64,000 nt of DNA, taken from the NCBI GenBank assembly GCA_026129905.1, contig JAHCHE010000005.1:1-64000 (forward strand), given 5' to 3'. The notes under the pieces were generated by a model. It worked only from the letters and a program-made list of their open reading frames with translations, was not told the DNA's origin and made no database searches. Shown one piece after another: positions 1-64,000 of the stretch; within the stretch, counting starts at the first letter, position 1, and each line of letters opens with the position of its first letter. The position numbers and the translations under genes are program-made. The stretch comes from Bryobacteraceae bacterium. Lineage in GTDB: Bacteria; Acidobacteriota; Terriglobia; Bryobacterales; Bryobacteraceae.

Positions 1-946
1 TTGCTCTTCGATCGCCTCCACCATCGGCTGCAGTTGCTCTTTATCGTTGGCCGCCTGCGTTACCAACTGCCCTACGATCAGCCCGAACTCCGGCTCCACC
101 GCCGCCTGCGCGTTGTAGGCCTGCACAAATCCGTCCGCGCCTTTCATGATGCGCGATTCCGGATCCGTGAAGTTGTACTGGTCTTTATCGGCCGGCTTCG
201 CCTTTTTCACCTCTTCGGCGCTCTTGTCGGCGGCGGCAGCCTTCTCCCGCGCCCGCTCCTCGACCGCCTTCTTAGCCTGCTTGATCCTGGCCAACCGCGT
301 CTCCCGGCGCCGCAACTCTTCCGGCAACTCGTCGCCACGCTTGTCTCCGTGCCGCCGGTCTTCTTCTTCGTCGGCGGCCTCGGCCTGCGCCAGCAACTCC
401 TTCACTTCCTCTCGCAGTTGCCGTTGCTTTTCCTTCATCCGCCCGTAGCTCATCGCCTTGTGCTTGCTGGCGTTGGCCTTCACCTTCGTCCCATCCAGCG
501 AAACCCGCCCCGGTTTCACCGCCCCGCTCTCCAACGCCATCTCCAGCACCTGCTCGAACAGCCCCTGGAGCGCCTCCACGTGCATCCTGCGGAAATCCGA
601 TATCGTCCGGAAATCCGGCTCGTTGCCCGCCGCCAAGATCTTGAACCCGAATGTCTTCCTGGATCCGCTTCTGGATCCTGCGCGAACTGAACACGCCCGT
701 GCAGTAGCCGTACACCAACAGCTTGGTCATCAGCAGCGGATCGTACGGCGGCTGCCCCCGCTTCTCGTCTCCGTAATGAGCGTGAATCGCCGACAGGTCC
801 AGTTGTTCCACCACATCACTGACGAAGTACACCAGATGGTCTTCCGGCAGCCATTCGCGCAAGCTTGGCGGCATCAGGAAGTCCTGATGGGGCAGGTACG
901 GGCGATAGCCTTTCGGCATAAAACTTATGTACCGATTCTGTTCCAT
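1..946 (-). pseudogene. IS1182-type transposase, frameshifted and cut by the window edge
   Basis: The N-terminal part (MEQNRYISFMPKGYRPYLPHQ, then DFLMPPSLREWLPEDHLVYF) is the standard opening of IS1182-family DDE transposases. A start at 946 or 919 is possible. Reading breaks near 646-650: after ...RIQEDI the frame passes into nonsense. Shifting by one base restores FKILAAGNEPDFRTI and then a long Lys/Glu-rich stretch with SLDGTKVKANASKHKAMSYG, typical of the family. The restored frame stays open to position 1, so the C-terminal catalytic part lies outside the window. The frameshift implies a dead copy, unless it is a programmed shift or a sequencing error. I did not find clear terminal inverted repeats. 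Confidence 0.85.
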
Positions 947-1000
947 GTGTTCCCTCGGTCTTGCGCAATTTCTCGGACGGACTCCTAGAAGTCGAGTAGC

Positions 1001-1082
1001 CGCGAACATACGCCGCTCGGATGTCCGTGGCTTGCGTTTGCGGAGTTATTAGATGTGGGAGGGCATAGTCCCGGACAGCAGT
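1001..1082 (-). pseudogene. Decayed fragment of an HHED-family hydrolase gene
   Basis: These ~82 bases align with 3677-3758 inside the intact hydrolase gene at 1727-4213, with long identical blocks (for example ATACGCCGCTCGGATGTCCG). The segment corresponds to the end of the N-terminal domain (GAMTLLQL...ATDIRAAYIRD). Relative to the intact gene it has substitutions and a one-base loss that shifts the frame. It sits between the IS1182 remnant and the IS66 remnant. I infer a once larger paralogue destroyed by insertion and deletion. Confidence 0.75.
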
Positions 1083-1115
1083 AGTTGATTAGCGGCTTCA
1101 GGTAGTTGATAAGCG
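1081..1115. repeat. 15-base direct repeat pair beside IS66 remnant
   Basis: GTAGTTGATTAGCGG at 1081-1095 is followed by GTAGTTGATAAGCGG at 1101-1115, one mismatch apart. The second copy runs into AAGCGGATTACGGGG. IS66-family ends usually begin GTAAGCG, so this may be the degraded terminal repeat of the adjacent IS66 remnant, partly duplicated. The assignment is tentative. Confidence 0.35.
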
Positions 1116-1149
1116 GATTACGGGGAGATGGTGAGCGGAGGAGGGAGCG

Positions 1150-1618
1150 CTAGGCGGAGGAGCGCATCGGCTGATTCTTCGAGCAGTGGGAAACCTTGCG
1201 GGCGATAACCAAGGATCCCAAGGCGCACCCGCTGCGGTTGTTGGTCGGCTCCACCAGATCCGGCGGATGCAAGAACAGCAGTAGCCGGCCGCGATCATGT
1301 TGAAGGCCGATGCCATCCAACCGGCGCTGATTGTCCGGGTCGGACAGAAACCGAGGTCGGAGATGGTGCGTGATTTGCCGCTCGATGCGGTGAGCATCGG
1401 CGGCAAAATCCGCCGCCTTGCCGTGGCGATAGTCGCGCCACACTTGGCGGGCTTGCTGCAACAGGTCCTCGAGCCTGCGCCCGAACGAACAACGCCTTTC
1501 CCTGGTTGGTTTCCAGCACCGCCTTAATGTTTTGCTTCACGTGATCCAGGCACTTCCGTTGCTGGACCGCGTCGGAAGCCTCGGCATCGTGGCTCTTGCC
1601 GCGATCATTGACCATCAC
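1150..1618 (-). pseudogene. IS66-family transposase remnant (C-terminal region)
   Basis: Two reading frames together give the C-terminal part of an IS66 TnpC transposase. The first, from about 1618, contains MVNDRGKSHDAEA followed by QQRKCLDHVKQNIKAVLETNQGKA. The second (1150-1461) contains FLSDPDNQRRLDGIG, DRGRLLLFLHPP and VEPTNNRSGCALGSLVIARK. The FLTDPDN, EPTNNRAERALR and VIARKVSHCSKN blocks are diagnostic of the family. The gene is frameshifted near 1460-1500, lacks its N-terminal half and is truncated at the C-terminus, so it is inactive. Confidence 0.85.
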
Positions 1619-1726
1619 GCCGCGGTAGTCGGCAGGATCAACTCGCGCACCTCTTTATTCCGGTATTGCCTCCGGATCTGATAAACGGGGCCGCGTGCCG
1701 CTTGCCGCTACGCTGGGCCCGAGCGC

Positions 1727-4213
1727 CTATTGCCCAAGCGCCTGTTCTATGATCCGATTGAGTTTTTCTAGGTAGAACCGGACTGCGCCCAGCTCGCCAC
1801 CCACTACGTCAACGGGTTCCACGAAATCCCGGCTCATCCACTGTTGCCCTTGCTGAAGTTTGTATCGCGCTGACGTGAAGCGCTCCCGCGCCCTTTCCTT
1901 GTTCTCGCCGACGTGCGCTTCGATGCCGGCATGGAAGTCCGCCAGGGCCCCAATCCAAGGCCCATATGCGTCAAGCGCCGCGGCAAGAAAATGCAAGTCC
2001 TCCACGGCGTCGGCGCGCGGACCGGCGGCGATCGCTTCCCGCACGAGCGCAGCTCCCTTCGCATTGAGTTCCGCCGCCAGGCTCCAGCGGCGGGACAGGC
2101 GACGGTGCAATTCCTGTGGCGCGATTGTGGCGCCTGCTACGCTGGCGGAAGCCTGACCTTTGGGGTCCCACGTAGCTGAATCTCTCGTTAAGTGAGCGTA
2201 GTGGAGCGGCATCGCGTATAGGCGATTCCACGTGTCGGGAAGATAGCTGAACCGGTTCGTGTATTGGTTCCACCCATCCGGTTTTTTGATTTCAATGTCC
2301 GGGAGCCAAGAGGATTCACGGTAGTATCGCGCCATGACAGGTCCGGCTTTCTCCCCGTAAAGGAGGTCGCACGCGCGCGCGTAAAGCTTGCCGGGACCGA
2401 AGATCTCGCTGAGCGTATTCCAGTGATGGATGTACCGGGCCCATGTTATCCAGGCATCGCTGCCGGTAATCGGGTCGTGGTAGAACCCCGTGGAACGCGC
2501 ATTCCAGCTATATTCGGCATTCACCAATTCCGCTGGAGCTGAGTAGAAGTTGCCACTGGTGTTGTAGACGGTGCGGGCGCCTTTAAACGCGACGTTCAGC
2601 GCCGGCGCGCCCGAAAGCGGATAATCACTGAACAGGCCGTCAGCTCCCGACGCATAGTACACGTAAAGCCCGAACGGCAACTCGGCGCGCTTAAACGCGC
2701 CGGCAAGCAATTCCGTCCACTTCTTGCCGCCATGTTTCTGCGGGAACATTTCCCGGAATCCGAGTTGAACGTTCGCCGCTTTTGGAAGTTGGACGGCGAT
2801 GTTCTGCCAAAGTTCGAGCACGCGCGCCCAGTCTTCCGAGTCGGGCGATTCCTCGGTCCATGCGGCGCGGCCCGCCATCCATGGATCGTCTGCGGAGTAG
2901 ACGGGCGAGATCAAAAGAATCTGGCAGTCCCGGGCGGCGTCGTAGCCGGATACCGAGTGCTTCACGCTGTTTACGGCATTTACCAGCGTTGAGTAGCCGT
3001 GAGCATAAGCGCCCGCGCCGCCATCCTGAGCCACAAAGTCCTCGTTCGGCCAACGCTCGCGGCAGCGCGGACAACGATCGGGCCAGACCTTCTCCGCCAG
3101 GGGCAGATTCGCGATGTCCTCATGATGAATATACAGCGCGCCAGGCTCCACCGCTTCCACAAACCTCCGCAGATCGTCGGCCTTCATTCTGTTCACCTCA
3201 TCGTTGCTCCGACATGTGCCGAGCACGGCGGGATCCATGCCATGCGTGTCGTAGCCGGCAAGGAATCCCATACACCGGTATAGGGCGCCATCAGGATAGC
3301 GGTGGCGGTTTTCGAAGACACGGCCCAGGTGCGATGTTTTACGCTGGCGTTCCTGCTCGCCGGTGCCAAGACCCTGGTACATGAGTCCATAGCCCGCTCC
3401 GTACCCGCCGAACACCAGGTGGATCCCACGGGCGCGGGCATAGCGGTTCAGCCGCCGCATCAGCATCGAATATCCTGAAAAGCGCGCTTCGTCTAGACCC
3501 CAGCCAAAGCCGTCCGCCAGGACCATGTTGATCTTAAACCGCAGCGCCTGGTCCAACTTCTGCTCGCATGTGCGCGCAAATGTCTCCAGGCCTTGGCCGC
3601 GGTCGAGCGCCCAGCGATTAATTTCCGCATTCAACAGCCAATGCGCGGCTTCGCGAAACTCGAAGTCGGGATAATCGCGAATATACGCCGCTCGGATGTC
3701 CGTGGCTTGCGGTCGCAGAGCTATTAGCTGCAAGAGGGTCATAGCCCCGAACAGCACTCCCTGCCCCGTTGCCCCGATAATCCACAGAGATTTGGGGTCG
3801 GGACTTGTAATCACGTATCCTTGCCCGTAATGGCTCGGATTGGTGAGCGTCTCCAGGTCAAGCAGATTCAGTGGAAGCGTAGCGCTCCCGTTGGAGTGGT
3901 CCCACAGGAAAATGGCCGGTGAATCATGCGAATCGGCCGTTGTCGTTATTCGCACCTTTAGCGTTGGGTCCGCCTGCGCAAATTCCCTCTGGAGGAATGT
4001 GACCGCGAGCTCCATCTTTCCGCGTACCGCGGCCGCAGGTCCTGGCACAATTTTCAGGACGCCGCCGCGATCGACGGAAAGTGTGTGCGGCAGGGGCTCG
4101 ATGTACTGTGGGGTGGGCAGGATCGGGAGCGTATGCGCCGCCGTCACAGTGGAAACGAACGCTGCGACGCAAGCGAAACGGAGTAATTGTCGCGTGCCTT
4201 GAGCCGAAACCAT
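1727..4213 (-). CDS. Secreted GH20-like 'HHED' glycoside hydrolase, copy 1
   Basis: 828 residues with a Sec-type leader (LLRFACVAAFVSTVTAAHT). The N-terminal domain opens with LPTPQYIEPLP and ends with VLFGAMTLLQL, the layout of the GH20/GH67-type N-terminal alpha/beta domain. IRDYPDFEFR then starts a probable TIM barrel: FKINMVLADGFGWG (strand 2), ARGIHLVFGGYGAGYG (strand 3), EPGALYIHHED (strand 4; H363-H364-E365-D366), a Cys pair in DRCPRCRERWP, LLISPVY, and NVQLGFREMFPQK. The E-D after strand 4 is where GH20 enzymes carry their catalytic D-E, but this position match is inference. It is the last gene of a seven-gene minus operon, 5 bases after the preceding stop. Four intact paralogues lie at 25219, 32676, 35030 and 37426. 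Substrate unknown. Confidence 0.75.
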   Translation of the reverse strand: MVSAQGTRQLLRFACVAAFVSTVTAAHTLPILPTPQYIEPLPHTLSVDRGGVLKIVPGPAAAVRGKMELAVTFLQREFAQADPTLKVRITTTADSHDSPAIFLWDHSNGSATLPLNLLDLETLTNPSHYGQGYVITSPDPKSLWIIGATGQGVLFGAMTLLQLIALRPQATDIRAAYIRDYPDFEFREAAHWLLNAEINRWALDRGQGLETFARTCEQKLDQALRFKINMVLADGFGWGLDEARFSGYSMLMRRLNRYARARGIHLVFGGYGAGYGLMYQGLGTGEQERQRKTSHLGRVFENRHRYPDGALYRCMGFLAGYDTHGMDPAVLGTCRSNDEVNRMKADDLRRFVEAVEPGALYIHHEDIANLPLAEKVWPDRCPRCRERWPNEDFVAQDGGAGAYAHGYSTLVNAVNSVKHSVSGYDAARDCQILLISPVYSADDPWMAGRAAWTEESPDSEDWARVLELWQNIAVQLPKAANVQLGFREMFPQKHGGKKWTELLAGAFKRAELPFGLYVYYASGADGLFSDYPLSGAPALNVAFKGARTVYNTSGNFYSAPAELVNAEYSWNARSTGFYHDPITGSDAWITWARYIHHWNTLSEIFGPGKLYARACDLLYGEKAGPVMARYYRESSWLPDIEIKKPDGWNQYTNRFSYLPDTWNRLYAMPLHYAHLTRDSATWDPKGQASASVAGATIAPQELHRRLSRRWSLAAELNAKGAALVREAIAAGPRADAVEDLHFLAAALDAYGPWIGALADFHAGIEAHVGENKERARERFTSARYKLQQGQQWMSRDFVEPVDVVGGELGAVRFYLEKLNRIIEQALGQ

Positions 4214-4218
4214 CGAAC

Positions 4219-6303
4219 TTACCTCAGATTCTCAGCAAGCCAGCGGGAAACCGGTTGCCACCACGCTTCAGACGAGGGTTGAAGCTGCAGACGATCAATG
4301 TTGAATCCGCGCCTGTAGAATTGTCGCGGCCAATCATAAGCCTGTCGAAACGTCTCTTCCTCACTTGGCGGAAAGTCTATGTACAAAGGCCGCGGCGCCG
4401 CTAGCGCTGATATTGCCGGCAAATCCATGTGGGCAAGGATTCGCGGCACATCCGAAAGCTCGCCCGAAGCGGGCTCAGTACGGTACGTTGGCGTGTCGAG
4501 GTGGACTGCGGCGGCGTGGATCCGCTCCGACAAAGCCGTCGCGAAAAGAGCGGCGCGTGAGAATGAACCCCGGGCAACGACCGCCACCTTGCGCGCTGGC
4601 CGTTCCGCCGAGAGCGTCTCAACAAGAGTGGTCACGTCGAACGCCCACATGCCCGGCCAGGGGCGTCCCATGAACCAAGCCCAATTGCTGGTGCGTCCTC
4701 CACCGGAGTAGATCTCTCCCGCCCCGCGGAGATCAACCACCGCAACGGACAAGCCGGCGTCAAGGAGAGCGGCAACCGCTGCGGGCGGCATGTCGGACTT
4801 GCCTGGCATCAGGACCAGCCCGCCCGCGTCGCTTGCGCGGGGACTTATCTCCACCAGCGGAAGCCGGATGCCGGGTTCGGTTTCGACGGTCGAGCGCCGG
4901 ATAAGCACGTCCCCGCGGCTCGTTGTTACCTGAACCGTCGTGCGAGCATGGGCAGGTCCAGTCTGAAACCCGAGCAGCCGCGTCAGTTCCTCTCGCATGT
5001 TTGTACTCAGCTCTTCCGCGGCCCTCCGTCCATCCGGGAGCGCAGGCGCCCGTGTTGCCTGTCCGAGCCACTCCGCATAAAGTTGGGCGAGCGTCTTGTT
5101 GTCTGGTGGCGCGCCGCAGGAGAGGTCCGGCAGCGGCTCTAGCAGGAAGGGCGCCTCCTTGGAATCGGGATTCTGCCGCCCCGACAGGCGCTTCTCGACA
5201 AACCCATACATGCGTTCCCTCTTGTCGCGCTGGTAGCCGTGACCGGTCTGCGACTCCCAGATCTCGAGGTTGGCCTCCGCGCCGTACAACCGATAGACTT
5301 GGCGGGCGATGCGGACCGCTTCCTGAGTCTGGTCGAACGGGAATTCCTCGGCGTCCGTGCCGCGCAGAGCGCCGATCACCAGCAAAGGACGTGGCGCCGC
5401 GAGCGCGAGGAGCGTAGAGATGTCCGCCACGGCGCGTATACCGGGCGGCCGCTGGTGCCAATCCCAGTTGCGGTCGTTGCGAATCCAGTAATCGAAGCTC
5501 GTAACCGAGCAGACCGGCGCGGCGAGGGCGACCCGCTCGTCCAGAGCGCTGATCCAATAGGTCGTATTGCCACCGCCGGACTCCCCGGTGAAGCCGATGC
5601 GCTCCGGGTCGACGTCGCCGCGCGTCAGCAGGTAGTCGACGGCCCGAATTCCATCCAGGATGTCCACGCCGGTGGGATTGAACGCGGTATAGGAGAAACC
5701 CCTCAGAGCGTGGTCGTTGCCGCCACCGTACGGCATCCCCCCGCAAGCGTCCGCGCCGGTGTTGCGTTCCCCCGTGCCGAGGTAATCGAACGTCAGCGCA
5801 ATGATGCCGCGCAAGGCCAGGTTGACGCACCGCGCCTGCACGCTTTCGCTGCCTTTCCCTTCGCAGTAAACATGGCCGGGGATGCTGACCATGGCCGGGG
5901 CGCGTGAGACGATCCGCTTCGGCACGTACACGAGGGCGCTTACCATCATGCCCGGATAGCTTTCGAACAGGATCTTCTCGATCGTGTAGGAATCACGCTC
6001 GATGCGCCCTTTGGCAACCCACCGCACCGGCGCGCGCTCGTCCAGGCGTTCCAATCCGACCAGTTTCAGGATGCGGGCGCGCAGCGGCCCTTTCCGCTCT
6101 TCCCATGCTCGTCTTGTGGACGGTAGCTCGATGGGAGGGAGATTCGCGTCCACGTAGCTGTACATCATCGAGCGCCGGTCTTCTTCGGAAAGGACCGGCT
6201 GCTTGAGGAAGTCCAGCCACGGCTGGGCGAACACCGGCTCCCCGCAAAGCGCGAGAAAGGCAGCCGAGAGGCAACGGGCAGCTATCGTCGCCGGTTTGTT
6301 CAT
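4219..6303 (-). CDS. Secreted tandem alpha/beta-hydrolase, acetyl-xylan-esterase-like
   Basis: 694 residues with signal peptide (AFLALCGEPVFAQ). The first half is an alpha/beta-hydrolase: oxyanion-side SIPGHVYCEG, nucleophile elbow FTGESGGGNT (S242) and a C-terminal TGHGYQ (H355), resembling Abhydrolase_7 / CE7-type acetyl esterases. A second hydrolase-like half follows (about 440-694: GGLVLMPGKSDMPP, VAVVDLRGAGE, AAPRPLYIDFPPS). Its elbow reads VARGSFSRAAL, so a clean GxSxG is missing and this half is probably non-catalytic. The ATG at 6303 overlaps the upstream TGA by 4 bases, implying translational coupling. Removing acetyl or other esters from a glycan is the likely role; the substrate is inferred only from context. 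Confidence 0.72.
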   Translation of the reverse strand: MNKPATIAARCLSAAFLALCGEPVFAQPWLDFLKQPVLSEEDRRSMMYSYVDANLPPIELPSTRRAWEERKGPLRARILKLVGLERLDERAPVRWVAKGRIERDSYTIEKILFESYPGMMVSALVYVPKRIVSRAPAMVSIPGHVYCEGKGSESVQARCVNLALRGIIALTFDYLGTGERNTGADACGGMPYGGGNDHALRGFSYTAFNPTGVDILDGIRAVDYLLTRGDVDPERIGFTGESGGGNTTYWISALDERVALAAPVCSVTSFDYWIRNDRNWDWHQRPPGIRAVADISTLLALAAPRPLLVIGALRGTDAEEFPFDQTQEAVRIARQVYRLYGAEANLEIWESQTGHGYQRDKRERMYGFVEKRLSGRQNPDSKEAPFLLEPLPDLSCGAPPDNKTLAQLYAEWLGQATRAPALPDGRRAAEELSTNMREELTRLLGFQTGPAHARTTVQVTTSRGDVLIRRSTVETEPGIRLPLVEISPRASDAGGLVLMPGKSDMPPAAVAALLDAGLSVAVVDLRGAGEIYSGGGRTSNWAWFMGRPWPGMWAFDVTTLVETLSAERPARKVAVVARGSFSRAALFATALSERIHAAAVHLDTPTYRTEPASGELSDVPRILAHMDLPAISALAAPRPLYIDFPPSEEETFRQAYDWPRQFYRRGFNIDRLQLQPSSEAWWQPVSRWLAENLR

Positions 6304-8699
6304 GCCGCCGGTTGCGGCTCCACGTCAAGGCCGTGGACGTGTTTGCGGACCATCAGCGTGGTTTCGCGCCGCAAGGATACGTCTCGCACGGGAAACGGGA
6401 GCGGCAGTTCAAGCGTTCCGCCATCCGCGGCTATCAGCGTCACGGAGTCACCCGAAACGCGCACCTCCTGCAACTTCGCGGGCCAGCGGAGCTTCACCCG
6501 TTCCGCGCTTCCGATCTCGACTCGCGGGCGGGCCGCTTCCACCAACCTGCGCCACAGGTATTCCAGGGATCCCGGCTCCACAACGGGTTCCGTAACGACA
6601 ACATCGTTCGCGTAGCGCCATTTCACGGCGTCGCGAGCCGGTTCGCCGGTCACGGCCGCGATGTAGCTCCGCAGCGCCTGGTGCACGAACTCATACGCGG
6701 TAATACCGCGATCGGGCGATGAGACGGGCCAGGAGCTGGCCCCGTGTACGCGCTCCATGGCCAGACTTTGGCGCAAGGCCAGGCGCGCGGCCAGCAACAG
6801 GCGGTTCAACGCGTCCGCTTGCGACAAGGCCAGCCGCACTCGTTCCGGCTTTGCGGGCGACGACGCAAGTTGCCGGTGGCGCAGGTAGAGATCCGTGAGG
6901 CATCCCCAAAGTTCCGCCGAATCCCGCAGCTTCTCCGACCATGCGCGCAGGCGCTCGAAGTCCAGCTCGGGCAGCGCGCCTTTCACCGCCAGCACGTCGG
7001 CCAGCGTCTGGTTCGCGGCTGCGAGGGCTTCCCGTTTTTCCCGCGCCGCGGCCGCGATCAGTTCGTCATCGGGCTCAAAGAAGGTTTCCGACAGCTTCCT
7101 CTTCGAAGGATCCCATTTGCTTAGCGCGCGGCTCCAAAGGCCCTCGTCGCTGAACGAGACGCCGGCAATCATGTTGTGGTAATTGATGAGCGTCTGGCCG
7201 AGACAGAAGAAAGTCTTCTGAGTGATCCACTCGGTTCTCTTCAGCGCCGGCGCCAGCTTTGGCGCAGCCGGTTCACCATAACGCTGCCGCGTCCACCGGT
7301 AGAGCGAATCGTCGAGATCGGTCTTCGGATCCCAGAGCAACTCGCCGACATACCAGGCGTTGAATTCGTTGGGATGCCCGAAGATCGGCCCGGGCTCCAT
7401 CGACGGAAACGGGAAGTCCACCCGCGCGACAATTCCCACGCATTTCTTCTCGACGGCATGGCCGATGCGCCGGCGAAAGTTGTCCGGAGTCAGCGCGGGA
7501 ACAAAGGTGCGGCCCTGCCACTCGACGTCGAGGCTCAGTTCCACCAGGTGCGGGTTGGGAAACGCCCCTATCAACGGTTCATCCGCGATCTCCGTCCCAT
7601 AGAAATCCAAGGGGCAATACTTCGACATGATCTGCGCCTGCGACGGCAAGCCGGCGTAGGCCTTGCGAATGGTCTCCAGTTCCGGGTGGCTATAGAGGTC
7701 ACGCTTCCATGAACTCTGGAAGGTCCGCAGGACAACCTGTTTGTTGAGGCGGGCGGCCACGGCGATCACCGGGTTCAGGACGGCCATCAGCCGGCCATGC
7801 TGCGACAGCCTCGAACAGCGCTCGCACCGGCAACCCTCATCCGTAATCAGGCTGAACTCGCCGGACTCATTAACCGATACGACTACGCCGTCTACGGAGG
7901 GACAGGCGGTGAAAAACTCGACGTACTTGTCACCGATGAACTGCGTCAGAAGATCGTTTGATAGACAGACGGGATAGCCGGTTCCGGCCGCCTGCGGATA
8001 GAGTTCCGTGAAGCCGGGCGGCAGGTGGAGCTCGTGACTCCAGACCATGAACTCCAGCAGGTTTCGCTTCGCGTCACGGGCCAGGTCTTCCACCAGTTCC
8101 AGACGCCGCTTCCGCTCCCCGGGAGGAAACAGCCGCGCGAGGTCGGGGTATTTTTTAAAGCTGATCACCCAGTCGATGTCCCAGCCGTCGGCGGGCCGCC
8201 CGTTGATCTCGATCCCATTCATCCCGTAATCGGCCGCGCGCCGGATAACGTCAGCTTTGATGTACGCAAAACGGTCCGCCAGGTGGATCCGTTCGTCCCA
8301 TGGAGCGCCAAAGGCGTGACTGACGGCGGTGGACCAGCGGCGCACTTTGAAATGCGGGGCGCGGCGCAGGGACAGACGCGCGGGCACAGCCTGCTTGTCC
8401 GTCACCGTCCGGCGCAACCAGGCGAGCGCATAGGCGAGACCGCGGTCGTCGCCCCGGACAGCGATCCCGTCCGGACCGGTGGCGACTTCCCATTCTTCGG
8501 GCGCGAAACCTTGAGTGAACTCGACGTTCAGTTGTTGCGATGCGCCGGGTGCGGGCAGGCGCCTGATGGCGTCGAGGAGGTCGTGCACGGCGACTTGGAC
8601 CCGCGGGTGCAGCGGCCGCGCGGATTTCAAGGTGACATCCGCGTCCGCCGCCGCGGACGAGGCGGCCGTAAGCCCCGTGAGAAAGGCTCTCCGGTTCAC
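6300..8699 (-). CDS. Tat-like exported GH67/GH20-like TIM-barrel hydrolase
   Basis: A GTG start at 8699 gives 799 residues beginning VNRRAFLTGLTAASSAAADA, a Tat-like leader with a single RR. An N-terminal alpha/beta domain ends GIAVRGDDRGLAYALAWLRR. A barrel follows: HFKVRRWSTAVSHAF, YGMNGIEINGR, LLEFMVWSHELHLPPGF, VDGVVVSVNESGEFSL, then the Cys cluster CRCERC, and SKYCPLDFYGTEI. This layout is that of GH67 alpha-glucuronidase-like and related proteins, but I do not recognise an exact family. It starts 11 bases after the preceding gene and overlaps the esterase-like gene by ATGA, so it is co-translated in the minus operon. Uronate or uronoside cleavage is a guess. Longer upstream starts exist, but they would overlap the previous gene and bury the leader. 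Confidence 0.65.
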   Translation of the reverse strand: MNRRAFLTGLTAASSAAADADVTLKSARPLHPRVQVAVHDLLDAIRRLPAPGASQQLNVEFTQGFAPEEWEVATGPDGIAVRGDDRGLAYALAWLRRTVTDKQAVPARLSLRRAPHFKVRRWSTAVSHAFGAPWDERIHLADRFAYIKADVIRRAADYGMNGIEINGRPADGWDIDWVISFKKYPDLARLFPPGERKRRLELVEDLARDAKRNLLEFMVWSHELHLPPGFTELYPQAAGTGYPVCLSNDLLTQFIGDKYVEFFTACPSVDGVVVSVNESGEFSLITDEGCRCERCSRLSQHGRLMAVLNPVIAVAARLNKQVVLRTFQSSWKRDLYSHPELETIRKAYAGLPSQAQIMSKYCPLDFYGTEIADEPLIGAFPNPHLVELSLDVEWQGRTFVPALTPDNFRRRIGHAVEKKCVGIVARVDFPFPSMEPGPIFGHPNEFNAWYVGELLWDPKTDLDDSLYRWTRQRYGEPAAPKLAPALKRTEWITQKTFFCLGQTLINYHNMIAGVSFSDEGLWSRALSKWDPSKRKLSETFFEPDDELIAAAAREKREALAAANQTLADVLAVKGALPELDFERLRAWSEKLRDSAELWGCLTDLYLRHRQLASSPAKPERVRLALSQADALNRLLLAARLALRQSLAMERVHGASSWPVSSPDRGITAYEFVHQALRSYIAAVTGEPARDAVKWRYANDVVVTEPVVEPGSLEYLWRRLVEAARPRVEIGSAERVKLRWPAKLQEVRVSGDSVTLIAADGGTLELPLPFPVRDVSLRRETTLMVRKHVHGLDVEPQPAA

Positions 8700-8709
8700 G
8701 CAGTCTCCA

Positions 8710-11415
8710 TCACTCGAACCAGAAGCTATACAGCCGCGTCTCGGCGCCGCTGAGATAGAAGCGCACTCGTATTTTACGGCTGCTTGTCGGAATCGCGTCA
8801 GCGCCGGCCCAGGCAAACACCGATTCGCCGTTGGCATCGCGCAACGCGCGGCACTGCGCGCGCGAGTATCCGGGGAGCGGCCGGCCTGTCTCCGCATCCA
8901 GTAGCTCCGCCTCCAGCGATCCGGCGCCGGGGCGCATCCCCGCCTTCACGTAGAGCCGCCGCGCGCCAGGCGCAACGAGGATGGGTATGGTCGTCACGTA
9001 GCTTTCGGCTGTATTCAGCTCGGGCGACAGGAAGGTCCAGCCATCGACCGGCAGTTCCGCCATGCCGATGGCCGCCGAAGCCCGCCACGGGTCCGTGCCA
9101 TGGTGCGAGGGTACGCCGCCGTAGTACACGCGCATCTTGTCGCCCACGCGAAACGGGACGTTGAAGCCGTACCCGACGGCAACGAAACCGCTGTCCCACG
9201 TTCCCGCAGTACCTCGGGGCAGGATGAATTCGCCATTGCGGACGCGAACATAATTGTAACCGTCCCGGCTCATCGCCAGCGCCGCCTGGTAGCCTCCATC
9301 GTAGCGGTATGGGGCATAGAGGCAAAGGTAGAGGCCGTGCTCGATCCAGACCGTACCCCAGTAGATCTGGTCGCCGGCCTGGTCCCCGCTCGGGTCGAGA
9401 ATTCGTCCGGCAACGTAGCGGCCGCGCCACTGCATGGCAGGTTTGCCATAGGGATCTTCGACGTCCAGGATGGCCTCCTCACCATACCAATGGATCAGGT
9501 CGGGGCTCCACATCATGCCGAGCGATCGATGGTTTTGCGAAATAGTGCGGCCGACGGACTTGTAGCGCCGCTCCGGCGTATCCAGCTCATCGCGAAACGC
9601 AGGTCCTCCTCCTTCCAGCATCGACGTCAGGTCTACGGTGTCCTGCCCGTAACGCCAGTGGATGCCGTCCGCAGAGTAGGCAATCGGGCGTTTGAAATTC
9701 GTGATCCAGTGACCTTCCACCAGGACGCCTTTGTATTTTTTCGCCGGATCCGGTTCTCTGTGATCATAGAAATTCGGCACCCATGGAATCAGGTTGTTGG
9801 CCCGGCTGCCGTTGTGCTCGATCAGGCCGAGATTGGGCCGGCTCCAGCGAATTCCGTCGGCGCTTTCGGCGTACCCTTGGCTCCAGGCGCCCGCAGTTCC
9901 GCCCGCGCCATGGCCAAAGTATTCCATCGTGAACTTCGAGCCATCGAACCGCACATTGGGAAAGGTGACTCCGTAGTCGTCCCACGAGCCAGGTTCGGCG
10001 GGCCTGAACACGGGATTTTCAGGATGTTTTGCGAACCGGTTGAGGTTTTGGCGAACGCCTTGCGCTTCGGCGATCTCGAGCAGATCCAAAAAAAGAAGGT
10101 GGCGCGAATCCGCGGTTGACGCGCCGGGCAACGGAATGGTCCCGAAGTAAAGCCGGCCTGCGGCGGCATAGGCGAAGCCGATCTCGGCGGCGTCGGCCGG
10201 CATGTGCTTTTCGACGCTGATATATTCCGACGGCGCATAGTAGCCGCCGCGGACCTCGTAGGGATCCGAGAAGGCCGATCCCAGCCAGCGCGCGAAATAG
10301 GTGTGGCGCCGCGTGGTATCGGGCCAAAGCGTCCAGACGACGCCGTGTTTGTCGACGGCCATGCGCGGACGCCACTTCTGCTCCACCATCGGGTACAGCC
10401 GTCCCACGGAGCCGTCCGCCACCGAGCCGTCCCGAACCAGCATTTCCTGCGCCTGCGAGACGAAACCGGTATTCCAGCCCGAGGCTTTGCCGGCGGCGTA
10501 ACCAATGCTGGAGCCGCCTCCTTCGCGATCTTCGAGATACTTCTCTCCGGCTTTCGCCACGCGCTTCATACCTTCGTGCTGAAAGGCGATTACCGGCTCA
10601 TCGCCCGCCGCCGCTATCGCGGGGTGAAAGCTGAGGCCGTGGGCGGCGATCTCCGGCGTCCGCCAGCCGTCCGAGTCGCGCATTGCATAGGCGATCCGGG
10701 GATCCAAGGCCTTGCGTCCATCGCCGAAGAAGGGCGTTTCTCTCTGGCTGCGAAATGCCAGGTGAAGGCGCTGCCGGCTGTCAATATCGAGTACCGGCTC
10801 GCTGCCGGCATCCGAGACTTTCTCAGGCGTCCATCCGCGGGCCGATTCGCGGGCGACGAAGACGCCGTCCCTGGTCGCATAGGCAAGCGCAATCCGGCCC
10901 TGCCCATCCGCGGCGAGATCGCCGAGCGCCGCTCCCGGAACGATTAACGCCGGGCGTGAGGCGGCCCGTAGCGCCGGTTCGAGCGACGCCGGCGCAAGGC
11001 GCCCCGGCAGAGTCGCTCTCGCCAGCCAGACGCCCTTGGCGTCGGACCAGGCAAGGGTCAGCGAATCGCCTGCCACATTGATGCTGATGCCCGCCGGCTT
11101 GGATGCGGTTCCCAGAATCCCCGCCGCGCCGTCTCCCACGATGAGCAAAAACTGGTCGAACCGGCCGCCTTCGGCGCATCCGGGCGGCCCCTGCGCCAGG
11201 AACAGTCCTTTGTCCGGGACATCGAAGGCAAGCAGCCACGCGCCACCAGGCGCGCGCGCGATCTGCCGGCTGTTGGAAAGAGGAAACGCCACTGCCAGCC
11301 CGCGGACGCCCGGAAGCATTTCGGGATCGAAGCGGGTTTTGTGCTCGACGGTCTGGGCCGCCGCCGGCAGTAACGCAGCCAGGAACACTGCTGTTCGGCT
11401 AAGGGAGTGGAACAT
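8710..11415 (-). CDS. Secreted beta-propeller protein, GH32/43/sialidase-like
   Basis: About 901 residues from ATG at 11415 (MFHSLSRTAVFLAALLPAAAQ, clear signal peptide). The first ~430 residues hold BNR/sialidase-like propeller repeats (RPALIVPGAALGDLAADGQGR, RLHLAFRSQRETPF, HGVVWTLWPDTT). The second part looks like a GH32/GH43-type five-blade propeller: KHPENPVFRPAEPGSWDDYG, YAESADGIRWSRPNLG, YSADGIHWRYG, MMWSPDLIHWYGEE, AMSRDGYNYVRV. The start overlaps the end of the upstream (alpha/alpha)6 gene by 17 bases. Such proteins can be exo-glycosidases or glycan-binding; catalytic residues could not be fixed by eye. Confidence 0.6.
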   Translation of the reverse strand: MFHSLSRTAVFLAALLPAAAQTVEHKTRFDPEMLPGVRGLAVAFPLSNSRQIARAPGGAWLLAFDVPDKGLFLAQGPPGCAEGGRFDQFLLIVGDGAAGILGTASKPAGISINVAGDSLTLAWSDAKGVWLARATLPGRLAPASLEPALRAASRPALIVPGAALGDLAADGQGRIALAYATRDGVFVARESARGWTPEKVSDAGSEPVLDIDSRQRLHLAFRSQRETPFFGDGRKALDPRIAYAMRDSDGWRTPEIAAHGLSFHPAIAAAGDEPVIAFQHEGMKRVAKAGEKYLEDREGGGSSIGYAAGKASGWNTGFVSQAQEMLVRDGSVADGSVGRLYPMVEQKWRPRMAVDKHGVVWTLWPDTTRRHTYFARWLGSAFSDPYEVRGGYYAPSEYISVEKHMPADAAEIGFAYAAAGRLYFGTIPLPGASTADSRHLLFLDLLEIAEAQGVRQNLNRFAKHPENPVFRPAEPGSWDDYGVTFPNVRFDGSKFTMEYFGHGAGGTAGAWSQGYAESADGIRWSRPNLGLIEHNGSRANNLIPWVPNFYDHREPDPAKKYKGVLVEGHWITNFKRPIAYSADGIHWRYGQDTVDLTSMLEGGGPAFRDELDTPERRYKSVGRTISQNHRSLGMMWSPDLIHWYGEEAILDVEDPYGKPAMQWRGRYVAGRILDPSGDQAGDQIYWGTVWIEHGLYLCLYAPYRYDGGYQAALAMSRDGYNYVRVRNGEFILPRGTAGTWDSGFVAVGYGFNVPFRVGDKMRVYYGGVPSHHGTDPWRASAAIGMAELPVDGWTFLSPELNTAESYVTTIPILVAPGARRLYVKAGMRPGAGSLEAELLDAETGRPLPGYSRAQCRALRDANGESVFAWAGADAIPTSSRKIRVRFYLSGAETRLYSFWFE

Positions 11416-13534
11416 CAGCGCGCGAGTCCGACAATATCTCCACTTTTCCATTCGCTTTCCGGGCTTCGATCACTCGGTTGCTGGCCCGCAATTTGAATGC
11501 GCCGGTTTGAAAAGGGTAGGCCGGGAACGGCTCCGGCTCTCCCGACCAATCCTGAAGAAGCATCTCGTTCACTCCCTGCACGTAGAGCGCGTGCCCTGCC
11601 AGGTAGTAGGGCATCCGGCCGGGGACATGGAACGTATTCTCGATGAACATCGTCCATGGCGGCTGCGAAAAATCGAAGCTCGCTTGGAGGCTGCGGAGCG
11701 CGTCATGCGGCTTCCGCAGCCGGGCCGCGGCAATGGCGTAATATCCGGGGCTCCATGCGCAGGCAGCCAGCTTGACCACCTTTTCGAGATGTTCGAACGT
11801 CTTGAGGAAGTTCTCCTCGCGCCCCTCGAAGAGGGTCGTCATCACGACTCCGATGAGCTGGCTGGGGGCCTTTTGGCCGTGCCCCGTATCGCCTTCGAAC
11901 GAGCCATAGGAACCGTCGCTTCGCCGCGAGTAATCCAAGCTCAGTCTCTCGTTCTGCTCTCGCCAGAGACTCCGCTCCGCTTCGCCGGCGCCCAAGAGTT
12001 CAGCGGCGTCGGCGGCCACTTTCAAGCTCCACTTCGCGGCTACGACGATGTCGAAGATGTTCTTCCGGTTCACCTCGACCCCGGACTCCTCCTGGCCGGT
12101 GGAGGGGACGTAGGCGATTTCCAGCGCATCTCCGCGCGGAGTCAGCATGCTGGAGAAAAACATCGCGATCTCACGCAAAACCGGATAGTAGCGCCGCACG
12201 AGAGAAGGGGGATTGCCGTGCGCCGCCAGATACCGCCGGAGAAACTCGACGATCCACCCGTTGACCGCATGTTCGTGCAGGTAGTCACCCTCGTTCAGGT
12301 GCCCGGGCAGATATGGAAGGAGACCCGGCGTGGAGTGCCACGGATACCGCGCTCCATCGAGATAGTAGACATTTTGCGCGGCGGCCTTGGCGACCGGCAG
12401 AGTCTGGAGGATATACTCGGCTTGCGCGCGCCCCAGTTCCGGGTGATTGGAACTTAAAGCGGCGAACAGGTGGTACATCGAATCCTGCGGGTGAAAGCCG
12501 GCAAAAGCGGGGAACACTCCGTAGCCGCCCTCCGGCGAGAAAGAAGGCAGGCGCCGCGGCAGGGATGAAGCCAGGTAATAGATGCTTCGGTACCACATCT
12601 GCTGAATGCGCCTGTCAGGCAGCACAACGTAGGAACGGCTCCAGAAATCGCGCCACCATCCAATGTGATCGGCTTCCAGTTGGCTGTAACCCCGCCGGGC
12701 GGCCTCCTTGACGGTACGCACCGTGTGCTCTTCACCCTGGCGGAGGGACTGGTGGCCAAAGGCAATGAAGATCGCGTGTTCACCGGACGGAATGTGGAAG
12801 GCGTCTCCGCGGCGCTCCGCTCCAGGCGCGCTGATGGCCACCCAGGCGGGACAGTATACGTTTGAAACCTGTTTAAGGATGACGATGTCGCCGGCGGACT
12901 CATCCGAAGCAGGCCCCTTGCGTTCGTCTCCGGGCATGGAAATGGCCGTTACTCGAAATTCCATGGGCGTGGTGGCCGCCAGGTGGTACACCAGCAGACT
13001 TTCGTAAGGATAAAAGAAGGTTTTCAGCGCGACCTTCTGCCCGCCCAGGCGGTATTCGGTACGGAGGATTGCTTCCTCCAGCGCGAGCGCCTGCTTGTGG
13101 TCGAGAATTTTCTCCGGGAACTCATCGCCGGAGGGACGAAGCAGAAAATCGAACGGCGAGCCGTACGCCAGGTATTTCCGCGGCACTTTGGGGCGGAAGT
13201 ACTTCGGATCGAGGTATCGCGCGGATTGATCCTCCAGTACCCAGTAGTCCGGCATGGTGATCTGCGTCAGCTTCAGCGTTCTGACATCGCGCCGGGCGCC
13301 CGTACCGTACCGCAGTTCATCGTAATGCGTGCCGCCAAACGGATCGAACACGCCGCCAATGTCGCCGTTACCGATGAGCGGAGGTACGTTGCGGTCGATC
13401 TCTCCCCATGCGAACGACTGGACGACGGCGGCGTCGCGCAGGGCCTCGGCCGCTTCCGGCGGCGGCGCCGCCGACCCAGCCAGGCATGCCACGGCAAGGC
13501 CTAGAGCGGAACCGAGGCTGGTGCGCAGGCTCAC
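11399..13534 (-). CDS. Secreted (alpha/alpha)6-barrel protein, GH95-like
   Basis: GTG at 13534 overlaps the upstream TGA (GTGA) and gives 711 residues with leader SLRTSLGSALGLAVACLAGSAA. The N-terminal beta-sandwich (PPLIGNGDIGGVFDPFGGTHYDELRYG) matches the super-sandwich of GH65/GH95 proteins, where fucosidases carry GNGxxGxxxxG. The helical part contains MWYRSIYYLASSLPR, FAGFHPQDSMYHLFAALSSNHPE, and a helix with YLHEHAVNGWIVEFLRRY and YVPSTGQEESGVEVN. This is typical of GH95-like alpha-L-fucosidase/galactosidase relatives. Catalytic residues are not assigned. The longer open frame upstream of 13534 lies inside the neighbouring gene, so I reject it. Confidence 0.62.
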   Translation of the reverse strand: MSLRTSLGSALGLAVACLAGSAAPPPEAAEALRDAAVVQSFAWGEIDRNVPPLIGNGDIGGVFDPFGGTHYDELRYGTGARRDVRTLKLTQITMPDYWVLEDQSARYLDPKYFRPKVPRKYLAYGSPFDFLLRPSGDEFPEKILDHKQALALEEAILRTEYRLGGQKVALKTFFYPYESLLVYHLAATTPMEFRVTAISMPGDERKGPASDESAGDIVILKQVSNVYCPAWVAISAPGAERRGDAFHIPSGEHAIFIAFGHQSLRQGEEHTVRTVKEAARRGYSQLEADHIGWWRDFWSRSYVVLPDRRIQQMWYRSIYYLASSLPRRLPSFSPEGGYGVFPAFAGFHPQDSMYHLFAALSSNHPELGRAQAEYILQTLPVAKAAAQNVYYLDGARYPWHSTPGLLPYLPGHLNEGDYLHEHAVNGWIVEFLRRYLAAHGNPPSLVRRYYPVLREIAMFFSSMLTPRGDALEIAYVPSTGQEESGVEVNRKNIFDIVVAAKWSLKVAADAAELLGAGEAERSLWREQNERLSLDYSRRSDGSYGSFEGDTGHGQKAPSQLIGVVMTTLFEGREENFLKTFEHLEKVVKLAACAWSPGYYAIAAARLRKPHDALRSLQASFDFSQPPWTMFIENTFHVPGRMPYYLAGHALYVQGVNEMLLQDWSGEPEPFPAYPFQTGAFKLRASNRVIEARKANGKVEILSDSRADVPLP

Positions 13535-15306
13535 TTCTTGCACGCGCCGACGGGGTCGCCTTCCTTGTGGCACTCCGACTCCTGCCAGAGTTCCGCAATC
13601 CGGTTGATGCGGCGCCGGATGTCGGTCGTCTCCGCTTTGGCTAGTGCTTTCCGAAGGAGTCCTTCGCACTCGGCGCGGCGGTGGAACCAGTCGCCCTTCG
13701 CCGACTGCAGCACCAGCCAGTGCTCTCGCATCTCGTCCGCCGCGGGACCGTAACTGCGCCGGCAGAAGTCGGCAAGCGCCTCCCGCCACGAGAGGTCCGG
13801 ATTCCACGCCAGCTTCGTATAGACGTACATGTTCTCCTCATGCCAGTCGGCTATTTCCGAAGAGACATGCTTCAAACGCAGTTCGTCCCGGTAGAACTTC
13901 AGGTCCGCTTCGATGGTTTCCATAACTGGAAATTGCCAGCGCGGCCGGTTGTCGCCGAGCGTCCACCAAAGCGAGTAGTAATCCCAGACATAGAAGTTCC
14001 TCGACAGGGCCATCCACTTGCGTATCTCGGCAAGGTACTGGCGGTTTACTTCGTTCTCGGGGTCTTTCAGGGGCCGGAAGTATCCCGCCTCTGCGCCGAT
14101 GCGAAACTGCGCGCGCTGAATGGGGGCAAAGGCTACCAGCACGTTCGGCTCCGGCCTCACGTTTGTCGGAGCGTCGATCAGCTCGTTGTAGGCGAGATGA
14201 TTCACCACCACTTCCGGATGCGTCTTCGACAGAATCTTCGCCACCGCGTTGGTAAACTTCAGCGAAGCGTTGGAAAAACTGAGCATCGGAGGATAACTAT
14301 CCGGCGGATTGCTGACGCTCAGCCGCAGCGTACCCTCCATCTCCAGGCAGCCCGGCGTGGTACAGACGGCGGGCGCGTCGTTCATCCAGACGGTAACGAT
14401 GGAGATTTCCGGATTCTTCTCCAGAAATTCCGCGATGTTCTTCGCCATCACTTCCGCCACTTCCGGATTGGCGAGGTTCAACGACTGCGGCTTGCCGTTC
14501 TGCACAGCGGTGTAATACTCGGGATGTGAGGCGAAGTACTTTTCCGGAGGCAGCCATGCGAAATAGGAATGCCCGCCGTAATGGAGCCCCAACCCGCGTT
14601 TGGTGACTTCCGGCACGATCTGTTCGCGCGAGTTCACCTTCTCCCACAGCGCCGGTCCGGCTTCATTGACGCACGGGTGTACGTAGTTCAGCCGGTTCTT
14701 TGCGGCCCAATCGATACGGTCTTTGGTGACCTGGAGCAAGGCGTACGTGAAGAGCGCATTGGAGCGCAAGCGGTCCCCGATCTGCGAGTCCGCATAGGGA
14801 AACAGGGAAATCGCGCGGTACGCGAAGGCGGGACTCTCTGAATCCTCAACCTTTGCCGGCACGGTGACTTCGTCCGCGCGCGGAACGTACTCGTCCCCCG
14901 GCACAAGCCATCCGCACCCCAGGTACTTCTCGAGGAAGTAATAGACGCTGAACAGCGTGCCCCGCGGCGACGCGCCCGCCAGCACGATCCGACCGTCGTT
15001 GATCCGCACCACAAAGCTGTCGACGCCGCCTTTGTCGAGGCCGGCGATGCTTCCCGCGGCGCTGCCAATGAGAATGCGCTTCAGCCCACCGCCCTGGTTC
15101 TGGATCGGGAGCGTCGAGCCCGAAATCAACCGGATGTATTTCTGGAGCTCCTGCGCCGCGAATCTCTCCGGCGTCTCGGGGGCGGCGCCCGTTACAATCA
15201 CATACTCGGAACGACCGTGGGAGGCCAGAGTCAGCCGCGAACCGCCCTGTTCTGAAAACCCGTTCGCCACCGCAACGGCAAAGATGAGTAGTAGCGTCTT
15301 CTGCAA
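13531..15306 (-). CDS. Secreted DUF4838 protein (divergent member)
   Basis: 591 residues, leader LLLIFAVAVANGFS. The N-terminal domain (FAAQELQKYIRLISG, RILIGSAAG, GTLFSVYYFLEKYLGCGWLVPG) is the alpha/beta domain shared by DUF4838 and GH67-like proteins. The barrel includes NRLNYVHPCVNEAGPALWEK, GLGLHYGGHSYFAWLPPEKYF, ISIVTVWMNDAP followed by VCTTPGC, and VSSEIADWHEENMYVYTKLAW. The same blocks occur at 39903 and 41642, but there the Cys cluster is CxCxxC while here it is C-x4-C. It lies 21 bases downstream of the TonB receptor and is coupled to the next gene by GTGA. Probable glycan-acting hydrolase; no activity is established for DUF4838 from the sequence. Confidence 0.72.
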   Translation of the reverse strand: MQKTLLLIFAVAVANGFSEQGGSRLTLASHGRSEYVIVTGAAPETPERFAAQELQKYIRLISGSTLPIQNQGGGLKRILIGSAAGSIAGLDKGGVDSFVVRINDGRIVLAGASPRGTLFSVYYFLEKYLGCGWLVPGDEYVPRADEVTVPAKVEDSESPAFAYRAISLFPYADSQIGDRLRSNALFTYALLQVTKDRIDWAAKNRLNYVHPCVNEAGPALWEKVNSREQIVPEVTKRGLGLHYGGHSYFAWLPPEKYFASHPEYYTAVQNGKPQSLNLANPEVAEVMAKNIAEFLEKNPEISIVTVWMNDAPAVCTTPGCLEMEGTLRLSVSNPPDSYPPMLSFSNASLKFTNAVAKILSKTHPEVVVNHLAYNELIDAPTNVRPEPNVLVAFAPIQRAQFRIGAEAGYFRPLKDPENEVNRQYLAEIRKWMALSRNFYVWDYYSLWWTLGDNRPRWQFPVMETIEADLKFYRDELRLKHVSSEIADWHEENMYVYTKLAWNPDLSWREALADFCRRSYGPAADEMREHWLVLQSAKGDWFHRRAECEGLLRKALAKAETTDIRRRINRIAELWQESECHKEGDPVGACKK

Positions 15307-15326
15307 AGTCCTACGCCTACACTAAA

Positions 15327-18300
15327 TCAAAACACAACCTTCAAAGCAAACTGCACGATGCGGGTATTGGCAGTCCCTCCCCTAGCGAGACTGGTAATCA
15401 TCCCGAAGGTTGGTCCGCCCACACTCGTGTTTGGCTTGCCGAAGTACGGCGTGTTGGTAAGGTTGAAAAATTCGGACCGGAACTGCAGCCGCACTCCCTC
15501 CTTGATAGAGAAGTCCTTGGCCACGTTCAAATCTAAATGGACCTGCCCCGGACCCTCGATGGTGTTGCGTCCCGCGTTGCCGTGCTGATACAGCGGCTGT
15601 GGAACATAGCACGCGGTGTCAAACCACCGTGACAAGGTCCGAGCGTCGCCCAGGTTGCCGTCGCAGATGCGATCGGGACGTCTGGCGCCGGAATCGGTAT
15701 TAGCCCTGTTCGTCGGTTCTAGGGCGCTGATCGGCATGCCGGACATCAGCGTCACCACCCCGGCCAGTTGCCACCCGCCAAGAACGTAGTCGGCCGAGCG
15801 CGGGGCGCCCGCAAGAAACTTCCTGCCTCTGCCGAACGGCAGGTCCCAGACATAGCTGGTCACGAAGCGATGACGCGCATCGTCGGAGGCTCGTCCCTTT
15901 TCGGCCGCCAGGTTGTACGGGTCCTGCGCGAAGAACTGCCCTCCGAAGCCGTCCGCCAGCGCGGAGGCCATGTCCAGATGCTTGGAGAACGTGTAGTAGC
16001 CGAGGATCGTCCAGCCTGCGGAGAACCGTTTCTCGACCTGCGCGCGGAACGCATGATAGGTCGAAGTTCCCACCGTCTCGCCGTAGAAGATCGGTCCCGG
16101 GTCGAGCGGGAAGGGCCGCCGGGGGGCGAACGGTCCCGGTCCGGGTACGGCCGCGTTAAAGTAGTCCAGCATATCCAGGTGAATGGCGGTGTTGCCGACA
16201 TAACCGAGCTGGGCCAGCATCCCCGGGCCGATCTCGCGCTGGATATTGAAGTTCCACTGCGTCACGGCGGCGTCCTTGAAATCCATTGGCGCGGCTGCGC
16301 CGGACGTCGTGGAACTCTCTCCCGTGATTAGTTCGGGAAGGAACCCGCGGCGCAGCGTGGCGATGGGCGGGTTCGGGTTCTGAAATCCTTCCTCAACCTG
16401 GAACGGCGGGCCGAAGGCATTGTTGAAGCGATTGTTCCAGGTAAGCAGGCTGTGGAACCGGCCCGCCGCGATCCGGATGACGGTTTTCTGCGAGCCGAAT
16501 GGCCGCCAGGCGATTCCGAGCCGCGGATCGAAGTTCAGCGCATTGCGGTACATGAGCGAACGCGGGAAGCGTGGATCCCCGCCGCGAACAAATTCCAGCC
16601 GCGGGACGCCGTTCACGTTGGTGACGAAAAACGACTGGATCCGGTTCGCCACCTCGTAGGGTTGACCGTTATAGGAATAGGCGAGGCCAAAGTCGATCGT
16701 CAGCCCCTGCCGGACCTTCCAGGTATCGCCGAAATGCGTATAGACGTGGTTTTCGTGCTCGATGGGGTTTGCGGTCTGCGTTGTCCGGCTCAGATCGCGC
16801 GGCAGACCCAGGAGGAAATCCGCCATCGCATCGCCGCTGTACGTCCCGTCGAAGGAGTACCGGCCGCGTTCATTATTCGACGTGAGCTGGATGATGATCG
16901 TCCGTGTGTAATTGCCGCCCCACTTCAACGTGTGCGATCCGCGGACCAGCGTCATCGTATCGCCAATTTCGAAGTGCCGGAAATCGCTCCCGCCGGGCGT
17001 GCCGGGGCGCTGTCCCATGCCGTCGAACCCAATATAGTTGGCAATACGGAAATTCGGAATTCCGAAAAACCGGCTAGTGGGCCGCGCCTGATACTGATCC
17101 AGCGGAAATCCCAGGCTTTGGGGAGTAAGACCCTCCGGCGCCGTGTTCCGGGTGTAGTTTCCGTACCTCGTGTGCCCGAAGCGAAGGCTGTTGAAGAAGG
17201 TGGGCGTGTTCGCGTCGAACCCGATCACCACGTTCTGGACAGAGCCGCGCAAAATATTGTCGTCCACGGTCACAAACGAAGGCGTCATGACATCGGTTGG
17301 CTGGTAACTCCAGCGGCCGAACAACCGGGCGACGGAGCGGATGTAATGGTCGCCCCTCGTGTTGATCTGGTCGAATGGGCGCGTCGTTGGCACATTCTTC
17401 GTGTAATTCGGAAATCCGGGCTGGTTCGGAGTGGGAGTGATTCTCAGGACGTTCGAAGCAATCGGGTCTATCCGGTTCGATGGAATGATGTTGCCGGGGA
17501 ATGGCTCACCGGTCATCGGGTCCATGATCGGCTTCGGATGCAGGGTTGGATCGGTCAGGATTCCCTGCCGGTCGTTTTCGGTCGGCACGGTGGTGTTGTT
17601 CGTACCCGGTGTGACGGCCCGAAAACCTTCATAGCCGACAAAGAAAAACGTGCTGTCGCGGATGATCGGACCGCCCAGCGTCGCGCCGAACTGGTTCGAC
17701 CGGGTGACCGGCCGGCGAAGGGCAAACGGGTTCCTGGCTTCCAGCACCGAGTTCCGTAGATACTCATACACGGAGCCGTGGAACTGGTTCGTGCCCGACT
17801 TGGTGCTGAGCAGAACATGTCCCCCGGCTACGCGGCTCAACTCGGACGAGAAATTCTGCGTTTCGACGCGAAACTCCTGAACCATCTCGATGCTGGGATA
17901 GAAGGCCGGAGTGCCAAAAACAGGATCGTTCAGGCGCGTTCCATCCAGTTGATACTCGTTCATTTCGGCGCGCATGCCGTTGAAGCCGACGCCGATCGCG
18001 GTTCCGGCGCTCATAAACGAGTTCGCGGCGTACTGTCCCGTCGGAGAGAACTGCGCGCCGGGGACGGTGTAGAGCATATGAGTGAAACTGCGTCCGACGA
18101 CGGGAATCTCCTGGATCCGCTTGTTTTCGATCACCTGCCCCAGCGACGCGTCTGCCTCACGCAACGTAGGGGCTTCGGCTGTCACCGTTACCGACTGCGC
18201 TACCTCGCCCACCACCAGACTGAGATCCAGCGTCAGCCTCTGCCCAACGTTCAAAGTGATGCCGCTTCGATGCAGTTGTTGGAAGCCCTCCTTGGTGACG

Positions 18301-18542
18301 CTGACGGTATAGTTTCCATACGGTAGATCCGCAATAACGTAATCTCCGGCATCGTTTGTCGCCACGGACCGCGTGAATCCGGTTGCGCTGTTCGCCGCCT
18401 TCACCTCTGCTTGGGGGACCGGCGCCATCGTTGGATCGAACACCGTCCCCCGAAGCATCGCCGTCGTGGTTTGCGCATTGAGACCAGCGGCCGCGCAAAA
18501 CAGCGCGATCACCCAGACCTTTGGGCTGAAAAGGGTTGCCAT
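15327..18542 (-). CDS. TonB-dependent outer-membrane receptor, SusC-less-SusD type
   Basis: 1,071 residues. Signal peptide WVIALFCAAAGLNAQ, then a carboxypeptidase-regulatory-like domain at about 25-105 (AMLRGTVFDPTMAPVPQAEVK, GDYVIADLPYGNYTVSV). A plug follows at about 130-250 (RIQEIPVVGRSFTHMLYTVPG; VLLSTKSGTNQFHGSVYEYLRNSVLEAR), then a 22-strand-type barrel ending in ALKVVF, the usual aromatic C-terminus. This is the acidobacterial class of large receptors that work without a SusD lipoprotein. It heads the minus operon 18542-1727, so it probably imports the oligosaccharide that the downstream hydrolases make or use. A promoter-like site with the shared operator motif lies about 50 bases upstream. 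Confidence 0.9.
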   Translation of the reverse strand: MATLFSPKVWVIALFCAAAGLNAQTTTAMLRGTVFDPTMAPVPQAEVKAANSATGFTRSVATNDAGDYVIADLPYGNYTVSVTKEGFQQLHRSGITLNVGQRLTLDLSLVVGEVAQSVTVTAEAPTLREADASLGQVIENKRIQEIPVVGRSFTHMLYTVPGAQFSPTGQYAANSFMSAGTAIGVGFNGMRAEMNEYQLDGTRLNDPVFGTPAFYPSIEMVQEFRVETQNFSSELSRVAGGHVLLSTKSGTNQFHGSVYEYLRNSVLEARNPFALRRPVTRSNQFGATLGGPIIRDSTFFFVGYEGFRAVTPGTNNTTVPTENDRQGILTDPTLHPKPIMDPMTGEPFPGNIIPSNRIDPIASNVLRITPTPNQPGFPNYTKNVPTTRPFDQINTRGDHYIRSVARLFGRWSYQPTDVMTPSFVTVDDNILRGSVQNVVIGFDANTPTFFNSLRFGHTRYGNYTRNTAPEGLTPQSLGFPLDQYQARPTSRFFGIPNFRIANYIGFDGMGQRPGTPGGSDFRHFEIGDTMTLVRGSHTLKWGGNYTRTIIIQLTSNNERGRYSFDGTYSGDAMADFLLGLPRDLSRTTQTANPIEHENHVYTHFGDTWKVRQGLTIDFGLAYSYNGQPYEVANRIQSFFVTNVNGVPRLEFVRGGDPRFPRSLMYRNALNFDPRLGIAWRPFGSQKTVIRIAAGRFHSLLTWNNRFNNAFGPPFQVEEGFQNPNPPIATLRRGFLPELITGESSTTSGAAAPMDFKDAAVTQWNFNIQREIGPGMLAQLGYVGNTAIHLDMLDYFNAAVPGPGPFAPRRPFPLDPGPIFYGETVGTSTYHAFRAQVEKRFSAGWTILGYYTFSKHLDMASALADGFGGQFFAQDPYNLAAEKGRASDDARHRFVTSYVWDLPFGRGRKFLAGAPRSADYVLGGWQLAGVVTLMSGMPISALEPTNRANTDSGARRPDRICDGNLGDARTLSRWFDTACYVPQPLYQHGNAGRNTIEGPGQVHLDLNVAKDFSIKEGVRLQFRSEFFNLTNTPYFGKPNTSVGGPTFGMITSLARGGTANTRIVQFALKVVF

Positions 18543-18590
18543 TTCGGATGCTCCTGCGCTGAGGGGACCTTTGTCCAGGTCCCGCCAGTA

Positions 18591-18627
18591 ATTGTAGTAT
18601 GATAAGCCGAAAACGGCCTAAATGCAA
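18591..18627 (-). promoter_or_regulatory. Promoter and putative GntR operator for the TonB-1 operon
   Basis: Read on the minus strand: TTGCAT (18627-18622), 17 bases, TATCAT (18604-18599), then ACTACAAT. The sequence GCTTATCATACTACAAT contains the element shared with the heads of other transcription units in the window. Its position at the -10 suits a repressor that blocks RNA polymerase. Both boxes are seen directly; binding by GntR is inferred. Confidence 0.6.
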
Positions 18628-18655
18628 GAATTTTATTCTTTGCGGATTCAGTTGT

Positions 18656-18670
18656 TTGTAGTATCATAAG
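18656..18670 (+). promoter_or_regulatory. Putative GntR operator before the first GntR gene
   Basis: TTGTAGTATCATAAG differs at one base from TTGTAGTATGATAAG at 18592-18606, so two near-identical sites sit 64 bases apart in the divergent region between the TonB-1 operon and the GntR gene. This fits autoregulation and possibly looping or cooperative binding. It lies directly against the 5' end of the GntR coding frame. Confidence 0.55.
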
Positions 18671-18763
18671 CTTCTACCGCGGGAGCTCGATACGTCGTTT
18701 CGCCGTCAAACCGTCACCTCTCAGGTCGTCGATTACGTCCTCAGCCTCATCAAGACCGGGAAG

Positions 18764-19483
18764 GTGCAGCCGGGTGAGCGGCTCCCGACCGAGTACCAAC
18801 TCAGCGCCAGCCTCGGCGTCAGCCGCACCTGCGTGAGGGAGGCGATGAAGTCACTCGAATCGCTGCGGATCGTGCAGATCCGTCCGCGAGTCGGCGCGAC
18901 CGTCCTCCAGCCGTCCGCGGCGGACCTGTTGCACGCCGAGCATTTCTCCATCGCGCTGCAAAAGCAGCAGACGAACATGCTGCTGCAGTTCCGGATGATT
19001 ATGGAAGTGGGCCTCGCCTCGCTCGCAGCCGAAAACCGTACGTCGGAAGATCTGGCGGTAATGTCGGAAGCGCTGGCAAAGTACCGGCGCGAGTTGGACG
19101 ACAACCAGGCGGACTGCCTCACCGACATGTCGTTCCATTCGGTTCTTGCCGCGGCGTCGAAGAATCCGATTGCGGTTATGGTCTGGCAGATGCTGTCTTC
19201 CCGGCTGGCGGAGATTCTTAGCCGAACCGTTGTCCTGCCGAATGTCGCCGAGGACAGCTATCGTGAGCACCTGAAGATCTTCCAGGCAATCAAAGAAGGA
19301 AACGCTAGAAGGGCCCGGCGGGAGATGCGGGTGCACCTGGAGAATGCCGACCGGATCTGGCGGTTGGCACTGGAGTCCTCCGGTGAACCGGACGCACGCG
19401 GCGCGGCTGGAACGAGTGAGGCGGCCAAGCTCACCCACGGCGTTGCGCCCCCGGAACAGACCCGGTCAATCCGGTCGGGCTAG
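18764..19483 (+). CDS. FadR-type GntR transcriptional regulator 1 (start unclear)
   Basis: From GTG at 18764 this gives 239 residues: a winged-helix (LPTEYQLSASLGVSRTCVREAMKSLESL) followed by an FCD-type helical ligand domain (FRMIMEVGLASLAAENR, LTDMSFHSVLAAASKNPI, REHLKIFQAIKEGN with the usual metal-binding His). Homologous coding sequence continues in frame upstream to 18662 (FRRQTVTSQVVDYVLSLIKTGK), aligning with the first helix of the paralogue at 27670, yet no ATG, GTG or TTG occurs there. Either an unusual start is used, a base is wrong, or the 5' end is damaged. It lies divergent to the TonB-1 operon and convergent with the SelA-like gene, overlapping that gene's 3' end. FCD regulators usually respond to sugar acids or related carboxylates. 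Confidence 0.82.
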   Translation: MQPGERLPTEYQLSASLGVSRTCVREAMKSLESLRIVQIRPRVGATVLQPSAADLLHAEHFSIALQKQQTNMLLQFRMIMEVGLASLAAENRTSEDLAVMSEALAKYRRELDDNQADCLTDMSFHSVLAAASKNPIAVMVWQMLSSRLAEILSRTVVLPNVAEDSYREHLKIFQAIKEGNARRARREMRVHLENADRIWRLALESSGEPDARGAAGTSEAAKLTHGVAPPEQTRSIRSG

Positions 19484-20710
19484 ATGGGGCCCGATCTCCG
19501 TTGTCGGCTCGGCCACCGCGAGCAGAATGGACCGAAGTCTCTGTCCGATGATGTCCGCTTCGCCGTCGAGCAATGCTTCGGGAAATACCACAATTCGGCC
19601 GGCCCGCGCGTGCTTCTCAAAGACGCAGATCGGGGGATCACCCGATTGCAGCGCGTCAATGACCGCGACCGCATCGATCCCGGTGAACGAGGGATCGAAG
19701 CTGACGACAGCGCTCGGCGTTTCCCGCCCATTGCCCTGCGGGAATACGACCTCTGCGAAAACGCCGGGCAGGCCGTCGACGGCCGCGGCAATGCACTGCA
19801 TGTCCGCGATCCATCGCTTTCGTTCCTGGATGAAATCCCGCTGCTGATACGATTCCAGAGCTATCAATAATCCGACGATCTCCTCTTTGCCTACCTTGTA
19901 GCCGCGGCCAATGCCGTGGTGCGGCGGCCCGGCCACGGTTCCATTGGCGATGAGTTCCCGCAGCGGCCAGGTCTCAGGGAAGACGTCCATGTCCTGGTGC
20001 TGCAGCGCCGCCGAGAGGATCAGATGCCGCCGGCCGCAGAGTATGCCCGTCGCCTGGGGCCCCTGGATGTGCTTGCCTCCGCTGTAGGCTACTAGGTCTG
20101 CGCCCACCGCGATGAATTGCCGCAGGTTCCCCGCGGGAGGCATCTCGGCGGCCGCGTCGACAATGACGGGAAGGCCTTTCCGGTGCCCGATGCCGACGTA
20201 CTGATCGAGCGGCAGAACGCCGTCGCCGACTCCAGCCTGGTAGAAGAGACCGGCCGTGCGCGGCCCGATAGCCGCTTCCACCTCGTACGAAAACGTACCG
20301 TAACCATAGCCCACTTCCACGAATCTGGCGCCGGCGGCGCGGACCGCGTGGTCGTAGTCGTTGCGATGGCAACGGTGCACCACGAACTCGTTCGCCAGGC
20401 CGGACGTGTCGGGCAGTTGGTTCATCGCATTGACATCGAAGCGGCACAGGCAGGCCGCCGTGCCAAGGGTGAGCGCCGCGGCCGCCCCGCTGGTAACAAT
20501 GCCCGCCTCCGCGCCGGAAGCCCGCGAAATCACTTCGCTCGCCGCGGCTTGCAGTTCGTCCATCCGCACGCAGCACCGCGCCGCTTCGCACATCGCCGCG
20601 ACAACTTCGGCCGGCAGGGCGCAACCGCCCGCTTTGGTGCTGAAGCTCCTGCCGTTGATCAAGGGCCTCACGCCGAACCTTCGATATATGCCTCCGATGT
20701 CAGATGTCAC
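19466..20710 (-). CDS. PLP-dependent SelA/DgaE-like enzyme
   Basis: 414 residues. The fold-type I signature is clear: VDAAAEMPPAG with D185 for the pyridine nitrogen, and AYSGGKHIQGPQATGIL with K213 as Schiff-base lysine. N-terminal VRPLINGRSFSTKAGG and SGAAAALTLGTAA are typical of the SelA-related branch that includes D-glucosaminate-6-phosphate ammonia-lyase (DgaE). There is no selenocysteine machinery nearby, so a sugar-acid or amino-acid lyase role is more likely than SelA. It follows the phosphotriesterase-like gene with an 11-base overlap and is convergent with GntR-1. A DgaF-like/amidohydrolase partner lies in the divergent arm at 24008. The exact substrate is not determined. Confidence 0.7.
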   Translation of the reverse strand: MTSDIGGIYRRFGVRPLINGRSFSTKAGGCALPAEVVAAMCEAARCCVRMDELQAAASEVISRASGAEAGIVTSGAAAALTLGTAACLCRFDVNAMNQLPDTSGLANEFVVHRCHRNDYDHAVRAAGARFVEVGYGYGTFSYEVEAAIGPRTAGLFYQAGVGDGVLPLDQYVGIGHRKGLPVIVDAAAEMPPAGNLRQFIAVGADLVAYSGGKHIQGPQATGILCGRRHLILSAALQHQDMDVFPETWPLRELIANGTVAGPPHHGIGRGYKVGKEEIVGLLIALESYQQRDFIQERKRWIADMQCIAAAVDGLPGVFAEVVFPQGNGRETPSAVVSFDPSFTGIDAVAVIDALQSGDPPICVFEKHARAGRIVVFPEALLDGEADIIGQRLRSILLAVAEPTTEIGPHLARPD

Positions 20711-21674
20711 TGCGTGATACCGTCTCGATCCAGGTTTCTCGGCGCGCCGTCTCGCCGTGGATGTCCAGCATCCGCGCCGGATTCGCGACTGTCATTTCGT
20801 AGATGGCGCTGGAATCCACGCCATAGGAATTCAGTAAGGGGAGAAAACAGCGCAGGACATGCGCGTAACCCTTGCCCCCGTATGCGGTCAAGTGGCTCTT
20901 CTGACAAACGTCGCCGCTCAGCACGATTTGCGGGAGGTGCCCCTCGGCCGCTAGCAGACACACATTCCTTGCCCGAACGTCGTCGCCGGGATACCCGTTG
21001 TGGGCATAACCTATGTTGTCCACGCTGAGATACACGCCTTTGCGCGCGATTTGCACCAGCCCTGCCGTGTCATGCCGGTCGCCGAGATGGCTGATCACGA
21101 TGCGAGCGGCCGGAACGCCCTCTTCGCGCAACAACGCGATCTGTTCCAGCGCCAGCTCCCCGAAGTGCGTCGTGTGAGTCATGATGCAGGCGCCCGTCCG
21201 GCGCTGCGCGCGCGCCGCCGCTCGAAAGACCCGTTCCTGTGCCGGACTAATGTGTTTTCGCTCCGTGCCAATCTCCCCGATGATGCCGGCCCGGATGCCG
21301 GTGCCGTCCGCGCCTTGGGTGAGCTCATTGACAATGCGGTCCGCCAGCGCATTGGCGTCGCGTTCGTACACGTCGGCCGGATAGACGCGTTCCCGGTACC
21401 AGCCGGATCCCATGACAACGTGGACGCCGGTCGCCTCCGAGATGCGGCGCAAGGCGCGCGGATTGCGTCCCAGACCGCAATTGGTGGCGTCGATGATGGT
21501 CGCGCCGCCGGCCGCCCGGTAAAGTTCGACTTCCCGGACGGCGAGCGCCTCATCATCGAGGATCACGTCATAGCTTTGGATGAATGCCCAGAGATCGCAC
21601 AGCAGATGCTCGTGAGAAAGGGTGTACCCGGCATCTTCGGCCGGGATGGGTCCGCGGACCGTGATAATGGCCAT
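20700..21674 (-). CDS. Phosphotriesterase-family metal-dependent hydrolase
   Basis: 324 residues, beginning MAIITVRGPIPAEDAGYTLSHEHLLCDLW; the HEH pair is the metal-binding start of the PTE fold. Further blocks are ATIIDATNCGLGRNP, GIIGEIGTERKHISPAQERVFRAAARA, IMTHTTHFG, IVISHLGDRHD and QIVLSGDVCQKSHLTAYGGKGY, which contains the terminal Asp. The family includes lactonases and amidohydrolases as well as phosphotriesterases; in sugar loci a lactonase-type role is common. It heads the minus arm of the divergent 21.7-kb promoter region and is coupled to the PLP enzyme. Cytoplasmic, since no leader is visible. Confidence 0.82.
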   Translation of the reverse strand: MAIITVRGPIPAEDAGYTLSHEHLLCDLWAFIQSYDVILDDEALAVREVELYRAAGGATIIDATNCGLGRNPRALRRISEATGVHVVMGSGWYRERVYPADVYERDANALADRIVNELTQGADGTGIRAGIIGEIGTERKHISPAQERVFRAAARAQRRTGACIMTHTTHFGELALEQIALLREEGVPAARIVISHLGDRHDTAGLVQIARKGVYLSVDNIGYAHNGYPGDDVRARNVCLLAAEGHLPQIVLSGDVCQKSHLTAYGGKGYAHVLRCFLPLLNSYGVDSSAIYEMTVANPARMLDIHGETARRETWIETVSRSDI

Positions 21675-21756
21675 CGATCATTCCTGCCTGCCGGTTCGGA
21701 GCCTGTGCAAGAAACCGGCCTCCGGTTCCCGCCTCGGGGCGGCAGCGGCGCGGCCG

Positions 21757-21785
21757 TTGCGGGAACTTCAATATCATACTACAAT
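21757..21785 (+). promoter_or_regulatory. Sigma70-like promoter with shared operator, catabolic arm
   Basis: TTGCGG (21757-21762), exactly 17 bases, TACAAT (21780-21785). The motif TATCATACTACAAT (21772-21785) is the same element as upstream of both TonB operons. It lies in the 110-base gap between divergent genes and may serve both arms. The -10 ends only 14 bases before the ATG at 21800, so any transcript from it would have a very short leader. Confidence 0.6.
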
Positions 21786-21799
21786 TGTGCCTGAAACCC

Positions 21800-23008
21800 A
21801 TGGCTGCGATCTCTGTCGAGCTGTTTGCCTATCCCTGGGACATTCTGGAGGCCACTCCGGAACGTTTTCTTGACCACTGCGTCGCTCTCGGCGTCACCCG
21901 GGCGCACGTCACCGTCAGCTATCACAGCGGAAAGTTCCTGTTGCCCCGCAACCGATCCGTCCGCGTGTACTTCCCCGAGCCCGGCGCGCTCTATTTCCAG
22001 CCGGATGCCGCCGCCTGGGCGGGCGGACTGGCTCAACCTGTAAGCCGGCTTGCCGGGAGCGGCTGGCTGGAGCGCCTTGCCCGCGGCGCGGCGGAGCGGT
22101 CCATCGAACTGTCCGCCTGGGCGGTATTCTTCCACAACTCGGCGCTGGGTGCGGCGTACCCGGACCTGGCAGTGCAAAACGCCTTTGGCGATGTTTACCC
22201 TTTCGCGCTCTGCCCGAGCCACGAAGCGGTGCGCGATCACGCGGCGGCCCTCTGCCGGTCGGTAGCCGCGCTAGGGATTTTCTCCGGCGTCGATCTCGAA
22301 ACGATTGGATATCTGGGTTATTTCCACGGCCATCACCATGAAGTAACCGCGATTCCGCTCGGAATGGCCGAGAAATTTCTGCTGTCGCTATGCTTTTGTC
22401 CGGCCTGCCGCGCCGCCTGCGGAAGCGCCGGCGTCGATGCGGAAAGTCTAGCGGCGGCGGTTCGCGGGTTGCTGGACCGGAGGATGCAAAGCGACGACGC
22501 CTCCGGCGGGCAGGACGAAGAAGCCGAACACGTCGCAACCCTCCTGGTCGCGTGCCCGGCTCTCGCCGCGCTGATTCGATTGCGGATGGAGACGGTCACC
22601 GCGCTGGTGAAGCGCCTGTCTGTAGAAGCCGGCTCGGCCAAACTGGCCGCCTTCACGTCAAGTTTCGTCGGTTCGCCCTCCAACATCTGGATGGAAGGCG
22701 TTTCTCCCACCGACGTAGGGGAACTGGTCGAATGCTTTCACCTGCTCGCGTATGCTCCGGATGTTGCGCAAGTGAACTCGGAACTCGTATTCTTCTTAGC
22801 GTTGACGAGCGACCCGGCCCGGGTGAACCTCACGCTCAACCTCGGCCTGCCGCTCACCACGAGTTTCTCTCAAGCCGCGGCCAAGGTGGAGTATGCCCTG
22901 CGGCAGGGCGTCCGCCGCTTCTCCTTCTTTAACTACGGGTTTCTCGGGGAGGCCCGCCTGCGCTGGATTGGCGACCTTGCCCGGATCGCGCGCGGTGACA
23001 GCCGATGA
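21800..23008 (+). CDS. Uncharacterised TIM-barrel-like protein with Cys cluster
   Basis: 402 residues from ATG at 21800. A TTG at 21785 would lie in the promoter -10, so I reject it. No leader is seen. Barrel-like blocks: ISVELFAYPWDILEATPERF, VTVSYHSGKFLLP, ELSAWAVFFHNSALG, FSGVDLETIGYLGYFHGHHHE, then CFCPACRAAC, LAAFTSSFVG, LLAYAPDVAQVNSE. The acidic strand followed by CxCxxC resembles the arrangement in the hydrolases of this locus. I do not recognise a named family. It is first in the plus-strand arm and overlaps the dehydrogenase gene by ATGA. A sugar hydrolase or isomerase of the pathway is plausible but unproven. Confidence 0.55.
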   Translation: MAAISVELFAYPWDILEATPERFLDHCVALGVTRAHVTVSYHSGKFLLPRNRSVRVYFPEPGALYFQPDAAAWAGGLAQPVSRLAGSGWLERLARGAAERSIELSAWAVFFHNSALGAAYPDLAVQNAFGDVYPFALCPSHEAVRDHAAALCRSVAALGIFSGVDLETIGYLGYFHGHHHEVTAIPLGMAEKFLLSLCFCPACRAACGSAGVDAESLAAAVRGLLDRRMQSDDASGGQDEEAEHVATLLVACPALAALIRLRMETVTALVKRLSVEAGSAKLAAFTSSFVGSPSNIWMEGVSPTDVGELVECFHLLAYAPDVAQVNSELVFFLALTSDPARVNLTLNLGLPLTTSFSQAAAKVEYALRQGVRRFSFFNYGFLGEARLRWIGDLARIARGDSR

Positions 23009-24018
23009 CGGAGCTCCGGGCGGGGGTCATCGGGCACGGTTACACCGGCAAGCTCCACGCGTCCGCCTGGTTGGCGAATCCCCACGCGGCGCTGACGGCG
23101 GTCGCCGATTCCGACGCCAGCCGCCTAGCGGGCTTGCCAGCGGGCGTGCGCGGCTACTCCGCGTATGAGCAACTGCTGGCGGACGATCTCGATGCCGTCA
23201 GCATCTGCCTGCCGACGCATCTGCATGCGGAGGCAACGCTCGAGGCGCTAGCTCGTGGCAAACATGTACTCCTGGAAAAGCCGATCGCGGACAACTTGCG
23301 CGACGCACGTCGCATGCTGATGGCGGCAAAAGCCAAGGGTCTGACGTTCTATGTCGGGATGACCCACCGTTTCTATCCCGAGTTGCGCGAGGCCAAGGCG
23401 CAGATCGATGCCGGCGCCATCGGCGAGATCGTAGCGGCTAATGATTGCGTTCTGGAGCACTTGGGTTTTCTGAACGTCCCCCAATGGTACCTCGAGAAGA
23501 AATTCGCCGGAGGCGGAGCGGCTCTCACTTCCGGCGTGCACCTCGTGGACCGGTTGCGTTGGTTTCTTGGCGATGATGTGCGCGCGGTCGCCGGACGAGC
23601 GGGTAATTCCTACTTTGGCGCGGACGTGGAAGACAGCGGCCAGATGTTTCTCTACTTCCGCTCCGGCCTTTCCGCGCAGATCACCTTTGCGTTTATGCGC
23701 GAGGAGCATCCGCTGGTCTGCGACCTCCAGGTAATTGGCACGCGTGGAAGCCTCACCGTCCACACATGGCAGTCCTATGAGCTTTGGAACAACTCCGGAC
23801 GTCAGCGCAAGGTTTTCTATACCCAGGAACCGCATCCCGCCAAAGTACAGGCGGGCATCGCCGGAGAGGTGGAGGAGTTTCGCGCCAGCATCGTCGAAGG
23901 CCGCACCCCGTGGCCGTCCGCGGAAGAGAGCACGCGCGCCGTGCAGGCCATCCTGGCGTACTACGAATCCGCCGCTACCGGACGGCTGATCGAGATTGGA
24001 GATCTGCATGCCGTTTGA
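23005..24018 (+). CDS. Gfo/Idh/MocA-family sugar dehydrogenase
   Basis: 337 residues. N-terminal Rossmann fold with AGVIGHGYTGKLHASAWL as the dinucleotide loop, then CLPTHLHAEATLEALARGKHVLLEKPIA, the diagnostic EKP motif with the catalytic Lys. The C-terminal domain has HLVDRLRWFLGDDV (the family's H-x3-D/R region) and EEFRASIVEGRTPWPSAEE. It would oxidise or reduce a sugar or sugar-acid with NAD(P). It is coupled by ATGA to the upstream gene and overlaps the downstream amidohydrolase start by 11 bases. Cytoplasmic. Confidence 0.88.
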   Translation: MTELRAGVIGHGYTGKLHASAWLANPHAALTAVADSDASRLAGLPAGVRGYSAYEQLLADDLDAVSICLPTHLHAEATLEALARGKHVLLEKPIADNLRDARRMLMAAKAKGLTFYVGMTHRFYPELREAKAQIDAGAIGEIVAANDCVLEHLGFLNVPQWYLEKKFAGGGAALTSGVHLVDRLRWFLGDDVRAVAGRAGNSYFGADVEDSGQMFLYFRSGLSAQITFAFMREEHPLVCDLQVIGTRGSLTVHTWQSYELWNNSGRQRKVFYTQEPHPAKVQAGIAGEVEEFRASIVEGRTPWPSAEESTRAVQAILAYYESAATGRLIEIGDLHAV

Positions 24019-25186
24019 CCTCGTGCTGACAGGAGGGCGCGTCATCGATCCCACGCAGGGGCTGAATGCCGAAATGGACATAGGCATTGCCGGCGACCGC
24101 ATCGCGCAACTCGGGCCGCGCCTGGACACTGCCGGTTGCCCTGATGTTCGCGAGGTCAGCGGCCTTTGCGTCTGCGCCGGGCTCGTGGACCTTCACGGTC
24201 ACTGGTATGAGGGCAATCTTTACGGGATCGATCCGGCCCTTTGCATCAATACCGGCGTCACCACGGCCGTGGATGCCGGCAGCACAGGGTACGCCAACTT
24301 CCCCGAGTTTAGCCGCACGGTGCTTGATTCCGCGCCGGCCGAAGTTCTCGCCTTTGTGCACATCTCCTTCATGGGGTTGCATGCGCCCTATGCCGAAGAA
24401 CTGCTAGACCTGCGGTACGCGCGGCCGGTCGAAACGGCCCAGGTAATCGCTGCCCATCCCGGCCGCGCGGTCGGCGTCAAGGTCCGCGTCGGGAGTATGA
24501 CCGGCAACCACGGCATAGCTGCGCTGGAACAGGCGCTGGCAGCGGCCCGCGACGCCTCGGTTCCCATCATGGTTCACATCAGCCGCGGCGCGCCCGAAGC
24601 GGAAATCCTGTGCCGCTTACGCTCCGGCGATATTCTGACCCACTGTTTTCACGGGCGCGACAACCGGATGATCACGGAAGCCGTCATCCCTGAGGCGCTC
24701 GAAGCGCGCGAACGCGGCGTCTGGTTCGACGTCGGGCACGGCTGCGGCAGTTTCTCGTGGGACGCTGCCCGCCGCGCCTTTGAACATCATTTTTACCCCG
24801 ATGCCATCAGCACCGACTTGCACCGGTACGCGGCCCCGGAACCGCTCTGCGTGACGCTCCCCGCCGTTATGTCGAAGATGCTGTGCCTCGGAATGAGTCT
24901 GGAGGACACGATCCTCAAGACGACTCTGACCCCGGCGCGAATCCTCAAACGCGACGAGGAGATCGGCTCGCTGAGGCCGGGCTCGCGGGCCGATGTGTTC
25001 GTGTTTGATGTGGAATCCGGCGACTTTGCTTTCACTGACACGCATCTGAAGGTCCGCAAAGGCGACCGAAAGATCGTGCCGCGGCTGACGGTAAGGGGCG
25101 GCGCAGCGCACCTTGCCGGTTCGCTTCCGGTGCGCTTTCGTCCGCTGTACGACTCGGACGCGGAGGTTTTTCGCGCAATCGGCTAG
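24008..25186 (+). CDS. Metal-dependent amidohydrolase, EF_0837/DgaF-neighbour type
   Basis: ATG at 24008 (MPFDLVLTGGRVIDPTQG) gives 392 residues. Metal site: GLVDLHGHWY (HxH), VKVRVGS with the carboxylated-lysine candidate, VPIMVHIS, LTHCFHG, and DAISTDLHRY with the final Asp. The C-terminal IGSLRPGSRADVFVFDVESG is the usual composite-sandwich strand. The family is the dihydroorotase-like amidohydrolase/deacetylase group often found beside SelA/DgaE-like PLP enzymes, here at 19466. A role in removing an N-acyl group or opening a cyclic intermediate fits. It lies 32 bases before the next hydrolase gene. Confidence 0.82.
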   Translation: MPFDLVLTGGRVIDPTQGLNAEMDIGIAGDRIAQLGPRLDTAGCPDVREVSGLCVCAGLVDLHGHWYEGNLYGIDPALCINTGVTTAVDAGSTGYANFPEFSRTVLDSAPAEVLAFVHISFMGLHAPYAEELLDLRYARPVETAQVIAAHPGRAVGVKVRVGSMTGNHGIAALEQALAAARDASVPIMVHISRGAPEAEILCRLRSGDILTHCFHGRDNRMITEAVIPEALEARERGVWFDVGHGCGSFSWDAARRAFEHHFYPDAISTDLHRYAAPEPLCVTLPAVMSKMLCLGMSLEDTILKTTLTPARILKRDEEIGSLRPGSRADVFVFDVESGDFAFTDTHLKVRKGDRKIVPRLTVRGGAAHLAGSLPVRFRPLYDSDAEVFRAIG

Positions 25187-25218
25187 GGAATAGATTCTGT
25201 TTCGTAGGAGGAACTGCC

Positions 25219-27600
25219 ATGCTCGTCATCCGAACGTTGCTCGCGATCCTGGTTTCCGTCCCGGCGTTGTCGGGCGCCGAGCCGCGCATAATTCCTCAGC
25301 CGCAGTACTTCGAAGCATTGACCGGCGGCGTGGCGGCGGGGGCAGGCTCGTCGGTCCGCATCGTCTTCGGACCCGCGGGCGCCGCCGGCCCCAAGATGAA
25401 GCTGGCAGGGGCGATTGTAGCGGCCGAGTTAAAGAAGTACGGCATTGGGGCGGGGGCCGGGGGCGGCGCCCCGGCGATCCACATCTGGAACTACGCGGCG
25501 GGAAAGCCGGGCGCTCGGCTGAACCTGCTCGACCGGCGGACGCTGACGGAGCCCGGCTACTTCGGGCAGGGCTACGTGATCACGACGTCGGATGACTCGG
25601 TGTGGGTAATCGGCGCCTCGGAGCAGGGCGCGCTACTAGGGACGATGAGCCTGCTCCAGTTGATACGGCCGGCCGCGGACGGTATCCGGATCGAGGGCGC
25701 CTACATTCGCGACTACCCCGATTTTGAGTTCCGCCTGGCGTCGGACTGGCTGATGAATGGTGAGGTTAACCGCTGGTCGCTGGACCGGGCCCAGGGGCCG
25801 GAAGCGTTCCGCAAGCTGATGAAGCAAAGGATCGACCGATCGCTTCGCTATAAGGTGAACATGGCGCTGGTGGACGGGTTCGGATGGGGGCTGAAAGAGC
25901 GGTTTGAAGGCTACAGCGAGCTGATGCTAGACCTCAACCGCTACGCGCGGGCGCGCGGCATACGCCTGATGTTCGGCGGCTACGGCGCCAGCTACGGCAT
26001 CGCGTACCAGACGGGTCCGATCTATGAAGAAGGGGCATACCTCGGCGAAGTCTTCAGGAATCGCGAATCGTACCCGGACGGTCCCACCTACCAGTGCCTG
26101 GGATTTGATCGCGGGAAGACCGGGGTGGACGCGAGCATTCTCGGCAGTTGCCGGGGCAACGAGCGGTTGAACGCTCTGAAGGCTGAAGAACTGAGGCGCT
26201 TCGTGGAGGCGGTGGAGCCGGGCGCGCTCTACATCCACCACGAGGACTTCGGCAATTTCCGCCGCATGGAGAAGGTGTGGCAGAAGCGCTGTGCGCGGTG
26301 CCGCGCGCGATGGCCGAACGATGCGCTGGCCGCGGCCGACGGAGGCGCGGGCGGGCTGGCCAACGGGTACGCAGCGTTGATCCGGGCGGTGAACAGCGTG
26401 CAGAGCGCCGCGACGGGATACGATGCGGCGCGGGACTGCGAGATCGTACTGATTTCGCCTGTGTACTCGCCGGACTCGCCGGATTCCGAGGACTGGAGCA
26501 ACGCGCTGGAGCTGTGGAAGAACATCGGGGAACAGCTTCCTCGGTCGGCGAACGTGCAAGTAGGATTTCGCGAGGTGTTTCCGCAGAGGTACGGGCGCGT
26601 GCGGTGGTCGGACCATTTCAACCAGGCGATGATGAACGCGGGTCTAGACCTTGGGCTGTTCCTGTACTTCGCCGGGGGCTCCGATGATTGGGTTACCGAC
26701 TATCCGCTGACCGGCGTGCCGGCAATGAACGCGATGTTCCGAGGCGCAACGACAATCTACAACGGTACGGGCGATTTCTACAAAGAGCCGATGGAAATTA
26801 TCAGCGCGGAGTACAGTTGGAACACGCGCTCAGCAGGCTTTTTTGCGGACCCGGCCACGCACCAGGAGACGGTTCCGACATGGCGACGGTATATCTTCAG
26901 AGAGAACCAACCCGAGGAAGTCTTCGGCGCGGGCGGCTTGTACGAGCTGACATGCAAGCGGCTGTATGGGCCGGAGGCGGGCCCGATTATGGCCGACTAC
27001 TACAGAGCATCAGCGTACTTGCCGGATACTCCGCTGACGGAGGCGCAAGCGGAACTCGGCACGGGTTACCTGCCGATGAGCTGGAACCGCATCTACGCGA
27101 CGCCGTCGCACTGGCGCCATCTGGCGCTGGACGCAAAGACGTGGGGACCCGCCATCACCAACGATCGCTACCTGGAAGTGATGCGCCGCCTGAACCTGGA
27201 CCGCGCTGAGCTGCACCGCCGTCTGGCGCGGCGCTGGCGGCTGGGCGAGGAACTGAACGAGCGGGGCGCCGCCACTATTGAGAAGGCGCTGGCGGCCGGG
27301 CCGCGGGCCGAGGCTGTGGACGATCTCCGGTTCCTGGCCGCGGCATTGCGGGTATGCCGACCGCTGATGGAAGCGCTGGCGGAATACCACGCTGGGCTCG
27401 AAGGCTATTTCTCCGGCGGAAACCGGCCCGGAGCGAAGGCGGTTTTAGCGCGGGCGCTGGAGAAGGCGCAAGCGGCGCAGAAGGCGGCGGCCGAGGCGTT
27501 TCCGCACCCGGTGGATCCTGTCGGAGGGGACGTAGGGGCAATACGCCGCTACGCCGACGCGCTGCCGGCCGCCATTGAGACCATCTTGGGAGAGTCGTAA
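25219..27600 (+). CDS. Secreted GH20-like 'HHED' glycoside hydrolase, copy 2
   Basis: 793 residues, ATG at 25219 after the strong ribosome site GGAGG. Leader LLAILVSVPALSGA. Domain order matches copy 1: IIPQPQYFEAL, FGQGYVITTSDD, VIGASEQGALLGTMSLLQL, IRDYPDFEFRLASDWLMN, KVNMALVDGFGWGL, GIRLMFGGYGASYG, EPGALYIHHEDFG (H340-H341-E342-D343), KRCARCRARWP, VLISPVYSPDS, VQVGFREVFPQ, YPLTGVPAMNAMF and a helical C-terminal region. It closes the GntR-controlled plus arm, linking the secreted hydrolase to the cytoplasmic catabolic genes. Closest by eye to the copy at 37426. Confidence 0.75.
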   Translation: MLVIRTLLAILVSVPALSGAEPRIIPQPQYFEALTGGVAAGAGSSVRIVFGPAGAAGPKMKLAGAIVAAELKKYGIGAGAGGGAPAIHIWNYAAGKPGARLNLLDRRTLTEPGYFGQGYVITTSDDSVWVIGASEQGALLGTMSLLQLIRPAADGIRIEGAYIRDYPDFEFRLASDWLMNGEVNRWSLDRAQGPEAFRKLMKQRIDRSLRYKVNMALVDGFGWGLKERFEGYSELMLDLNRYARARGIRLMFGGYGASYGIAYQTGPIYEEGAYLGEVFRNRESYPDGPTYQCLGFDRGKTGVDASILGSCRGNERLNALKAEELRRFVEAVEPGALYIHHEDFGNFRRMEKVWQKRCARCRARWPNDALAAADGGAGGLANGYAALIRAVNSVQSAATGYDAARDCEIVLISPVYSPDSPDSEDWSNALELWKNIGEQLPRSANVQVGFREVFPQRYGRVRWSDHFNQAMMNAGLDLGLFLYFAGGSDDWVTDYPLTGVPAMNAMFRGATTIYNGTGDFYKEPMEIISAEYSWNTRSAGFFADPATHQETVPTWRRYIFRENQPEEVFGAGGLYELTCKRLYGPEAGPIMADYYRASAYLPDTPLTEAQAELGTGYLPMSWNRIYATPSHWRHLALDAKTWGPAITNDRYLEVMRRLNLDRAELHRRLARRWRLGEELNERGAATIEKALAAGPRAEAVDDLRFLAAALRVCRPLMEALAEYHAGLEGYFSGGNRPGAKAVLARALEKAQAAQKAAAEAFPHPVDPVGGDVGAIRRYADALPAAIETILGES

Positions 27601-27633
27601 GCGGTCTGGGAAATGCGGGTTTTCAGAGGACAA

Positions 27634-27651
27634 ATTGTAATATGCTATGAT
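27634..27651 (+). promoter_or_regulatory. Putative GntR operator before the second GntR gene
   Basis: ATTGTAATATGCTATGAT, the complement of the operator-type element (TAGCATATTACAAT on the minus strand). TATGAT at 27646-27651 can act as a -10 for the GntR-2 gene, with a weak -35 (TTCAGA, 18 bases away). It fits autoregulation. Weaker match than the sites at 18591 and 21772. Confidence 0.45.
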
Positions 27652-27669
27652 TGAATAAAGCCGTCGAGC

Positions 27670-28440
27670 ATGCTAAAACGTCGAACGCTCACCCGGCAGG
27701 TTATGGAATACCTGTTGGATTCCATTAAGAACGGCGATCTGAAGCCCGAATCGAAGCTCCCCACTGAAAAGGAACTCACCGCGAGACTAGGCGTCAGCCG
27801 GACGTGCGTGCGGGAGGCGATGAAGTCCCTGGAGTCGCTGGGCATGATTTCCATTCGCCCGCGCGTGGGCGCCGTCCTTCTGAAGTCGCAGCCGCGGACA
27901 CTGCTGAACGCGGAGTTGCTGGCGGGCAACGGCCAGCACGCCGATCACCTGCTGGAGCTGCGGCAGGTGGTGGAGTTGGGCGTCGCCAGCTTGGCGGCAG
28001 AGCGCGCGGACGACAAAGATATCGCGAAAATGGAGCGCGCACTCGACAACTATATGCAGGAAGCCGAGCGCGGCGAAGTGTCGTTCGAGACGGACATGTC
28101 GTTTCATAGAGCGCTTGTGGCCGCCGCCAAGAACCCGCTGCTGGTGGAAGTGTACGAGATGATGTCGCCCTACCTAGCGGAGGGGCTGCGAGAAGTGGCC
28201 GATCTGCCCGACGAACACGAATCCACCATCCGCGAACACAAAAAGATTCTGAAAGCCGTTCAGCAGCACAACGCGCACAAAGCGCAGAGCGCGATGAAAG
28301 CACACCTGGGCACAGTGGAACGCTTCCGCAGGGTGGCGGCGGTAAGCCACGCGACCGACGAGGCCACTTCCTCCGACCGCGCGGGTCAGGGAAGCGAGAG
28401 AAGCGCTAGCGCGGCCGAGCCGACCGCGACCCCCAGATAA
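27670..28440 (+). CDS. FadR-type GntR transcriptional regulator 2
   Basis: 256 residues. Winged helix at 1-75 (RRTLTRQVMEYLLDSIKNG, LPTEKELTARLGVSRTCVREAMKSLESLG, IRPRVGAVLL). FCD domain at about 90-225: LELRQVVELGVASLAAERADD, FETDMSFHRALVAAAKNPLLVEVY, STIREHKKILKAVQQHNA. The recognition-helix region GVSRTCVREAMKSLESL is identical to GntR-1, so both probably bind the same operator. The tail after about 225 is low-complexity. The 3' end overlaps the convergent transporter gene by 55 bases. Likely repressor responding to a pathway intermediate. Confidence 0.9.
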   Translation: MLKRRTLTRQVMEYLLDSIKNGDLKPESKLPTEKELTARLGVSRTCVREAMKSLESLGMISIRPRVGAVLLKSQPRTLLNAELLAGNGQHADHLLELRQVVELGVASLAAERADDKDIAKMERALDNYMQEAERGEVSFETDMSFHRALVAAAKNPLLVEVYEMMSPYLAEGLREVADLPDEHESTIREHKKILKAVQQHNAHKAQSAMKAHLGTVERFRRVAAVSHATDEATSSDRAGQGSERSASAAEPTATPR

Positions 28441-28805
28441 CCCCACATGGTAATTCGTTCCCGGAAGATCAGCACGCCGGCCAACGCAACCAGCAGCAAC
28501 CCGCCTCCGGTGGCAACGGGAAAGACAACAAAGCCGGGGACGCCGCCGGCGAGCGCGAGCGCCATTCCCAGTTGCCCGAGCAGGCTGCACAATCCCATGG
28601 CGAGCGCGACGAGCATCTCGCGGCTCTGCGGCCGCGTGCGACGAAGCAGGTAGGCGGCGGCGGCCAGTGCGGCGCCTGCCAGGTACCAAACCGCCAGATA
28701 TTGGAGCTTATACAGTTCCGCCTGCCCCATGCCGACAAGCACGCGCAGGCCGAAGGCGCCCAATCCGTTGGTGAGAAACGCGACGAGCATGTAGCGGAAA
28801 TACAT
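28386..28805 (-). CDS. Half-size EamA/DMT-type membrane protein B
   Basis: From ATG at 28805, 139 residues with four to five hydrophobic helices (YMLVAFLTNGLGAFGLRVLVG, LAVWYLAGAALAAAAYLL, LVALAMGLCSLLGQLGMALA, VVFPVATGGGLLLVALAGVLIF, YLGVAVGSAALALLSL). The last two helices with FRERITMWGYLG match the end of an EamA repeat. Standard EamA transporters carry two repeats in one chain; this one has a single repeat. It starts 4 bases after the stop of the companion half at 28810, so the two probably pair as a heterodimer, like small-multidrug-resistance pairs. Substrate unknown. Confidence 0.68.
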   Translation of the reverse strand: MYFRYMLVAFLTNGLGAFGLRVLVGMGQAELYKLQYLAVWYLAGAALAAAAYLLRRTRPQSREMLVALAMGLCSLLGQLGMALALAGGVPGFVVFPVATGGGLLLVALAGVLIFRERITMWGYLGVAVGSAALALLSLP

Positions 28806-28809
28806 CGGC

Positions 28810-29259
28810 CTACTCTTTGCTGCGCGCCTCCTCCGCACGGCGGTCCATCCACAGCAACGCCAGCGCCACCAGAACGAGGAGCAGGCTCGCACCCCGCCTC
28901 AGCGTGACCTCCTCCCGGTACAACAGGACGGAAAGTACTGTCGGCAGGGCGGCCGACAGATTGATAACCAGCCAGCTTGTCGAGATCTTGCCGTAATGGA
29001 CCGCGTGAAGGAAGGCAAGTACGGCCACCGAGGCCAGGATGCCGAATACAATCGCCACGCCGGCGATGGTCCCGGGAACGGCGGCGGTGCCCGCTACACC
29101 GTTATAGACGAGTGATACCAACAGGACCAGAAGACCGGCCCAAAGGAAGAGAAAAAGGTTGACTGGAGCGGGCCGGCAGCCCAGGCGGTCGGCGACCTTG
29201 CTCAGCAGACCCAGCCCGCCCAGGCTGAGCAAGGCGAGGATTAGCGCTGGATAGCCCAT
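28810..29259 (-). CDS. Half-size EamA/DMT-type membrane protein A
   Basis: From ATG at 29259 (MGYPALILALLSLGGLGLLSK), 149 residues with about five hydrophobic segments (VNLFLFLWAGLLVLLVSLVY, IAGVAIVFGILASVAVLAFLHAV, WLVINLSAALPTVLSVLLY, GASLLLVLVALALLW). The block LYREEVTLRRGASLLLV is the typical end of an EamA repeat. A longer reading frame upstream would run through the divergent TonB-2 promoter, so the internal ATG is preferred although no strong ribosome site precedes it. It pairs with the gene at 28386 and may export or import a pathway sugar across the inner membrane (inferred). Confidence 0.65.
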   Translation of the reverse strand: MGYPALILALLSLGGLGLLSKVADRLGCRPAPVNLFLFLWAGLLVLLVSLVYNGVAGTAAVPGTIAGVAIVFGILASVAVLAFLHAVHYGKISTSWLVINLSAALPTVLSVLLYREEVTLRRGASLLLVLVALALLWMDRRAEEARSKE

Positions 29260-29344
29260 GGCGCAGATGGCGACCGAAGGGAGATGACGGAGCCGAGGCG
29301 GGTTGTAGGTCCGGTCAGGACGGAGCGTAAGTCGCGCAAACGCC

Positions 29345-29373
29345 TTGACGGCATGGTTATATGATAATACAAT
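29345..29373 (+). promoter_or_regulatory. Sigma70-like promoter and operator for the TonB-2 operon
   Basis: TTGACG (29345-29350), exactly 17 bases, TACAAT (29368-29373). The motif TATGATAATACAAT (29360-29373) is the shared element, in the same orientation as at TonB-1 and the 21.8-kb arm. A ribosome site AAGGAG (29380-29385) precedes the ATG at 29394 by 8 bases. Confidence 0.68.
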
Positions 29374-29393
29374 ATGCCCAAGGAGTACATCCC

Positions 29394-32300
29394 ATGTCTT
29401 GCTTGACCAAAGTCCTGGTCTTCCTGGCAACTGCCCTGTTCATGGGTGCGCCGTCCCTCCATTCGCAAACGACGGCTACAATCGTGGGGGTCGTCACGGA
29501 CGAAAGCGGCGGTGTCATTCTAAACGCCGGCGTGAAGGTGATCAACGAGTTGACCGGCTATTCGCGCGACGTCGAGACTGGCGAAGACGGAAGCTACGTC
29601 GCCCCGTTGCTGCCGGTGGGTACATACGCCGTCGAAGGCTCGGCGCAGGGGTTTAAAACGATGCGCCGGACTGGCGTGCGGCTGTCGGTACAGGAAGCGG
29701 TCCGAGTGGATCTGAGACTGCCCGTCGGATCGGTGTCCGATCAAGTAACGGTGAGCGGCGAGGCTCCTCTGGTGGACACGCGCCAATCGTCGGTCGGGGC
29801 GCTGATGGAGTCGGAAAGGATGCTGGAACTCCCGCTAAGCGGGAGGACGCCGGCTTCCTTGTTGCGCCTGATTCCGACGGTCAGCAATCTCAGTCCAGGC
29901 GACCGGCCGACGAGCTACTCGGTGAACGTAAATGTAGCCGGGAACCGAGAGAACAACAACAATTTTCTCCTCGATAACACCCGCTATAACTCCGTGCAAT
30001 ACGGCCAGGGAAATCCGCTGCCGCCGCCTGATTTCCTTTCCGAGTTCAAGGTGACTACCAACGCTTACGACGCGGAAAAGGGGCTGGGCTCCACCAGCAT
30101 CCAGGTGATCACCAAATCGGGCACCAACCAGCTTCATGGAAGCCTGTTCGAGTTTCACCGGGACAACGCGCTGACGGCGCGGAACTTCTTCGCGCCGCGG
30201 ACGCCGTTCCTAGTGCAGAACCAGTTCGGCGGCACCATCGGCGGACCGATTAAGAAGAACAGCACATTCTTTTTCTTCGGCTATCAGGGCACGCGAATCA
30301 GGGAGGCGGTGCTGAGCAACGATGCCTATCCGGCGAGCGAGGCGGAGCGGGGCGGCGATTTCTCCGCGTCCCGCGGCGGCGCCCCGCTGGATCCGGACAA
30401 CAACAACCAGCCGTTCGCCGGCGCCCAGATTCCGCAATCGAGGTGGGATCCGGCGGCGGTGAACTACCTATCGAAGCTGCCGGGGCCGAACCGGGCCGAC
30501 GGGCGCTTTGAGATCCTGCGGCCGCGCAAGGAAGATGGCACGCAGATATCCGTGAAAGTCGACCACAACTTGTTCAGGAACAACCTGGTGTCAGCGCGTT
30601 ACTGGCGGCATTACGGGAAGCTGGTTTCGCCGCTGGGCAACCTGCCGGCGGGGGAGGGCCTGTATACGCTGCATTTCCAGAACCTGGGCGTGACCGACAC
30701 GCACACGTTCGGGCCGACCCTGATCAACGTCTTTTCGATCGGTTGGAACCGGAAGTTCGAAACCAGCACGAACCAGAATATGATCTTCAACACGCCGAAA
30801 GAAGCGGGGGTGAATCTTCCGGACCCGCAGGTGACTCCGTATCCTCCGTTTGTCGGCGTAACGGGCCGCATGTCAGTGTCACCGCGCATCGCGGGGGTGC
30901 CGTTGCGCCTCGACAACACGTGGGACTATGCGGACACCGTGACTTGGATCAAGGGACGCCGCACTTGGAAGTTCGGGGGTGAGTACCACCCGATCCGATT
31001 CGGACCTGGGCTGGCCGCATTCGATAACGGCAACTTTACATTCAATGGCCAATATTCGAAAAACGCCATGGCCGATTTCCTGATCGGCAGACCCAGTTTC
31101 CTGCAATTGCTTCGCGAGCGTGAGAATCACCGAACGTCTTTTCTCGGAATCTTCGCGCATAACGACGTCCGGATCAACAGCCGGTTCACGCTGAACGTGG
31201 GCGTGCGCTACCACTACGAAGAACCGACGTACCAGGCGGACAATCTGTCGGCGAACTTCATCCCGGGCATGCAGTCGCAGCGGATTCCCAACGCGCCGCC
31301 GGGCTTGGTGTATGCCGGCGATCCGGGGATTCCGAAGGGGATCTTCAACGCGGACAAGAACAATTTCAATCCGCGCGTCGGGTTCGCCTGGGACCTGTTC
31401 GGCGACGGACGTACCAGCGTGCGCGCGGGTTTCGGGATTTTCACCGTTCCGTATCCGAACGGCCTGTCGCAGTTCATCAGCCTGAACCTGCCGTTCCTGC
31501 CGGTGTTCAACCTGGATACGGTGCCGTCGTTTTCGGATCCGTTCCGGGGCCGCACGCTGGGCTTCGGCATCGTGCCGAACGATCCGATCGAGATGTACAA
31601 TCCGTCCACCGGGCAGGCGGTGTTTCTGCTGCCCGCCACCGGCTGGTCGATCGATCCGAACTTCCCGAACGCCTACGTGCAGCAATACAGCGTGTCTATC
31701 CAGCGCCAGTTGCCGCAAAACATGGCGCTGGAGGTTAGCTACATCGGCAACGGCGGCCGTAAGCTTTCGCAAGGCTTCCAGTTCAACCCAGCCGCTTACC
31801 GTCCCGGCGCGACGCTGGGAAATACGGAGCAACGCCGGCGCTACTATCCCGGCCAAGTCGGCTCGATGTACCGGAATACGGCGGGTGGCAACAGTTCGTT
31901 TAACGGCCTCGCCACGGTGCTGAGGAAGCGGTTCTCGAATTCGTATCTGCTGGACCTCAACTACACCTGGATGCGCTCAATCGATGATTCGCAGAGCGTC
32001 AACGGGTACAACGCTTACCAGAATCCCGATAATCGCCGGGCGGACCGGGCGGTATCGAACTGGCACCGGTCGCACGTCTTCTCGGCGTCTTGGGTTTGGG
32101 ACCTGCCGCGATTCGCAAATTCCCCGAAGGCCACGCAACTGATTCTGGGCGGCTGGCAACTGGGCGGCTTTGTAACGCTTCAGAGCGGCTTACCCTTCAC
32201 GGTGACGGCGGGCCGCGACAATTCTCTGACTGCCGTCGGCGCGGACCGGCCGGATCTTACCGGCGATCCGAAGCTCTCCACCGACCGTTCGCGGGCGGAG

Positions 32301-32597
32301 TTGATCGCGCGGTATTTCGACACCTCGGTCTTCAAACCGAACGTGCCGGGGACGTACGGCAACGCCGGGCGGAATATCCTGATCGGCCCCGGCTTGGCGA
32401 CCGTGGACCTGGGGCTGTTCAAGAACTTCCACGTGCACGAGTCGCACAAGTTCCAGTTGCGCGGGGAGTTTTTCAACCTGTTCAACCGGGCGAACTTCAG
32501 CAATCCCAACGCTTCGCTGGTGTCGCCCGCCTTCGGGCGGATTCTCGGTGCGGGCACGGCGCGGCAGATTCAACTCGCTTTGAAGTACTCGTTCTAG
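29394..32597 (+). CDS. TonB-dependent outer-membrane receptor 2
   Basis: 1,067 residues from ATG at 29394, preceded by AAGGAG. Leader VLVFLATALFMGAPSLHSQ. Carboxypeptidase-regulatory domain at about 25-105 (TATIVGVVTDESGGVILNAGVK, GSYVAPLLPVGTYAVEG). Plug: LVDTRQSSVGALMESERMLEL and IQVITKSGTNQLHGSLFEFHRD. The barrel ends in QLALKYSF. Same class as the receptor at 15327 but clearly diverged, so it may take a different oligosaccharide. It heads a plus operon with three HHED hydrolases and two DUF4838 proteins. A strong hairpin follows its stop codon and may reduce read-through or protect its message. Confidence 0.9.
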   Translation: MSCLTKVLVFLATALFMGAPSLHSQTTATIVGVVTDESGGVILNAGVKVINELTGYSRDVETGEDGSYVAPLLPVGTYAVEGSAQGFKTMRRTGVRLSVQEAVRVDLRLPVGSVSDQVTVSGEAPLVDTRQSSVGALMESERMLELPLSGRTPASLLRLIPTVSNLSPGDRPTSYSVNVNVAGNRENNNNFLLDNTRYNSVQYGQGNPLPPPDFLSEFKVTTNAYDAEKGLGSTSIQVITKSGTNQLHGSLFEFHRDNALTARNFFAPRTPFLVQNQFGGTIGGPIKKNSTFFFFGYQGTRIREAVLSNDAYPASEAERGGDFSASRGGAPLDPDNNNQPFAGAQIPQSRWDPAAVNYLSKLPGPNRADGRFEILRPRKEDGTQISVKVDHNLFRNNLVSARYWRHYGKLVSPLGNLPAGEGLYTLHFQNLGVTDTHTFGPTLINVFSIGWNRKFETSTNQNMIFNTPKEAGVNLPDPQVTPYPPFVGVTGRMSVSPRIAGVPLRLDNTWDYADTVTWIKGRRTWKFGGEYHPIRFGPGLAAFDNGNFTFNGQYSKNAMADFLIGRPSFLQLLRERENHRTSFLGIFAHNDVRINSRFTLNVGVRYHYEEPTYQADNLSANFIPGMQSQRIPNAPPGLVYAGDPGIPKGIFNADKNNFNPRVGFAWDLFGDGRTSVRAGFGIFTVPYPNGLSQFISLNLPFLPVFNLDTVPSFSDPFRGRTLGFGIVPNDPIEMYNPSTGQAVFLLPATGWSIDPNFPNAYVQQYSVSIQRQLPQNMALEVSYIGNGGRKLSQGFQFNPAAYRPGATLGNTEQRRRYYPGQVGSMYRNTAGGNSSFNGLATVLRKRFSNSYLLDLNYTWMRSIDDSQSVNGYNAYQNPDNRRADRAVSNWHRSHVFSASWVWDLPRFANSPKATQLILGGWQLGGFVTLQSGLPFTVTAGRDNSLTAVGADRPDLTGDPKLSTDRSRAELIARYFDTSVFKPNVPGTYGNAGRNILIGPGLATVDLGLFKNFHVHESHKFQLRGEFFNLFNRANFSNPNASLVSPAFGRILGAGTARQIQLALKYSF

Positions 32598-32604
32598 GGC
32601 CTTC

Positions 32605-32639
32605 GCGGTCGCGGCTCAATGCGTTTGAGCCACGACCGC
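32605..32639 (+). terminator. Strong intercistronic hairpin after TonB-2
   Basis: GCGGTCG (32605-32611) pairs with CGACCGC (32633-32639); after one mismatch GGCTCAA (32613-32619) pairs with TTGAGCC (32625-32631) around a 5-base loop. Only a short T run follows, so it is a partial terminator or mRNA-stability element rather than a classical terminator. It could lower expression of the downstream hydrolases relative to the receptor. Confidence 0.6.
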
Positions 32640-32675
32640 TTTGCCATGAACGCAATTTCCAACAGGAGGTGACGC

Positions 32676-35033
32676 GTGCGGCGGCTGGGCCTGTTCCTTT
32701 TCGGGCCGATCCTGATTTCGGGGGCGGCCGGCGGCGCGGCGCCGATTCCGACGCCGCAGTACTACGAGGCGCTGGAAGATAGCGTGGTGATCGGCCGCGG
32801 GACGCCGGTCTCGATCACTGCCGGTCCGGCTGGCGCGGCAGCGAGCAGAAAGGCGGCGCTCGCCGCCGAGTTTCTGCGGCGCGAACTGCTGGCCCTGGAC
32901 CCGAAGATGAAGATCGATGCCGCCGCGAGGCGCGACGGCGCTTCGATCGAGCTCTGGGACCTCGGCGCCGACCGCCGCTCCCCAATCGCCCTCAACTTTC
33001 TGGACCGCGAAGCGCTTTCGAATGTGGCGTACCGTGGGCAGGGTTACGTCATCCGGACCGCGGCGCCGGCCCGCGTGACGGTGATCGGCGCATCGGAGCA
33101 GGGCGTTCTCTACGGCGCGATGAGCCTGCTCCAATTACTGCGGAAGACGACCAATGGGGTGGAAATTCCCGGCGTTTATATTCGCGATTATCCCGATTTC
33201 GAGTGGCGGGCCGCATCGGACTGGCTGCTGCGGATAGAACTCAGTCATTGGGCGCTCGACCGGGGACAAGGTCCGGAGGGGTTCGAGCGGCTGTGCGAAC
33301 AGAAGCTGGACCGGGCGCTGCGGTTCAAGATCAACATGGTCCTGATCGACGGGTTCGGCTGGTCGCTCGAGCGGCGCCTCCCGGGCTACGGCGAAATGAT
33401 GCGGCGGCTCAATCGCTACGCGCGAGAGCGCGGCATCAAGCTGATCTATGGCGGCTACGGCGCCGCCTACGACCTGGCCCGCCAGCCCGGCGAGTACCTT
33501 GGCGAGGTCTTTGAAAATCGCGAATCGTATCCGGATGGAGAGAAATACCGCTGCTTTGGCGACCCTCACCAAGGCGAGGGAAGCTGCCGGAGCAACGAGG
33601 AGCTGAACCGGCTGAAGACGGTCGAATTGCGGCGGTTCGTCGAAACGGTGGAACCCGGGGCGCTGTACATCCACCATGAGGACTGCTGCGCGTTCACTGA
33701 GTTCGCCAAAGCCTGGCCGGGACGCTGCCCCCGCTGTCGCCGGCGCTGGCCCAACGACGATTTCAGTGCGGCTGACGGCGGGGCGGGAGCGTTCGCGCAC
33801 GGCTATTCGACCCTGGTGAGCGCGATCAACCAAGTGAAGAAGCCGGACGGATACGACGCCGCGCGAGACACCGAGATCATCCTGGTTTCGCCGGTCTACC
33901 AGCCGAATTCTCCCTCCTCACCGGACTGGTCGAATATGCTCGCGCTCTGGGAGAACATTGCGAAACAACTACCGTCAGCGGACAATTTGCAGATCTGCCT
34001 GCGGGAAATCTTCCCGCAGGCGGGCGGCTCGGGCAGTTTCGTCCAGAAATTTAACTGGGCGATGGAGCAGGCCAGGCGGCCTTTTCGTCCGTTTTTGTTC
34101 TTTATCGGTGGCGCCGACAATTTTCTCAGCGATTACCCGCTCACCGGCGCCCCGGCGATGAACGCGATGTTCCTCGGCGCGAAGTCGATTTATAACGCGA
34201 CCGGCGATTTCTACCAGGAACCGATGGAGGTTCTGAACGCGGAGTACTCCTGGAACAGCAAATCGACGGGATATTACCGCATTCCCGCACGGTACCAGGA
34301 AGCGACGGACCTGCGTTTCCGATTCATTTATGAGGAAAATCGGCCTGCCGAAATTTTCGGCCCCGGCGGGCTGTACGAACGGGCATGCGAGCTGCTGTAC
34401 GGGGCGGCGGCGGGGCCGATCATGGCAGCCTACTACCGCGAGTCGGCGTGGACGCCCGACCGGGGACCAGGTCCGAGCCCGGCGGGGTCCCAGCGCCGCC
34501 ACACGAGCTATCTGCCGATGATGTTCGACCGCATTTACGCCGCCCCGCAGCACTGGCTGCACCTGCGGGCCGACTCCTCGACATGGGCGGAGAAGATTGA
34601 AGACCCGAGGTATCGCCAGCGCATGGCCGCGCTCGGCATCGAGCCGCGCGAGTTGCGCCGCCGTCTCGCGAGGCGGTGGGAGATGGCCGCGGAGCTCAAC
34701 CGGAAAGGGGCCGCGTATATCGTTGGGGCGCTGGCCGCGAGTCCGCTGTCGGCGAGCGTGGAAGACCTCCGCTTCCTGAAAGCGGCATTTCGCGCGTATC
34801 AGCCGCTGCTCGATGCGCTGGCGCAGTTTCACGAGGCGATGGAACTGCGCCTCGCCGGCAAAAACCTCGAAGACGCGCGGAGGAAGCTGGAACAGGCGTT
34901 GGCGGGCGCCCGGCGGGCGCGGCAACTGGCGGCGGAGAGCTTTCCCCAGCCGGTGGATCCGATGGGCGCCGATGTGGGATCGCTTCAGGCTTACGCCGGC
35001 CGCCTGGCCGACGCCATCGAGAAACTGCTGTGA
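32676..35033 (+). CDS. Secreted GH20-like 'HHED' glycoside hydrolase, copy 3
   Basis: 785 residues from GTG at 32676, preceded by AGGAGG (32664-32669). Leader LGLFLFGPILISGAAGGA. Blocks: IPTPQYYEALED, RGQGYVIRTAAP, VIGASEQGVLYGAMSLLQLL, IRDYPDFEWRAASDWLL, KINMVLIDGFGWSL, GIKLIYGGYGAAYD, EPGALYIHHEDCC (H333-H334-E335-D336), GRCPRCRRRWP, ILVSPVYQPNS, NLQICLREIFPQ. It is shorter than copies 1 and 2 between strands 3 and 4 (no long FxxGxxGxD insert). It is the first of three tandem copies; its stop overlaps the next start by GTGA. Confidence 0.75.
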   Translation: MRRLGLFLFGPILISGAAGGAAPIPTPQYYEALEDSVVIGRGTPVSITAGPAGAAASRKAALAAEFLRRELLALDPKMKIDAAARRDGASIELWDLGADRRSPIALNFLDREALSNVAYRGQGYVIRTAAPARVTVIGASEQGVLYGAMSLLQLLRKTTNGVEIPGVYIRDYPDFEWRAASDWLLRIELSHWALDRGQGPEGFERLCEQKLDRALRFKINMVLIDGFGWSLERRLPGYGEMMRRLNRYARERGIKLIYGGYGAAYDLARQPGEYLGEVFENRESYPDGEKYRCFGDPHQGEGSCRSNEELNRLKTVELRRFVETVEPGALYIHHEDCCAFTEFAKAWPGRCPRCRRRWPNDDFSAADGGAGAFAHGYSTLVSAINQVKKPDGYDAARDTEIILVSPVYQPNSPSSPDWSNMLALWENIAKQLPSADNLQICLREIFPQAGGSGSFVQKFNWAMEQARRPFRPFLFFIGGADNFLSDYPLTGAPAMNAMFLGAKSIYNATGDFYQEPMEVLNAEYSWNSKSTGYYRIPARYQEATDLRFRFIYEENRPAEIFGPGGLYERACELLYGAAAGPIMAAYYRESAWTPDRGPGPSPAGSQRRHTSYLPMMFDRIYAAPQHWLHLRADSSTWAEKIEDPRYRQRMAALGIEPRELRRRLARRWEMAAELNRKGAAYIVGALAASPLSASVEDLRFLKAAFRAYQPLLDALAQFHEAMELRLAGKNLEDARRKLEQALAGARRARQLAAESFPQPVDPMGADVGSLQAYAGRLADAIEKLL

Positions 35034-37429
35034 ATCTCAAGAAGAATATCCTAATAATCCGGCTGGGGGCGGCGGCCCTTGGGAGCGTCCTGTTGTCCGC
35101 GGCGCCGCGGGTCGTTCCTACGCCCCAGCAGTTCGAAGCGCGCGAAGGCCGCTTGACGCTGCCCGCGGACGACGGGGTTGAAATCGTCATCGGCGAGGCG
35201 GCTTCGCCGCAGGTCCGGGTGGCCTCCGAGTTGCTGGCAAGCGAACTCGCTCTCGCCGACCGGCGTTTCGCGGCGCGGGCGAGAATCGTCTCCAAAGCCG
35301 GCAACGCCCCCGGCATCGTGCTGTGGGATTACGGCGCCTCCGGCGAGCCGCCGTGGCCGCTGGCCGGAGAAGACCGCGAACTGCTCGATCCGGCGAAGCA
35401 TTTCGGCCAGAGCTACCTGCTGGAAACGCGGGCGCCGCGGCAGGTGTGGATCGCCGGCAGCACGAGCCAGGGCGTGCTCCATGGGGCGGCGACGCTCGCG
35501 CAGTTGTTCGAGCGCGTCCCGGAGGGGCTGGCAGTCCCCGGCTGCCGCATCCGCGACTATCCCGACTTCCGCTATCGCGCCGCCGCCGACTGGCTCCTGC
35601 GCGCGGAATTGAACCGGTGGGCGTACGACTGGGGCGACGGGCGGCGCAACTACATCGCGCGCATCAAGCGGAAGCTCGATTTCTGCGCGCGTTTCAAGAT
35701 CAACATGGCCCTGTTCGACGGTTTCGGCTGGACGGCGGAGAAGAGGCCGGGCCATGCGGCAATGATGCGCGAACTCGGCGCTTACGCCCGCGCGCGCGGC
35801 ATCAAGCTGATGTACACGGGCTTCGGAGCGAATTTCGATCCGCCGAAGGTGGAGCCGGAATTCAACATCGGCAAGGCGCACTTGAACCGGGAGAGCTACC
35901 CGCACGGCCGCGTCTACTCCTGTTTCGGCGAGACGCGCACAGCCGAGAGCCCCACCTATGGCACCTGCCGGTCCAACGAGGGCCTGAACGCGGAAATCGC
36001 CCGGGAATTCGAGACCTTCGTCCGGGCGGTGGAACCCGGAGCGCTCTACATCCATCACGAGGACACCGGCCACTTCGACTCGACGCAGATACGCTGGGCG
36101 GCGCGCTGCGAGCGTTGCCAACGAAAGTGGCCGAACCCGGATTTCGCCGCGGCGGACGGCGGGGCCGGCGCGATGGCCCATGGTTACGCCAACATCTTCC
36201 GAGCCATCCGGGGGGTGAAGAATCCCGATACTGGCTACGACGCGGCGCGCGATTGCACGGTCGTCTTCATCTCCCCGCCCTATGGGATCGACTCGGGACG
36301 CTCGGGGCTGGGCAACGCGGCCGCCGACGAGCAGGTGAACTGGAATAAGACGCTCGAATTCTGGTCTAATGTGCTCTCGCTCATGCCGGCCGGCGAGAAC
36401 CTCGAGATCGGTTTTCGGGAAATCTTTCCGAATTCCAAGACCGGCGAAGGCTGGATTGAGGCGTACCGGCGCCGCATGGCTGAGCGCAAGCTGAACCCAA
36501 ACGTGTTCCTGTTCTTCCTGGGCGGCGCGGACCAGTACTCGGCGGGATCCTTTGGTTACCCTTTTACCGGAAATTCGGCGATGAACGCGCTGTATCTGGG
36601 CGCCGAGGCGATCTACAACTTTAACGGCGGACTGCACCAGGAGCCGCAGCAACTGCTGAACGCCGAATACGGGTGGAACGCGCGGGCGCCGGGGAGCTAC
36701 GCGCCGAAGACGTTCCAGGAAGGGCTCTCGGCATGGAACGCCCTGATGGATAACGAGCGGCTTCCGCCGGACATCTTTGGAGAGGGCCGGCTGTTCGACC
36801 TCGCCTGCCGCCGCGTTTACGGGGAAAAGGCCGGCGAGGCGATGAGCCGGTTCTTCCGCTATTCGGAACCCGCCGCGGCCGGGCCGCTGCCCCGCTTCTA
36901 CCCCCGCCGCATCTACCCTTTGGTTGTGTTGTGGCGGTATCTGCAGGGCGACAGCCTTTATTGGAACCCCAAGCCCGACCCCAGCGAGGAAGCAGCGCTC
37001 AAAGGCCTCGGCGCCGATCGCGAGGAATTCCACCGGCGGCTGGCGGCAGTGTGGCGGCAGACGGCAGGAGTGAACCGCAAAGCGGCTGTATTCGCCGCCG
37101 AAGCGGAGCGCTCCCTCGGCCTGCGCCCGGACGCGGACGGCGATGTGCGCCACCTGGCGCGCTGCCTCGACGTGGGCGAGCGTTTCGCCAATCTCCTGGC
37201 GGCCTACCACGAATTGCTGGCCGGCGCGGCGGGTGGTCCGGGCTTCGAGGCCAAACTGAAGTCCACGCTCGAGGAGCGCGCCGCGGTGGCCGCCTGGGTC
37301 GAGAGGGAATTCCAGTTCGACCATGTCGATCCGAAAGGCGGCGATTTGTCGAGCTGGATCGAATCGTTGGATCGCCTCCGCAGCTACCTTCAGGCGATGC
37401 GGAGCGCCAGCCATGGGAGTGTGAAATGA
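35030..37429 (+). CDS. Secreted GH20-like 'HHED' glycoside hydrolase, copy 4 (most divergent)
   Basis: GTG at 35030 overlapping the previous TGA gives 799 residues with a Sec-like N-terminus (LKKNILIIRLGAAALGSVLLSAA). The longer frame upstream lies inside copy 3 and is rejected. Blocks: VVPTPQQFEAREG, FGQSYLLETRAP, IAGSTSQGVLHGAATLAQLF, IRDYPDFRYRAAADWLL, KINMALFDGFGWTAE, GIKLMYTGFGANFD, EPGALYIHHEDTG (H342-H343-E344-D345), ARCERCQRKWP, VFISPPYGIDSG, EIGFREIFPNS, FLFFLGGADQYSAG. Several usually invariant blocks differ (GGYGA is GFGAN; SPVY is SPPY), suggesting a different substrate. Coupled by ATGA to copy 5. Confidence 0.75.
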   Translation: MNLKKNILIIRLGAAALGSVLLSAAPRVVPTPQQFEAREGRLTLPADDGVEIVIGEAASPQVRVASELLASELALADRRFAARARIVSKAGNAPGIVLWDYGASGEPPWPLAGEDRELLDPAKHFGQSYLLETRAPRQVWIAGSTSQGVLHGAATLAQLFERVPEGLAVPGCRIRDYPDFRYRAAADWLLRAELNRWAYDWGDGRRNYIARIKRKLDFCARFKINMALFDGFGWTAEKRPGHAAMMRELGAYARARGIKLMYTGFGANFDPPKVEPEFNIGKAHLNRESYPHGRVYSCFGETRTAESPTYGTCRSNEGLNAEIAREFETFVRAVEPGALYIHHEDTGHFDSTQIRWAARCERCQRKWPNPDFAAADGGAGAMAHGYANIFRAIRGVKNPDTGYDAARDCTVVFISPPYGIDSGRSGLGNAAADEQVNWNKTLEFWSNVLSLMPAGENLEIGFREIFPNSKTGEGWIEAYRRRMAERKLNPNVFLFFLGGADQYSAGSFGYPFTGNSAMNALYLGAEAIYNFNGGLHQEPQQLLNAEYGWNARAPGSYAPKTFQEGLSAWNALMDNERLPPDIFGEGRLFDLACRRVYGEKAGEAMSRFFRYSEPAAAGPLPRFYPRRIYPLVVLWRYLQGDSLYWNPKPDPSEEAALKGLGADREEFHRRLAAVWRQTAGVNRKAAVFAAEAERSLGLRPDADGDVRHLARCLDVGERFANLLAAYHELLAGAAGGPGFEAKLKSTLEERAAVAAWVEREFQFDHVDPKGGDLSSWIESLDRLRSYLQAMRSASHGSVK

Positions 37430-39843
37430 ACCATCTTTTAGCAGGGCGTTGGTTGCTGGCCGCGAGTCTGCTGGTCCCGCTTGCCGTGGGCGCGGCGGGC
37501 GCCGTTCGCGTCACCCCGACGCCGCAGTACCTGGAGCCCGGCGAGACCGCGCTGCGCATAGCGCCGGGAGGGATGGCGCGCATCGTCATCGGGCCGGCCG
37601 CCACCGAGTCAAACGACAAGCTCCTGCTGGCAGCCGAGTTCCTGCGGCGCCGAATCACCGTTCTCGATCCTTCGGTGAAAGTCGTTGCCGGCGGCGGGAA
37701 CGGACCGTCGGTTCATCTGTGGGATTATTCGGCCGACGCGAGGGTTCCTGCCGCGCTCAACCTGCTGGACCGGCAGACGCTGACCGGAGCGGACCGTTAC
37801 GGCCAGAGTTACGTCATCAAGCCCGAGGCGAACGCGCTGTGGGTGATCGGGGGCTCCGACCAGGGCGCGCTGCTCGGCGCCATGACCGCGCTTCAGTTGC
37901 TGGCGAGGGCGCCCTCGGGCATCGAGATCCAAACGGCCTACGTCCGCGATTATCCGCATTTTCAGTTCCGCGCCGCTTCCGACTGGCTGCTTAATGTCGA
38001 GATCAACCGGTGGGCGCTCGACCGCGGGCAGGGGGCGGAGGCGTTCGCGCGGGAGTGCGAGCGCAAACTCGACCGGGCACTGCGGTTCAAAATCAACATG
38101 GTCTTGATGGACGGCTTCGGCTGGGGTCTCGAGCAGCGGTTTGAAGGCTATGCCGAACTGATGCGCCGGCTGAACCGCTACGCGCGCGCCCGCGGGATAT
38201 ACCTTTACTACGGCGGGTATGGCGCTAGCTACGGACTGGCCTACCAGGGCGGTCCGCTTTACGAAGACGCTCCTTACCTCGGCAAAATCTTCGAAAATCG
38301 CGAGAGTTATCCAGACGGACCGAAGTATCAGTGCATGGGGTTTACCTACGGCGACCGCGGCGTGGACCCAAGCGTTCTGGGTAGTTGCCGCGCCAACGAA
38401 GACCTGAACCGGCAGAAGGCGGAAGAGTTGCGCCAGTTTGTCGCCGCCGTCGAGCCTGGAGCGCTGTACATCCACCACGAAGATTTCGGTGATTTCCAGG
38501 GTACCGAGCAGATCTGGCAGAAGCGCTGCGCCCGCTGCCGCGCGCGCTGGCCGAGCGACGCGCTCGTGGCGAAGGACGGCGGGGCCGGCGGGTTCGCCAA
38601 CGGCTACGCGGCGCTGGTAAAGGCCGTCAACGGCGTCAGAAATCCGGCCTCGGGGTACGACGCGTCGCGCGACTGCGAGATCATCCTGGTGTCGCCGGTC
38701 TACGTGCCGGATTCGCCCGCCTCTGAGGATTGGGCGGAGACGCTCGAGCTATGGCAGAATATCGGCCTCGAATTGCCGGCCTCGCGAAACTTGCAGGTCG
38801 GCTTTCGTGAAGTATTCCCGCAAAAGCACGGCAACGCGAAGTTCACGAAGGAATTCGAGGCGGTGATGCGGCGTGCGGGACTGAATGTGGGAAGTTTTCT
38901 GTTTTACGCGGGCGGCGCCGATAATTTCCAGAGCGATTACCCGCTGACGGGAACTCCCTCTCTGAACGCGATGTTTCTCGGCGCCCGGGGCGTCTATAAC
39001 TCGACCGGCGACTTTTACCGCGAGCCGATGGAGGTCGTCGCCGCCGAGTATTCCTGGAACGCCCGCGCGCCCGGCTGGAGGGACCCGATGCGGTTTGACG
39101 AGGCCACGGCGCTCGACCGCCGCTACACGTATGAACCGGACGAGCCGAAGGAAGTGTTTGGCCCGGACGGGGTGTACGCCCGCGCGTGCCAATTGCTCTA
39201 TGGGTCCAAAGCGGGACCGATCATGGCTTCGTATTACCGGGAATCGGCGTACCTGCCGGACGTCGAACTGACCGGCCGGACGAAAGAATCGGGCGCCGGC
39301 TATCTCCCCGGCACGTGGAACCGGCTGAATGTCCTGCCATCGCACTGGCGGCACCTCGCGCTCGACTCGAAGACCTGGGGCGCCGAGATGAACAACGAGG
39401 CGTATAAGCGTGGCTTTTCCCGCTTAAAGATCGACCGACCGGAACTGCACCGGCGGCTGGCGCGGCGATGGCAGTTGGGCGCCGAACTGAATGCGAAGGG
39501 CGCGAAATATGTCGAGCGGGCGCTGGCGGCCGGCGCGGACTCCGATGCGGTGGAAGATCTCAAGTTTCTGAAGAGCCTCTTTGACGTTTATCAGCCGCTT
39601 ACTGAAGGGCTGGCCGCGTACCACGCCGCGCTGCGCGCCCGCTTTTCCGGCAGCACGCCATCGGGGTCGGTCAACGCAAGCCTGGACGCCGCCGCGGCGA
39701 AAGCTCAACAAGCGCGGGAGGCGGCCCGGCGAGCGTTCCCGCGGCCGCTGGACCCGGCGGGCGGCGAGATCGGCACGTTGCGCCGCGAACTGGACCGTCT
39801 TGTGGAATCGATCGGCACCGCCCGCAAAGCGGCGGGTTTGTAG
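37426..39843 (+). CDS. Secreted GH20-like 'HHED' glycoside hydrolase, copy 5
   Basis: ATG at 37426 overlapping the previous TGA gives 805 residues. Leader LLAASLLVPLAVGAAGA. Blocks: VTPTPQYLEPGE, YGQSYVIKPEAN, VIGGSDQGALLGAMTALQLL, VRDYPHFQFRAASDWLLN, KINMVLMDGFGWGLE, GIYLYYGGYGASYG, EPGALYIHHEDFG (H350-H351-E352-D353), KRCARCRARWPSD, ILVSPVYVPDS, LQVGFREVFPQK, FYAGGADNFQSDYPLTG, YSWNARAPGW. It resembles copy 2 most. Last of the tandem trio, 59 bases before the DUF4838 pair. Confidence 0.75.
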   Translation: MNHLLAGRWLLAASLLVPLAVGAAGAVRVTPTPQYLEPGETALRIAPGGMARIVIGPAATESNDKLLLAAEFLRRRITVLDPSVKVVAGGGNGPSVHLWDYSADARVPAALNLLDRQTLTGADRYGQSYVIKPEANALWVIGGSDQGALLGAMTALQLLARAPSGIEIQTAYVRDYPHFQFRAASDWLLNVEINRWALDRGQGAEAFARECERKLDRALRFKINMVLMDGFGWGLEQRFEGYAELMRRLNRYARARGIYLYYGGYGASYGLAYQGGPLYEDAPYLGKIFENRESYPDGPKYQCMGFTYGDRGVDPSVLGSCRANEDLNRQKAEELRQFVAAVEPGALYIHHEDFGDFQGTEQIWQKRCARCRARWPSDALVAKDGGAGGFANGYAALVKAVNGVRNPASGYDASRDCEIILVSPVYVPDSPASEDWAETLELWQNIGLELPASRNLQVGFREVFPQKHGNAKFTKEFEAVMRRAGLNVGSFLFYAGGADNFQSDYPLTGTPSLNAMFLGARGVYNSTGDFYREPMEVVAAEYSWNARAPGWRDPMRFDEATALDRRYTYEPDEPKEVFGPDGVYARACQLLYGSKAGPIMASYYRESAYLPDVELTGRTKESGAGYLPGTWNRLNVLPSHWRHLALDSKTWGAEMNNEAYKRGFSRLKIDRPELHRRLARRWQLGAELNAKGAKYVERALAAGADSDAVEDLKFLKSLFDVYQPLTEGLAAYHAALRARFSGSTPSGSVNASLDAAAAKAQQAREAARRAFPRPLDPAGGEIGTLRRELDRLVESIGTARKAAGL

Positions 39844-39902
39844 GCGGCCACCACTGGGCCGGCGGCAAGCCGGGAAGGCGGTCCCGAGCGAAAAGGAGTA
39901 AT

Positions 39903-41630
39903 ATGCGACACTCTTTTTGGATTCTTTCCTGGGCCATTGCGCTCGCGGGGGGCGCGGCGTCACAGTCTTATATTGTCGAAAACGGCCGATCGAGCTACAC
40001 AATAGTTACGCCCGCCAAGCCGGCGCCCCCCGAAGCTTTCGCCGCGCAGGAATTGCAGAAGTACGTGCGGAAGGTCACCGGCGCCGAATTGCCGATTGAT
40101 ACCGCCGGCAGGAGCCCCGCCATTTTGCTCGGGAAACCGAATGACGCCGTCCGCAAGCTTCTGGAAAACCGCCGGCCCGATTCTTACGCGTTGCGGCGCG
40201 AGGGCCGCGACCTCCACCTGGCGGGCAACACGCCGGCCGGGACGCTTTACGCTGTCTACCACCTCCTCGAGAAGTACGCCGGCTGTAGCTGGCTTCAGCC
40301 GGGCGATGAAGTCGTGCCGCGGCGCGCCGAACTCGGGCTGCCCGACTATTTGCAGGAAGTGGAGGAGCCGAAGTTTGACTACCGCAATCTGAATCTGTAC
40401 CCGTTTATCGCCGACCGGAACCTGCGCAACGCCGATTGGGCGGCGAAAAGCCGGCTGAACTGGGTTCATGCCTGCACCAACAGCTCGACGCTGTGGGAGG
40501 ACTTCGACAGCCGCCGGACGCTCGCGCCGGAATTGGCGAAGCGCGGCATCCATCTCAACTATGGCGGCCATACGTTCAACACCTGGGTTTCGCCAAAGAC
40601 GTACTACAAGGACCATCCGGACTACTTCAGTCTGGTGAACGGCAAGCGCGATCCGGCGCAACTATGCGTGTCGAACCCGGCGGTGGCGCGCGTTGCGGCG
40701 GAAAACATCTCCTCATTTCTCGATCGGAATCCCGAGGTCGAGATGGTGGACCTGTGGCTGAACGACGTAACCAGGTGGTGCGAATGCGACGGCTGCCGGC
40801 AGATGGAAGGGAAGGAGCGGAAGAGCATACTGCGCGACGGCAACAGCTTTCAGACCCGCACGAACTCGAATATCAAATTCGTGAACGCGGTGGCGCGGGA
40901 AGTCGGCAAACGACATCCGAAGGTCCTACTCCAGACGCTGGCTTACTTCATGGTGATCGATGCGCCGGAGGTTGCGCCGGAGAAGAACATCGTCGTTGGC
41001 TTCGCGCCGATCGACCGCGTGCCTCCACAATCGGCGGCGGAGTTCAAGCAGGAACCGGCGGGCTATTGGTACCCGCTCTATCTTGCCGATCATGACGTGA
41101 ACCGGAGGCACAAGACGGAGTTGGAAAAATGGCTCCGGATCCTGCCCGCCGATCGCTTCTTCACATACGAGTACTACTCGCAGTGGAACACGGCTCGATC
41201 GATGATCAACATCAACACCGAGGCGCGAGACCTGGAAACGAGACTCCTGGACCCGAGCCGCAAGATGTTCCGGGTATTTACCGATGCGATGGCCAAAGAT
41301 ATTGCCTACTACGTGCAGATCGGGATGAAGAACATCTCCACCGAAGAGTGGGATTGGAACGAGCTGAATATGTATGCCTATCCGCGCCTGCTGTGGCATC
41401 CGGAATTCTCGTCCAACGCCATCATCTCGGACTACTGTGCGCGGGCTTACGGCCAAGCCGCCGCGCCGATGCGGAAGCACTGGCTGATCCTACAGGAGAC
41501 GAAAGAGCGATATCCCGCGTGGAAAGCCGAGTGCATGGCTCTCGTGAAACAGGCCACGGCGATGACAAAGGACGCGAACGAGTTGCGCCGGATTCGCGTG
41601 GTCGAAGAGATGTGGTTACGGGTGAAGTAA
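39903..41630 (+). CDS. Secreted DUF4838 protein A
   Basis: 575 residues from ATG at 39903 after AAGGAG. Leader WILSWAIALAGGAAS. N-terminal alpha/beta domain: FAAQELQKYVRKVTG, PAILLGKPNDAV, GTLYAVYHLLEKYAGCSWLQPGDEV. Barrel: FDYRNLNLYPFIADRNLRN, SRLNWVHACTNSSTLWEDF, GIHLNYGGHTFNTW, MVDLWLNDVTRWCECDGC, LLQTLAYFMVIDAPE, NISTEEWDWNELNMYAYPRL. DUF4838 proteins are likely glycan-acting hydrolases of unproven specificity; the E-E-W-D-W region near the end is a candidate active-site loop. It follows the HHED trio in the same operon and is very similar to the next gene. Confidence 0.75.
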   Translation: MRHSFWILSWAIALAGGAASQSYIVENGRSSYTIVTPAKPAPPEAFAAQELQKYVRKVTGAELPIDTAGRSPAILLGKPNDAVRKLLENRRPDSYALRREGRDLHLAGNTPAGTLYAVYHLLEKYAGCSWLQPGDEVVPRRAELGLPDYLQEVEEPKFDYRNLNLYPFIADRNLRNADWAAKSRLNWVHACTNSSTLWEDFDSRRTLAPELAKRGIHLNYGGHTFNTWVSPKTYYKDHPDYFSLVNGKRDPAQLCVSNPAVARVAAENISSFLDRNPEVEMVDLWLNDVTRWCECDGCRQMEGKERKSILRDGNSFQTRTNSNIKFVNAVAREVGKRHPKVLLQTLAYFMVIDAPEVAPEKNIVVGFAPIDRVPPQSAAEFKQEPAGYWYPLYLADHDVNRRHKTELEKWLRILPADRFFTYEYYSQWNTARSMININTEARDLETRLLDPSRKMFRVFTDAMAKDIAYYVQIGMKNISTEEWDWNELNMYAYPRLLWHPEFSSNAIISDYCARAYGQAAAPMRKHWLILQETKERYPAWKAECMALVKQATAMTKDANELRRIRVVEEMWLRVK

Positions 41631-41641
41631 GGAGGATCGCG

Positions 41642-43369
41642 ATGCGAGCTAATCGTTTCATCTGCTCACTGGCTGTCCTGGCGCTGGTTATTACCGGCTG
41701 TCGCCGGGAGGCGGCGGAAGGCTACCTGGCTCGGAACGGCGGGTCAGGTTACACCATCGCGCCGCCGCCGAATCCCGCCGCGCCGGAGGAGTTCGCCGCC
41801 CAAGAGTTGCAGAAGTACGTCAAGCGTGTCACCGGAGTGGAACTGGCCATCGATGCCAACGCCAAAAGTCCGGCCATCTTCATCGGCAGGCCGAACGGCG
41901 CGGCGCGCGCGTTGCTCGAAGACCGCCGCCCCGATTCCTACGCGGTGCTTCGGGACGGCGCCGACCTCTACCTGACGGGCAACACGCCGGCGGGCACGCT
42001 CTATGCTGTTTATCACCTGCTGGAGAACCACGCCGGCTGCAGTTGGCTACAACCGGGAGATGAAGTCGTACCGCAACGCGCGGAAATACGCCTGCCCGAT
42101 TACCTGCAGGAGGTCGAGGAGCCAAAGTTCGATTACCGCAATCTGAACCTGTACCCCTTTATCGCCGATCGGAACCTGCGCAACGCGGACTGGGCGGCGA
42201 AAAGCCGGCTGAACTGGGTTCATGCCTGCACCAACAGCTCAACGCTGTGGGAGGACTTCGACAGCCGCCGTACGCTGATCCCGGAATTGAAGAAGCGCGG
42301 AATTCATCTTAACTACGGCGGTCACACGTTTAACACCTGGGTTTCACCGAAGAAATACTACAAAGACCATCCGGATTACTTCAGCCTGGTGAACGGCAAG
42401 CGGGATCCGGCGCAGCTATGCGTATCGAATCCGGAAGTCGCGCGGGTGACGGCGGAAAACATCTCGGCATTTCTGGACCGGAATCCGGAAATCGAAATGG
42501 TAGACCTCTGGCTGAACGACGTAACGAAATGGTGCGAATGCGAGGGGTGCCGGCGGATGGAGGGGCGGCAGCGCAAGAGCGTTTTCGGCGAGGGCAAGGG
42601 ATTTGAGACCCGCACCAACTCGAACATCAAGTTCGTTAACGCCGTGGCCGGGGAACTCGCCAGGCGCCACCCGAAGGTCTTGCTGCAAACCCTCGCCTAT
42701 TTCATGGTGATCGACGCGCCGGACGTGAAGCCGGCGGAGAACGTAATGGTCGGATTTGCGCCGATCATGCGGATGCCGTCGGCGGACGGCCGCCGCACGG
42801 GTTATTACTATCCGATTTACATGCCGGGCCACGAAATCAATCGCACGCGGCTCGCCGAGATCGAGAAATGGCTTAAAATCGTCCGGCCGGAACGCTTTTT
42901 CACCTACGAGTACTATTCGCATGCCACGACGGCGCGGCGCATGATCGGGTTGGACACCATGCCGCAGGATCTGGAGGCTAGCCTGCTCGATCGGAGCAAG
43001 ATGAGGTTCCACGTCTTCACGGACGCCATGGCGAAGGAGATCTCGTACTATCACGAGATTGGCATGAACAACATCTCCACCGAGGAGTGGGATTGGAACG
43101 AATTGAATATGTACGCGTACCCGCGGCTCCAGTGGCGTCCGGAGTTGTCGGCAAACAGCATTGTGGCGGACTACTCCCGGCGAGCCTACGGCAATGCGGC
43201 GCGTCCGATGATGGACCACTGGCTGACGCTCCAGGAGGCGCGTGAACAGTATCCTGCGCGCAGAGCCGAGTGCCTCGCGCTGCTGAAGCAGGCCGCGGAG
43301 ATGACGGCGGAGGCCGCTCAGCTCAGGCGCATCCGGGCAGTGGAGGAGATTTGGTCACACACGCCATAG
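41642..43369 (+). CDS. DUF4838 lipoprotein B, near-twin of A
   Basis: 575 residues from ATG at 41642 after AAGGAGG. The leader ends LALVITGC, a lipobox, so this copy should be lipid-anchored while copy A has a normal signal peptide. The remainder is collinear with A: GTLYAVYHLLENHAGCSWLQPGDEV, DYRNLNLYPFIADRNLRN, DVTKWCECEGCRRMEG, MVIDAPDVKPAENVMVGFAP, NNISTEEWDWNELNMYAY. DNA identity is high over long stretches (for example about 40380-40520 with 42133-42273). The downstream gene is convergent, with 10 bases between stops. Confidence 0.78.
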   Translation: MRANRFICSLAVLALVITGCRREAAEGYLARNGGSGYTIAPPPNPAAPEEFAAQELQKYVKRVTGVELAIDANAKSPAIFIGRPNGAARALLEDRRPDSYAVLRDGADLYLTGNTPAGTLYAVYHLLENHAGCSWLQPGDEVVPQRAEIRLPDYLQEVEEPKFDYRNLNLYPFIADRNLRNADWAAKSRLNWVHACTNSSTLWEDFDSRRTLIPELKKRGIHLNYGGHTFNTWVSPKKYYKDHPDYFSLVNGKRDPAQLCVSNPEVARVTAENISAFLDRNPEIEMVDLWLNDVTKWCECEGCRRMEGRQRKSVFGEGKGFETRTNSNIKFVNAVAGELARRHPKVLLQTLAYFMVIDAPDVKPAENVMVGFAPIMRMPSADGRRTGYYYPIYMPGHEINRTRLAEIEKWLKIVRPERFFTYEYYSHATTARRMIGLDTMPQDLEASLLDRSKMRFHVFTDAMAKEISYYHEIGMNNISTEEWDWNELNMYAYPRLQWRPELSANSIVADYSRRAYGNAARPMMDHWLTLQEAREQYPARRAECLALLKQAAEMTAEAAQLRRIRAVEEIWSHTP

Positions 43370-43379
43370 GATCGGACGT

Positions 43380-44573
43380 TCAGGCCGGCGCGACGTAGTC
43401 GTGAGCCCGCGCGGCGAGCGCGTTCGCTTCGGCGATGCCGCCGACGTCTCTAACGCAATAGTGCACGCCGCCGGCGAGGGTCCGCGCCTGGAGTCCCCGG
43501 GAGAACTGCCGCCCATCGCAGTGCACGAAGAGCGGCGCGTCGCCGGTGATCTCGTCCTGGATGCGCCGCAGGTTTTCGATCGGGCTGGGATCCGCCGGGC
43601 CCAGCCCGTCATCGCCGAGCTCGATCGAGAGCAGGCCGCGAAGCTGGGCCACCGCGGGCAGAAGTTTGTAGAGTTTGGTACCGTGCAAGTGCATGTGTGC
43701 GCCGCCGAACTGATCGATGAGCCGCTGTTGATATGGCAGTCCGAGTTCGCGATAGAGGCGCGGCGCGACCAACGTAAACGCATCGATGCTCAGCACGGGC
43801 TTGCCGATAGCCGGGGCGAGCGCGCAAAAGGCGGGGTTTTCGAAAACGCGGTGGTTATACGGATCCAGGTGGGCGGTCTCCAGGGCGATTACTTCCTGGT
43901 TAAGTGCGACGCCGTGGTCGAAGATGCGCTCAAGCTTCTCGGGCGCGTCGATCACGTCCGTGTAAGCCGCCGTGCTACCCCGCCACTCAACGGCCAGGTT
44001 CAGCGTGTCGATGGTGATGAAAGTGCGCAGCCCGTATCCGCCCGCGGCGTGCGCCGCCGCGTATTTTGCCATGCTCTCAAAACGCGAGCGCCAGGGTTCT
44101 CGCAGGGGCGCCGCCAAGACGCCTTCCATGTCGTCCCACTCACGCACGGGCGGAGCGGAAGTGGCCGACCAAGTGTACAACCCGTTACTCGAGAACTCGA
44201 CGGCCGCGCCGGCAAAGGCGCCGAACACTCCTTCGCCGAAATGCAGGCTGGGATAGCCCACCGGCAGCGAATCGTCTTCCAGGTCCAAGCAGAGGCGCTG
44301 CTGGATATCGATCATCTCGATGACCCGGCCGGGATCCTCCACCGCAAGGCACTGGGCAGGGAAGCTGGAAACGTCTTCCGGAAAGTAGGTGAGGGCGTAG
44401 CCCGGCGCGGAAATCCGGTACCGGGCCGTATAGCCGCGATCTTGGAGATAGCGGTCCCAGTATGGGTTCGGCGGCAGCGTCGTGATCAGAATCCGCTCGC
44501 GGGCCTCGCGCCGCCAGAACTTTACCAGCCGGTCCATGGCGCCGGCGGGATCCCGTTTGTATAGCCCGGTCAT
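43380..44573 (-). CDS. Uroporphyrinogen-decarboxylase-like (URO-D superfamily) protein
   Basis: 397 residues. URO-D-type barrel blocks: RLVKFWRREARERILITTLPPNPYW, PREWDDMEGVLAAPLR-like segment, TFITIDTLNLAVEWRGSTAAY, DVIDAPEKLERIFDHGVALNQ, LSIDAFTLVAPRLYRELGLPYQQRLIDQFGGAHMHLHGTKLYKLL, SIELGDDGLG, APLFVHCDGRQF, GGVHYCVRD. The H-M-H-x-H-G pattern at the end of a strand is typical of URO-D-like proteins in catabolic operons rather than haem HemE. No haem genes are nearby. Last gene of the six-gene minus operon (6 bases after the PIG-L gene). True reaction unknown. Confidence 0.72.
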   Translation of the reverse strand: MTGLYKRDPAGAMDRLVKFWRREARERILITTLPPNPYWDRYLQDRGYTARYRISAPGYALTYFPEDVSSFPAQCLAVEDPGRVIEMIDIQQRLCLDLEDDSLPVGYPSLHFGEGVFGAFAGAAVEFSSNGLYTWSATSAPPVREWDDMEGVLAAPLREPWRSRFESMAKYAAAHAAGGYGLRTFITIDTLNLAVEWRGSTAAYTDVIDAPEKLERIFDHGVALNQEVIALETAHLDPYNHRVFENPAFCALAPAIGKPVLSIDAFTLVAPRLYRELGLPYQQRLIDQFGGAHMHLHGTKLYKLLPAVAQLRGLLSIELGDDGLGPADPSPIENLRRIQDEITGDAPLFVHCDGRQFSRGLQARTLAGGVHYCVRDVGGIAEANALAARAHDYVAPA

Positions 44574-44579
44574 CTCTTT

Positions 44580-45317
44580 TTAGAGCAGGTTGATGTCCCG
44601 GACTACCCTGGGCAGGTAATCGGACTTCTTCAGAGCTTCGCCGTAACGCGCGCCGATGAGGCTGCCGTAGTAGCGGGCGCGGGTCTCCAACTGTTCGGTG
44701 AGCGATCCGCCGAGGGTGGCGCCATACGCGCGCCGCTCCGCGGTTTCCCCGTCGGTTTCCACGAATTCCGAACTCGACTGGAAGCACCGCCAGGCCTCCA
44801 TCTTGACGGCGAACGTCTCGGAGATATCCACGATGTCGGTCGGATTGGGAAGAAGCTGGATGACTTCGAAGTGATAGAGAGAGGACGCCATCCAGGGCGG
44901 CCCAAGGTCCGCGCTGCACGACCAGCCCGCCTGCCACCAGGAGTCGCAGGCCAGGCGCGCCATCGCGTGATGCTGAAAATACTCCGCCCAGTAGTGCGAG
45001 AGGATAACATCCGGCCGGTACCGCCGGATACTTTCGATGCACAGCCGGTATGTCTCGCGGCTTTCCTGGACGGCGTAGTCGGAGTAATTGAAGCAGGTGA
45101 AACTGTTTGCCCCGAGCACGTCGTGCGCCCGGCGGGCCTGCGCGGTGATCCTTGCCGCCGCGGTGTCTTTATCCGCCACGTCAGCGAAATCCTCGTCGCT
45201 GTTGCCAAAACAAACGACATTTACTTCGCCCCCCGCGTTAACCACCTTGCGAATGATGCCGCCGACCGCCAGCACGCTGTCGTCGAGGTGAGCGCCGAGC
45301 ACCAGGAGATTCATCAT
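44580..45317 (-). CDS. PIG-L/LmbE-family deacetylase
   Basis: 245 residues from ATG at 45317 after GGAGG. N-terminal MMNLLVLGAHLDDSVLAVGGIIRK is the LmbE metal-binding motif (usually AHPDD; here Leu replaces Pro). VNVVCFGNSDEDF and VILSHYWAEYFQHHAMARLACDSW supply the H-x2-H-type motif. The family removes acetyl groups from GlcNAc-type substrates using zinc. It fits the polysaccharide deacetylase two genes upstream and the isomerase 8 bases upstream. No leader, so cytoplasmic. Confidence 0.85.
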   Translation of the reverse strand: MMNLLVLGAHLDDSVLAVGGIIRKVVNAGGEVNVVCFGNSDEDFADVADKDTAAARITAQARRAHDVLGANSFTCFNYSDYAVQESRETYRLCIESIRRYRPDVILSHYWAEYFQHHAMARLACDSWWQAGWSCSADLGPPWMASSLYHFEVIQLLPNPTDIVDISETFAVKMEAWRCFQSSSEFVETDGETAERRAYGATLGGSLTEQLETRARYYGSLIGARYGEALKKSDYLPRVVRDINLL

Positions 45318-45325
45318 CGCCTCCG

Positions 45326-46795
45326 CTAGACCGTAAACGAACGGATGCCGAGTTCCGCCGCCAGCATCTCCAATTCCGTCCGCACGTCGCCGTGGACGAT
45401 GATCGCGTGGTGTGAAACGCCCTGCCGCTGTATGTGGACCACGTAGTCCTTCACGGGGCGATCCACCTGGACCAGGGCGTGGATCTCGGCGCACGGCAGG
45501 CAAGGGTAATCGAGGCACTCGCCGCCGGATATCAGCATCTGCCAGCCACCGGCGGCATCCAGCAGGTGCCCCATGGTGACGCGTCCAGGCTTCAGAATGA
45601 ACTGCATGTTCACGCCGCTGCCCTGAAACCCCCATTCCTCGGGGGCGCCGGTGAGGGTAACGCGGTCGTCGCCGCCTGCCAGCGCGGGGGACGCCACGCC
45701 GTGGCCCACCATGAGCAGGGCGTTGTGGGTGGCATCGTACTGTCCCCACTCCGCCTGCAACGGCGAATTGCCGCTAAACCACGACATGGCATGCATAATT
45801 ACGAGTCCCGCCAGGTCGCCTTCGGACGCCACGAGATGCCGTCCTTTTTCCAGCATCAGCGAGCCGCCGATTCGCGCCGGAGCCCCGGTGTGCTTCTCGA
45901 TATAGTGCTGGCCGAGAAAGCAAAGCGCATCCAGCCGCAGCCGGTCCACCAGGCGCTCCATCGCGATGGCGACGCGGCACGAACGGTACAGGTCCTCTTC
46001 GCGGGGACCGAGCAGGCGAAAGCGGGCGGCGAGGCAGGCGGCGAGCGCTTTTGTGTCTTCGTCGGCAACCGCATCCCAGAGCTTCAACAGGTGGGACAGT
46101 TCGATGTAGATCACGTTTGGGCCGAGCGCGCCGCGGATCTTGGTTTTGTCGTTCTCCAGGTCGTACATTCCGCGGAATACGTGGCCAATTACGCCGATAT
46201 TCAGTTGGCGCAACCGGGCCGCCGAGCGCTTCACGTCAGCCAGCCGACGGATCTCGCGGTACGGCCGCTCGTCGCCGATCGATCCGGCGACGATGTCAAA
46301 CTTGCGTCCCATCTTGACGAACGTGCCGGAGAGCTGCGCCGTGCCGATCAGGGCGCTATTGCGCATGATCGTTTCGTAGTCATCCTGCGGCGTGATGTCC
46401 TCGGCGGCCTGCGTGGTAAACATGACTACCGGGACGTGAGGAACGTGATCGATGGCCTGCATCGAAATGTAGTCCGGCGTGTACGTGCCTTCGACGACGA
46501 TGAGCAGGTCCAGGCTGGACGCGGCGAAGATCCGCCCCGCCTTCTCGGCCGCATCGAGCGTATCCACAACGCCCGGAAAAACGAGTTCGAAATCCCGCGC
46601 CAGGCGGTCGGCGACGGTCTGCAAGTCCGCGACGACGTCGTTCTTGAACTGCGGCGAAAACATCCGCCAATACTCGAAATAGGCGACGCCGAGCAGGCCA
46701 ATGGTGACGCGTTCCCGTGGCGCCGGACGCTCGCTCAGAAGGTCGCCGAAGACGTCGTCTTCGGCCGCCTCGAACGACAGCGTGAATTCGCTCAT
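45326..46795 (-). CDS. L-fucose/L-arabinose isomerase-like protein
   Basis: 489 residues. FucI/AraA-type layout: VTIGLLGVAYFEYWRMF, FPGVVDTLDAAEKAGRIF, LDLLIVVEGTYTPDYISMQAIDHVP (N-terminal Rossmann-like domain), RLRQLNIGVIGHVFRGMYDLENDKTKI, LRLDALCFLGQHY, PARIGGSLMLEKGRHLVASEGDLAGLVIMHAMSW (central domain with acidic metal ligands), and HNALLMVGHGVASPAL with a catalytic-site His. It probably isomerises an aldose/ketose from the glycan. Its ATG overlaps the deacetylase stop (ATGA). Which sugar is not decided by sequence. Confidence 0.78.
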   Translation of the reverse strand: MSEFTLSFEAAEDDVFGDLLSERPAPRERVTIGLLGVAYFEYWRMFSPQFKNDVVADLQTVADRLARDFELVFPGVVDTLDAAEKAGRIFAASSLDLLIVVEGTYTPDYISMQAIDHVPHVPVVMFTTQAAEDITPQDDYETIMRNSALIGTAQLSGTFVKMGRKFDIVAGSIGDERPYREIRRLADVKRSAARLRQLNIGVIGHVFRGMYDLENDKTKIRGALGPNVIYIELSHLLKLWDAVADEDTKALAACLAARFRLLGPREEDLYRSCRVAIAMERLVDRLRLDALCFLGQHYIEKHTGAPARIGGSLMLEKGRHLVASEGDLAGLVIMHAMSWFSGNSPLQAEWGQYDATHNALLMVGHGVASPALAGGDDRVTLTGAPEEWGFQGSGVNMQFILKPGRVTMGHLLDAAGGWQMLISGGECLDYPCLPCAEIHALVQVDRPVKDYVVHIQRQGVSHHAIIVHGDVRTELEMLAAELGIRSFTV

Positions 46796-47694
46796 TGGAC
46801 ACTCGCCTCCGCGCGGGTCGCTGACGGCGCTTTCGCGGCGGCGGCGGCGAGCGTCAGCGCCTCGAGGTCCTCTCCGCGCCTGCCCGCCTCGGCTCGCGCG
46901 AAGTCGGCCAGCCGCCGGTAGAATTCGAATCCGCATTCGTCTTCGCCCTGCTGTATCGGCGAGACGTGGCAGATCGGCACGAACGGGATGCCGGCGTCCA
47001 GACAGGCCCTGAAGTCGTGCTGGGCCAGATCCATGGTGACGTCAAAGTTCTCCCAGGTGAGGTACCACGTGTATTCGGCCGTCAGCGGCAGCGTCCGCAG
47101 CCTGCCGGGATATTGGAGACGGTCATAGATCTCGCGCGTAATCGGCCGGGGTATGGCGGGGCGGACGCCGTTCAGCAGATCCCAGCCGGCTTCTTGAAGG
47201 TGGCGCGAGCTGTCGTAGAGGTAGCCTTCCTGGTCCAGGGCGTGGAAGAGGTTGTCGCAGATGGACAGGCACGGCGCGCGGAAGCCGGCGATGCGTATCT
47301 CCAGCGCATCCTCGATGATGCGGCGGCCCTGGGCAAGGCGCTGCCGGATGGCCGGAGTCGTCAGCGCCGCTTCGATGGCATCGCGTTCGCGGGCCAGGCG
47401 CTCGCGGGCCGGTCCTTCGTGGGGAAGGTCCATAATCATGCGCGGGGGAACGCCGCACTCAAACCGGTCGTGCTCGAGTCCGTGCTGGGCCACCTCGTGC
47501 CCGCCGGAGGCGGCCTGTTTGAGGATGTCAACGTAACCGGAGCGTTCGCCGAGCGGGATGCCCTGCGCCAACGGTACGGTGAAAAGCGTCGCCGGCAAGC
47601 CCAATTCCTGAAATAGCGCCAACAGGTTCGTTAGGTGGGCTTCGGTCGAGTAGCCCTCGTAGCAAACGTCATCGACAGTCGCGCAGAAAATCAT
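46792..47694 (-). CDS. Polysaccharide deacetylase-family (NodB-like) protein
   Basis: 300 residues after the ribosome site GGGAGG. Start MIFCATVDDVCYEGY gives the catalytic DD; the metal motif is GHEVAQHGLEHDRFECG (H-x4-H). IAGFRAPCLSICDNLFHALDQEGYLYDSS is the RAP substrate motif, and DAGIPFVPICHVSP the C-terminal His strand. No export signal, so it likely works on small intracellular sugars, like the PIG-L protein encoded two genes later. Partner of the isomerase by ATGA overlap. Confidence 0.85.
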   Translation of the reverse strand: MIFCATVDDVCYEGYSTEAHLTNLLALFQELGLPATLFTVPLAQGIPLGERSGYVDILKQAASGGHEVAQHGLEHDRFECGVPPRMIMDLPHEGPARERLARERDAIEAALTTPAIRQRLAQGRRIIEDALEIRIAGFRAPCLSICDNLFHALDQEGYLYDSSRHLQEAGWDLLNGVRPAIPRPITREIYDRLQYPGRLRTLPLTAEYTWYLTWENFDVTMDLAQHDFRACLDAGIPFVPICHVSPIQQGEDECGFEFYRRLADFARAEAGRRGEDLEALTLAAAAAKAPSATRAEASVQ

Positions 47695-47733
47695 CTTGTC
47701 CTCCCTTCACCGCGGCTGGAGCGCGCGGCGCGG

Positions 47734-48111
47734 TTACAGGCCGGCCCAATAGCCCATGCATCCGTAGTAAGCAAGGTTCACTTGCGTCGTATCGACCCGG
47801 CCGAATTGCGCCACCACCGGCACGTCGGAACGGACGCGGATGGAGTACTGCGTCAGGGGCGGGATGCTCAGCCCGCCGATGTCTTCGGGGTGGTCCAGCC
47901 GGAGGGTCTTCACCCGTTCGGCACCCACCGTCACCGGGATGTCTTTCACCGGGTCGCGGTCTTCGAAGTAGATATCCAGCCTGATCGTGGCTGGCGCGGC
48001 GTTGGGATTCAGCAGCATCAGCGCCTCATGCGCCTCGAGGGGGCCGCCGCCCCTCTTCTCCGGCAGATAACCGTCGGGAAAATACCAGATTTTAGCGCCA
48101 GATTCTCCCAT
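47734..48111 (-). CDS. Anabaena sensory-rhodopsin-transducer-like (ASRT) protein
   Basis: ATG at 48111 with ribosome site AGGAG gives 125 residues: AKIWYFPDGYLPEK, EAHEALMLLNPNAAPATIRLDIYFEDRDPV, VPVTVGAERVKTLRLDHP-type strand, QYSIRVRSDVPVVAQFGRVDTTQ. This matches the PF07100 sandwich first seen in the Anabaena sensory rhodopsin transducer. No rhodopsin is present; the family also occurs in sugar-utilisation loci where a sugar-binding or enzymatic role has been suggested. It sits between the M24-like and deacetylase genes in a sugar operon. A longer upstream start would overlap the preceding gene. Confidence 0.75.
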   Translation of the reverse strand: MGESGAKIWYFPDGYLPEKRGGGPLEAHEALMLLNPNAAPATIRLDIYFEDRDPVKDIPVTVGAERVKTLRLDHPEDIGGLSIPPLTQYSIRVRSDVPVVAQFGRVDTTQVNLAYYGCMGYWAGL

Positions 48112-48139
48112 AGATTCTCCTATTTTGGCAGAAAACAAT

Positions 48140-49306
48140 CTAAATGACTCGGGCGCAGCGTTCACGGATCGCGGGCGTGAGCGACTCGCAGCCGGATTCA
48201 CGGATCACGAACCCCTCCTCGATGCGGTTGGATCCGGCGGGATGCCCGAACAGGCTGATATCGGAATTGACGCACATGCCGGCGCGCAGCGGATAGGTTG
48301 CGCGCTCATCGGGGTAAGGCGATTCGGCCTCCGCCAGGCCAATCCCGTGCATGGGGGGGTAGACGTCATACCGGCTCAGGCCATGCTCGTGGAAGACCGC
48401 CTTCACCGCGCGCACCATATCGCCGGAGATCGCGCCGTCCCGCAGGTAGCCCAGTTGCACGTTCGCCGCTTCGAACAAGGCCCCGAGAAAGGCCTTCTGC
48501 CCGTCCGAAGCGGCGCCGGCAACGAAGGGATATTCGGCCGTGGCGATGTAGCCCTGGTACTGCACGGCAAAGGCCGCCATGATCATGTCGCCGTCCTGGA
48601 TGACCCGGTTCACGGCGCGACCGATGATGGTATTGGTTCGCGGGCCGCTGCCGAACACGGTAAAGGTGATGGATTCGGCGCCCGCCATCCGCGCCGCTCC
48701 CTCGGCCGCGCCCGCCGCCATCAATTCGGTGTTGCCGGGAATCGCCGCCGCCATCAATTTCTCGTAGCCGATGCAGGCGCAACGGCCCGCCTCGCGGAGG
48801 CACGCGATCTCGTTTTCGCTCTTAATCAGGCGAGCTTCGCGCAGCAATTGGTCCGCTTCGGCCAGTTGCACGCCGGGCAGGGCGCGGCACACGCGCTCGT
48901 AGACGGGAGCGGGCATATCCCACCTGCCGGCAACTCCCAGCCGATTGCCGCCGTTCAGCGCATCGCCGAGGATCTCTTTGAGCGACGAGAACGTCGCCAG
49001 GGGATAGTCGATCTCTTCGGGGACCGACACGCAGGCGAACTCCTTGATGTTTCGGATATCATGCCAGGGGCACATCTCGCGGGCGTAGCGCTCACCCTCG
49101 GGGGCGCCGGCCAGGATCGGGTCGCCACGGCGGGGGATGAAGCACGCGCCGCGCTCGAAAATAGGCCAGAAGTTGCTCACGTAGCGGAGGTTCTCGCGCC
49201 GGTATTCGTCTCCGTACACCATCAGGCCGTCGAGGCCGTTTTGCTCCATCGCCGCTTGCAGACGCGCGATGCGCTCGACGAACTCGGATGTAGGTATGGC
49301 CGCCAT
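48140..49306 (-). CDS. M24-family (creatinase/prolidase fold) protein with lost metal ligands
   Basis: 388 residues. N-terminal creatinase-like domain (RLQAAMEQNGLDGLMVYGDEYRRENLRYVSNFWP) and C-terminal pita-bread domain (ADQLLREARLIKSENEIACLREAG, MHGIGLAEAESPY, GMCVNSDISLFG, IEEGFVIRESGCESLT). The usual five ligands D-D-H-E-E are mostly absent: GDxxxxD has Ala (MIMAAF), the second Asp region reads YIATAEY, and the first Glu becomes Asp (VNSDI). Like creatinase it may work without metal, or be a binding protein. First gene of the six-gene minus operon opposite the plus operon at 49428. Confidence 0.75.
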   Translation of the reverse strand: MAAIPTSEFVERIARLQAAMEQNGLDGLMVYGDEYRRENLRYVSNFWPIFERGACFIPRRGDPILAGAPEGERYAREMCPWHDIRNIKEFACVSVPEEIDYPLATFSSLKEILGDALNGGNRLGVAGRWDMPAPVYERVCRALPGVQLAEADQLLREARLIKSENEIACLREAGRCACIGYEKLMAAAIPGNTELMAAGAAEGAARMAGAESITFTVFGSGPRTNTIIGRAVNRVIQDGDMIMAAFAVQYQGYIATAEYPFVAGAASDGQKAFLGALFEAANVQLGYLRDGAISGDMVRAVKAVFHEHGLSRYDVYPPMHGIGLAEAESPYPDERATYPLRAGMCVNSDISLFGHPAGSNRIEEGFVIRESGCESLTPAIRERCARVI

Positions 49307-49351
49307 GAAGATCGCTCCTTCCGGGCTCCGGGGCGGCGCCCCGGATTCACA

Positions 49352-49368
49352 TTATTATAATATAATAT
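49352..49368. promoter_or_regulatory. AT-rich divergent promoter with operator-like element
   Basis: TTATTATAATATAATAT contains two overlapping TATAAT boxes on the plus strand and one on the minus strand. TTATAATATAATA (49355-49367) resembles the shared element with A for G at position 3. It lies between the divergent six-gene minus operon and the plus operon at 49428. -35 boxes are weak in both directions. Inclusion in the GntR regulon is tentative. Confidence 0.4.
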
Positions 49369-49427
49369 CCCTGCGCCGGGAACCGGTTTCCGCAAGGGCC
49401 GGCCCCGCCGCCCGGGAGGTAGGTTAC

Positions 49428-50396
49428 GTGTCCCTGCAAAGCTTTGAAGAAAAACGGCAACGCATCACCGAGACGTTCTGCCGGCGCCTGGCCGCGGAGC
49501 CCGGGCTCCACCAGGCGGAAATCAAGCTCTCCTGGAGCAACTGGGGCTTCGGGATGGAGCCGCTGGAGGCGTCCGCCCGCCGGCTGGAGCGCAACGGCAT
49601 CCGGTGGATTGAACTGCACGGCAACCACTACGGCAAGGATCTTGGTTACCGGCCCAAAGAAGTGCTCGGCATTTTGGGGCGGCACGGCATTGAAGTTTCC
49701 GGGATCTGCGGGATGTTCAGCCGGGAAAACGATCTCTCCTCGCCGTCCGGGCTGGTGCGGCAGGCGGCCATCGACTATATACGGCGCCAGCTCGAGCTGT
49801 GCCGTGAAGTGAACGGCTCGTACCTGCTGGTGGTCCCGGGCGCGGTCGGCCGTCCGGCGCCCTACGACGTGAGCGAGTTCGGCAGATCGGTGGAGACGTT
49901 GCGGCTGGTAGCCGACGAATTCGTGGCGGCGGGCGTTCGGGGTGCCGTCGAGCCGATCCGTTCGGCGGAAGTGAGCCTGGTCCACACGTTCGAGGACGTC
50001 CGGCGGTACCTCGACGCGGTCGGATCGCCCGGCATTCAGCACATCAACGGCGACATCTATCACATGCAGGTGGAAGAAGCGAACGTGGCGGAGACGATCG
50101 GCGGTGCCGGCGACCGGCTGATCAACCTGCACCTGGCGGATTCCAATCGCTGCGCCCTTGGCGAAGGATCGATGGATGTGGATGCGATTCTGATGGCGCT
50201 CTACACGATCGGCTATGCGGACGGCCCGCGGTTCGCCACCGCCGAGCCGCTCGGACCCGGCGGGGATCCGTACCCGGCCATGTTCGGACAGCCGGATCCG
50301 GCGGCTCTCGATGAACTGGTGCGAAAGACGGCCATCTGTTGGCGGGAACGGGAAGCCCACATCAAGACCGCGGCGCCGGCGGCGGTGGGAGCGTAA
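49428..50396 (+). CDS. Sugar-phosphate isomerase/epimerase-like TIM barrel protein
   Basis: GTG at 49428 with ribosome site GGGAGG gives 322 residues. Xylose-isomerase-like barrel: NGIRWIELHGNHYGKDLGY, LGRHGIEVSGICGMFSRENDLSS, YLLVVPGAVGRP, GVRGAVEPIRSAEVSLVHTFEDVRRY, GIQHINGDIYHMQVEE, LINLHLADSNRCALGEGSMDVDAIL. The acidic metal-ligand pattern (E in AVEP, D in NGDIYH, H in LHLADSN, final E in TAEPLG) is typical of the AP-endonuclease-2 fold epimerases. No leader, so cytoplasmic. First gene of a three-gene unit with the two secreted proteins downstream (12 bases, then 13 bases). Confidence 0.82.
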   Translation: MSLQSFEEKRQRITETFCRRLAAEPGLHQAEIKLSWSNWGFGMEPLEASARRLERNGIRWIELHGNHYGKDLGYRPKEVLGILGRHGIEVSGICGMFSRENDLSSPSGLVRQAAIDYIRRQLELCREVNGSYLLVVPGAVGRPAPYDVSEFGRSVETLRLVADEFVAAGVRGAVEPIRSAEVSLVHTFEDVRRYLDAVGSPGIQHINGDIYHMQVEEANVAETIGGAGDRLINLHLADSNRCALGEGSMDVDAILMALYTIGYADGPRFATAEPLGPGGDPYPAMFGQPDPAALDELVRKTAICWREREAHIKTAAPAAVGA

Positions 50397-50408
50397 GCGG
50401 AGGCTCAG

Positions 50409-51890
50409 ATGCAGAGAAGGCGATTTATCCAGTACGGCGCGGCGGCGGGTGTGGCGGGCGCCCTGCCGGCGATGGAGGCGGCCGAAGGCGCGGCGGTGCC
50501 CGATCTCGGCCCCGCGCGGATCCTGCGCTCTTACACGCCGGAGGACCACCGGCGGCGGCTGGCCAATGTCGCCCGGTGCGAGCGCGGCATTCGCCAGTCG
50601 ATGCGCAAGCACCTCGTGACCGGATACATACCCGGCCAAGTCTCCTATAACATGGGCGAGTATCCGGGTCGCACGCCGTACGATCCCGGCGAGTACGACG
50701 AGCGGGAACTGGACCGGCTCCGGGACGGGGGCATCCGCCTGATCCAGATCATGGAGGACTGGAACGACCTGCTGCGGTTGTTCGGCGGCAACAAGTTCAC
50801 GGCCGTCAATCCGGCCGGCTTGCGCCGGTTCATCAATATGGTCCACCAGCGAGGCATGAAGATCCTGCTATATGCCTCGACCGGGTATTTCCAGCGAGGC
50901 GATCCCGATTTCCGCGAGGAATGGGCGCGGCCGCGATCGGTGCGAACGATCCACTGGGACCTGGCGCGCTGCTCGCCGGCCAGTCCTTCGTGGCGCGCCT
51001 ACCTTCTTCCGCGGACGCTCGGCATCCTTGAGGAGTACGGCGTGGACGGGCTGTTTAATGACTGGGGATACATCCAGCTCTACAACCACCGCTACCCTCC
51101 GACGAAGGATGAAGTGACGGCATTCGAGGAGGCCGCTGACCACGATGCCGCGCTGGAGGACCTGGTGGCGCTTGTCTATTCCGAGGTGAAACGCCGCGGC
51201 GGCATTTACAAAATGCACGCCGACAGCAACAATCGCCCGCGCACCCGGATGAAGCTCTACGATTACCTCTGGGTGGGCGAGGGCGTGGACCGCAGCGACA
51301 AGGTGCGGGAGCAATCCAAGGATCATCCGCCCTACATCGTTCCCTGCTTCGACCTTTCGCACAGCAAGCTGGAAAACGAGGACGAGATGTACCTGCACAC
51401 CATCCCCTACATGCAGTTTCCGCTGCTGCTCGCGGGCCGTCCGTTCACCGGGGAGCGCGGCCTGATCCCGGGCATCAGGTACCTTCCGGAAGAGAAAGAC
51501 CTGTATCTCCGCCACTGCCGCAAGATCTGGAAGTATTACCAGGAACACCCGGACGGTCCGTTCGCTTACGGCCCGTGGGACTCATTCCCGCCCCGGCCCA
51601 ATGTACACGAGACCCATGCGCGGTGGCTAAAAAAATATCTGCCGCTGGTGGAAGAAGGCACGTTGGCCTATCTCGAGGTCACTGACTCGGATCTGTTCTC
51701 GCAGCCGCTGCCGGCCCGCGTGACGGCGTCCGTGTTCGCCAACCTCGAGACATACCTCGTCCTGGCGAACTATGGCCAAACTCCGGCCCCGGTGGTCACG
51801 GCCAGGACGTACGCGCAAGCCGGCGAGGCCCCTGGGACCCGGAGGACCCTGGCCCCACGTTCCCTTGTCATCCTCAAGAAGGCCGGTTAG
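50409..51890 (+). CDS. Exported TIM-barrel-like protein of unknown family, copy A
   Basis: 493 residues. N-terminus RRRFIQYGAAAGVAGALPAMEAAEG is a Tat-like leader. The body reads as a glycosidase-type barrel: VARCERGIRQSMRKHLVTGYIPGQ, IRLIQIMEDWNDLLRLFGGNKF, VHQRGMKILLYASTGYFQRGDPDF, RCSPASPSWRAYLLPRTLGILEEYGVDGLFNDWGY, DHDAALEDLVALVYSEVKRRGGIYKMHAD. The strand GVDGLFNDWGY looks like the catalytic-Asp strand of GH-like barrels (inference). The C-terminal beta domain has FANLETYLVLANYG. I do not recognise a named family. The next gene is a tandem paralogue. Confidence 0.62.
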   Translation: MQRRRFIQYGAAAGVAGALPAMEAAEGAAVPDLGPARILRSYTPEDHRRRLANVARCERGIRQSMRKHLVTGYIPGQVSYNMGEYPGRTPYDPGEYDERELDRLRDGGIRLIQIMEDWNDLLRLFGGNKFTAVNPAGLRRFINMVHQRGMKILLYASTGYFQRGDPDFREEWARPRSVRTIHWDLARCSPASPSWRAYLLPRTLGILEEYGVDGLFNDWGYIQLYNHRYPPTKDEVTAFEEAADHDAALEDLVALVYSEVKRRGGIYKMHADSNNRPRTRMKLYDYLWVGEGVDRSDKVREQSKDHPPYIVPCFDLSHSKLENEDEMYLHTIPYMQFPLLLAGRPFTGERGLIPGIRYLPEEKDLYLRHCRKIWKYYQEHPDGPFAYGPWDSFPPRPNVHETHARWLKKYLPLVEEGTLAYLEVTDSDLFSQPLPARVTASVFANLETYLVLANYGQTPAPVVTARTYAQAGEAPGTRRTLAPRSLVILKKAG

Positions 51891-51903
51891 ACGGAGGCAC
51901 AGG

Positions 51904-53400
51904 ATGCTCAGACGCGATTTGTTGAAATCGGCGGGGGTTCCAATGCTGGCGCACTCCGCCCATTCGATGGCCCCGGCCGCGCCGGGGGGCGACCTTGGCG
52001 CCGCGCGCATCATGAAATCGTATACGGCGGAAGATCACCGCCGGCGCCTTCAGAACATCGCCCGGTGCGAGCGCGGCATCCACAAGTGTCTGCGCCGGCA
52101 TTTAATTACCGGCTACATTCCCGGCCAGGCCGCCTACAATTTAGCCGAATATCCCTGCCGCAAGCCGTATGATCCCGGCGAGGCGGATGAGCGCGAACTC
52201 GACCGCCTGTACAGGGGCGGCATCCGCCTCATCCACATCATGGAGGATTGGAACGATTTGCTCCGCCTGTTCGGCGGCGACAAATTCACCGCAGTGAACC
52301 CGGCCGGGCTGAAGCGCTTTGTATCCATGGTCCACAAACGCCGGATGAAGATCCTGCTATACGCGTCGACCGGATATTTTCAGTACGGCGATCCGGACTT
52401 GAAAGACGAGTGGGTCCGGGGCCTCCCCGGCAAGGTAGGTCAGTCCGCGCACTGGCGGCTGGTGCGCTGCTCTCCGGCCAGCGCCGGCTGGCGCGCGTAT
52501 ATGCTGCCGCGGACGCTCGGCATCCTGGATGAGTACGGCGTCGACGGGCTGTACAACGACTGGGGCTATCGTCCGCTGTATAACAACGCGAATCCGCCTA
52601 CGAAGGACGAGGTGCTGGCGTTCGAGGAAACCGCGGGGCACGACGCGGCGCTGGAGGACCTGCTGGGGCTCATCTATTCCGAAGTGAAGCGCCGGGGCGG
52701 CATCTACAAAATGCACGCCGACCGCAATAACCGGCCGCTGACGCGGCTGCAGCTCTACGACTATCTGTGGGTGGGAGAGGGCATCGCCAGCAGCGATAAG
52801 GTCCGGCTGGAGACGAAAAATCACCCGCCCTACGTTATTCCCTGTTTCGATCTGTCGCGGGACAAGCTGGAAAACGAGGACGAAATGTACCTCCACACGA
52901 TTCCATACATGCAGTTCCCGCTGCTATTGGGCGGGCAGCCTTTCACCGGCGAACGCGCCGCTATCCCCGGCGTTCAGTATCTGACCGAAGAGCAGGACTG
53001 GCTGCTGCGGCGGTGGCGGGCGATGTGGAAGTACTACCAGGCCCATCCCGAAGGCCCGTTCGCCTACGGCCATTGGGATTCCTTCCCGCCTCGGCCGAAG
53101 GTCCGGGAAACCCACGCGCATTGGCTCAGCCACTATCTTCCGCTGGTGGAAGAAGGGACCTGGGCGTACCTGGAGATCAGTGAGTCGGATTTTTTTCGCG
53201 CGCCGCTTCCGGCGGAGGTTGTCGCTTCCTGCTTTGCCAATTTGGAAACGTATCTGGTGCTCGCCAACTACGGCAAAGTGGCAGCCAAAGTGGAGACGGC
53301 CGCCTCGTATGTATCCACGCTTGCGCCGCCGGGCCCTCCGCGTCAAACATGGATGATCGCGCCGAGATCGTTCTCCATCTTGCGCACATCGGGAGGCTAG
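51904..53400 (+). CDS. Exported TIM-barrel-like protein of unknown family, copy B
   Basis: 498 residues from ATG at 51904, 13 bases after copy A. Leader MLRRDLLKSAGVPMLAHSAHS, a Tat-like sequence with a single RR. Collinear with copy A: ARCERGIHKCLRRHLITGYIPGQA, LIHIMEDWNDLLRLFGGDKF, RMKILLYASTGYFQYGDPD, YGVDGLYNDWGYRPLY, IYKMHADRNNRPLTR, AYLEISESDFFRAPLPAEV. High similarity shows a fairly recent tandem duplication. The unit ends at the border with the mobile-element remnant. Confidence 0.62.
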   Translation: MLRRDLLKSAGVPMLAHSAHSMAPAAPGGDLGAARIMKSYTAEDHRRRLQNIARCERGIHKCLRRHLITGYIPGQAAYNLAEYPCRKPYDPGEADERELDRLYRGGIRLIHIMEDWNDLLRLFGGDKFTAVNPAGLKRFVSMVHKRRMKILLYASTGYFQYGDPDLKDEWVRGLPGKVGQSAHWRLVRCSPASAGWRAYMLPRTLGILDEYGVDGLYNDWGYRPLYNNANPPTKDEVLAFEETAGHDAALEDLLGLIYSEVKRRGGIYKMHADRNNRPLTRLQLYDYLWVGEGIASSDKVRLETKNHPPYVIPCFDLSRDKLENEDEMYLHTIPYMQFPLLLGGQPFTGERAAIPGVQYLTEEQDWLLRRWRAMWKYYQAHPEGPFAYGHWDSFPPRPKVRETHAHWLSHYLPLVEEGTWAYLEISESDFFRAPLPAEVVASCFANLETYLVLANYGKVAAKVETAASYVSTLAPPGPPRQTWMIAPRSFSILRTSGG

Positions 53401-54064
53401 ATCGAGGGAACGGCTCCTTGCCGGGCGCTCACCAACTTGTGCCCTGAGCATCGTCGCCCGCGAACGACGATTGCGTGCTGCCGCGCATCCTTCGCGCGAG
53501 AATCACACGCGGCTGAATAGCGTCTCTGTTCGATGCCGCGCGTCGTGCATGACGCGACTCTCAGGTTGATAGCTGTTGTGCTACTGACTGTTTTGACTGC
53601 CCTCGGTAACCTGGATCAGCGTCCGGCTGTAGGGGTTTCAGGGTTGGACGGCTCTTGAGCTTCACTTCGACCCGCACGATCACACCTCCTGTCGGACAGA
53701 AAGCATTTCTCGTAGCCCGGAGCCTGCCGAACCGCCGCCCAACAGAGAAGAAAAGCCTCCGTACGGGATCTCATTCGCCGCTCTGACCTAATGAGAAGGC
53801 GCGAACACGTTCGGGAATCTCCTGGCCGAGCCACCACGCCTGAACGTCGCTCTTCCAGTCCAGTTCCAGAACCGCCTGAATTTACGATGGCTACAAATCG
53901 CTGAAACGAATAAGGTTGTCGAACGAAAACCAGGATTTTCTGCTCCGGGACGGCGCCGATCGGCGCCGGTAAGCGGGTGGTTCGCGTCGGCGACGGTCAG
54001 ATCGAGGTGCTCCAGACGCTCTACTCCACGGTGACGGGTCGGCGACTTCCCGGTAGCCCTGCCG
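53401..54064. other. Largely non-coding stretch at the left edge of a mobile-element remnant
   Basis: This interval holds no convincing gene by length or composition. It contains a possible 38-codon reading frame with a good ribosome site (next entry). It separates the glycan island from the primase-like gene. No clear att repeat or tRNA was found. Confidence 0.5.
53561..53677 (-). CDS. Possible small protein (38 residues)
   Basis: GTG at 53677 is preceded by AGGAGG with a 7-base gap, an ideal ribosome site. The product starts VRVEVKLKSRPTLKPLQP and is basic and hydrophilic. There are no homologues I recognise and the frame is short, so it may be chance. It lies within the non-coding border region. 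Confidence 0.25.
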   Translation of the reverse strand: MRVEVKLKSRPTLKPLQPDADPGYRGQSKQSVAQQLST

Positions 54065-54592
54065 ATGTTGCTGCGGCGCCGGATGCTAATCTCATGGCTC
54101 CTCGACGAGTACTTCGACCCAGAGTCCACTCAGATCGCCGCTCCCGTCGCTGCGGCTCCGGTCGCTATTATTCCGGCCGTCCTCGATCCTGCCGAGCGAG
54201 AGCGGATTGTCTCGCGGGTCCTGGGTACGGATCGGATGCGCCGTATCTGGTCGGGCGATGTTTCTGGTTATGGTTCCGGTTCAGATGCGGACTTCGCCTT
54301 GTTCGTGCGGACGGTTGCTGTCTGCGGCGGCGATACCTCTGTTGCGATGGCGGTTCTTCTGTCCTCGCCGATCGCGGCTTGCGCCGCTCATCGTTGGACC
54401 CAGCAGTATCTTCGGCGGTCGCTGACTCGGGCCGCGGACCAGGTACGGCGTACGGGTCAGAATGCGCCCCGTACACACACACACCACCCATGTTTGATGG
54501 TTGCACTCTTTTTCGTGACCCCGGAAATCAGCGTAACCAGCAGGAGAATCAAGAGCTTGCAGCCAACGAGCAGGGAGGAAACGCGACATTAA
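54065..54592 (+). CDS. Phage/plasmid primase-like protein, HBD-type fragment
   Basis: 175 residues. The segment DRMRRIWSGDVSGYGSGSDADFALFVRTVAVCGGD, followed by AVLLSSPIA and RWTQQYLRRSLTRAADQV, resembles the helical domain found in NrS-1-polymerase/plasmid primase-type replication proteins (pattern LW-x-GD ... S-x-S-x-AD-x-AL ... RW-x5-Y-x3-T-x2-A). The N-terminal primase-polymerase and helicase parts are missing, so this is a fragment or minimal relative. It is followed by two small DNA-binding proteins, which fits a remnant mobile element. A CA repeat runs through codons near 54473-54485. Confidence 0.5.
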   Translation: MLLRRRMLISWLLDEYFDPESTQIAAPVAAAPVAIIPAVLDPAERERIVSRVLGTDRMRRIWSGDVSGYGSGSDADFALFVRTVAVCGGDTSVAMAVLLSSPIAACAAHRWTQQYLRRSLTRAADQVRRTGQNAPRTHTHHPCLMVALFFVTPEISVTSRRIKSLQPTSREETRH

Positions 54593-54606
54593 ATAGGGGT
54601 GAATTA

Positions 54607-55194
54607 ATGTCGCGTGTTTCGCGTGGTCGAAGGCCCGGAACGACGCCCTCCAGGGATGCCGTGTTGCGCTTCCTGGACGGCCGCTCCTGGACGCCGACGT
54701 CGAAGATCGCAGCTCACTGCGGTATGGCCGCTGCCGCCGCCCGGCGGTTACTGGAGAGGGTTGTCCCGTCCGGCGCAGTCGAGTCGCGCAAGCGCGGCCG
54801 CGAGTCGCAGTATCGTCTGCCCCGGCCTACCCGCCGCCGCCAGGTCAAGCCCTTGTCGGACGTCGCGGCGCGGACTGGCTGGATCTCGCGCAGCGAGTTG
54901 ACGCGTGCCCGCAAGTGGCCCGGCAGCCTGATCGACGAGGTTTTCACGGACTACCCGGACGGCGTCCGCACCATAATGATCGCGCCGAAGTGGTGCTCCA
55001 CAATCGCACCCATGCGGCGGTGTCGCCTTTACGCGGTTGCGGTCGTCCGCGACGCGGAGGCGGCTGAGGATTTCGAGACTCGGCGCCGACAGCACAAGCT
55101 GGCCTCGCAGGCCCGGCGGCCGAAGCGGCCGGCGAAGGTCCTGCCGATGCCGGAGCAGGCCGTCGAGCCGGAGGCAATGCGGGTTGCGGCGTAG
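54607..55194 (+). CDS. Winged-helix DNA-binding protein (mobile-element type)
   Basis: 195 residues from ATG at 54607. The N-terminal region (TPSRDAVLRFLDGRSWTPTSKIAAHCG, ARRLLERVVPSGAVESRKRGRESQYRL) reads as a winged helix with Arg-rich wing. The middle (ISRSELTRARKWPGSLIDEVFTDYPDG) may be a second helical unit, and the C-terminus is basic (RRPKRPAKVLP). No specific family recognised. It is 14 bases downstream of the primase-like gene and 22 before the small HTH gene, so likely co-transcribed. Confidence 0.55.
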   Translation: MSRVSRGRRPGTTPSRDAVLRFLDGRSWTPTSKIAAHCGMAAAAARRLLERVVPSGAVESRKRGRESQYRLPRPTRRRQVKPLSDVAARTGWISRSELTRARKWPGSLIDEVFTDYPDGVRTIMIAPKWCSTIAPMRRCRLYAVAVVRDAEAAEDFETRRRQHKLASQARRPKRPAKVLPMPEQAVEPEAMRVAA

Positions 55195-55216
55195 GTGTCG
55201 CATACTAGCCAGGGGC

Positions 55217-55495
55217 GTGACTACCACGCCTTTCAGCCGGCATTACAGGATAGCCGAGCTTGCCGCCCTTTGGGGCTTCTCCACGAAGACCCTGCGACGC
55301 ATGTTCAGCCACGAGCCGGGCATCCTTCGGCTCTCGCAGCCCGCGCCAGGGCGCCGCTCCTACGTGTCGCTTTCGATCCCCGAATCGGTAGCCACTCGGG
55401 TCCATGCTCGGCTGTGCTCGACGCATGCTGACGAGCAGCGAAAGACGCCCCTCAAAGTCATTCGCCTACGGGATGTGCCGCGGAAGGCGGCCTGA
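55217..55495 (+). CDS. Excisionase-like small HTH protein
   Basis: GTG at 55217 gives 92 residues. YRIAELAALWGFSTKTLRRMFSHEPGI is a typical helix-turn-helix of excisionase/MerR-like proteins, followed by RRSYVSLSIPESVATRVHARL. Such small proteins commonly belong to integrative elements. No integrase is present within the window segment, so the element looks defective. Start choice is based on the GTG before the HTH; upstream codons in this frame overlap the previous gene. Confidence 0.6.
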   Translation: MTTTPFSRHYRIAELAALWGFSTKTLRRMFSHEPGILRLSQPAPGRRSYVSLSIPESVATRVHARLCSTHADEQRKTPLKVIRLRDVPRKAA

Positions 55496-55661
55496 AGGTC
55501 GTGTGCGGAATTTGTACATTCGACGGGAATTTCGGTCTTTTCTTCCGATTGAGTCCCTATTAGAATCAGTAAGTTAATGAATCGACAGCGTTAGATGTCC
55601 TTTGCGCTGAAGTACATATTCTGAGCGGGCATTCGCGGGCATTAGGACCCCGCGCAAATCG

Positions 55662-55689
55662 GGGATGCCGGTGGCAATGCCGGCATCCC
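55662..55689. terminator. Perfect 10-bp hairpin
   Basis: GGGATGCCGG (55662-55671) pairs perfectly with CCGGCATCCC (55680-55689) around an 8-base loop. It stands 31 bases before the sulfatase start, after the mobile-element genes. No T-tract follows, so it may be a bidirectional terminator, a REP-like element or a 5' leader structure. Confidence 0.5.
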
Positions 55690-55720
55690 AGGTCAGGCCA
55701 GCCGGCAGTATCCTTGGTGG

Positions 55721-57211
55721 ATGCCGATGCTCCGCCGCCGATTCCTTACCACCGTTTCCACGGCGCTGGCGTCCGCGCCGGCCGTCCGGACGCAACCGCG
55801 ACGCCGCAACATCGTCTTCATTCTGACCGACGACCACCGCTACAACTTCATCGGGGCGCGTAACCATCCCTGGCTCAAAGGCCACACGCCGAATCTCGAT
55901 GGCATGGCCGGGCGGGGCGTGCTCTTTCGGAACGCTTTCGTCACGAGTTCGCTTTGCTCGCCAAGCCGCGCGACGCTGCTGACGGGCTTGCACATGCACT
56001 CCCACGGGATCCAGGACAACTTCTCGCAGTTGGACCCGAAGCTCCCGACGTTCGCGCAACTGCTCCAAGCCAACGGATATCGCACGGGATTTTTCGGTAA
56101 GTGGCACATGGGCGGTTCCTCCGATCAGCCGCAGCCGGGGTTCGATGACTGGCTCAGTTTCCGGGGACAAGGCGAGTACGAGGACCCCGAGATCAACATC
56201 AACGGCCGTCGCGAGCGCGCCAAGGGAAACATGACGGACATCCTGACCGGCGCCGCCAGGAACTTCATCCGTGAGAACGCGAGCCGGCCATTTTGCCTGT
56301 ACCTGTCGCACAAAGCGGTGCATGCTCCGTTCCGTCCGCCCGAGCGCCACGCGGGCCTGTTCCAAGGGCTGACGGTTCCGCGCCCGCCGACCATGCTTTT
56401 CAAGGAAGAGTTCTACCGCCAATGGCCGGAGTGGGTGCGGCGGCGCCGCTTCACGCGTCATGGGGTGGACGGGATGCTGGACAGCGACGAGTCATTCGAC
56501 GTTCACTACCGGCGGTATTGCCAGTGCCTGGCGGGTATCGACGACAGCGTGGGCGAGGTGGTGGAGCAGCTTGCGTCGAGCCGGCTGCTGGACGAGACGC
56601 TCGTGATCTACATGGGCGACAACGGTTACATGTGGGGCGAGCACGGTCTGATCGACAAGCGGGCGATGTACGAGGCGTCGATTCGCGCCCCGCTGATCGC
56701 GCATTGTCCGTCGCTGTTCGGCGAGTCGCCTCGGGCGGTGGACGCCATGGCCTTAAATCTGGACATCGCTCCGACGATTCTGGATGCCGCCGGATTGAAG
56801 GCGCCGCCGTCGATGCAGGGGCGGTCGCTGCTGCCTCTGGCGGGCGGACGCCGGCCGGACGACTGGCGAACGGAATTCCTCTACGAGTACGCCTGGGAGC
56901 AGGATTTCCCGTACACGCCGAGCGTGGTTGGGCTCCGAACCGAGACGCACAGCCTGATGAACTATCCAGGCATTTGGGACATTCCAGAGCTGTACAACAA
57001 CGCTAAAGATCCGGACCAGGTCCAGAATCTGCTGGCCGGGGCGCGGCTGGGTCCCCGCATGCGCGGCCGCTACGTCAACCACGTGAAGGATCCGGAAACG
57101 CGTTCGCTTGTGGAGGACCTCCAGAGCCGTCTGGCGCGGCTGTTGCGTTCCACGGGCGGCGACCCGCGATTGGCGAGCGAGGCCGGCGCGGACGACAGGT
57201 TTGCGTATTAG
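55721..57211 (+). CDS. Secreted type-I sulfatase
   Basis: 496 residues. Leader LRRRFLTTVSTALASAPAVR is Tat-like. The metal site starts with NIVFILTDDHRYN (two Asp), and the modification motif SLCSPSRATLLTG contains C79 (counting from 55721), which would be converted to formylglycine. Further sulfatase blocks: GYRTGFFGKWHMGG, PFCLYLSHKAVHAPF, TLVIYMGDNGYMWGEHGLIDKRAMYEASIRAPL. It would remove sulfate esters from glycans or other substrates and so may extend the glycan island, although a mobile-element remnant lies between. An alternative start is ATG at 55727. Confidence 0.88.
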   Translation: MPMLRRRFLTTVSTALASAPAVRTQPRRRNIVFILTDDHRYNFIGARNHPWLKGHTPNLDGMAGRGVLFRNAFVTSSLCSPSRATLLTGLHMHSHGIQDNFSQLDPKLPTFAQLLQANGYRTGFFGKWHMGGSSDQPQPGFDDWLSFRGQGEYEDPEININGRRERAKGNMTDILTGAARNFIRENASRPFCLYLSHKAVHAPFRPPERHAGLFQGLTVPRPPTMLFKEEFYRQWPEWVRRRRFTRHGVDGMLDSDESFDVHYRRYCQCLAGIDDSVGEVVEQLASSRLLDETLVIYMGDNGYMWGEHGLIDKRAMYEASIRAPLIAHCPSLFGESPRAVDAMALNLDIAPTILDAAGLKAPPSMQGRSLLPLAGGRRPDDWRTEFLYEYAWEQDFPYTPSVVGLRTETHSLMNYPGIWDIPELYNNAKDPDQVQNLLAGARLGPRMRGRYVNHVKDPETRSLVEDLQSRLARLLRSTGGDPRLASEAGADDRFAY

Positions 57212-57262
57212 ACGTGGCCGCGTCGCCGCTCCTGGCGTCGCCTGGCTGGTGGGATATTCGGG

Positions 57263-57952
57263 TTAGTGGCCGGCTCCGGCGCCGCGGGCGCGCTGCTTTG
57301 CGGAAGACTTCAGGCCGGAGGCTTGAACGGCGCGGCGGAACGTCGCGGCGGCGCGGAAGCCGACCGCCTGCCGGAAATTGCTCGCCCGCTCGAGTAAGGA
57401 CTCCGGGGGGAAGAGGCCGCGCAGCCAGCGGTTGATTTGCAGGTCGCAGACCAGGTGGACTCGCGCGACGGGACTGCGGTTCTCGACGCTGTGAGGGAGG
57501 CCGAAGTCGCAGTACCAGAGTTCGCCGGCTCGCATGATCACCCGTTGATGGTTGAGGAAGAAATGGACCTCTTCGTGGGTGACGATCGGGATGTGGAGGC
57601 GGGCCTGCCCGTGAGCCCAGCCCAGGACGCGGTCGCGGTGCTCGAGAACTTTCTTGCCGGCCTCAAGGCGCAGTAGCCGGACCTGCCTTTTGGGGCACCG
57701 AAAGCTGTTCAGCACTTCCTGGAAATAGGAACACTGCTGGAGGACGGGGGTCGGCATGTAGCGCCCAGCGCCGTACTTGATGGATTCCGCGCCGGTCTTG
57801 CCGTCAATCGACATCAGCGCGATGCCGCTCCAGCCGCCATCGTGGTTGTTGGTGAAATGGAGGTGCCGTTCGCCGACGCGTTCGGCGATCTCCAGGTCGG
57901 CGCGAAGCCGCTCAACGTCGTAGTTGCGGTCTAGCCGGACAACACTCTTCAT
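57263..57952 (-). CDS. Aspartyl/asparaginyl beta-hydroxylase-like protein
   Basis: 229 residues from ATG at 57952, preceded by GGGAG. Core: LRLEAGKKVLEHRDRVLG (H-x-D metal ligands), ARLHIPIVTHEEVHFFLN, ELWYCDFGLPHSVENRSP (second His), ARVHLVCDLQINRWL (2-oxoglutarate Arg region). This is the cupin fold of PF05118, Fe(II)/2-oxoglutarate oxygenases acting on Asp/Asn or related groups. Starts at 58003 and 58048 are possible. Convergent with the sulfatase and divergent from the Mur-like gene. Target unknown. Confidence 0.78.
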   Translation of the reverse strand: MKSVVRLDRNYDVERLRADLEIAERVGERHLHFTNNHDGGWSGIALMSIDGKTGAESIKYGAGRYMPTPVLQQCSYFQEVLNSFRCPKRQVRLLRLEAGKKVLEHRDRVLGWAHGQARLHIPIVTHEEVHFFLNHQRVIMRAGELWYCDFGLPHSVENRSPVARVHLVCDLQINRWLRGLFPPESLLERASNFRQAVGFRAAATFRRAVQASGLKSSAKQRARGAGAGH

Positions 57953-58141
57953 CGCTTGAATCTCCCGGGGAAAGACCAGTTGAACCAAGGATAACACGTG
58001 CATTCGCTCGTAATGAAGCTTGATTTTGAATTCGGGCTCGTTCGGCACGGAAGCAAGGCGGCCGGATCCGCCGACCGGAGGTAGCAGGAGCTACAAAGAT
58101 ACCTGTTTTCTGGTACGGTAGGGAAGAGACGCAGTTTGCCC

Positions 58142-59509
58142 ATGGGAGGTCCGAAAAGGATTGGACGGCTGCGGAGGGTGGCCCGAGTTGGACGCGTTCT
58201 GGGCGACGTAGCCCGCTGTGGCTACAACGTGGTTGAGGCCGTCGCAGCATTCGTTTGGCGGACCTTGCTGTTCCGGACGACGTTTGTCGCTATTTCCGGG
58301 AGTTTTGGAAAGACCACCGCGAAGGACTGCCTGCACGCCATTCTGTCGCTCGAAGGCCGTACTGTCGCCACTCCCCGGAGTAATAACACACGCGGAGGCG
58401 TTCTCGGCGCCATTCTGCGAGCGAGGCCCTGGACCAGGTTCGTGGTAATCGAGGTGGCCATCGACCGGCCTGGCATGATGCGCCGGCAGGCGTTTCTGAT
58501 CCGGCCGGACGTCGCGGTGATCACGGCGGTAGGCCGGGCGCACACCTCGAAGCTTCTGACGCTGGAGCAGACAGCCCATGAGAAATCGCAGCTTCTCGCG
58601 TTCCTGGGCAAGCGGGGCGTAGCGGTCCTGAACGGGGACGATCCGCTGGTGTCGGCAATGGGCGATCGTTTGCGCTGCCGGGTAGTGAAGTACGGGTTGG
58701 GCGCCGGGCACGAGGTGAGGGCATCGGAAGCGAGTTCGAACTGGCCGGAACGGTTGGGGTTCGTGGCTTCGACTCCTACCGAATCGAGGCCGATACAAAC
58801 GCAGCTTGTCGGAATCCATTGGCTGCCTTCCGCGCTTGGCGCCATTGCCGCCGCGCACGTATGCGGGGTGAGCCTGGCCAAGGCAGAGGAAGCGCTGCTG
58901 ACGGTCCATCCTTACAGCGCAAGGCTGCAACCGGCTCCGCTGCCGAGCGGGGCGGTGATGCTACGCGACGAGACCAACGGCACGCTTCAATCGCTAGACG
59001 CCGCGTTTGAAGTGATGCGCAACGCGGCGGCGACGCGGAAGATGCTGGTCATCAGCGATTGCTCGGACTTTCCGAAGAACGATCAGAAGCGCCAGCGGTA
59101 CTTCGCGCATTTCGCCGCTGAAGCGCTTGACGCCGTGGTGTTTGTCGGCGAGCGGGGCCACTATGGCGTGAAATACGCCAAGTCCGCCGGGATGGATCCG
59201 AAGAACGTCCACGCGTTCCTGACGTTGGAGGCCGCGTCCGATTTTCTCCGCGCCGACCTTCGCGCGGGCGACCTGGTTTTGCTGCGCGGGCGCACCACGG
59301 ACCACCTGAGCCGCCTCTACCACGCGCAGTTCGGACCCATCCAGTGCTGGAAGCAACGCTGTAAGCGGCTCGGGATCTGCGACACGTGTCCGGAACTGGG
59401 CGCGACCGGGCGCCGGGAAGAGACCGCGCCGGCGGAGCAGCCGGAGGGCGCGCTGGTTCCACCTCCGGCGTGGACGGCGAGCCGCCGCCGCACGGACGAA
59501 GCGGCGTGA
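58142..59509 (+). CDS. Mur-ligase-family protein (MurF/cyanophycin-synthetase-like)
   Basis: 455 residues from ATG at 58142. ATP-binding loop ISGSFGKTTAKD (G53-T58 region), then a central-domain block FVVIEVAIDRPGMMRRQAFLIRPDVAVITAVGRAHTSKL typical of Mur ligases, VLNGDDPLV, and a C-terminal domain MLRDETNGTLQSLDAAFEVM and DLVLLRGRTTDHLSRLYH. The C-terminal block QCWKQRCKRLGICDTCPEL adds four Cys, a possible metal site. It is not in a peptidoglycan cluster, so it is probably a stand-alone amide ligase rather than MurF itself. No close functional partner is visible. Confidence 0.75.
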   Translation: MGGPKRIGRLRRVARVGRVLGDVARCGYNVVEAVAAFVWRTLLFRTTFVAISGSFGKTTAKDCLHAILSLEGRTVATPRSNNTRGGVLGAILRARPWTRFVVIEVAIDRPGMMRRQAFLIRPDVAVITAVGRAHTSKLLTLEQTAHEKSQLLAFLGKRGVAVLNGDDPLVSAMGDRLRCRVVKYGLGAGHEVRASEASSNWPERLGFVASTPTESRPIQTQLVGIHWLPSALGAIAAAHVCGVSLAKAEEALLTVHPYSARLQPAPLPSGAVMLRDETNGTLQSLDAAFEVMRNAAATRKMLVISDCSDFPKNDQKRQRYFAHFAAEALDAVVFVGERGHYGVKYAKSAGMDPKNVHAFLTLEAASDFLRADLRAGDLVLLRGRTTDHLSRLYHAQFGPIQCWKQRCKRLGICDTCPELGATGRREETAPAEQPEGALVPPPAWTASRRRTDEAA

Positions 59510-59516
59510 TAGATCG

Positions 59517-59533
59517 TTAGAGCGTTCAGCTCT
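59517..59533. other. Short perfect hairpin before aconitase
   Basis: TAGAGC and GCTCTA form a 6-bp stem around a 5-base loop immediately after the Mur-like gene. It may be a weak terminator or chance. The rest of 59534-59635 shows no feature I can support. Confidence 0.25.
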
Positions 59534-59635
59534 ACAGCGACCGGCGATCAGCTTTCGAATCTGCAACAGGCGGCCGTGAATTCGCGGCAGGCGAGGCCGG
59601 GGCTTGCGTGTCGTAGAATCGTGACTGAGACCCAC

Positions 59636-62302
59636 ATGCCTGGAAAGAACAGCTTCGGAACCGCTTCAACGCTCACGTCTGGGGGGCGCGCGTACACGTT
59701 TTATCGCCTCGACACCCTTGACAAAACGGGCATCGGGAATACGTCGCGGCTGCCTTACTCGATCAGGATCCTGCTCGAGAACCTGCTGCGCCATGAAGAC
59801 GGCCGCACGACGCAGGCCGCCGATATCGAATTCGTCGCCAAGTGGACCGGAAAGCCGAAGGAGAAAGAGATCAGCTTCATGCCGACCCGGGTGCTGTTGC
59901 AGGATTTCACCGGCGTTCCGGCCGTGGTGGACCTGGCGGCGATGCGGGACGCATTAAGAATGATGGGCGCGGATCCGAGGAAGGCGAATCCGCTGCTGCC
60001 GGTGGACCTGGTGATCGACCATTCCGTACAAGTGGACACTTTCGGCTCGCCGCAGGCGCTGGATCTGAACGCGATGATCGAGTTCCAACGCAACCAGGAG
60101 CGTTATGCGTTCCTCCGTTGGGGACAGAAGGCGTTCCACAACTTCCGGGTGGTTCCGCCGGACACGGGCATCGTGCACCAAGTGAACCTCGAGTACCTGG
60201 CGTCGGTGGTTTTTACTCGAAACGAGGACGGGGTCAGCACGGTGTATCCGGACACGCTGGTGGGCACGGACTCGCACACCACGATGATCAACGGGCTGGG
60301 CGTGGTGGGCTGGGGCGTGGGCGGCATTGAAGCCGAGGCTTGTATGCTGGGCCAGCCGATCAGCATGCTGCTGCCCCCGGTGGTTGGGTTCAAGCTGCAC
60401 GGCGAGTTGCCGGAAGGGGCGACGGCTACGGACGTCGTGCTTACCGTAACGCAGATGCTGCGGAAGAAGGGCGTCGTTGGCAAGTTCGTCGAGTACTACG
60501 GTCCGGGACTGGATTCGCTGTCGCTGGCCGACCGCGCCACCATCGCCAACATGGCCCCGGAGTACGGCGCGACAATCGGCTTCTTCCCGGTGGACGGGAT
60601 TACGCTCGACTACCTGCGTCTCACGAACCGGCCGGCCGACCTGGTGGAACTGGTGGAAGTCTACGCGAAGGAGCAGGGACTGTTCCGCACCACCGGTTCG
60701 CCGGACCCGGTGTATTCGGATCAGATCGAGCTGGACCTGTCGACGGTGGTTCCGTCACTGGCGGGTCCCAAGCGGCCGCAGGACCGGATCGATTTGCCGG
60801 ACGTGAAATCGAATTTCCTGAAATCGCTCGGGGCTTCGCCCAGGGAAGCGCCGCTATCGATGAACGGCGACGGATCGCTGCGGGAAGGCTCAGTGGTGAT
60901 CGCGGCGATCACAAGCTGCACGAATACGTCGAATCCGTCGGTGATGGTGGCGGCGGGACTGCTGGCCAAGAAGGCTGTGGAGCGGGGGCTGCAAGTGAAG
61001 TCGTGGGTGAAGACCAGCCTCGCTCCCGGCTCGCAAGTGGTTACCGCGTACTTGAAGGACGCCGGGTTGCTGGAGCCGCTCGAGGCGCTGAAGTTTCACC
61101 TGGTCGGTTACGGCTGCACGACATGCATCGGCAATAGCGGCCCGCTGCCGGAGCCGGTGGCCGAAGCGGTGCAGAAGAACAAGCTGAACGTGGCGGCGGT
61201 GCTGAGCGGGAACCGGAATTTCGAAGGGCGCATCAGCCCGCTGGTGCGGTCGAATTACCTGGCCTCGCCGCCGCTGGTGGTGGCGTATGCGCTGGCCGGC
61301 CGGGTGGACATCGACTTGAAGAAGGAACCGCTGGGCGCGGGCGCGGATGGAAAGCCGGTGTATCTGCGCGAGATCTGGCCGTCGCCGGCGGAGGTGCGGG
61401 AGACGCTCGAGCGGAGCGTGCGGGCGGACATGTTCCAGTCGACGTATTCGGAAGTGTTTCGCGGCAGCGCGCAGTGGAACGCGATGCAGGTTCCGGAAGG
61501 CGACCTGTTCGCGTGGGAAGACTCGTCGACCTACGTGAAGCACCCGCCGTATTTCGAGGACATGTCGGCGCCGGGCACGGCGGCGCCCGACTTCAGCGGT
61601 CTGCGGGCGCTGGCGGTGATGGGGGACTCGGTAACGACGGACCACATCTCGCCCGCGGGCTCGATTCCGGCTGACGGACCGGCCGGCCGGTACCTGATCG
61701 GAAAGGGCGTGCCGCCGGCGGAATTCAATTCGTTCGGCGCCCGGCGGGGCAATCACGAGGTGATGATGCGGGGCACGCTGGCCAACATACGCATCCGCAA
61801 CCTGCTTGCGCCGGGGACGGAAGGGGGCTGGACGCGCCATCAGCCGTCCGGCGAGGTGATGAGCATCTACGACGCGGCGATGCGTTACAAGGACGACGGC
61901 GTGGGGCTGATCATCATCGCGGGCAAGGAATACGGCACCGGTTCGTCGCGCGACTGGGCGGCGAAGGGGGTGGCGCTGCTGGGCGTGAAGGCGGTACTCG
62001 CCGAGAGCTTCGAGAGGATACACCGGTCGAACCTGGTCGGAATGGGGGTGCTGCCCCTGGAGTTCCAGGCCGGAGAAAGCCTGGAGAGTCTCGGGCTGAC
62101 GGGCGAGGAAGTGTTCTCGGTGGAGGGCGTCGAGTTGGCTATCCAGGGCGACAAGACGGCGACGGTTCGCGCCACTTGCGCCGATGGTTCGGTGAAGACG
62201 TTCCGGGCGAAGGTCCGCATCGATACGCCGACGGAAGCCGACTACTATCGTCACGGCGGGATTCTGAAGTTCGTGCTCCGCCAGCTCGCCGGCCAGGCGT
62301 GA
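59636..62302 (+). CDS. acnA: Aconitate hydratase A
   Basis: 888 residues from ATG at 59636 ([17 protein letters not shown]). Converts citrate to isocitrate through aconitate in the TCA cycle. Family marks: [42 protein letters not shown]-type [34 protein letters not shown], the 4Fe-4S cysteines in [13 protein letters not shown] and [14 protein letters not shown], and the swivel domain [15 protein letters not shown] and [13 protein letters not shown]. Length matches the AcnA class. Start chosen at the ATG because homologues begin near it; an upstream frame to 59576 exists. Likely own transcription unit with the META-domain gene following. Confidence 0.95.
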
Positions 62303-62340
62303 CGGAGGCGGCGCCGGGACGCCGGAGGGAGAGTGATCGA

Positions 62341-62748
62341 GTGGGGAAGCTCCTTATCAATGTCGCGTTTTTCACGGCGGCGTTGGCGTGCATGGACGCG
62401 GCGGCATTAGTGGACACGCACTGGCGGCTCATCGAAGTCGGCGGTAAGCCGGCGGAGGTGGAGGGCGAAGCGCGGCAGCCGCATATTCGGTTGTTGGCGC
62501 AGGACGCGCGTGTGGAGGGGTTCGGCGGCTGCAACGGCTTTGGAGGGACTTACAAGCTGGAAGGCGAACACCTGCGGTTCCAGGACATCGTTGCGACGCT
62601 GCGGGCGTGCGCGGACGAGGCGATGAACGAGCGCGAGCGCGCGCTGATGGACGCCTTGAGCGCCACCACCAGGTACAAAGTTTCGGGGAAAAGGCTCGAA
62701 CTGTCCGACGGCGAGAAGACGCTGGCGCGCTTCGAGGCGGCGGAGTGA
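62341..62748 (+). CDS. META-domain (HslJ-like) exported protein
   Basis: GTG at 62341 gives 135 residues with leader INVAFFTAALACMDAAA. Core: DTHWRLIEVGGKPAEVEGEAR, VEGFGGCNGFGGTYKLEGEHLRFQDIVATLRAC, and MNERERALMDALSATTRYKVSGKRLELSD. The GCNGF motif and overall length are diagnostic of META/HslJ domains, envelope proteins of uncertain role. It sits between aconitase (38 bases) and the ABC genes (16 bases). Confidence 0.85.
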   Translation: MGKLLINVAFFTAALACMDAAALVDTHWRLIEVGGKPAEVEGEARQPHIRLLAQDARVEGFGGCNGFGGTYKLEGEHLRFQDIVATLRACADEAMNERERALMDALSATTRYKVSGKRLELSDGEKTLARFEAAE

Positions 62749-62764
62749 GCCTTCGCGGTTAGGC

Positions 62765-63454
62765 GTGCCTGCCACGATCCAACTGACGGACGTCGAATTC
62801 CAGTACGGAGACGGAGGCTTCGTTCTCCAGGCGCCGTGCGCGTCGATTGAGGCCGGCGCGCGCGCGGCGATCACCGGTCAAAGCGGCTCGGGCAAGACGA
62901 CGCTCCTGAGCCTGATCTGCGGAATTGCCGTTCCGCAGCGAGGGCGGATTCAAGTGGGCGAGTTCGAAATGAGCAGCGAGCCGGATGCGGCGAGGCGCCG
63001 GTTTCGCATTCGGAACATCGGGCTGGTGTTCCAGGAATTCGAGCTGCTGGAGTACCTGAGCGTCATCGACAACATCCTGCTGCCGTACCGGATCGGCGAC
63101 GCGCTACGGCTGACGGGGGAGACGCGCGAGCGGGCGAGCGGCCTGGCGGAACGGGTCGGCCTGGGAGAGAAACTGCGGCGCGGAGTGGAGCGGCTGTCGC
63201 ATGGAGAGCGGCAGAGGGTCGGGATTTGCCGGGCGCTGGTCACCGAGCCGCCGCTGGTGCTGGCCGACGAGCCGACCGGGAGCCTGGACGCGGCGAACAA
63301 GGAGCGCGTCTTTGCGATCCTGGCGGAGTACGCCGCGCGGACCGGGGCGACGGTAGTGGCGGCGACGCACGATCGCGAATCGCTGTCGTGGTTCGACCGC
63401 GTGCTCGACGTGCGCGACCTGCGGCCGGCGATAACCGGGAGCGTGGCTCGATGA
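62765..63454 (+). CDS. ABC transporter ATPase, LolD/MacB type
   Basis: 229 residues from GTG at 62765. Walker A GQSGSGKTTL (residues 38-47), Q-loop FQEFELLEYLS, signature LSHGERQRVG, Walker B LVLADEPTGSLD. Length and signature fit the lipoprotein-release/MacB-type family that works with long-loop permeases. The permease start overlaps its stop (ATGA). Probable role in moving lipoproteins or other envelope molecules; no specific cargo is shown. Confidence 0.9.
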   Translation: MPATIQLTDVEFQYGDGGFVLQAPCASIEAGARAAITGQSGSGKTTLLSLICGIAVPQRGRIQVGEFEMSSEPDAARRRFRIRNIGLVFQEFELLEYLSVIDNILLPYRIGDALRLTGETRERASGLAERVGLGEKLRRGVERLSHGERQRVGICRALVTEPPLVLADEPTGSLDAANKERVFAILAEYAARTGATVVAATHDRESLSWFDRVLDVRDLRPAITGSVAR

Positions 63455-64000
63455 ACGGCGTCGCGTACCTGGCGTGGCGCTATCTTACGCACCACAAGTA
63501 CAAGACGGCCATTCTGGTCCTGGCGATCACGCTCATTCTCTACGTACCCGCCGGATTGCGGGCATTGGTGCGGCTGAGCGAACGGCAGCTCACCTCGCGC
63601 GCCGCCGCCACGCCGCTGCTGATCGGGGCCAAAGGGAGCCCGCTGGAACTGGTGTTGAACTCGCTGTACGCGCGGGCCGAGGTCCCCGCGCCGCTGACCT
63701 ACGCGGCGGTGGACGAGGTGACGGCCACCGGGCTGGCGCGGGCGATTCCGCTCTACGTCCGGTTCCACGCGCAGCAGGATCCCATCGTCGGCACGACGCT
63801 GGACTACTTCGAGTTTCGCGGACTCCGGGTTGCGGCAGGGCGCCAGATGGCGCGGCTGGGCGACTGCGTACTTGGCGCCTCGGCGGCCCGCCGGCGCGGA
63901 ACGGCGCCGGGAGGATGGGTGATTTCGTCTCCGGAGAACGCGTTCGACCTGGCCGGGGTCTACCCGCTCAAGATGCGGGTGACGGGGGTGCTGGCGTACT
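63451..64000 (+). CDS. ABC transporter permease, FtsX/LolE type (partial, runs off window)
   Basis: Starts at ATG 63451 and stays open to the end of the window. It begins MNGVAYLAWRYLTHHKYKTAILVLAITLILYVPAG with a first membrane helix, followed by a long periplasmic region (LTSRAAATPLLIGAKGSPLELVLNSLYA) typical of MacB_PCD/FtsX permeases. The C-terminal three helices are outside. Forms the exporter with the ATPase encoded just upstream. Confidence 0.85.
   Translation, partial: MNGVAYLAWRYLTHHKYKTAILVLAITLILYVPAGLRALVRLSERQLTSRAAATPLLIGAKGSPLELVLNSLYARAEVPAPLTYAAVDEVTATGLARAIPLYVRFHAQQDPIVGTTLDYFEFRGLRVAAGRQMARLGDCVLGASAARRRGTAPGGWVISSPENAFDLAGVYPLKMRVTGVLAY

Follow-up and report, generated by a model that had tools for sequence, protein, structure and literature searches.

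Five homologous genes at one Bryobacteraceae locus encode putative secreted glycoside hydrolases that resemble GH84 in build

A 64,000-nucleotide stretch of Bryobacteraceae DNA (contig JAHCHE010000005.1; hereafter the window) carries five homologous genes whose products, with a probability that we put at about 50%, belong to an undescribed family of secreted glycoside hydrolases in the GH84/GH20/GH138 group, with a GH84-like build, that feeds an oxidative catabolism of amino sugars. If so, a glycosidase family with a changed acid pair would be added to this group, and its association with a group of linked catabolic genes would outline a candidate pathway. We found no description of the family among the open-licence papers searched; its novelty is judged against Pfam and NCBIfam.

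The five open frames are intact and complete (Table 1). As an earlier note on this DNA had claimed, they encode related proteins of ~785-828 residues: pairwise identities by BLASTP were 36-57% over nearly the full length (weakest E = 1.1e-145), and a shuffled-copy control on the five window copies gave 0/100 matches at 1e-3. All five proteins are predicted to be secreted. Copies 3 and 4 overlap by 4 bases, as do copies 4 and 5. The earlier note had also placed every copy in an operon with a TonB receptor. This fits copy 1, whose minus-strand run starts at a receptor gene, and copies 3-5, which follow the second receptor gene, but not copy 2, which lies 1.8 kb 5' of that second receptor with a GntR regulator in between.

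Table 1. Family genes, motif positions and neighbouring genes in the window.
Feature	Coordinates	Strand	Remarks
Copy 1 (P0001, 828 aa)	1727..4213	-	Last gene of minus-strand run headed by TonB-type receptor; HHED at 3116-3127
Copy 2 (P0002, 793 aa)	25219..27600	+	Immediately 3' of Gfo/Idh and amidohydrolase genes; HHED at 26236-26247
Copy 3 (P0003, 785 aa)	32676..35033	+	GTG start; HHED at 33672-33683
Copy 4 (P0004, 799 aa)	35030..37429	+	GTG start; older SPPY/GFGANFD subfamily; HHED at 36053-36064
Copy 5 (P0005, 805 aa)	37426..39843	+	Protein used for structure model
Copy 5 H350-H351-E352-D353	38473..38484	+	End of barrel strand 4
Copy 5 R461-E462	38806..38811	+	End of barrel strand 6
DUF4838 protein (PF16126)	13531..15306	-	
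TonB-type outer-membrane receptor	15327..18542	-	CarboxypepD_reg and OMP_b-brl_4
SelA/DgaE-family PLP ammonia-lyase-like gene	19466..20710	-	Linked with family across genomes
Phosphotriesterase (PTE)-family gene	20700..21674	-	Putative lactonase; linked with family across genomes
Gfo/Idh/MocA oxidoreductase	23005..24018	+	
Amidohydrolase, PRK09237/EF_0837 type	23996..25186	+	Deacetylase-like; homologues in L022 and L023
TonB-type outer-membrane receptor	29361..32597	+	Just 5' of copies 3-5
DUF4838 protein	39903..41630	+	Directly 3' of copy 5
Second DUF4838 protein	41129..43369	+	Open frame; true start further in

The blocks VEPGALYIHHED, RDYP, DGFGW and RC.RC..[RK]WP were present in all five copies, which bears out the proposal that IHHED is common to them. 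The wider set of blocks said to be shared was less uniform, with PTPQY exact in three copies, GGYGA in four and LLQL in three. Copy 4 does carry the altered blocks, of SPPY/GFGANFD type, that had been read as a hint of divergence, but it has them in common with L014, L015, L016 and L037 and clustered with these at 100/100 support in a tree of the 33 alignment rows (out of 40) that were 600 aa or longer. This grouping rules out recent divergence and assigns copy 4 to an older, separate subfamily. At least two old subfamilies are thus found among the five copies at one locus, and 'expanded in tandem' describes the family only partly. The five copies, the several DUF4838 proteins and the deacetylases at the locus suggest that a complex amino-sugar glycan serves as food.

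Above cut-off, the only Pfam match was to the GH20b-type N-terminal domain (PF02838), which was found at E 0.1 or better in 34 of 35 family members and exceeded the Pfam cut-off in four of the five window copies, with copy 5 just below it (25 vs. 26.1 bits). The barrel was not claimed by any Pfam or NCBIfam family at cut-off. At E 0.1, none of the 35 members matched PF00728 (GH20 catalytic domain), PF07555 (GH84 NAGidase catalytic domain) or PF16126 (DUF4838, to which we take GH163 to belong); GH67 models did not match the barrel in any of the 35, and weak Glyco_hydro_67N matches occurred in two. NF049878, which we take to represent GH138, was absent from the barrel of the five window copies, its best score, 11.2 bits where the cut-off is 1300, coming from the N-terminal part. 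With their models unmatched, membership by sequence model is rejected for GH20, GH84 and DUF4838 (35 members) and for GH138 (five window copies). Sub-cut-off barrel signals for GH97 (5/35 members, best E 0.018) and AP_endonuc_2 (1/35, E 0.037) were treated as chance.

Full-length profile comparison gave probabilities of 94-95% for DUF4838, with a W-C-C stretch after strand 4 aligned, and 96% for GH138, rising to 98-99% for the two families in global mode; GH84 sets reached 0.3-2.3% (hhalign). We do not accept the high values as proof of homology, because the barrel alone gave 7-18% for DUF4838 and 12% for GH138. For GH84 the barrel alone gave 0.8-5%, and none of these barrel values is significant. 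DUF4838 proteins are neighbours at the same locus and share a GH20b/67N-like N-terminal domain, and the link to them runs mainly through that domain. Since the barrel links are not significant, membership in the superfamily rests on the fold and the N-terminal domain. By eye, strands 4, 5 and 8 resemble those of GH84 (LYIHHEDFG~FNLSLDDIG, LVSPVY~FCPTWY and AEYSWN~ADYTWNP); a 14-sequence GH84 profile scored 4.6% against the family, so this likeness stays a lead only.

In the AlphaFold model of copy 5 (pLDDT 90.6, pTM 0.92), a GH20b-like α/β domain precedes a (β/α)8 barrel, and the C-terminal part is helical. With the whole model, Foldseek matched GH84 (E 3e-16), GH138 (BP0997; 6e-15) and GH20 (4e-14), and VIA also ranked GH84 first, both for the whole model (Z 18.6, 10.3 Å over 539 residues) and for the barrel alone (Z 18.1, 3.7 Å over 269 residues). 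GH84 headed the Foldseek list for the barrel as well. These comparisons, together with the N-terminal domain and the position of IHHED, agree with the GH20/GH84-like strand order that the earlier note had described. Whole-model GH84 matches had an rmsd of ~8-10 Å (VIA), so the fit to the GH84 arrangement of domains is loose; on the barrel, Cwp19 ties GH84 (Z 17.4, 4.5 Å over 301 residues; VIA). Entries named DUF4838/GH163 or GH115 did not appear among the 50 matches listed per structure search. DSSP ran strand 4 over residues 346-349 (whole model) or 346-350 (barrel model), and H-E-D follows directly. HHED therefore lies at the C-terminal end of strand 4; judged by topology, it would sit at the pocket rather than be buried away from it. 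R461-E462 stands at the end of strand 6. In the model, a segment of ~60 residues (265-324), longer than its GH84 counterpart, separates strand 3 from the next helix.

We counted conservation over 40 rows (five from the window and 35 others, some partial), among which near-copies (L070/L072, L017/L018, pieces of L012/L013 and L030/L010, and others) cause the counts to overstate independent cases. Weak N-terminal-only matches (L006-L008, L073-L076, L078 and L079) and family pieces under 300 bits (L029/L056 and L022:13094-14176) were omitted, and structure alignment A2 comprised 35 of the 40 rows. E192, R182, H350, D353, R461 and E462 had zero exceptions in 38-39 rows (H350 and D353, 39/39; R461-E462 on strand 6, 38/38), and these polar strand-end residues span rows from Acidobacteriota, Planctomycetota and Lentisphaerota. 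H351 was kept in 28/39 rows and E352 in 34/39, including all five window copies; V or L replaces E352 in L023, L025, L070, L071 and L072, and beyond the window the motif also reads HSED, HFED, HNED, HCVD, HNLD or HGLD. Only H and D being constant, HHED is not the defining signature of the family that it had been taken for. The patterns used to find loci included VEPGALYI but not HHED, so that residues just N-terminal to HHED were partly kept by selection. Since E352 is not constant, the mutants proposed in the earlier note, confined to the E and D of HHED, might not hit both catalytic residues, and the invariant E462 is an equal candidate.

The family is closest in build to GH84 (CpNagJ, BtGH84 and human OGA), with which it shares the GH20b-like domain, the barrel, the helical C-terminal part and acids where strand 4 ends. 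In GH84 these acids are a DD pair and in GH20 a DE pair; the family instead has E-D in 34/39 rows and L-D or V-D in five. Identity to GH84 was 9-14% in VIA rows, the GH84 catalytic profile is unmatched, and the invariant R-E on strand 6 is a further difference. GH20 β-N-acetylhexosaminidases resemble the family in the N-terminal domain (above or near cut-off), the barrel and a strand-4 acid motif, but the family has neither the GH20 catalytic profile nor H.GGDE, and adds a long helical C-terminal part. HVGGDE does occur in L007, a weak N-terminal match in the window's own genome that is presumably GH20. In GH138, which includes the α-galacturonidase BP0997, the catalytic pair consists of the strand-4 and strand-6 glutamates E294 and E361. 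L083, which is GH138-like, has one glutamate in CLGEALQ and another in NGES; they stand 67 residues apart, which is the E294/E361 spacing. On the model, the family could hold a comparable strand-4/strand-6 carboxylate pair in D353 and E462.

That the proteins form an undescribed glycoside hydrolase family, as the earlier note had suggested, agrees with the unclaimed barrel and the GH84-like fold, and glycosidase activity itself is a prediction. We envisage that the proteins cleave glycans bound or taken up by the neighbouring TonB-type receptors, most likely with an active site at the C-terminal end of the barrel. The general acid would be D353, the last residue of HHED, with H350 alongside, and E462 would supply the second carboxylate, as in GH138. 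In the lineages that have it, E352 would stand in for the acetamido-polarising residue of GH84 and GH20. A more far-reaching version, which we offer only tentatively, holds that a new family on a GH84-like frame uses the D353/E462 pair instead of substrate assistance and, in Acidobacteriota and some further phyla, delivers amino sugars to a non-phosphorylated oxidative route not described before, made up of a dehydrogenase, a PTE lactonase, an EF_0837 deacetylase and a DgaE-like ammonia lyase.

The conserved residues can also be read as those of a strict GH84/GH20-type retaining β-N-acetylhexosaminidase, in which HHED is the direct counterpart of the DD/DE pair, with E352 polarising the 2-acetamido group and D353 serving as acid/base. 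The rank of GH84 by fold, the match to GH20, the E352-D353 pair in most rows and in every window copy, and neighbours of amino-sugar type all speak for such substrate assistance. We nevertheless consider it doubtful: E352 is lost in five rows, one of which (L023) still adjoins PTE, DgaE-like and amidohydrolase genes, neither catalytic profile matches, and the invariant E462 and H350 are left unaccounted for. An exo-uronidase of the GH138/GH67 kind (α-galacturonidase or α-glucuronidase), whose carboxylate-binding residue would be an arginine, for instance R461 or R182, would explain the invariant R461-E462 and R182, and is consistent with the whole-model match to BP0997, a barrel match to GH67 1gql (E 1.6e-5, Foldseek) and the two weak Glyco_hydro_67N matches. 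GH84 outranks both families in the Foldseek lists, however, neither is among the 50 VIA matches listed for the whole model or the barrel, the barrel escapes NF049878 and the GH67 models, and the linked DgaE-like and amidohydrolase genes indicate amino sugars, which makes a uronidase unlikely. Least probable in our view is that the proteins are not hydrolases, whether catalytically dead carbohydrate binders or other (β/α)8 enzymes (epimerase-like or lyase-like) with the superfamily fold. The homologues found include no characterised member, and the barrel matches non-hydrolase TIM barrels (XenA and D-allulose 3-epimerase) with E-values between 2e-5 and 4e-5, but a glycosidase-type domain build and exceptionless strand-end residues across three phyla argue against this reading.

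For the preferred reading, an undescribed hydrolase family of GH84-like build, gene linkage points to the substrate. Relatives of the family often have neighbouring genes with a possible part in amino-sugar breakdown. Among 13 distinct family-carrying genomes, eight had a full-length DgaE-like match of at least 43% identity, which in seven of the eight lay on the same contig and <5 kb from a family gene; ten had a PTE match, and in nine of the ten this match and a family gene shared a contig. Such DgaE-like matches were absent from G594, G595, G596, G602 and G965, and PTE matches from G595, G602 and G965. Counts from the wide searches, which scored 2-5 candidates per genome, are lower bounds, and per-genome copy counts include fragments. 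The freed sugar would most likely be an amino sugar or its acid, entering a cytoplasmic route in which a Gfo/Idh dehydrogenase, a PTE-like lactonase, an amidohydrolase deacetylase and a DgaE-like ammonia lyase might lead to a keto-deoxy acid. The neighbour proteins did not reach curated NCBIfam cut-offs, and DgaE-type proteins form a large family, with 12 matches in the genome that the window comes from, so the pathway and its order are proposed by analogy. A similar set serves chitin oxidation in Pseudoalteromonas prydzensis, where the ong cluster combines two TonB receptors and a GH20-type periplasmic hydrolase with an amidohydrolase deacetylase and a PLP deaminase for N-acetylglucosaminate (PMC9537276). 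OngB is D-aminoacylase-like and OngC of fold-type III (PMC9537276), whereas the window genes are of EF_0837 and DgaE/SelA type, and the window locus adds PTE and Gfo/Idh genes.

The five homologous genes claimed in the earlier note (copies 1-5) are real: aligned end to end, their proteins share 36-57% pairwise identity; none of 100 shuffled copies matched at 1e-3. The shared order of sequence blocks held in part, as VEPGALYIHHED, RDYP, DGFGW and RC.RC..[RK]WP are present in all five copies, but several other quoted blocks are exact in just three or four. Four-base start/stop overlaps join copies 3, 4 and 5, and all copies are predicted, from their N-terminal hydrophobic stretches, to be secreted. 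The source genome (8.57 Mb, 71 contigs) gave eight matches at E 0.001, comprising the five full-length copies and three partial matches confined to the N-terminal domain.

These proteins probably form an undescribed candidate glycoside hydrolase (GH) family inside a known superfamily. In hmmscan, the N-terminal Glyco_hydro_20b domain (PF02838) was the sole Pfam domain above cut-off; 34 of the 35 members match it at E 0.1. For the barrel, Pfam and NCBIfam gave no catalytic-domain family at cut-off; below it, GH97 appeared in 5/35 members and AP_endonuc_2 in 1/35. Among the best 60 of 77 matches to solved structures, a 35-row profile met GH84 and GH20 proteins mainly in their N-terminal domain; with GH20, a few alignments reached into the first barrel strands, as far as about position 239. 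Whole-protein profile comparison scored 94-96% with DUF4838 and GH138, and 0.3-2.3% with the GH84 sets. Barrel-only scores were low (GH138, 12%; DUF4838, 7-18%; GH84, 0.8-5%, with 3- and 14-sequence sets); thus, by these profile comparisons, the barrel is a sequence family of its own.

Copy 5 was modelled by AlphaFold2 with 35 rows (pLDDT 90.6, pTM 0.92). Foldseek placed GH84 first for the whole model (3e-16), followed by GH138 (6e-15) and GH20 (4e-14). In VIA, the whole model aligned to GH84 with Z 18.6 and an rmsd of 10.3 Å over 539 residues, implying that the parts are arranged less alike. With the barrel folded alone (pLDDT 89.4), GH84 again came first (Z 18.1, 3.7 Å over 269 residues; aligned ends at residues 1 and 399), tied with Cwp19 of C. 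difficile (Z 17.4, 4.5 Å over 301), since rows no more than 1 Z apart count as tied. The top Foldseek match to the barrel was a GH84 mutant, T. terrenum D120N (3e-7), then Cwp19, GH20, GH67 and GH138 among others, with some non-hydrolase TIM barrels. Such likeness of fold is no proof of function.

The earlier note proposed HHED (H350-H351-E352-D353 in copy 5) as a signature replacing a GGDE-type motif. Its topological reading holds: DSSP assigns strand 4 to 346-349 in the whole model and 346-350 in the barrel model, with H-E-D directly after, and this strand end carries an Asp pair in GH84 and an Asp-Glu pair in GH20. As a signature, HHED is half right. H350 and D353 are invariant across 39 rows, but H351 is kept in 28 and E352 in 34, with Val in locus L023 and Leu in L025, L070, L071 and L072. 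E192, R182 and R461-E462 are kept in 38/38 rows, and E462, at the end of strand 6, is a second invariant acid there. In the GH138-like locus L083, 67 residues separate the glutamate of CLGEALQ from that of NGES (both motifs recur in L084-L086), the same spacing as E294/E361, which we take to be the GH138 catalytic pair. Given this glutamate pair and the conservation, we favour D353 and E462 over E352 and D353 as the candidate catalytic pair. C303, C321 and C371 are kept in 39/39, 39/39 and 40/40 rows, and may form a disulphide or bind metal close to strand 4.

Tandem expansion, as suggested earlier, survived in part. In a 33-row tree, copies 1, 2, 3 and 5 cluster with L009, L011 and L028 (100/99), copy 3 with L028 being the sole resolved grouping inside that clade (99/98); copy 4 falls in a separate clade with L014, L015, L016 and L037 (100/100). 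The three adjacent copies of L015 come from three clades. The arrays thus combine paralogues of old origin, which favours complementary specificities over a fresh tandem expansion.

The hydrolase family is rare among the genomes searched, occurring in 3/200 genomes of the same taxonomic family and 6/396 of the same phylum (own genome counted in both). In the phylum of genome G602 (288 genomes), six were reported, four real (E < 1e-105) and two N-terminal matches alone; in that of G601 (294 genomes), two of four reported were real. These searches scored no more than two to five candidates per genome; some genomes held up to seven matches, fragments counted. The related loci (17 distinct; 18 relatives among 35 candidate stretches) belong to Acidobacteriota, Planctomycetota, Lentisphaerota and an Aminicenantes bin.

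Besides the neighbours tabulated below, the copies lie near two TonB-type receptors, an esterase, a Gfo/Idh oxidoreductase, an EF_0837-type amidohydrolase, a GH95/65-like protein (match just under cut-offs), and DgaE/SelA-family (DgaE-like) and phosphotriesterase-family (PTE) genes.

Features of the locus, with coordinates in the window
Feature	Position	Strand	Remark
Copy 1	1727-4213	-	828 aa
Copy 2	25219-27600	+	793 aa
Copy 3	32676-35033	+	785 aa
Copy 4	35030-37429	+	799 aa
Copy 5	37426-39843	+	805 aa
DUF4838-type protein	6300-8897	-	weak match
DUF4838-type protein	13531-15306	-	clear match
DUF4838-type protein	39903-41630	+	clear match
DUF4838-type protein	41129-43369	+	clear match
913-aa protein	8710-11451	-	in minus-strand run closing with copy 1; no Pfam match at E 1
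GntR/FCD-type regulators	18764-19483, 27670-28440	+	44% identical; flank middle of locus
PIG-L deacetylase, 536-aa protein (weak L-fucose-isomerase match), polysaccharide deacetylase	44580-47694	-	recurs at L025:6056-9444
Two adjacent ~500-aa proteins	50409-53400	+	71% identical; weak Tat-signal match in the first; Pfam search at E 1e-3 found no family
Sulfatase with SGSH_C (N-sulphoglucosamine sulphohydrolase) C-terminal domain	55721-57211	+	near locus

Linkage of the PTE and DgaE-like genes with the family is real. Among 13 distinct genomes with the family (four extra handles were repeat genomes), eight had a full-length DgaE-like match at at least 43% identity, in seven cases on the same contig as a family gene and no further than 5 kb from it; G594, G595, G596, G602 and G965 had none. 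A PTE match was found in 10/13, nine sharing a contig with a family gene, and none in G595, G602 and G965. The exception to both counts was G593, where the two genes lie together on another contig. The key neighbour enzymes scored under curated NCBIfam cut-offs (the amidohydrolase narrowly, 357 vs 371 bits), so the PTE lactonase role and other neighbour functions are putative only.

Secreted glycosidases would act on glycans held by the TonB-type receptors; the amino sugar released, or its acid, would then be oxidised, opened by the putative lactonase, deacetylated and finally deaminated to a keto-deoxy acid. A parallel is the P. prydzensis ong cluster, in which a GH20 works with a deacetylase of D-aminoacylase-like type and a deaminase of fold-type III (PMC9537276, PMC12017989). 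Other protein families would cover the same steps here. This parallel is an analogy and no evidence on substrate. The SGSH_C sulfatase hints at sulphated amino sugars.

In the Lentisphaerota locus L025 (G602), homologues of the deacetylase-containing trio sit immediately upstream of the family gene, with E-values of 2e-127 to 2e-239. A close homologue of the paired ~500-aa proteins adjoins the family in another locus (L022:10023-11519, E 2e-252).
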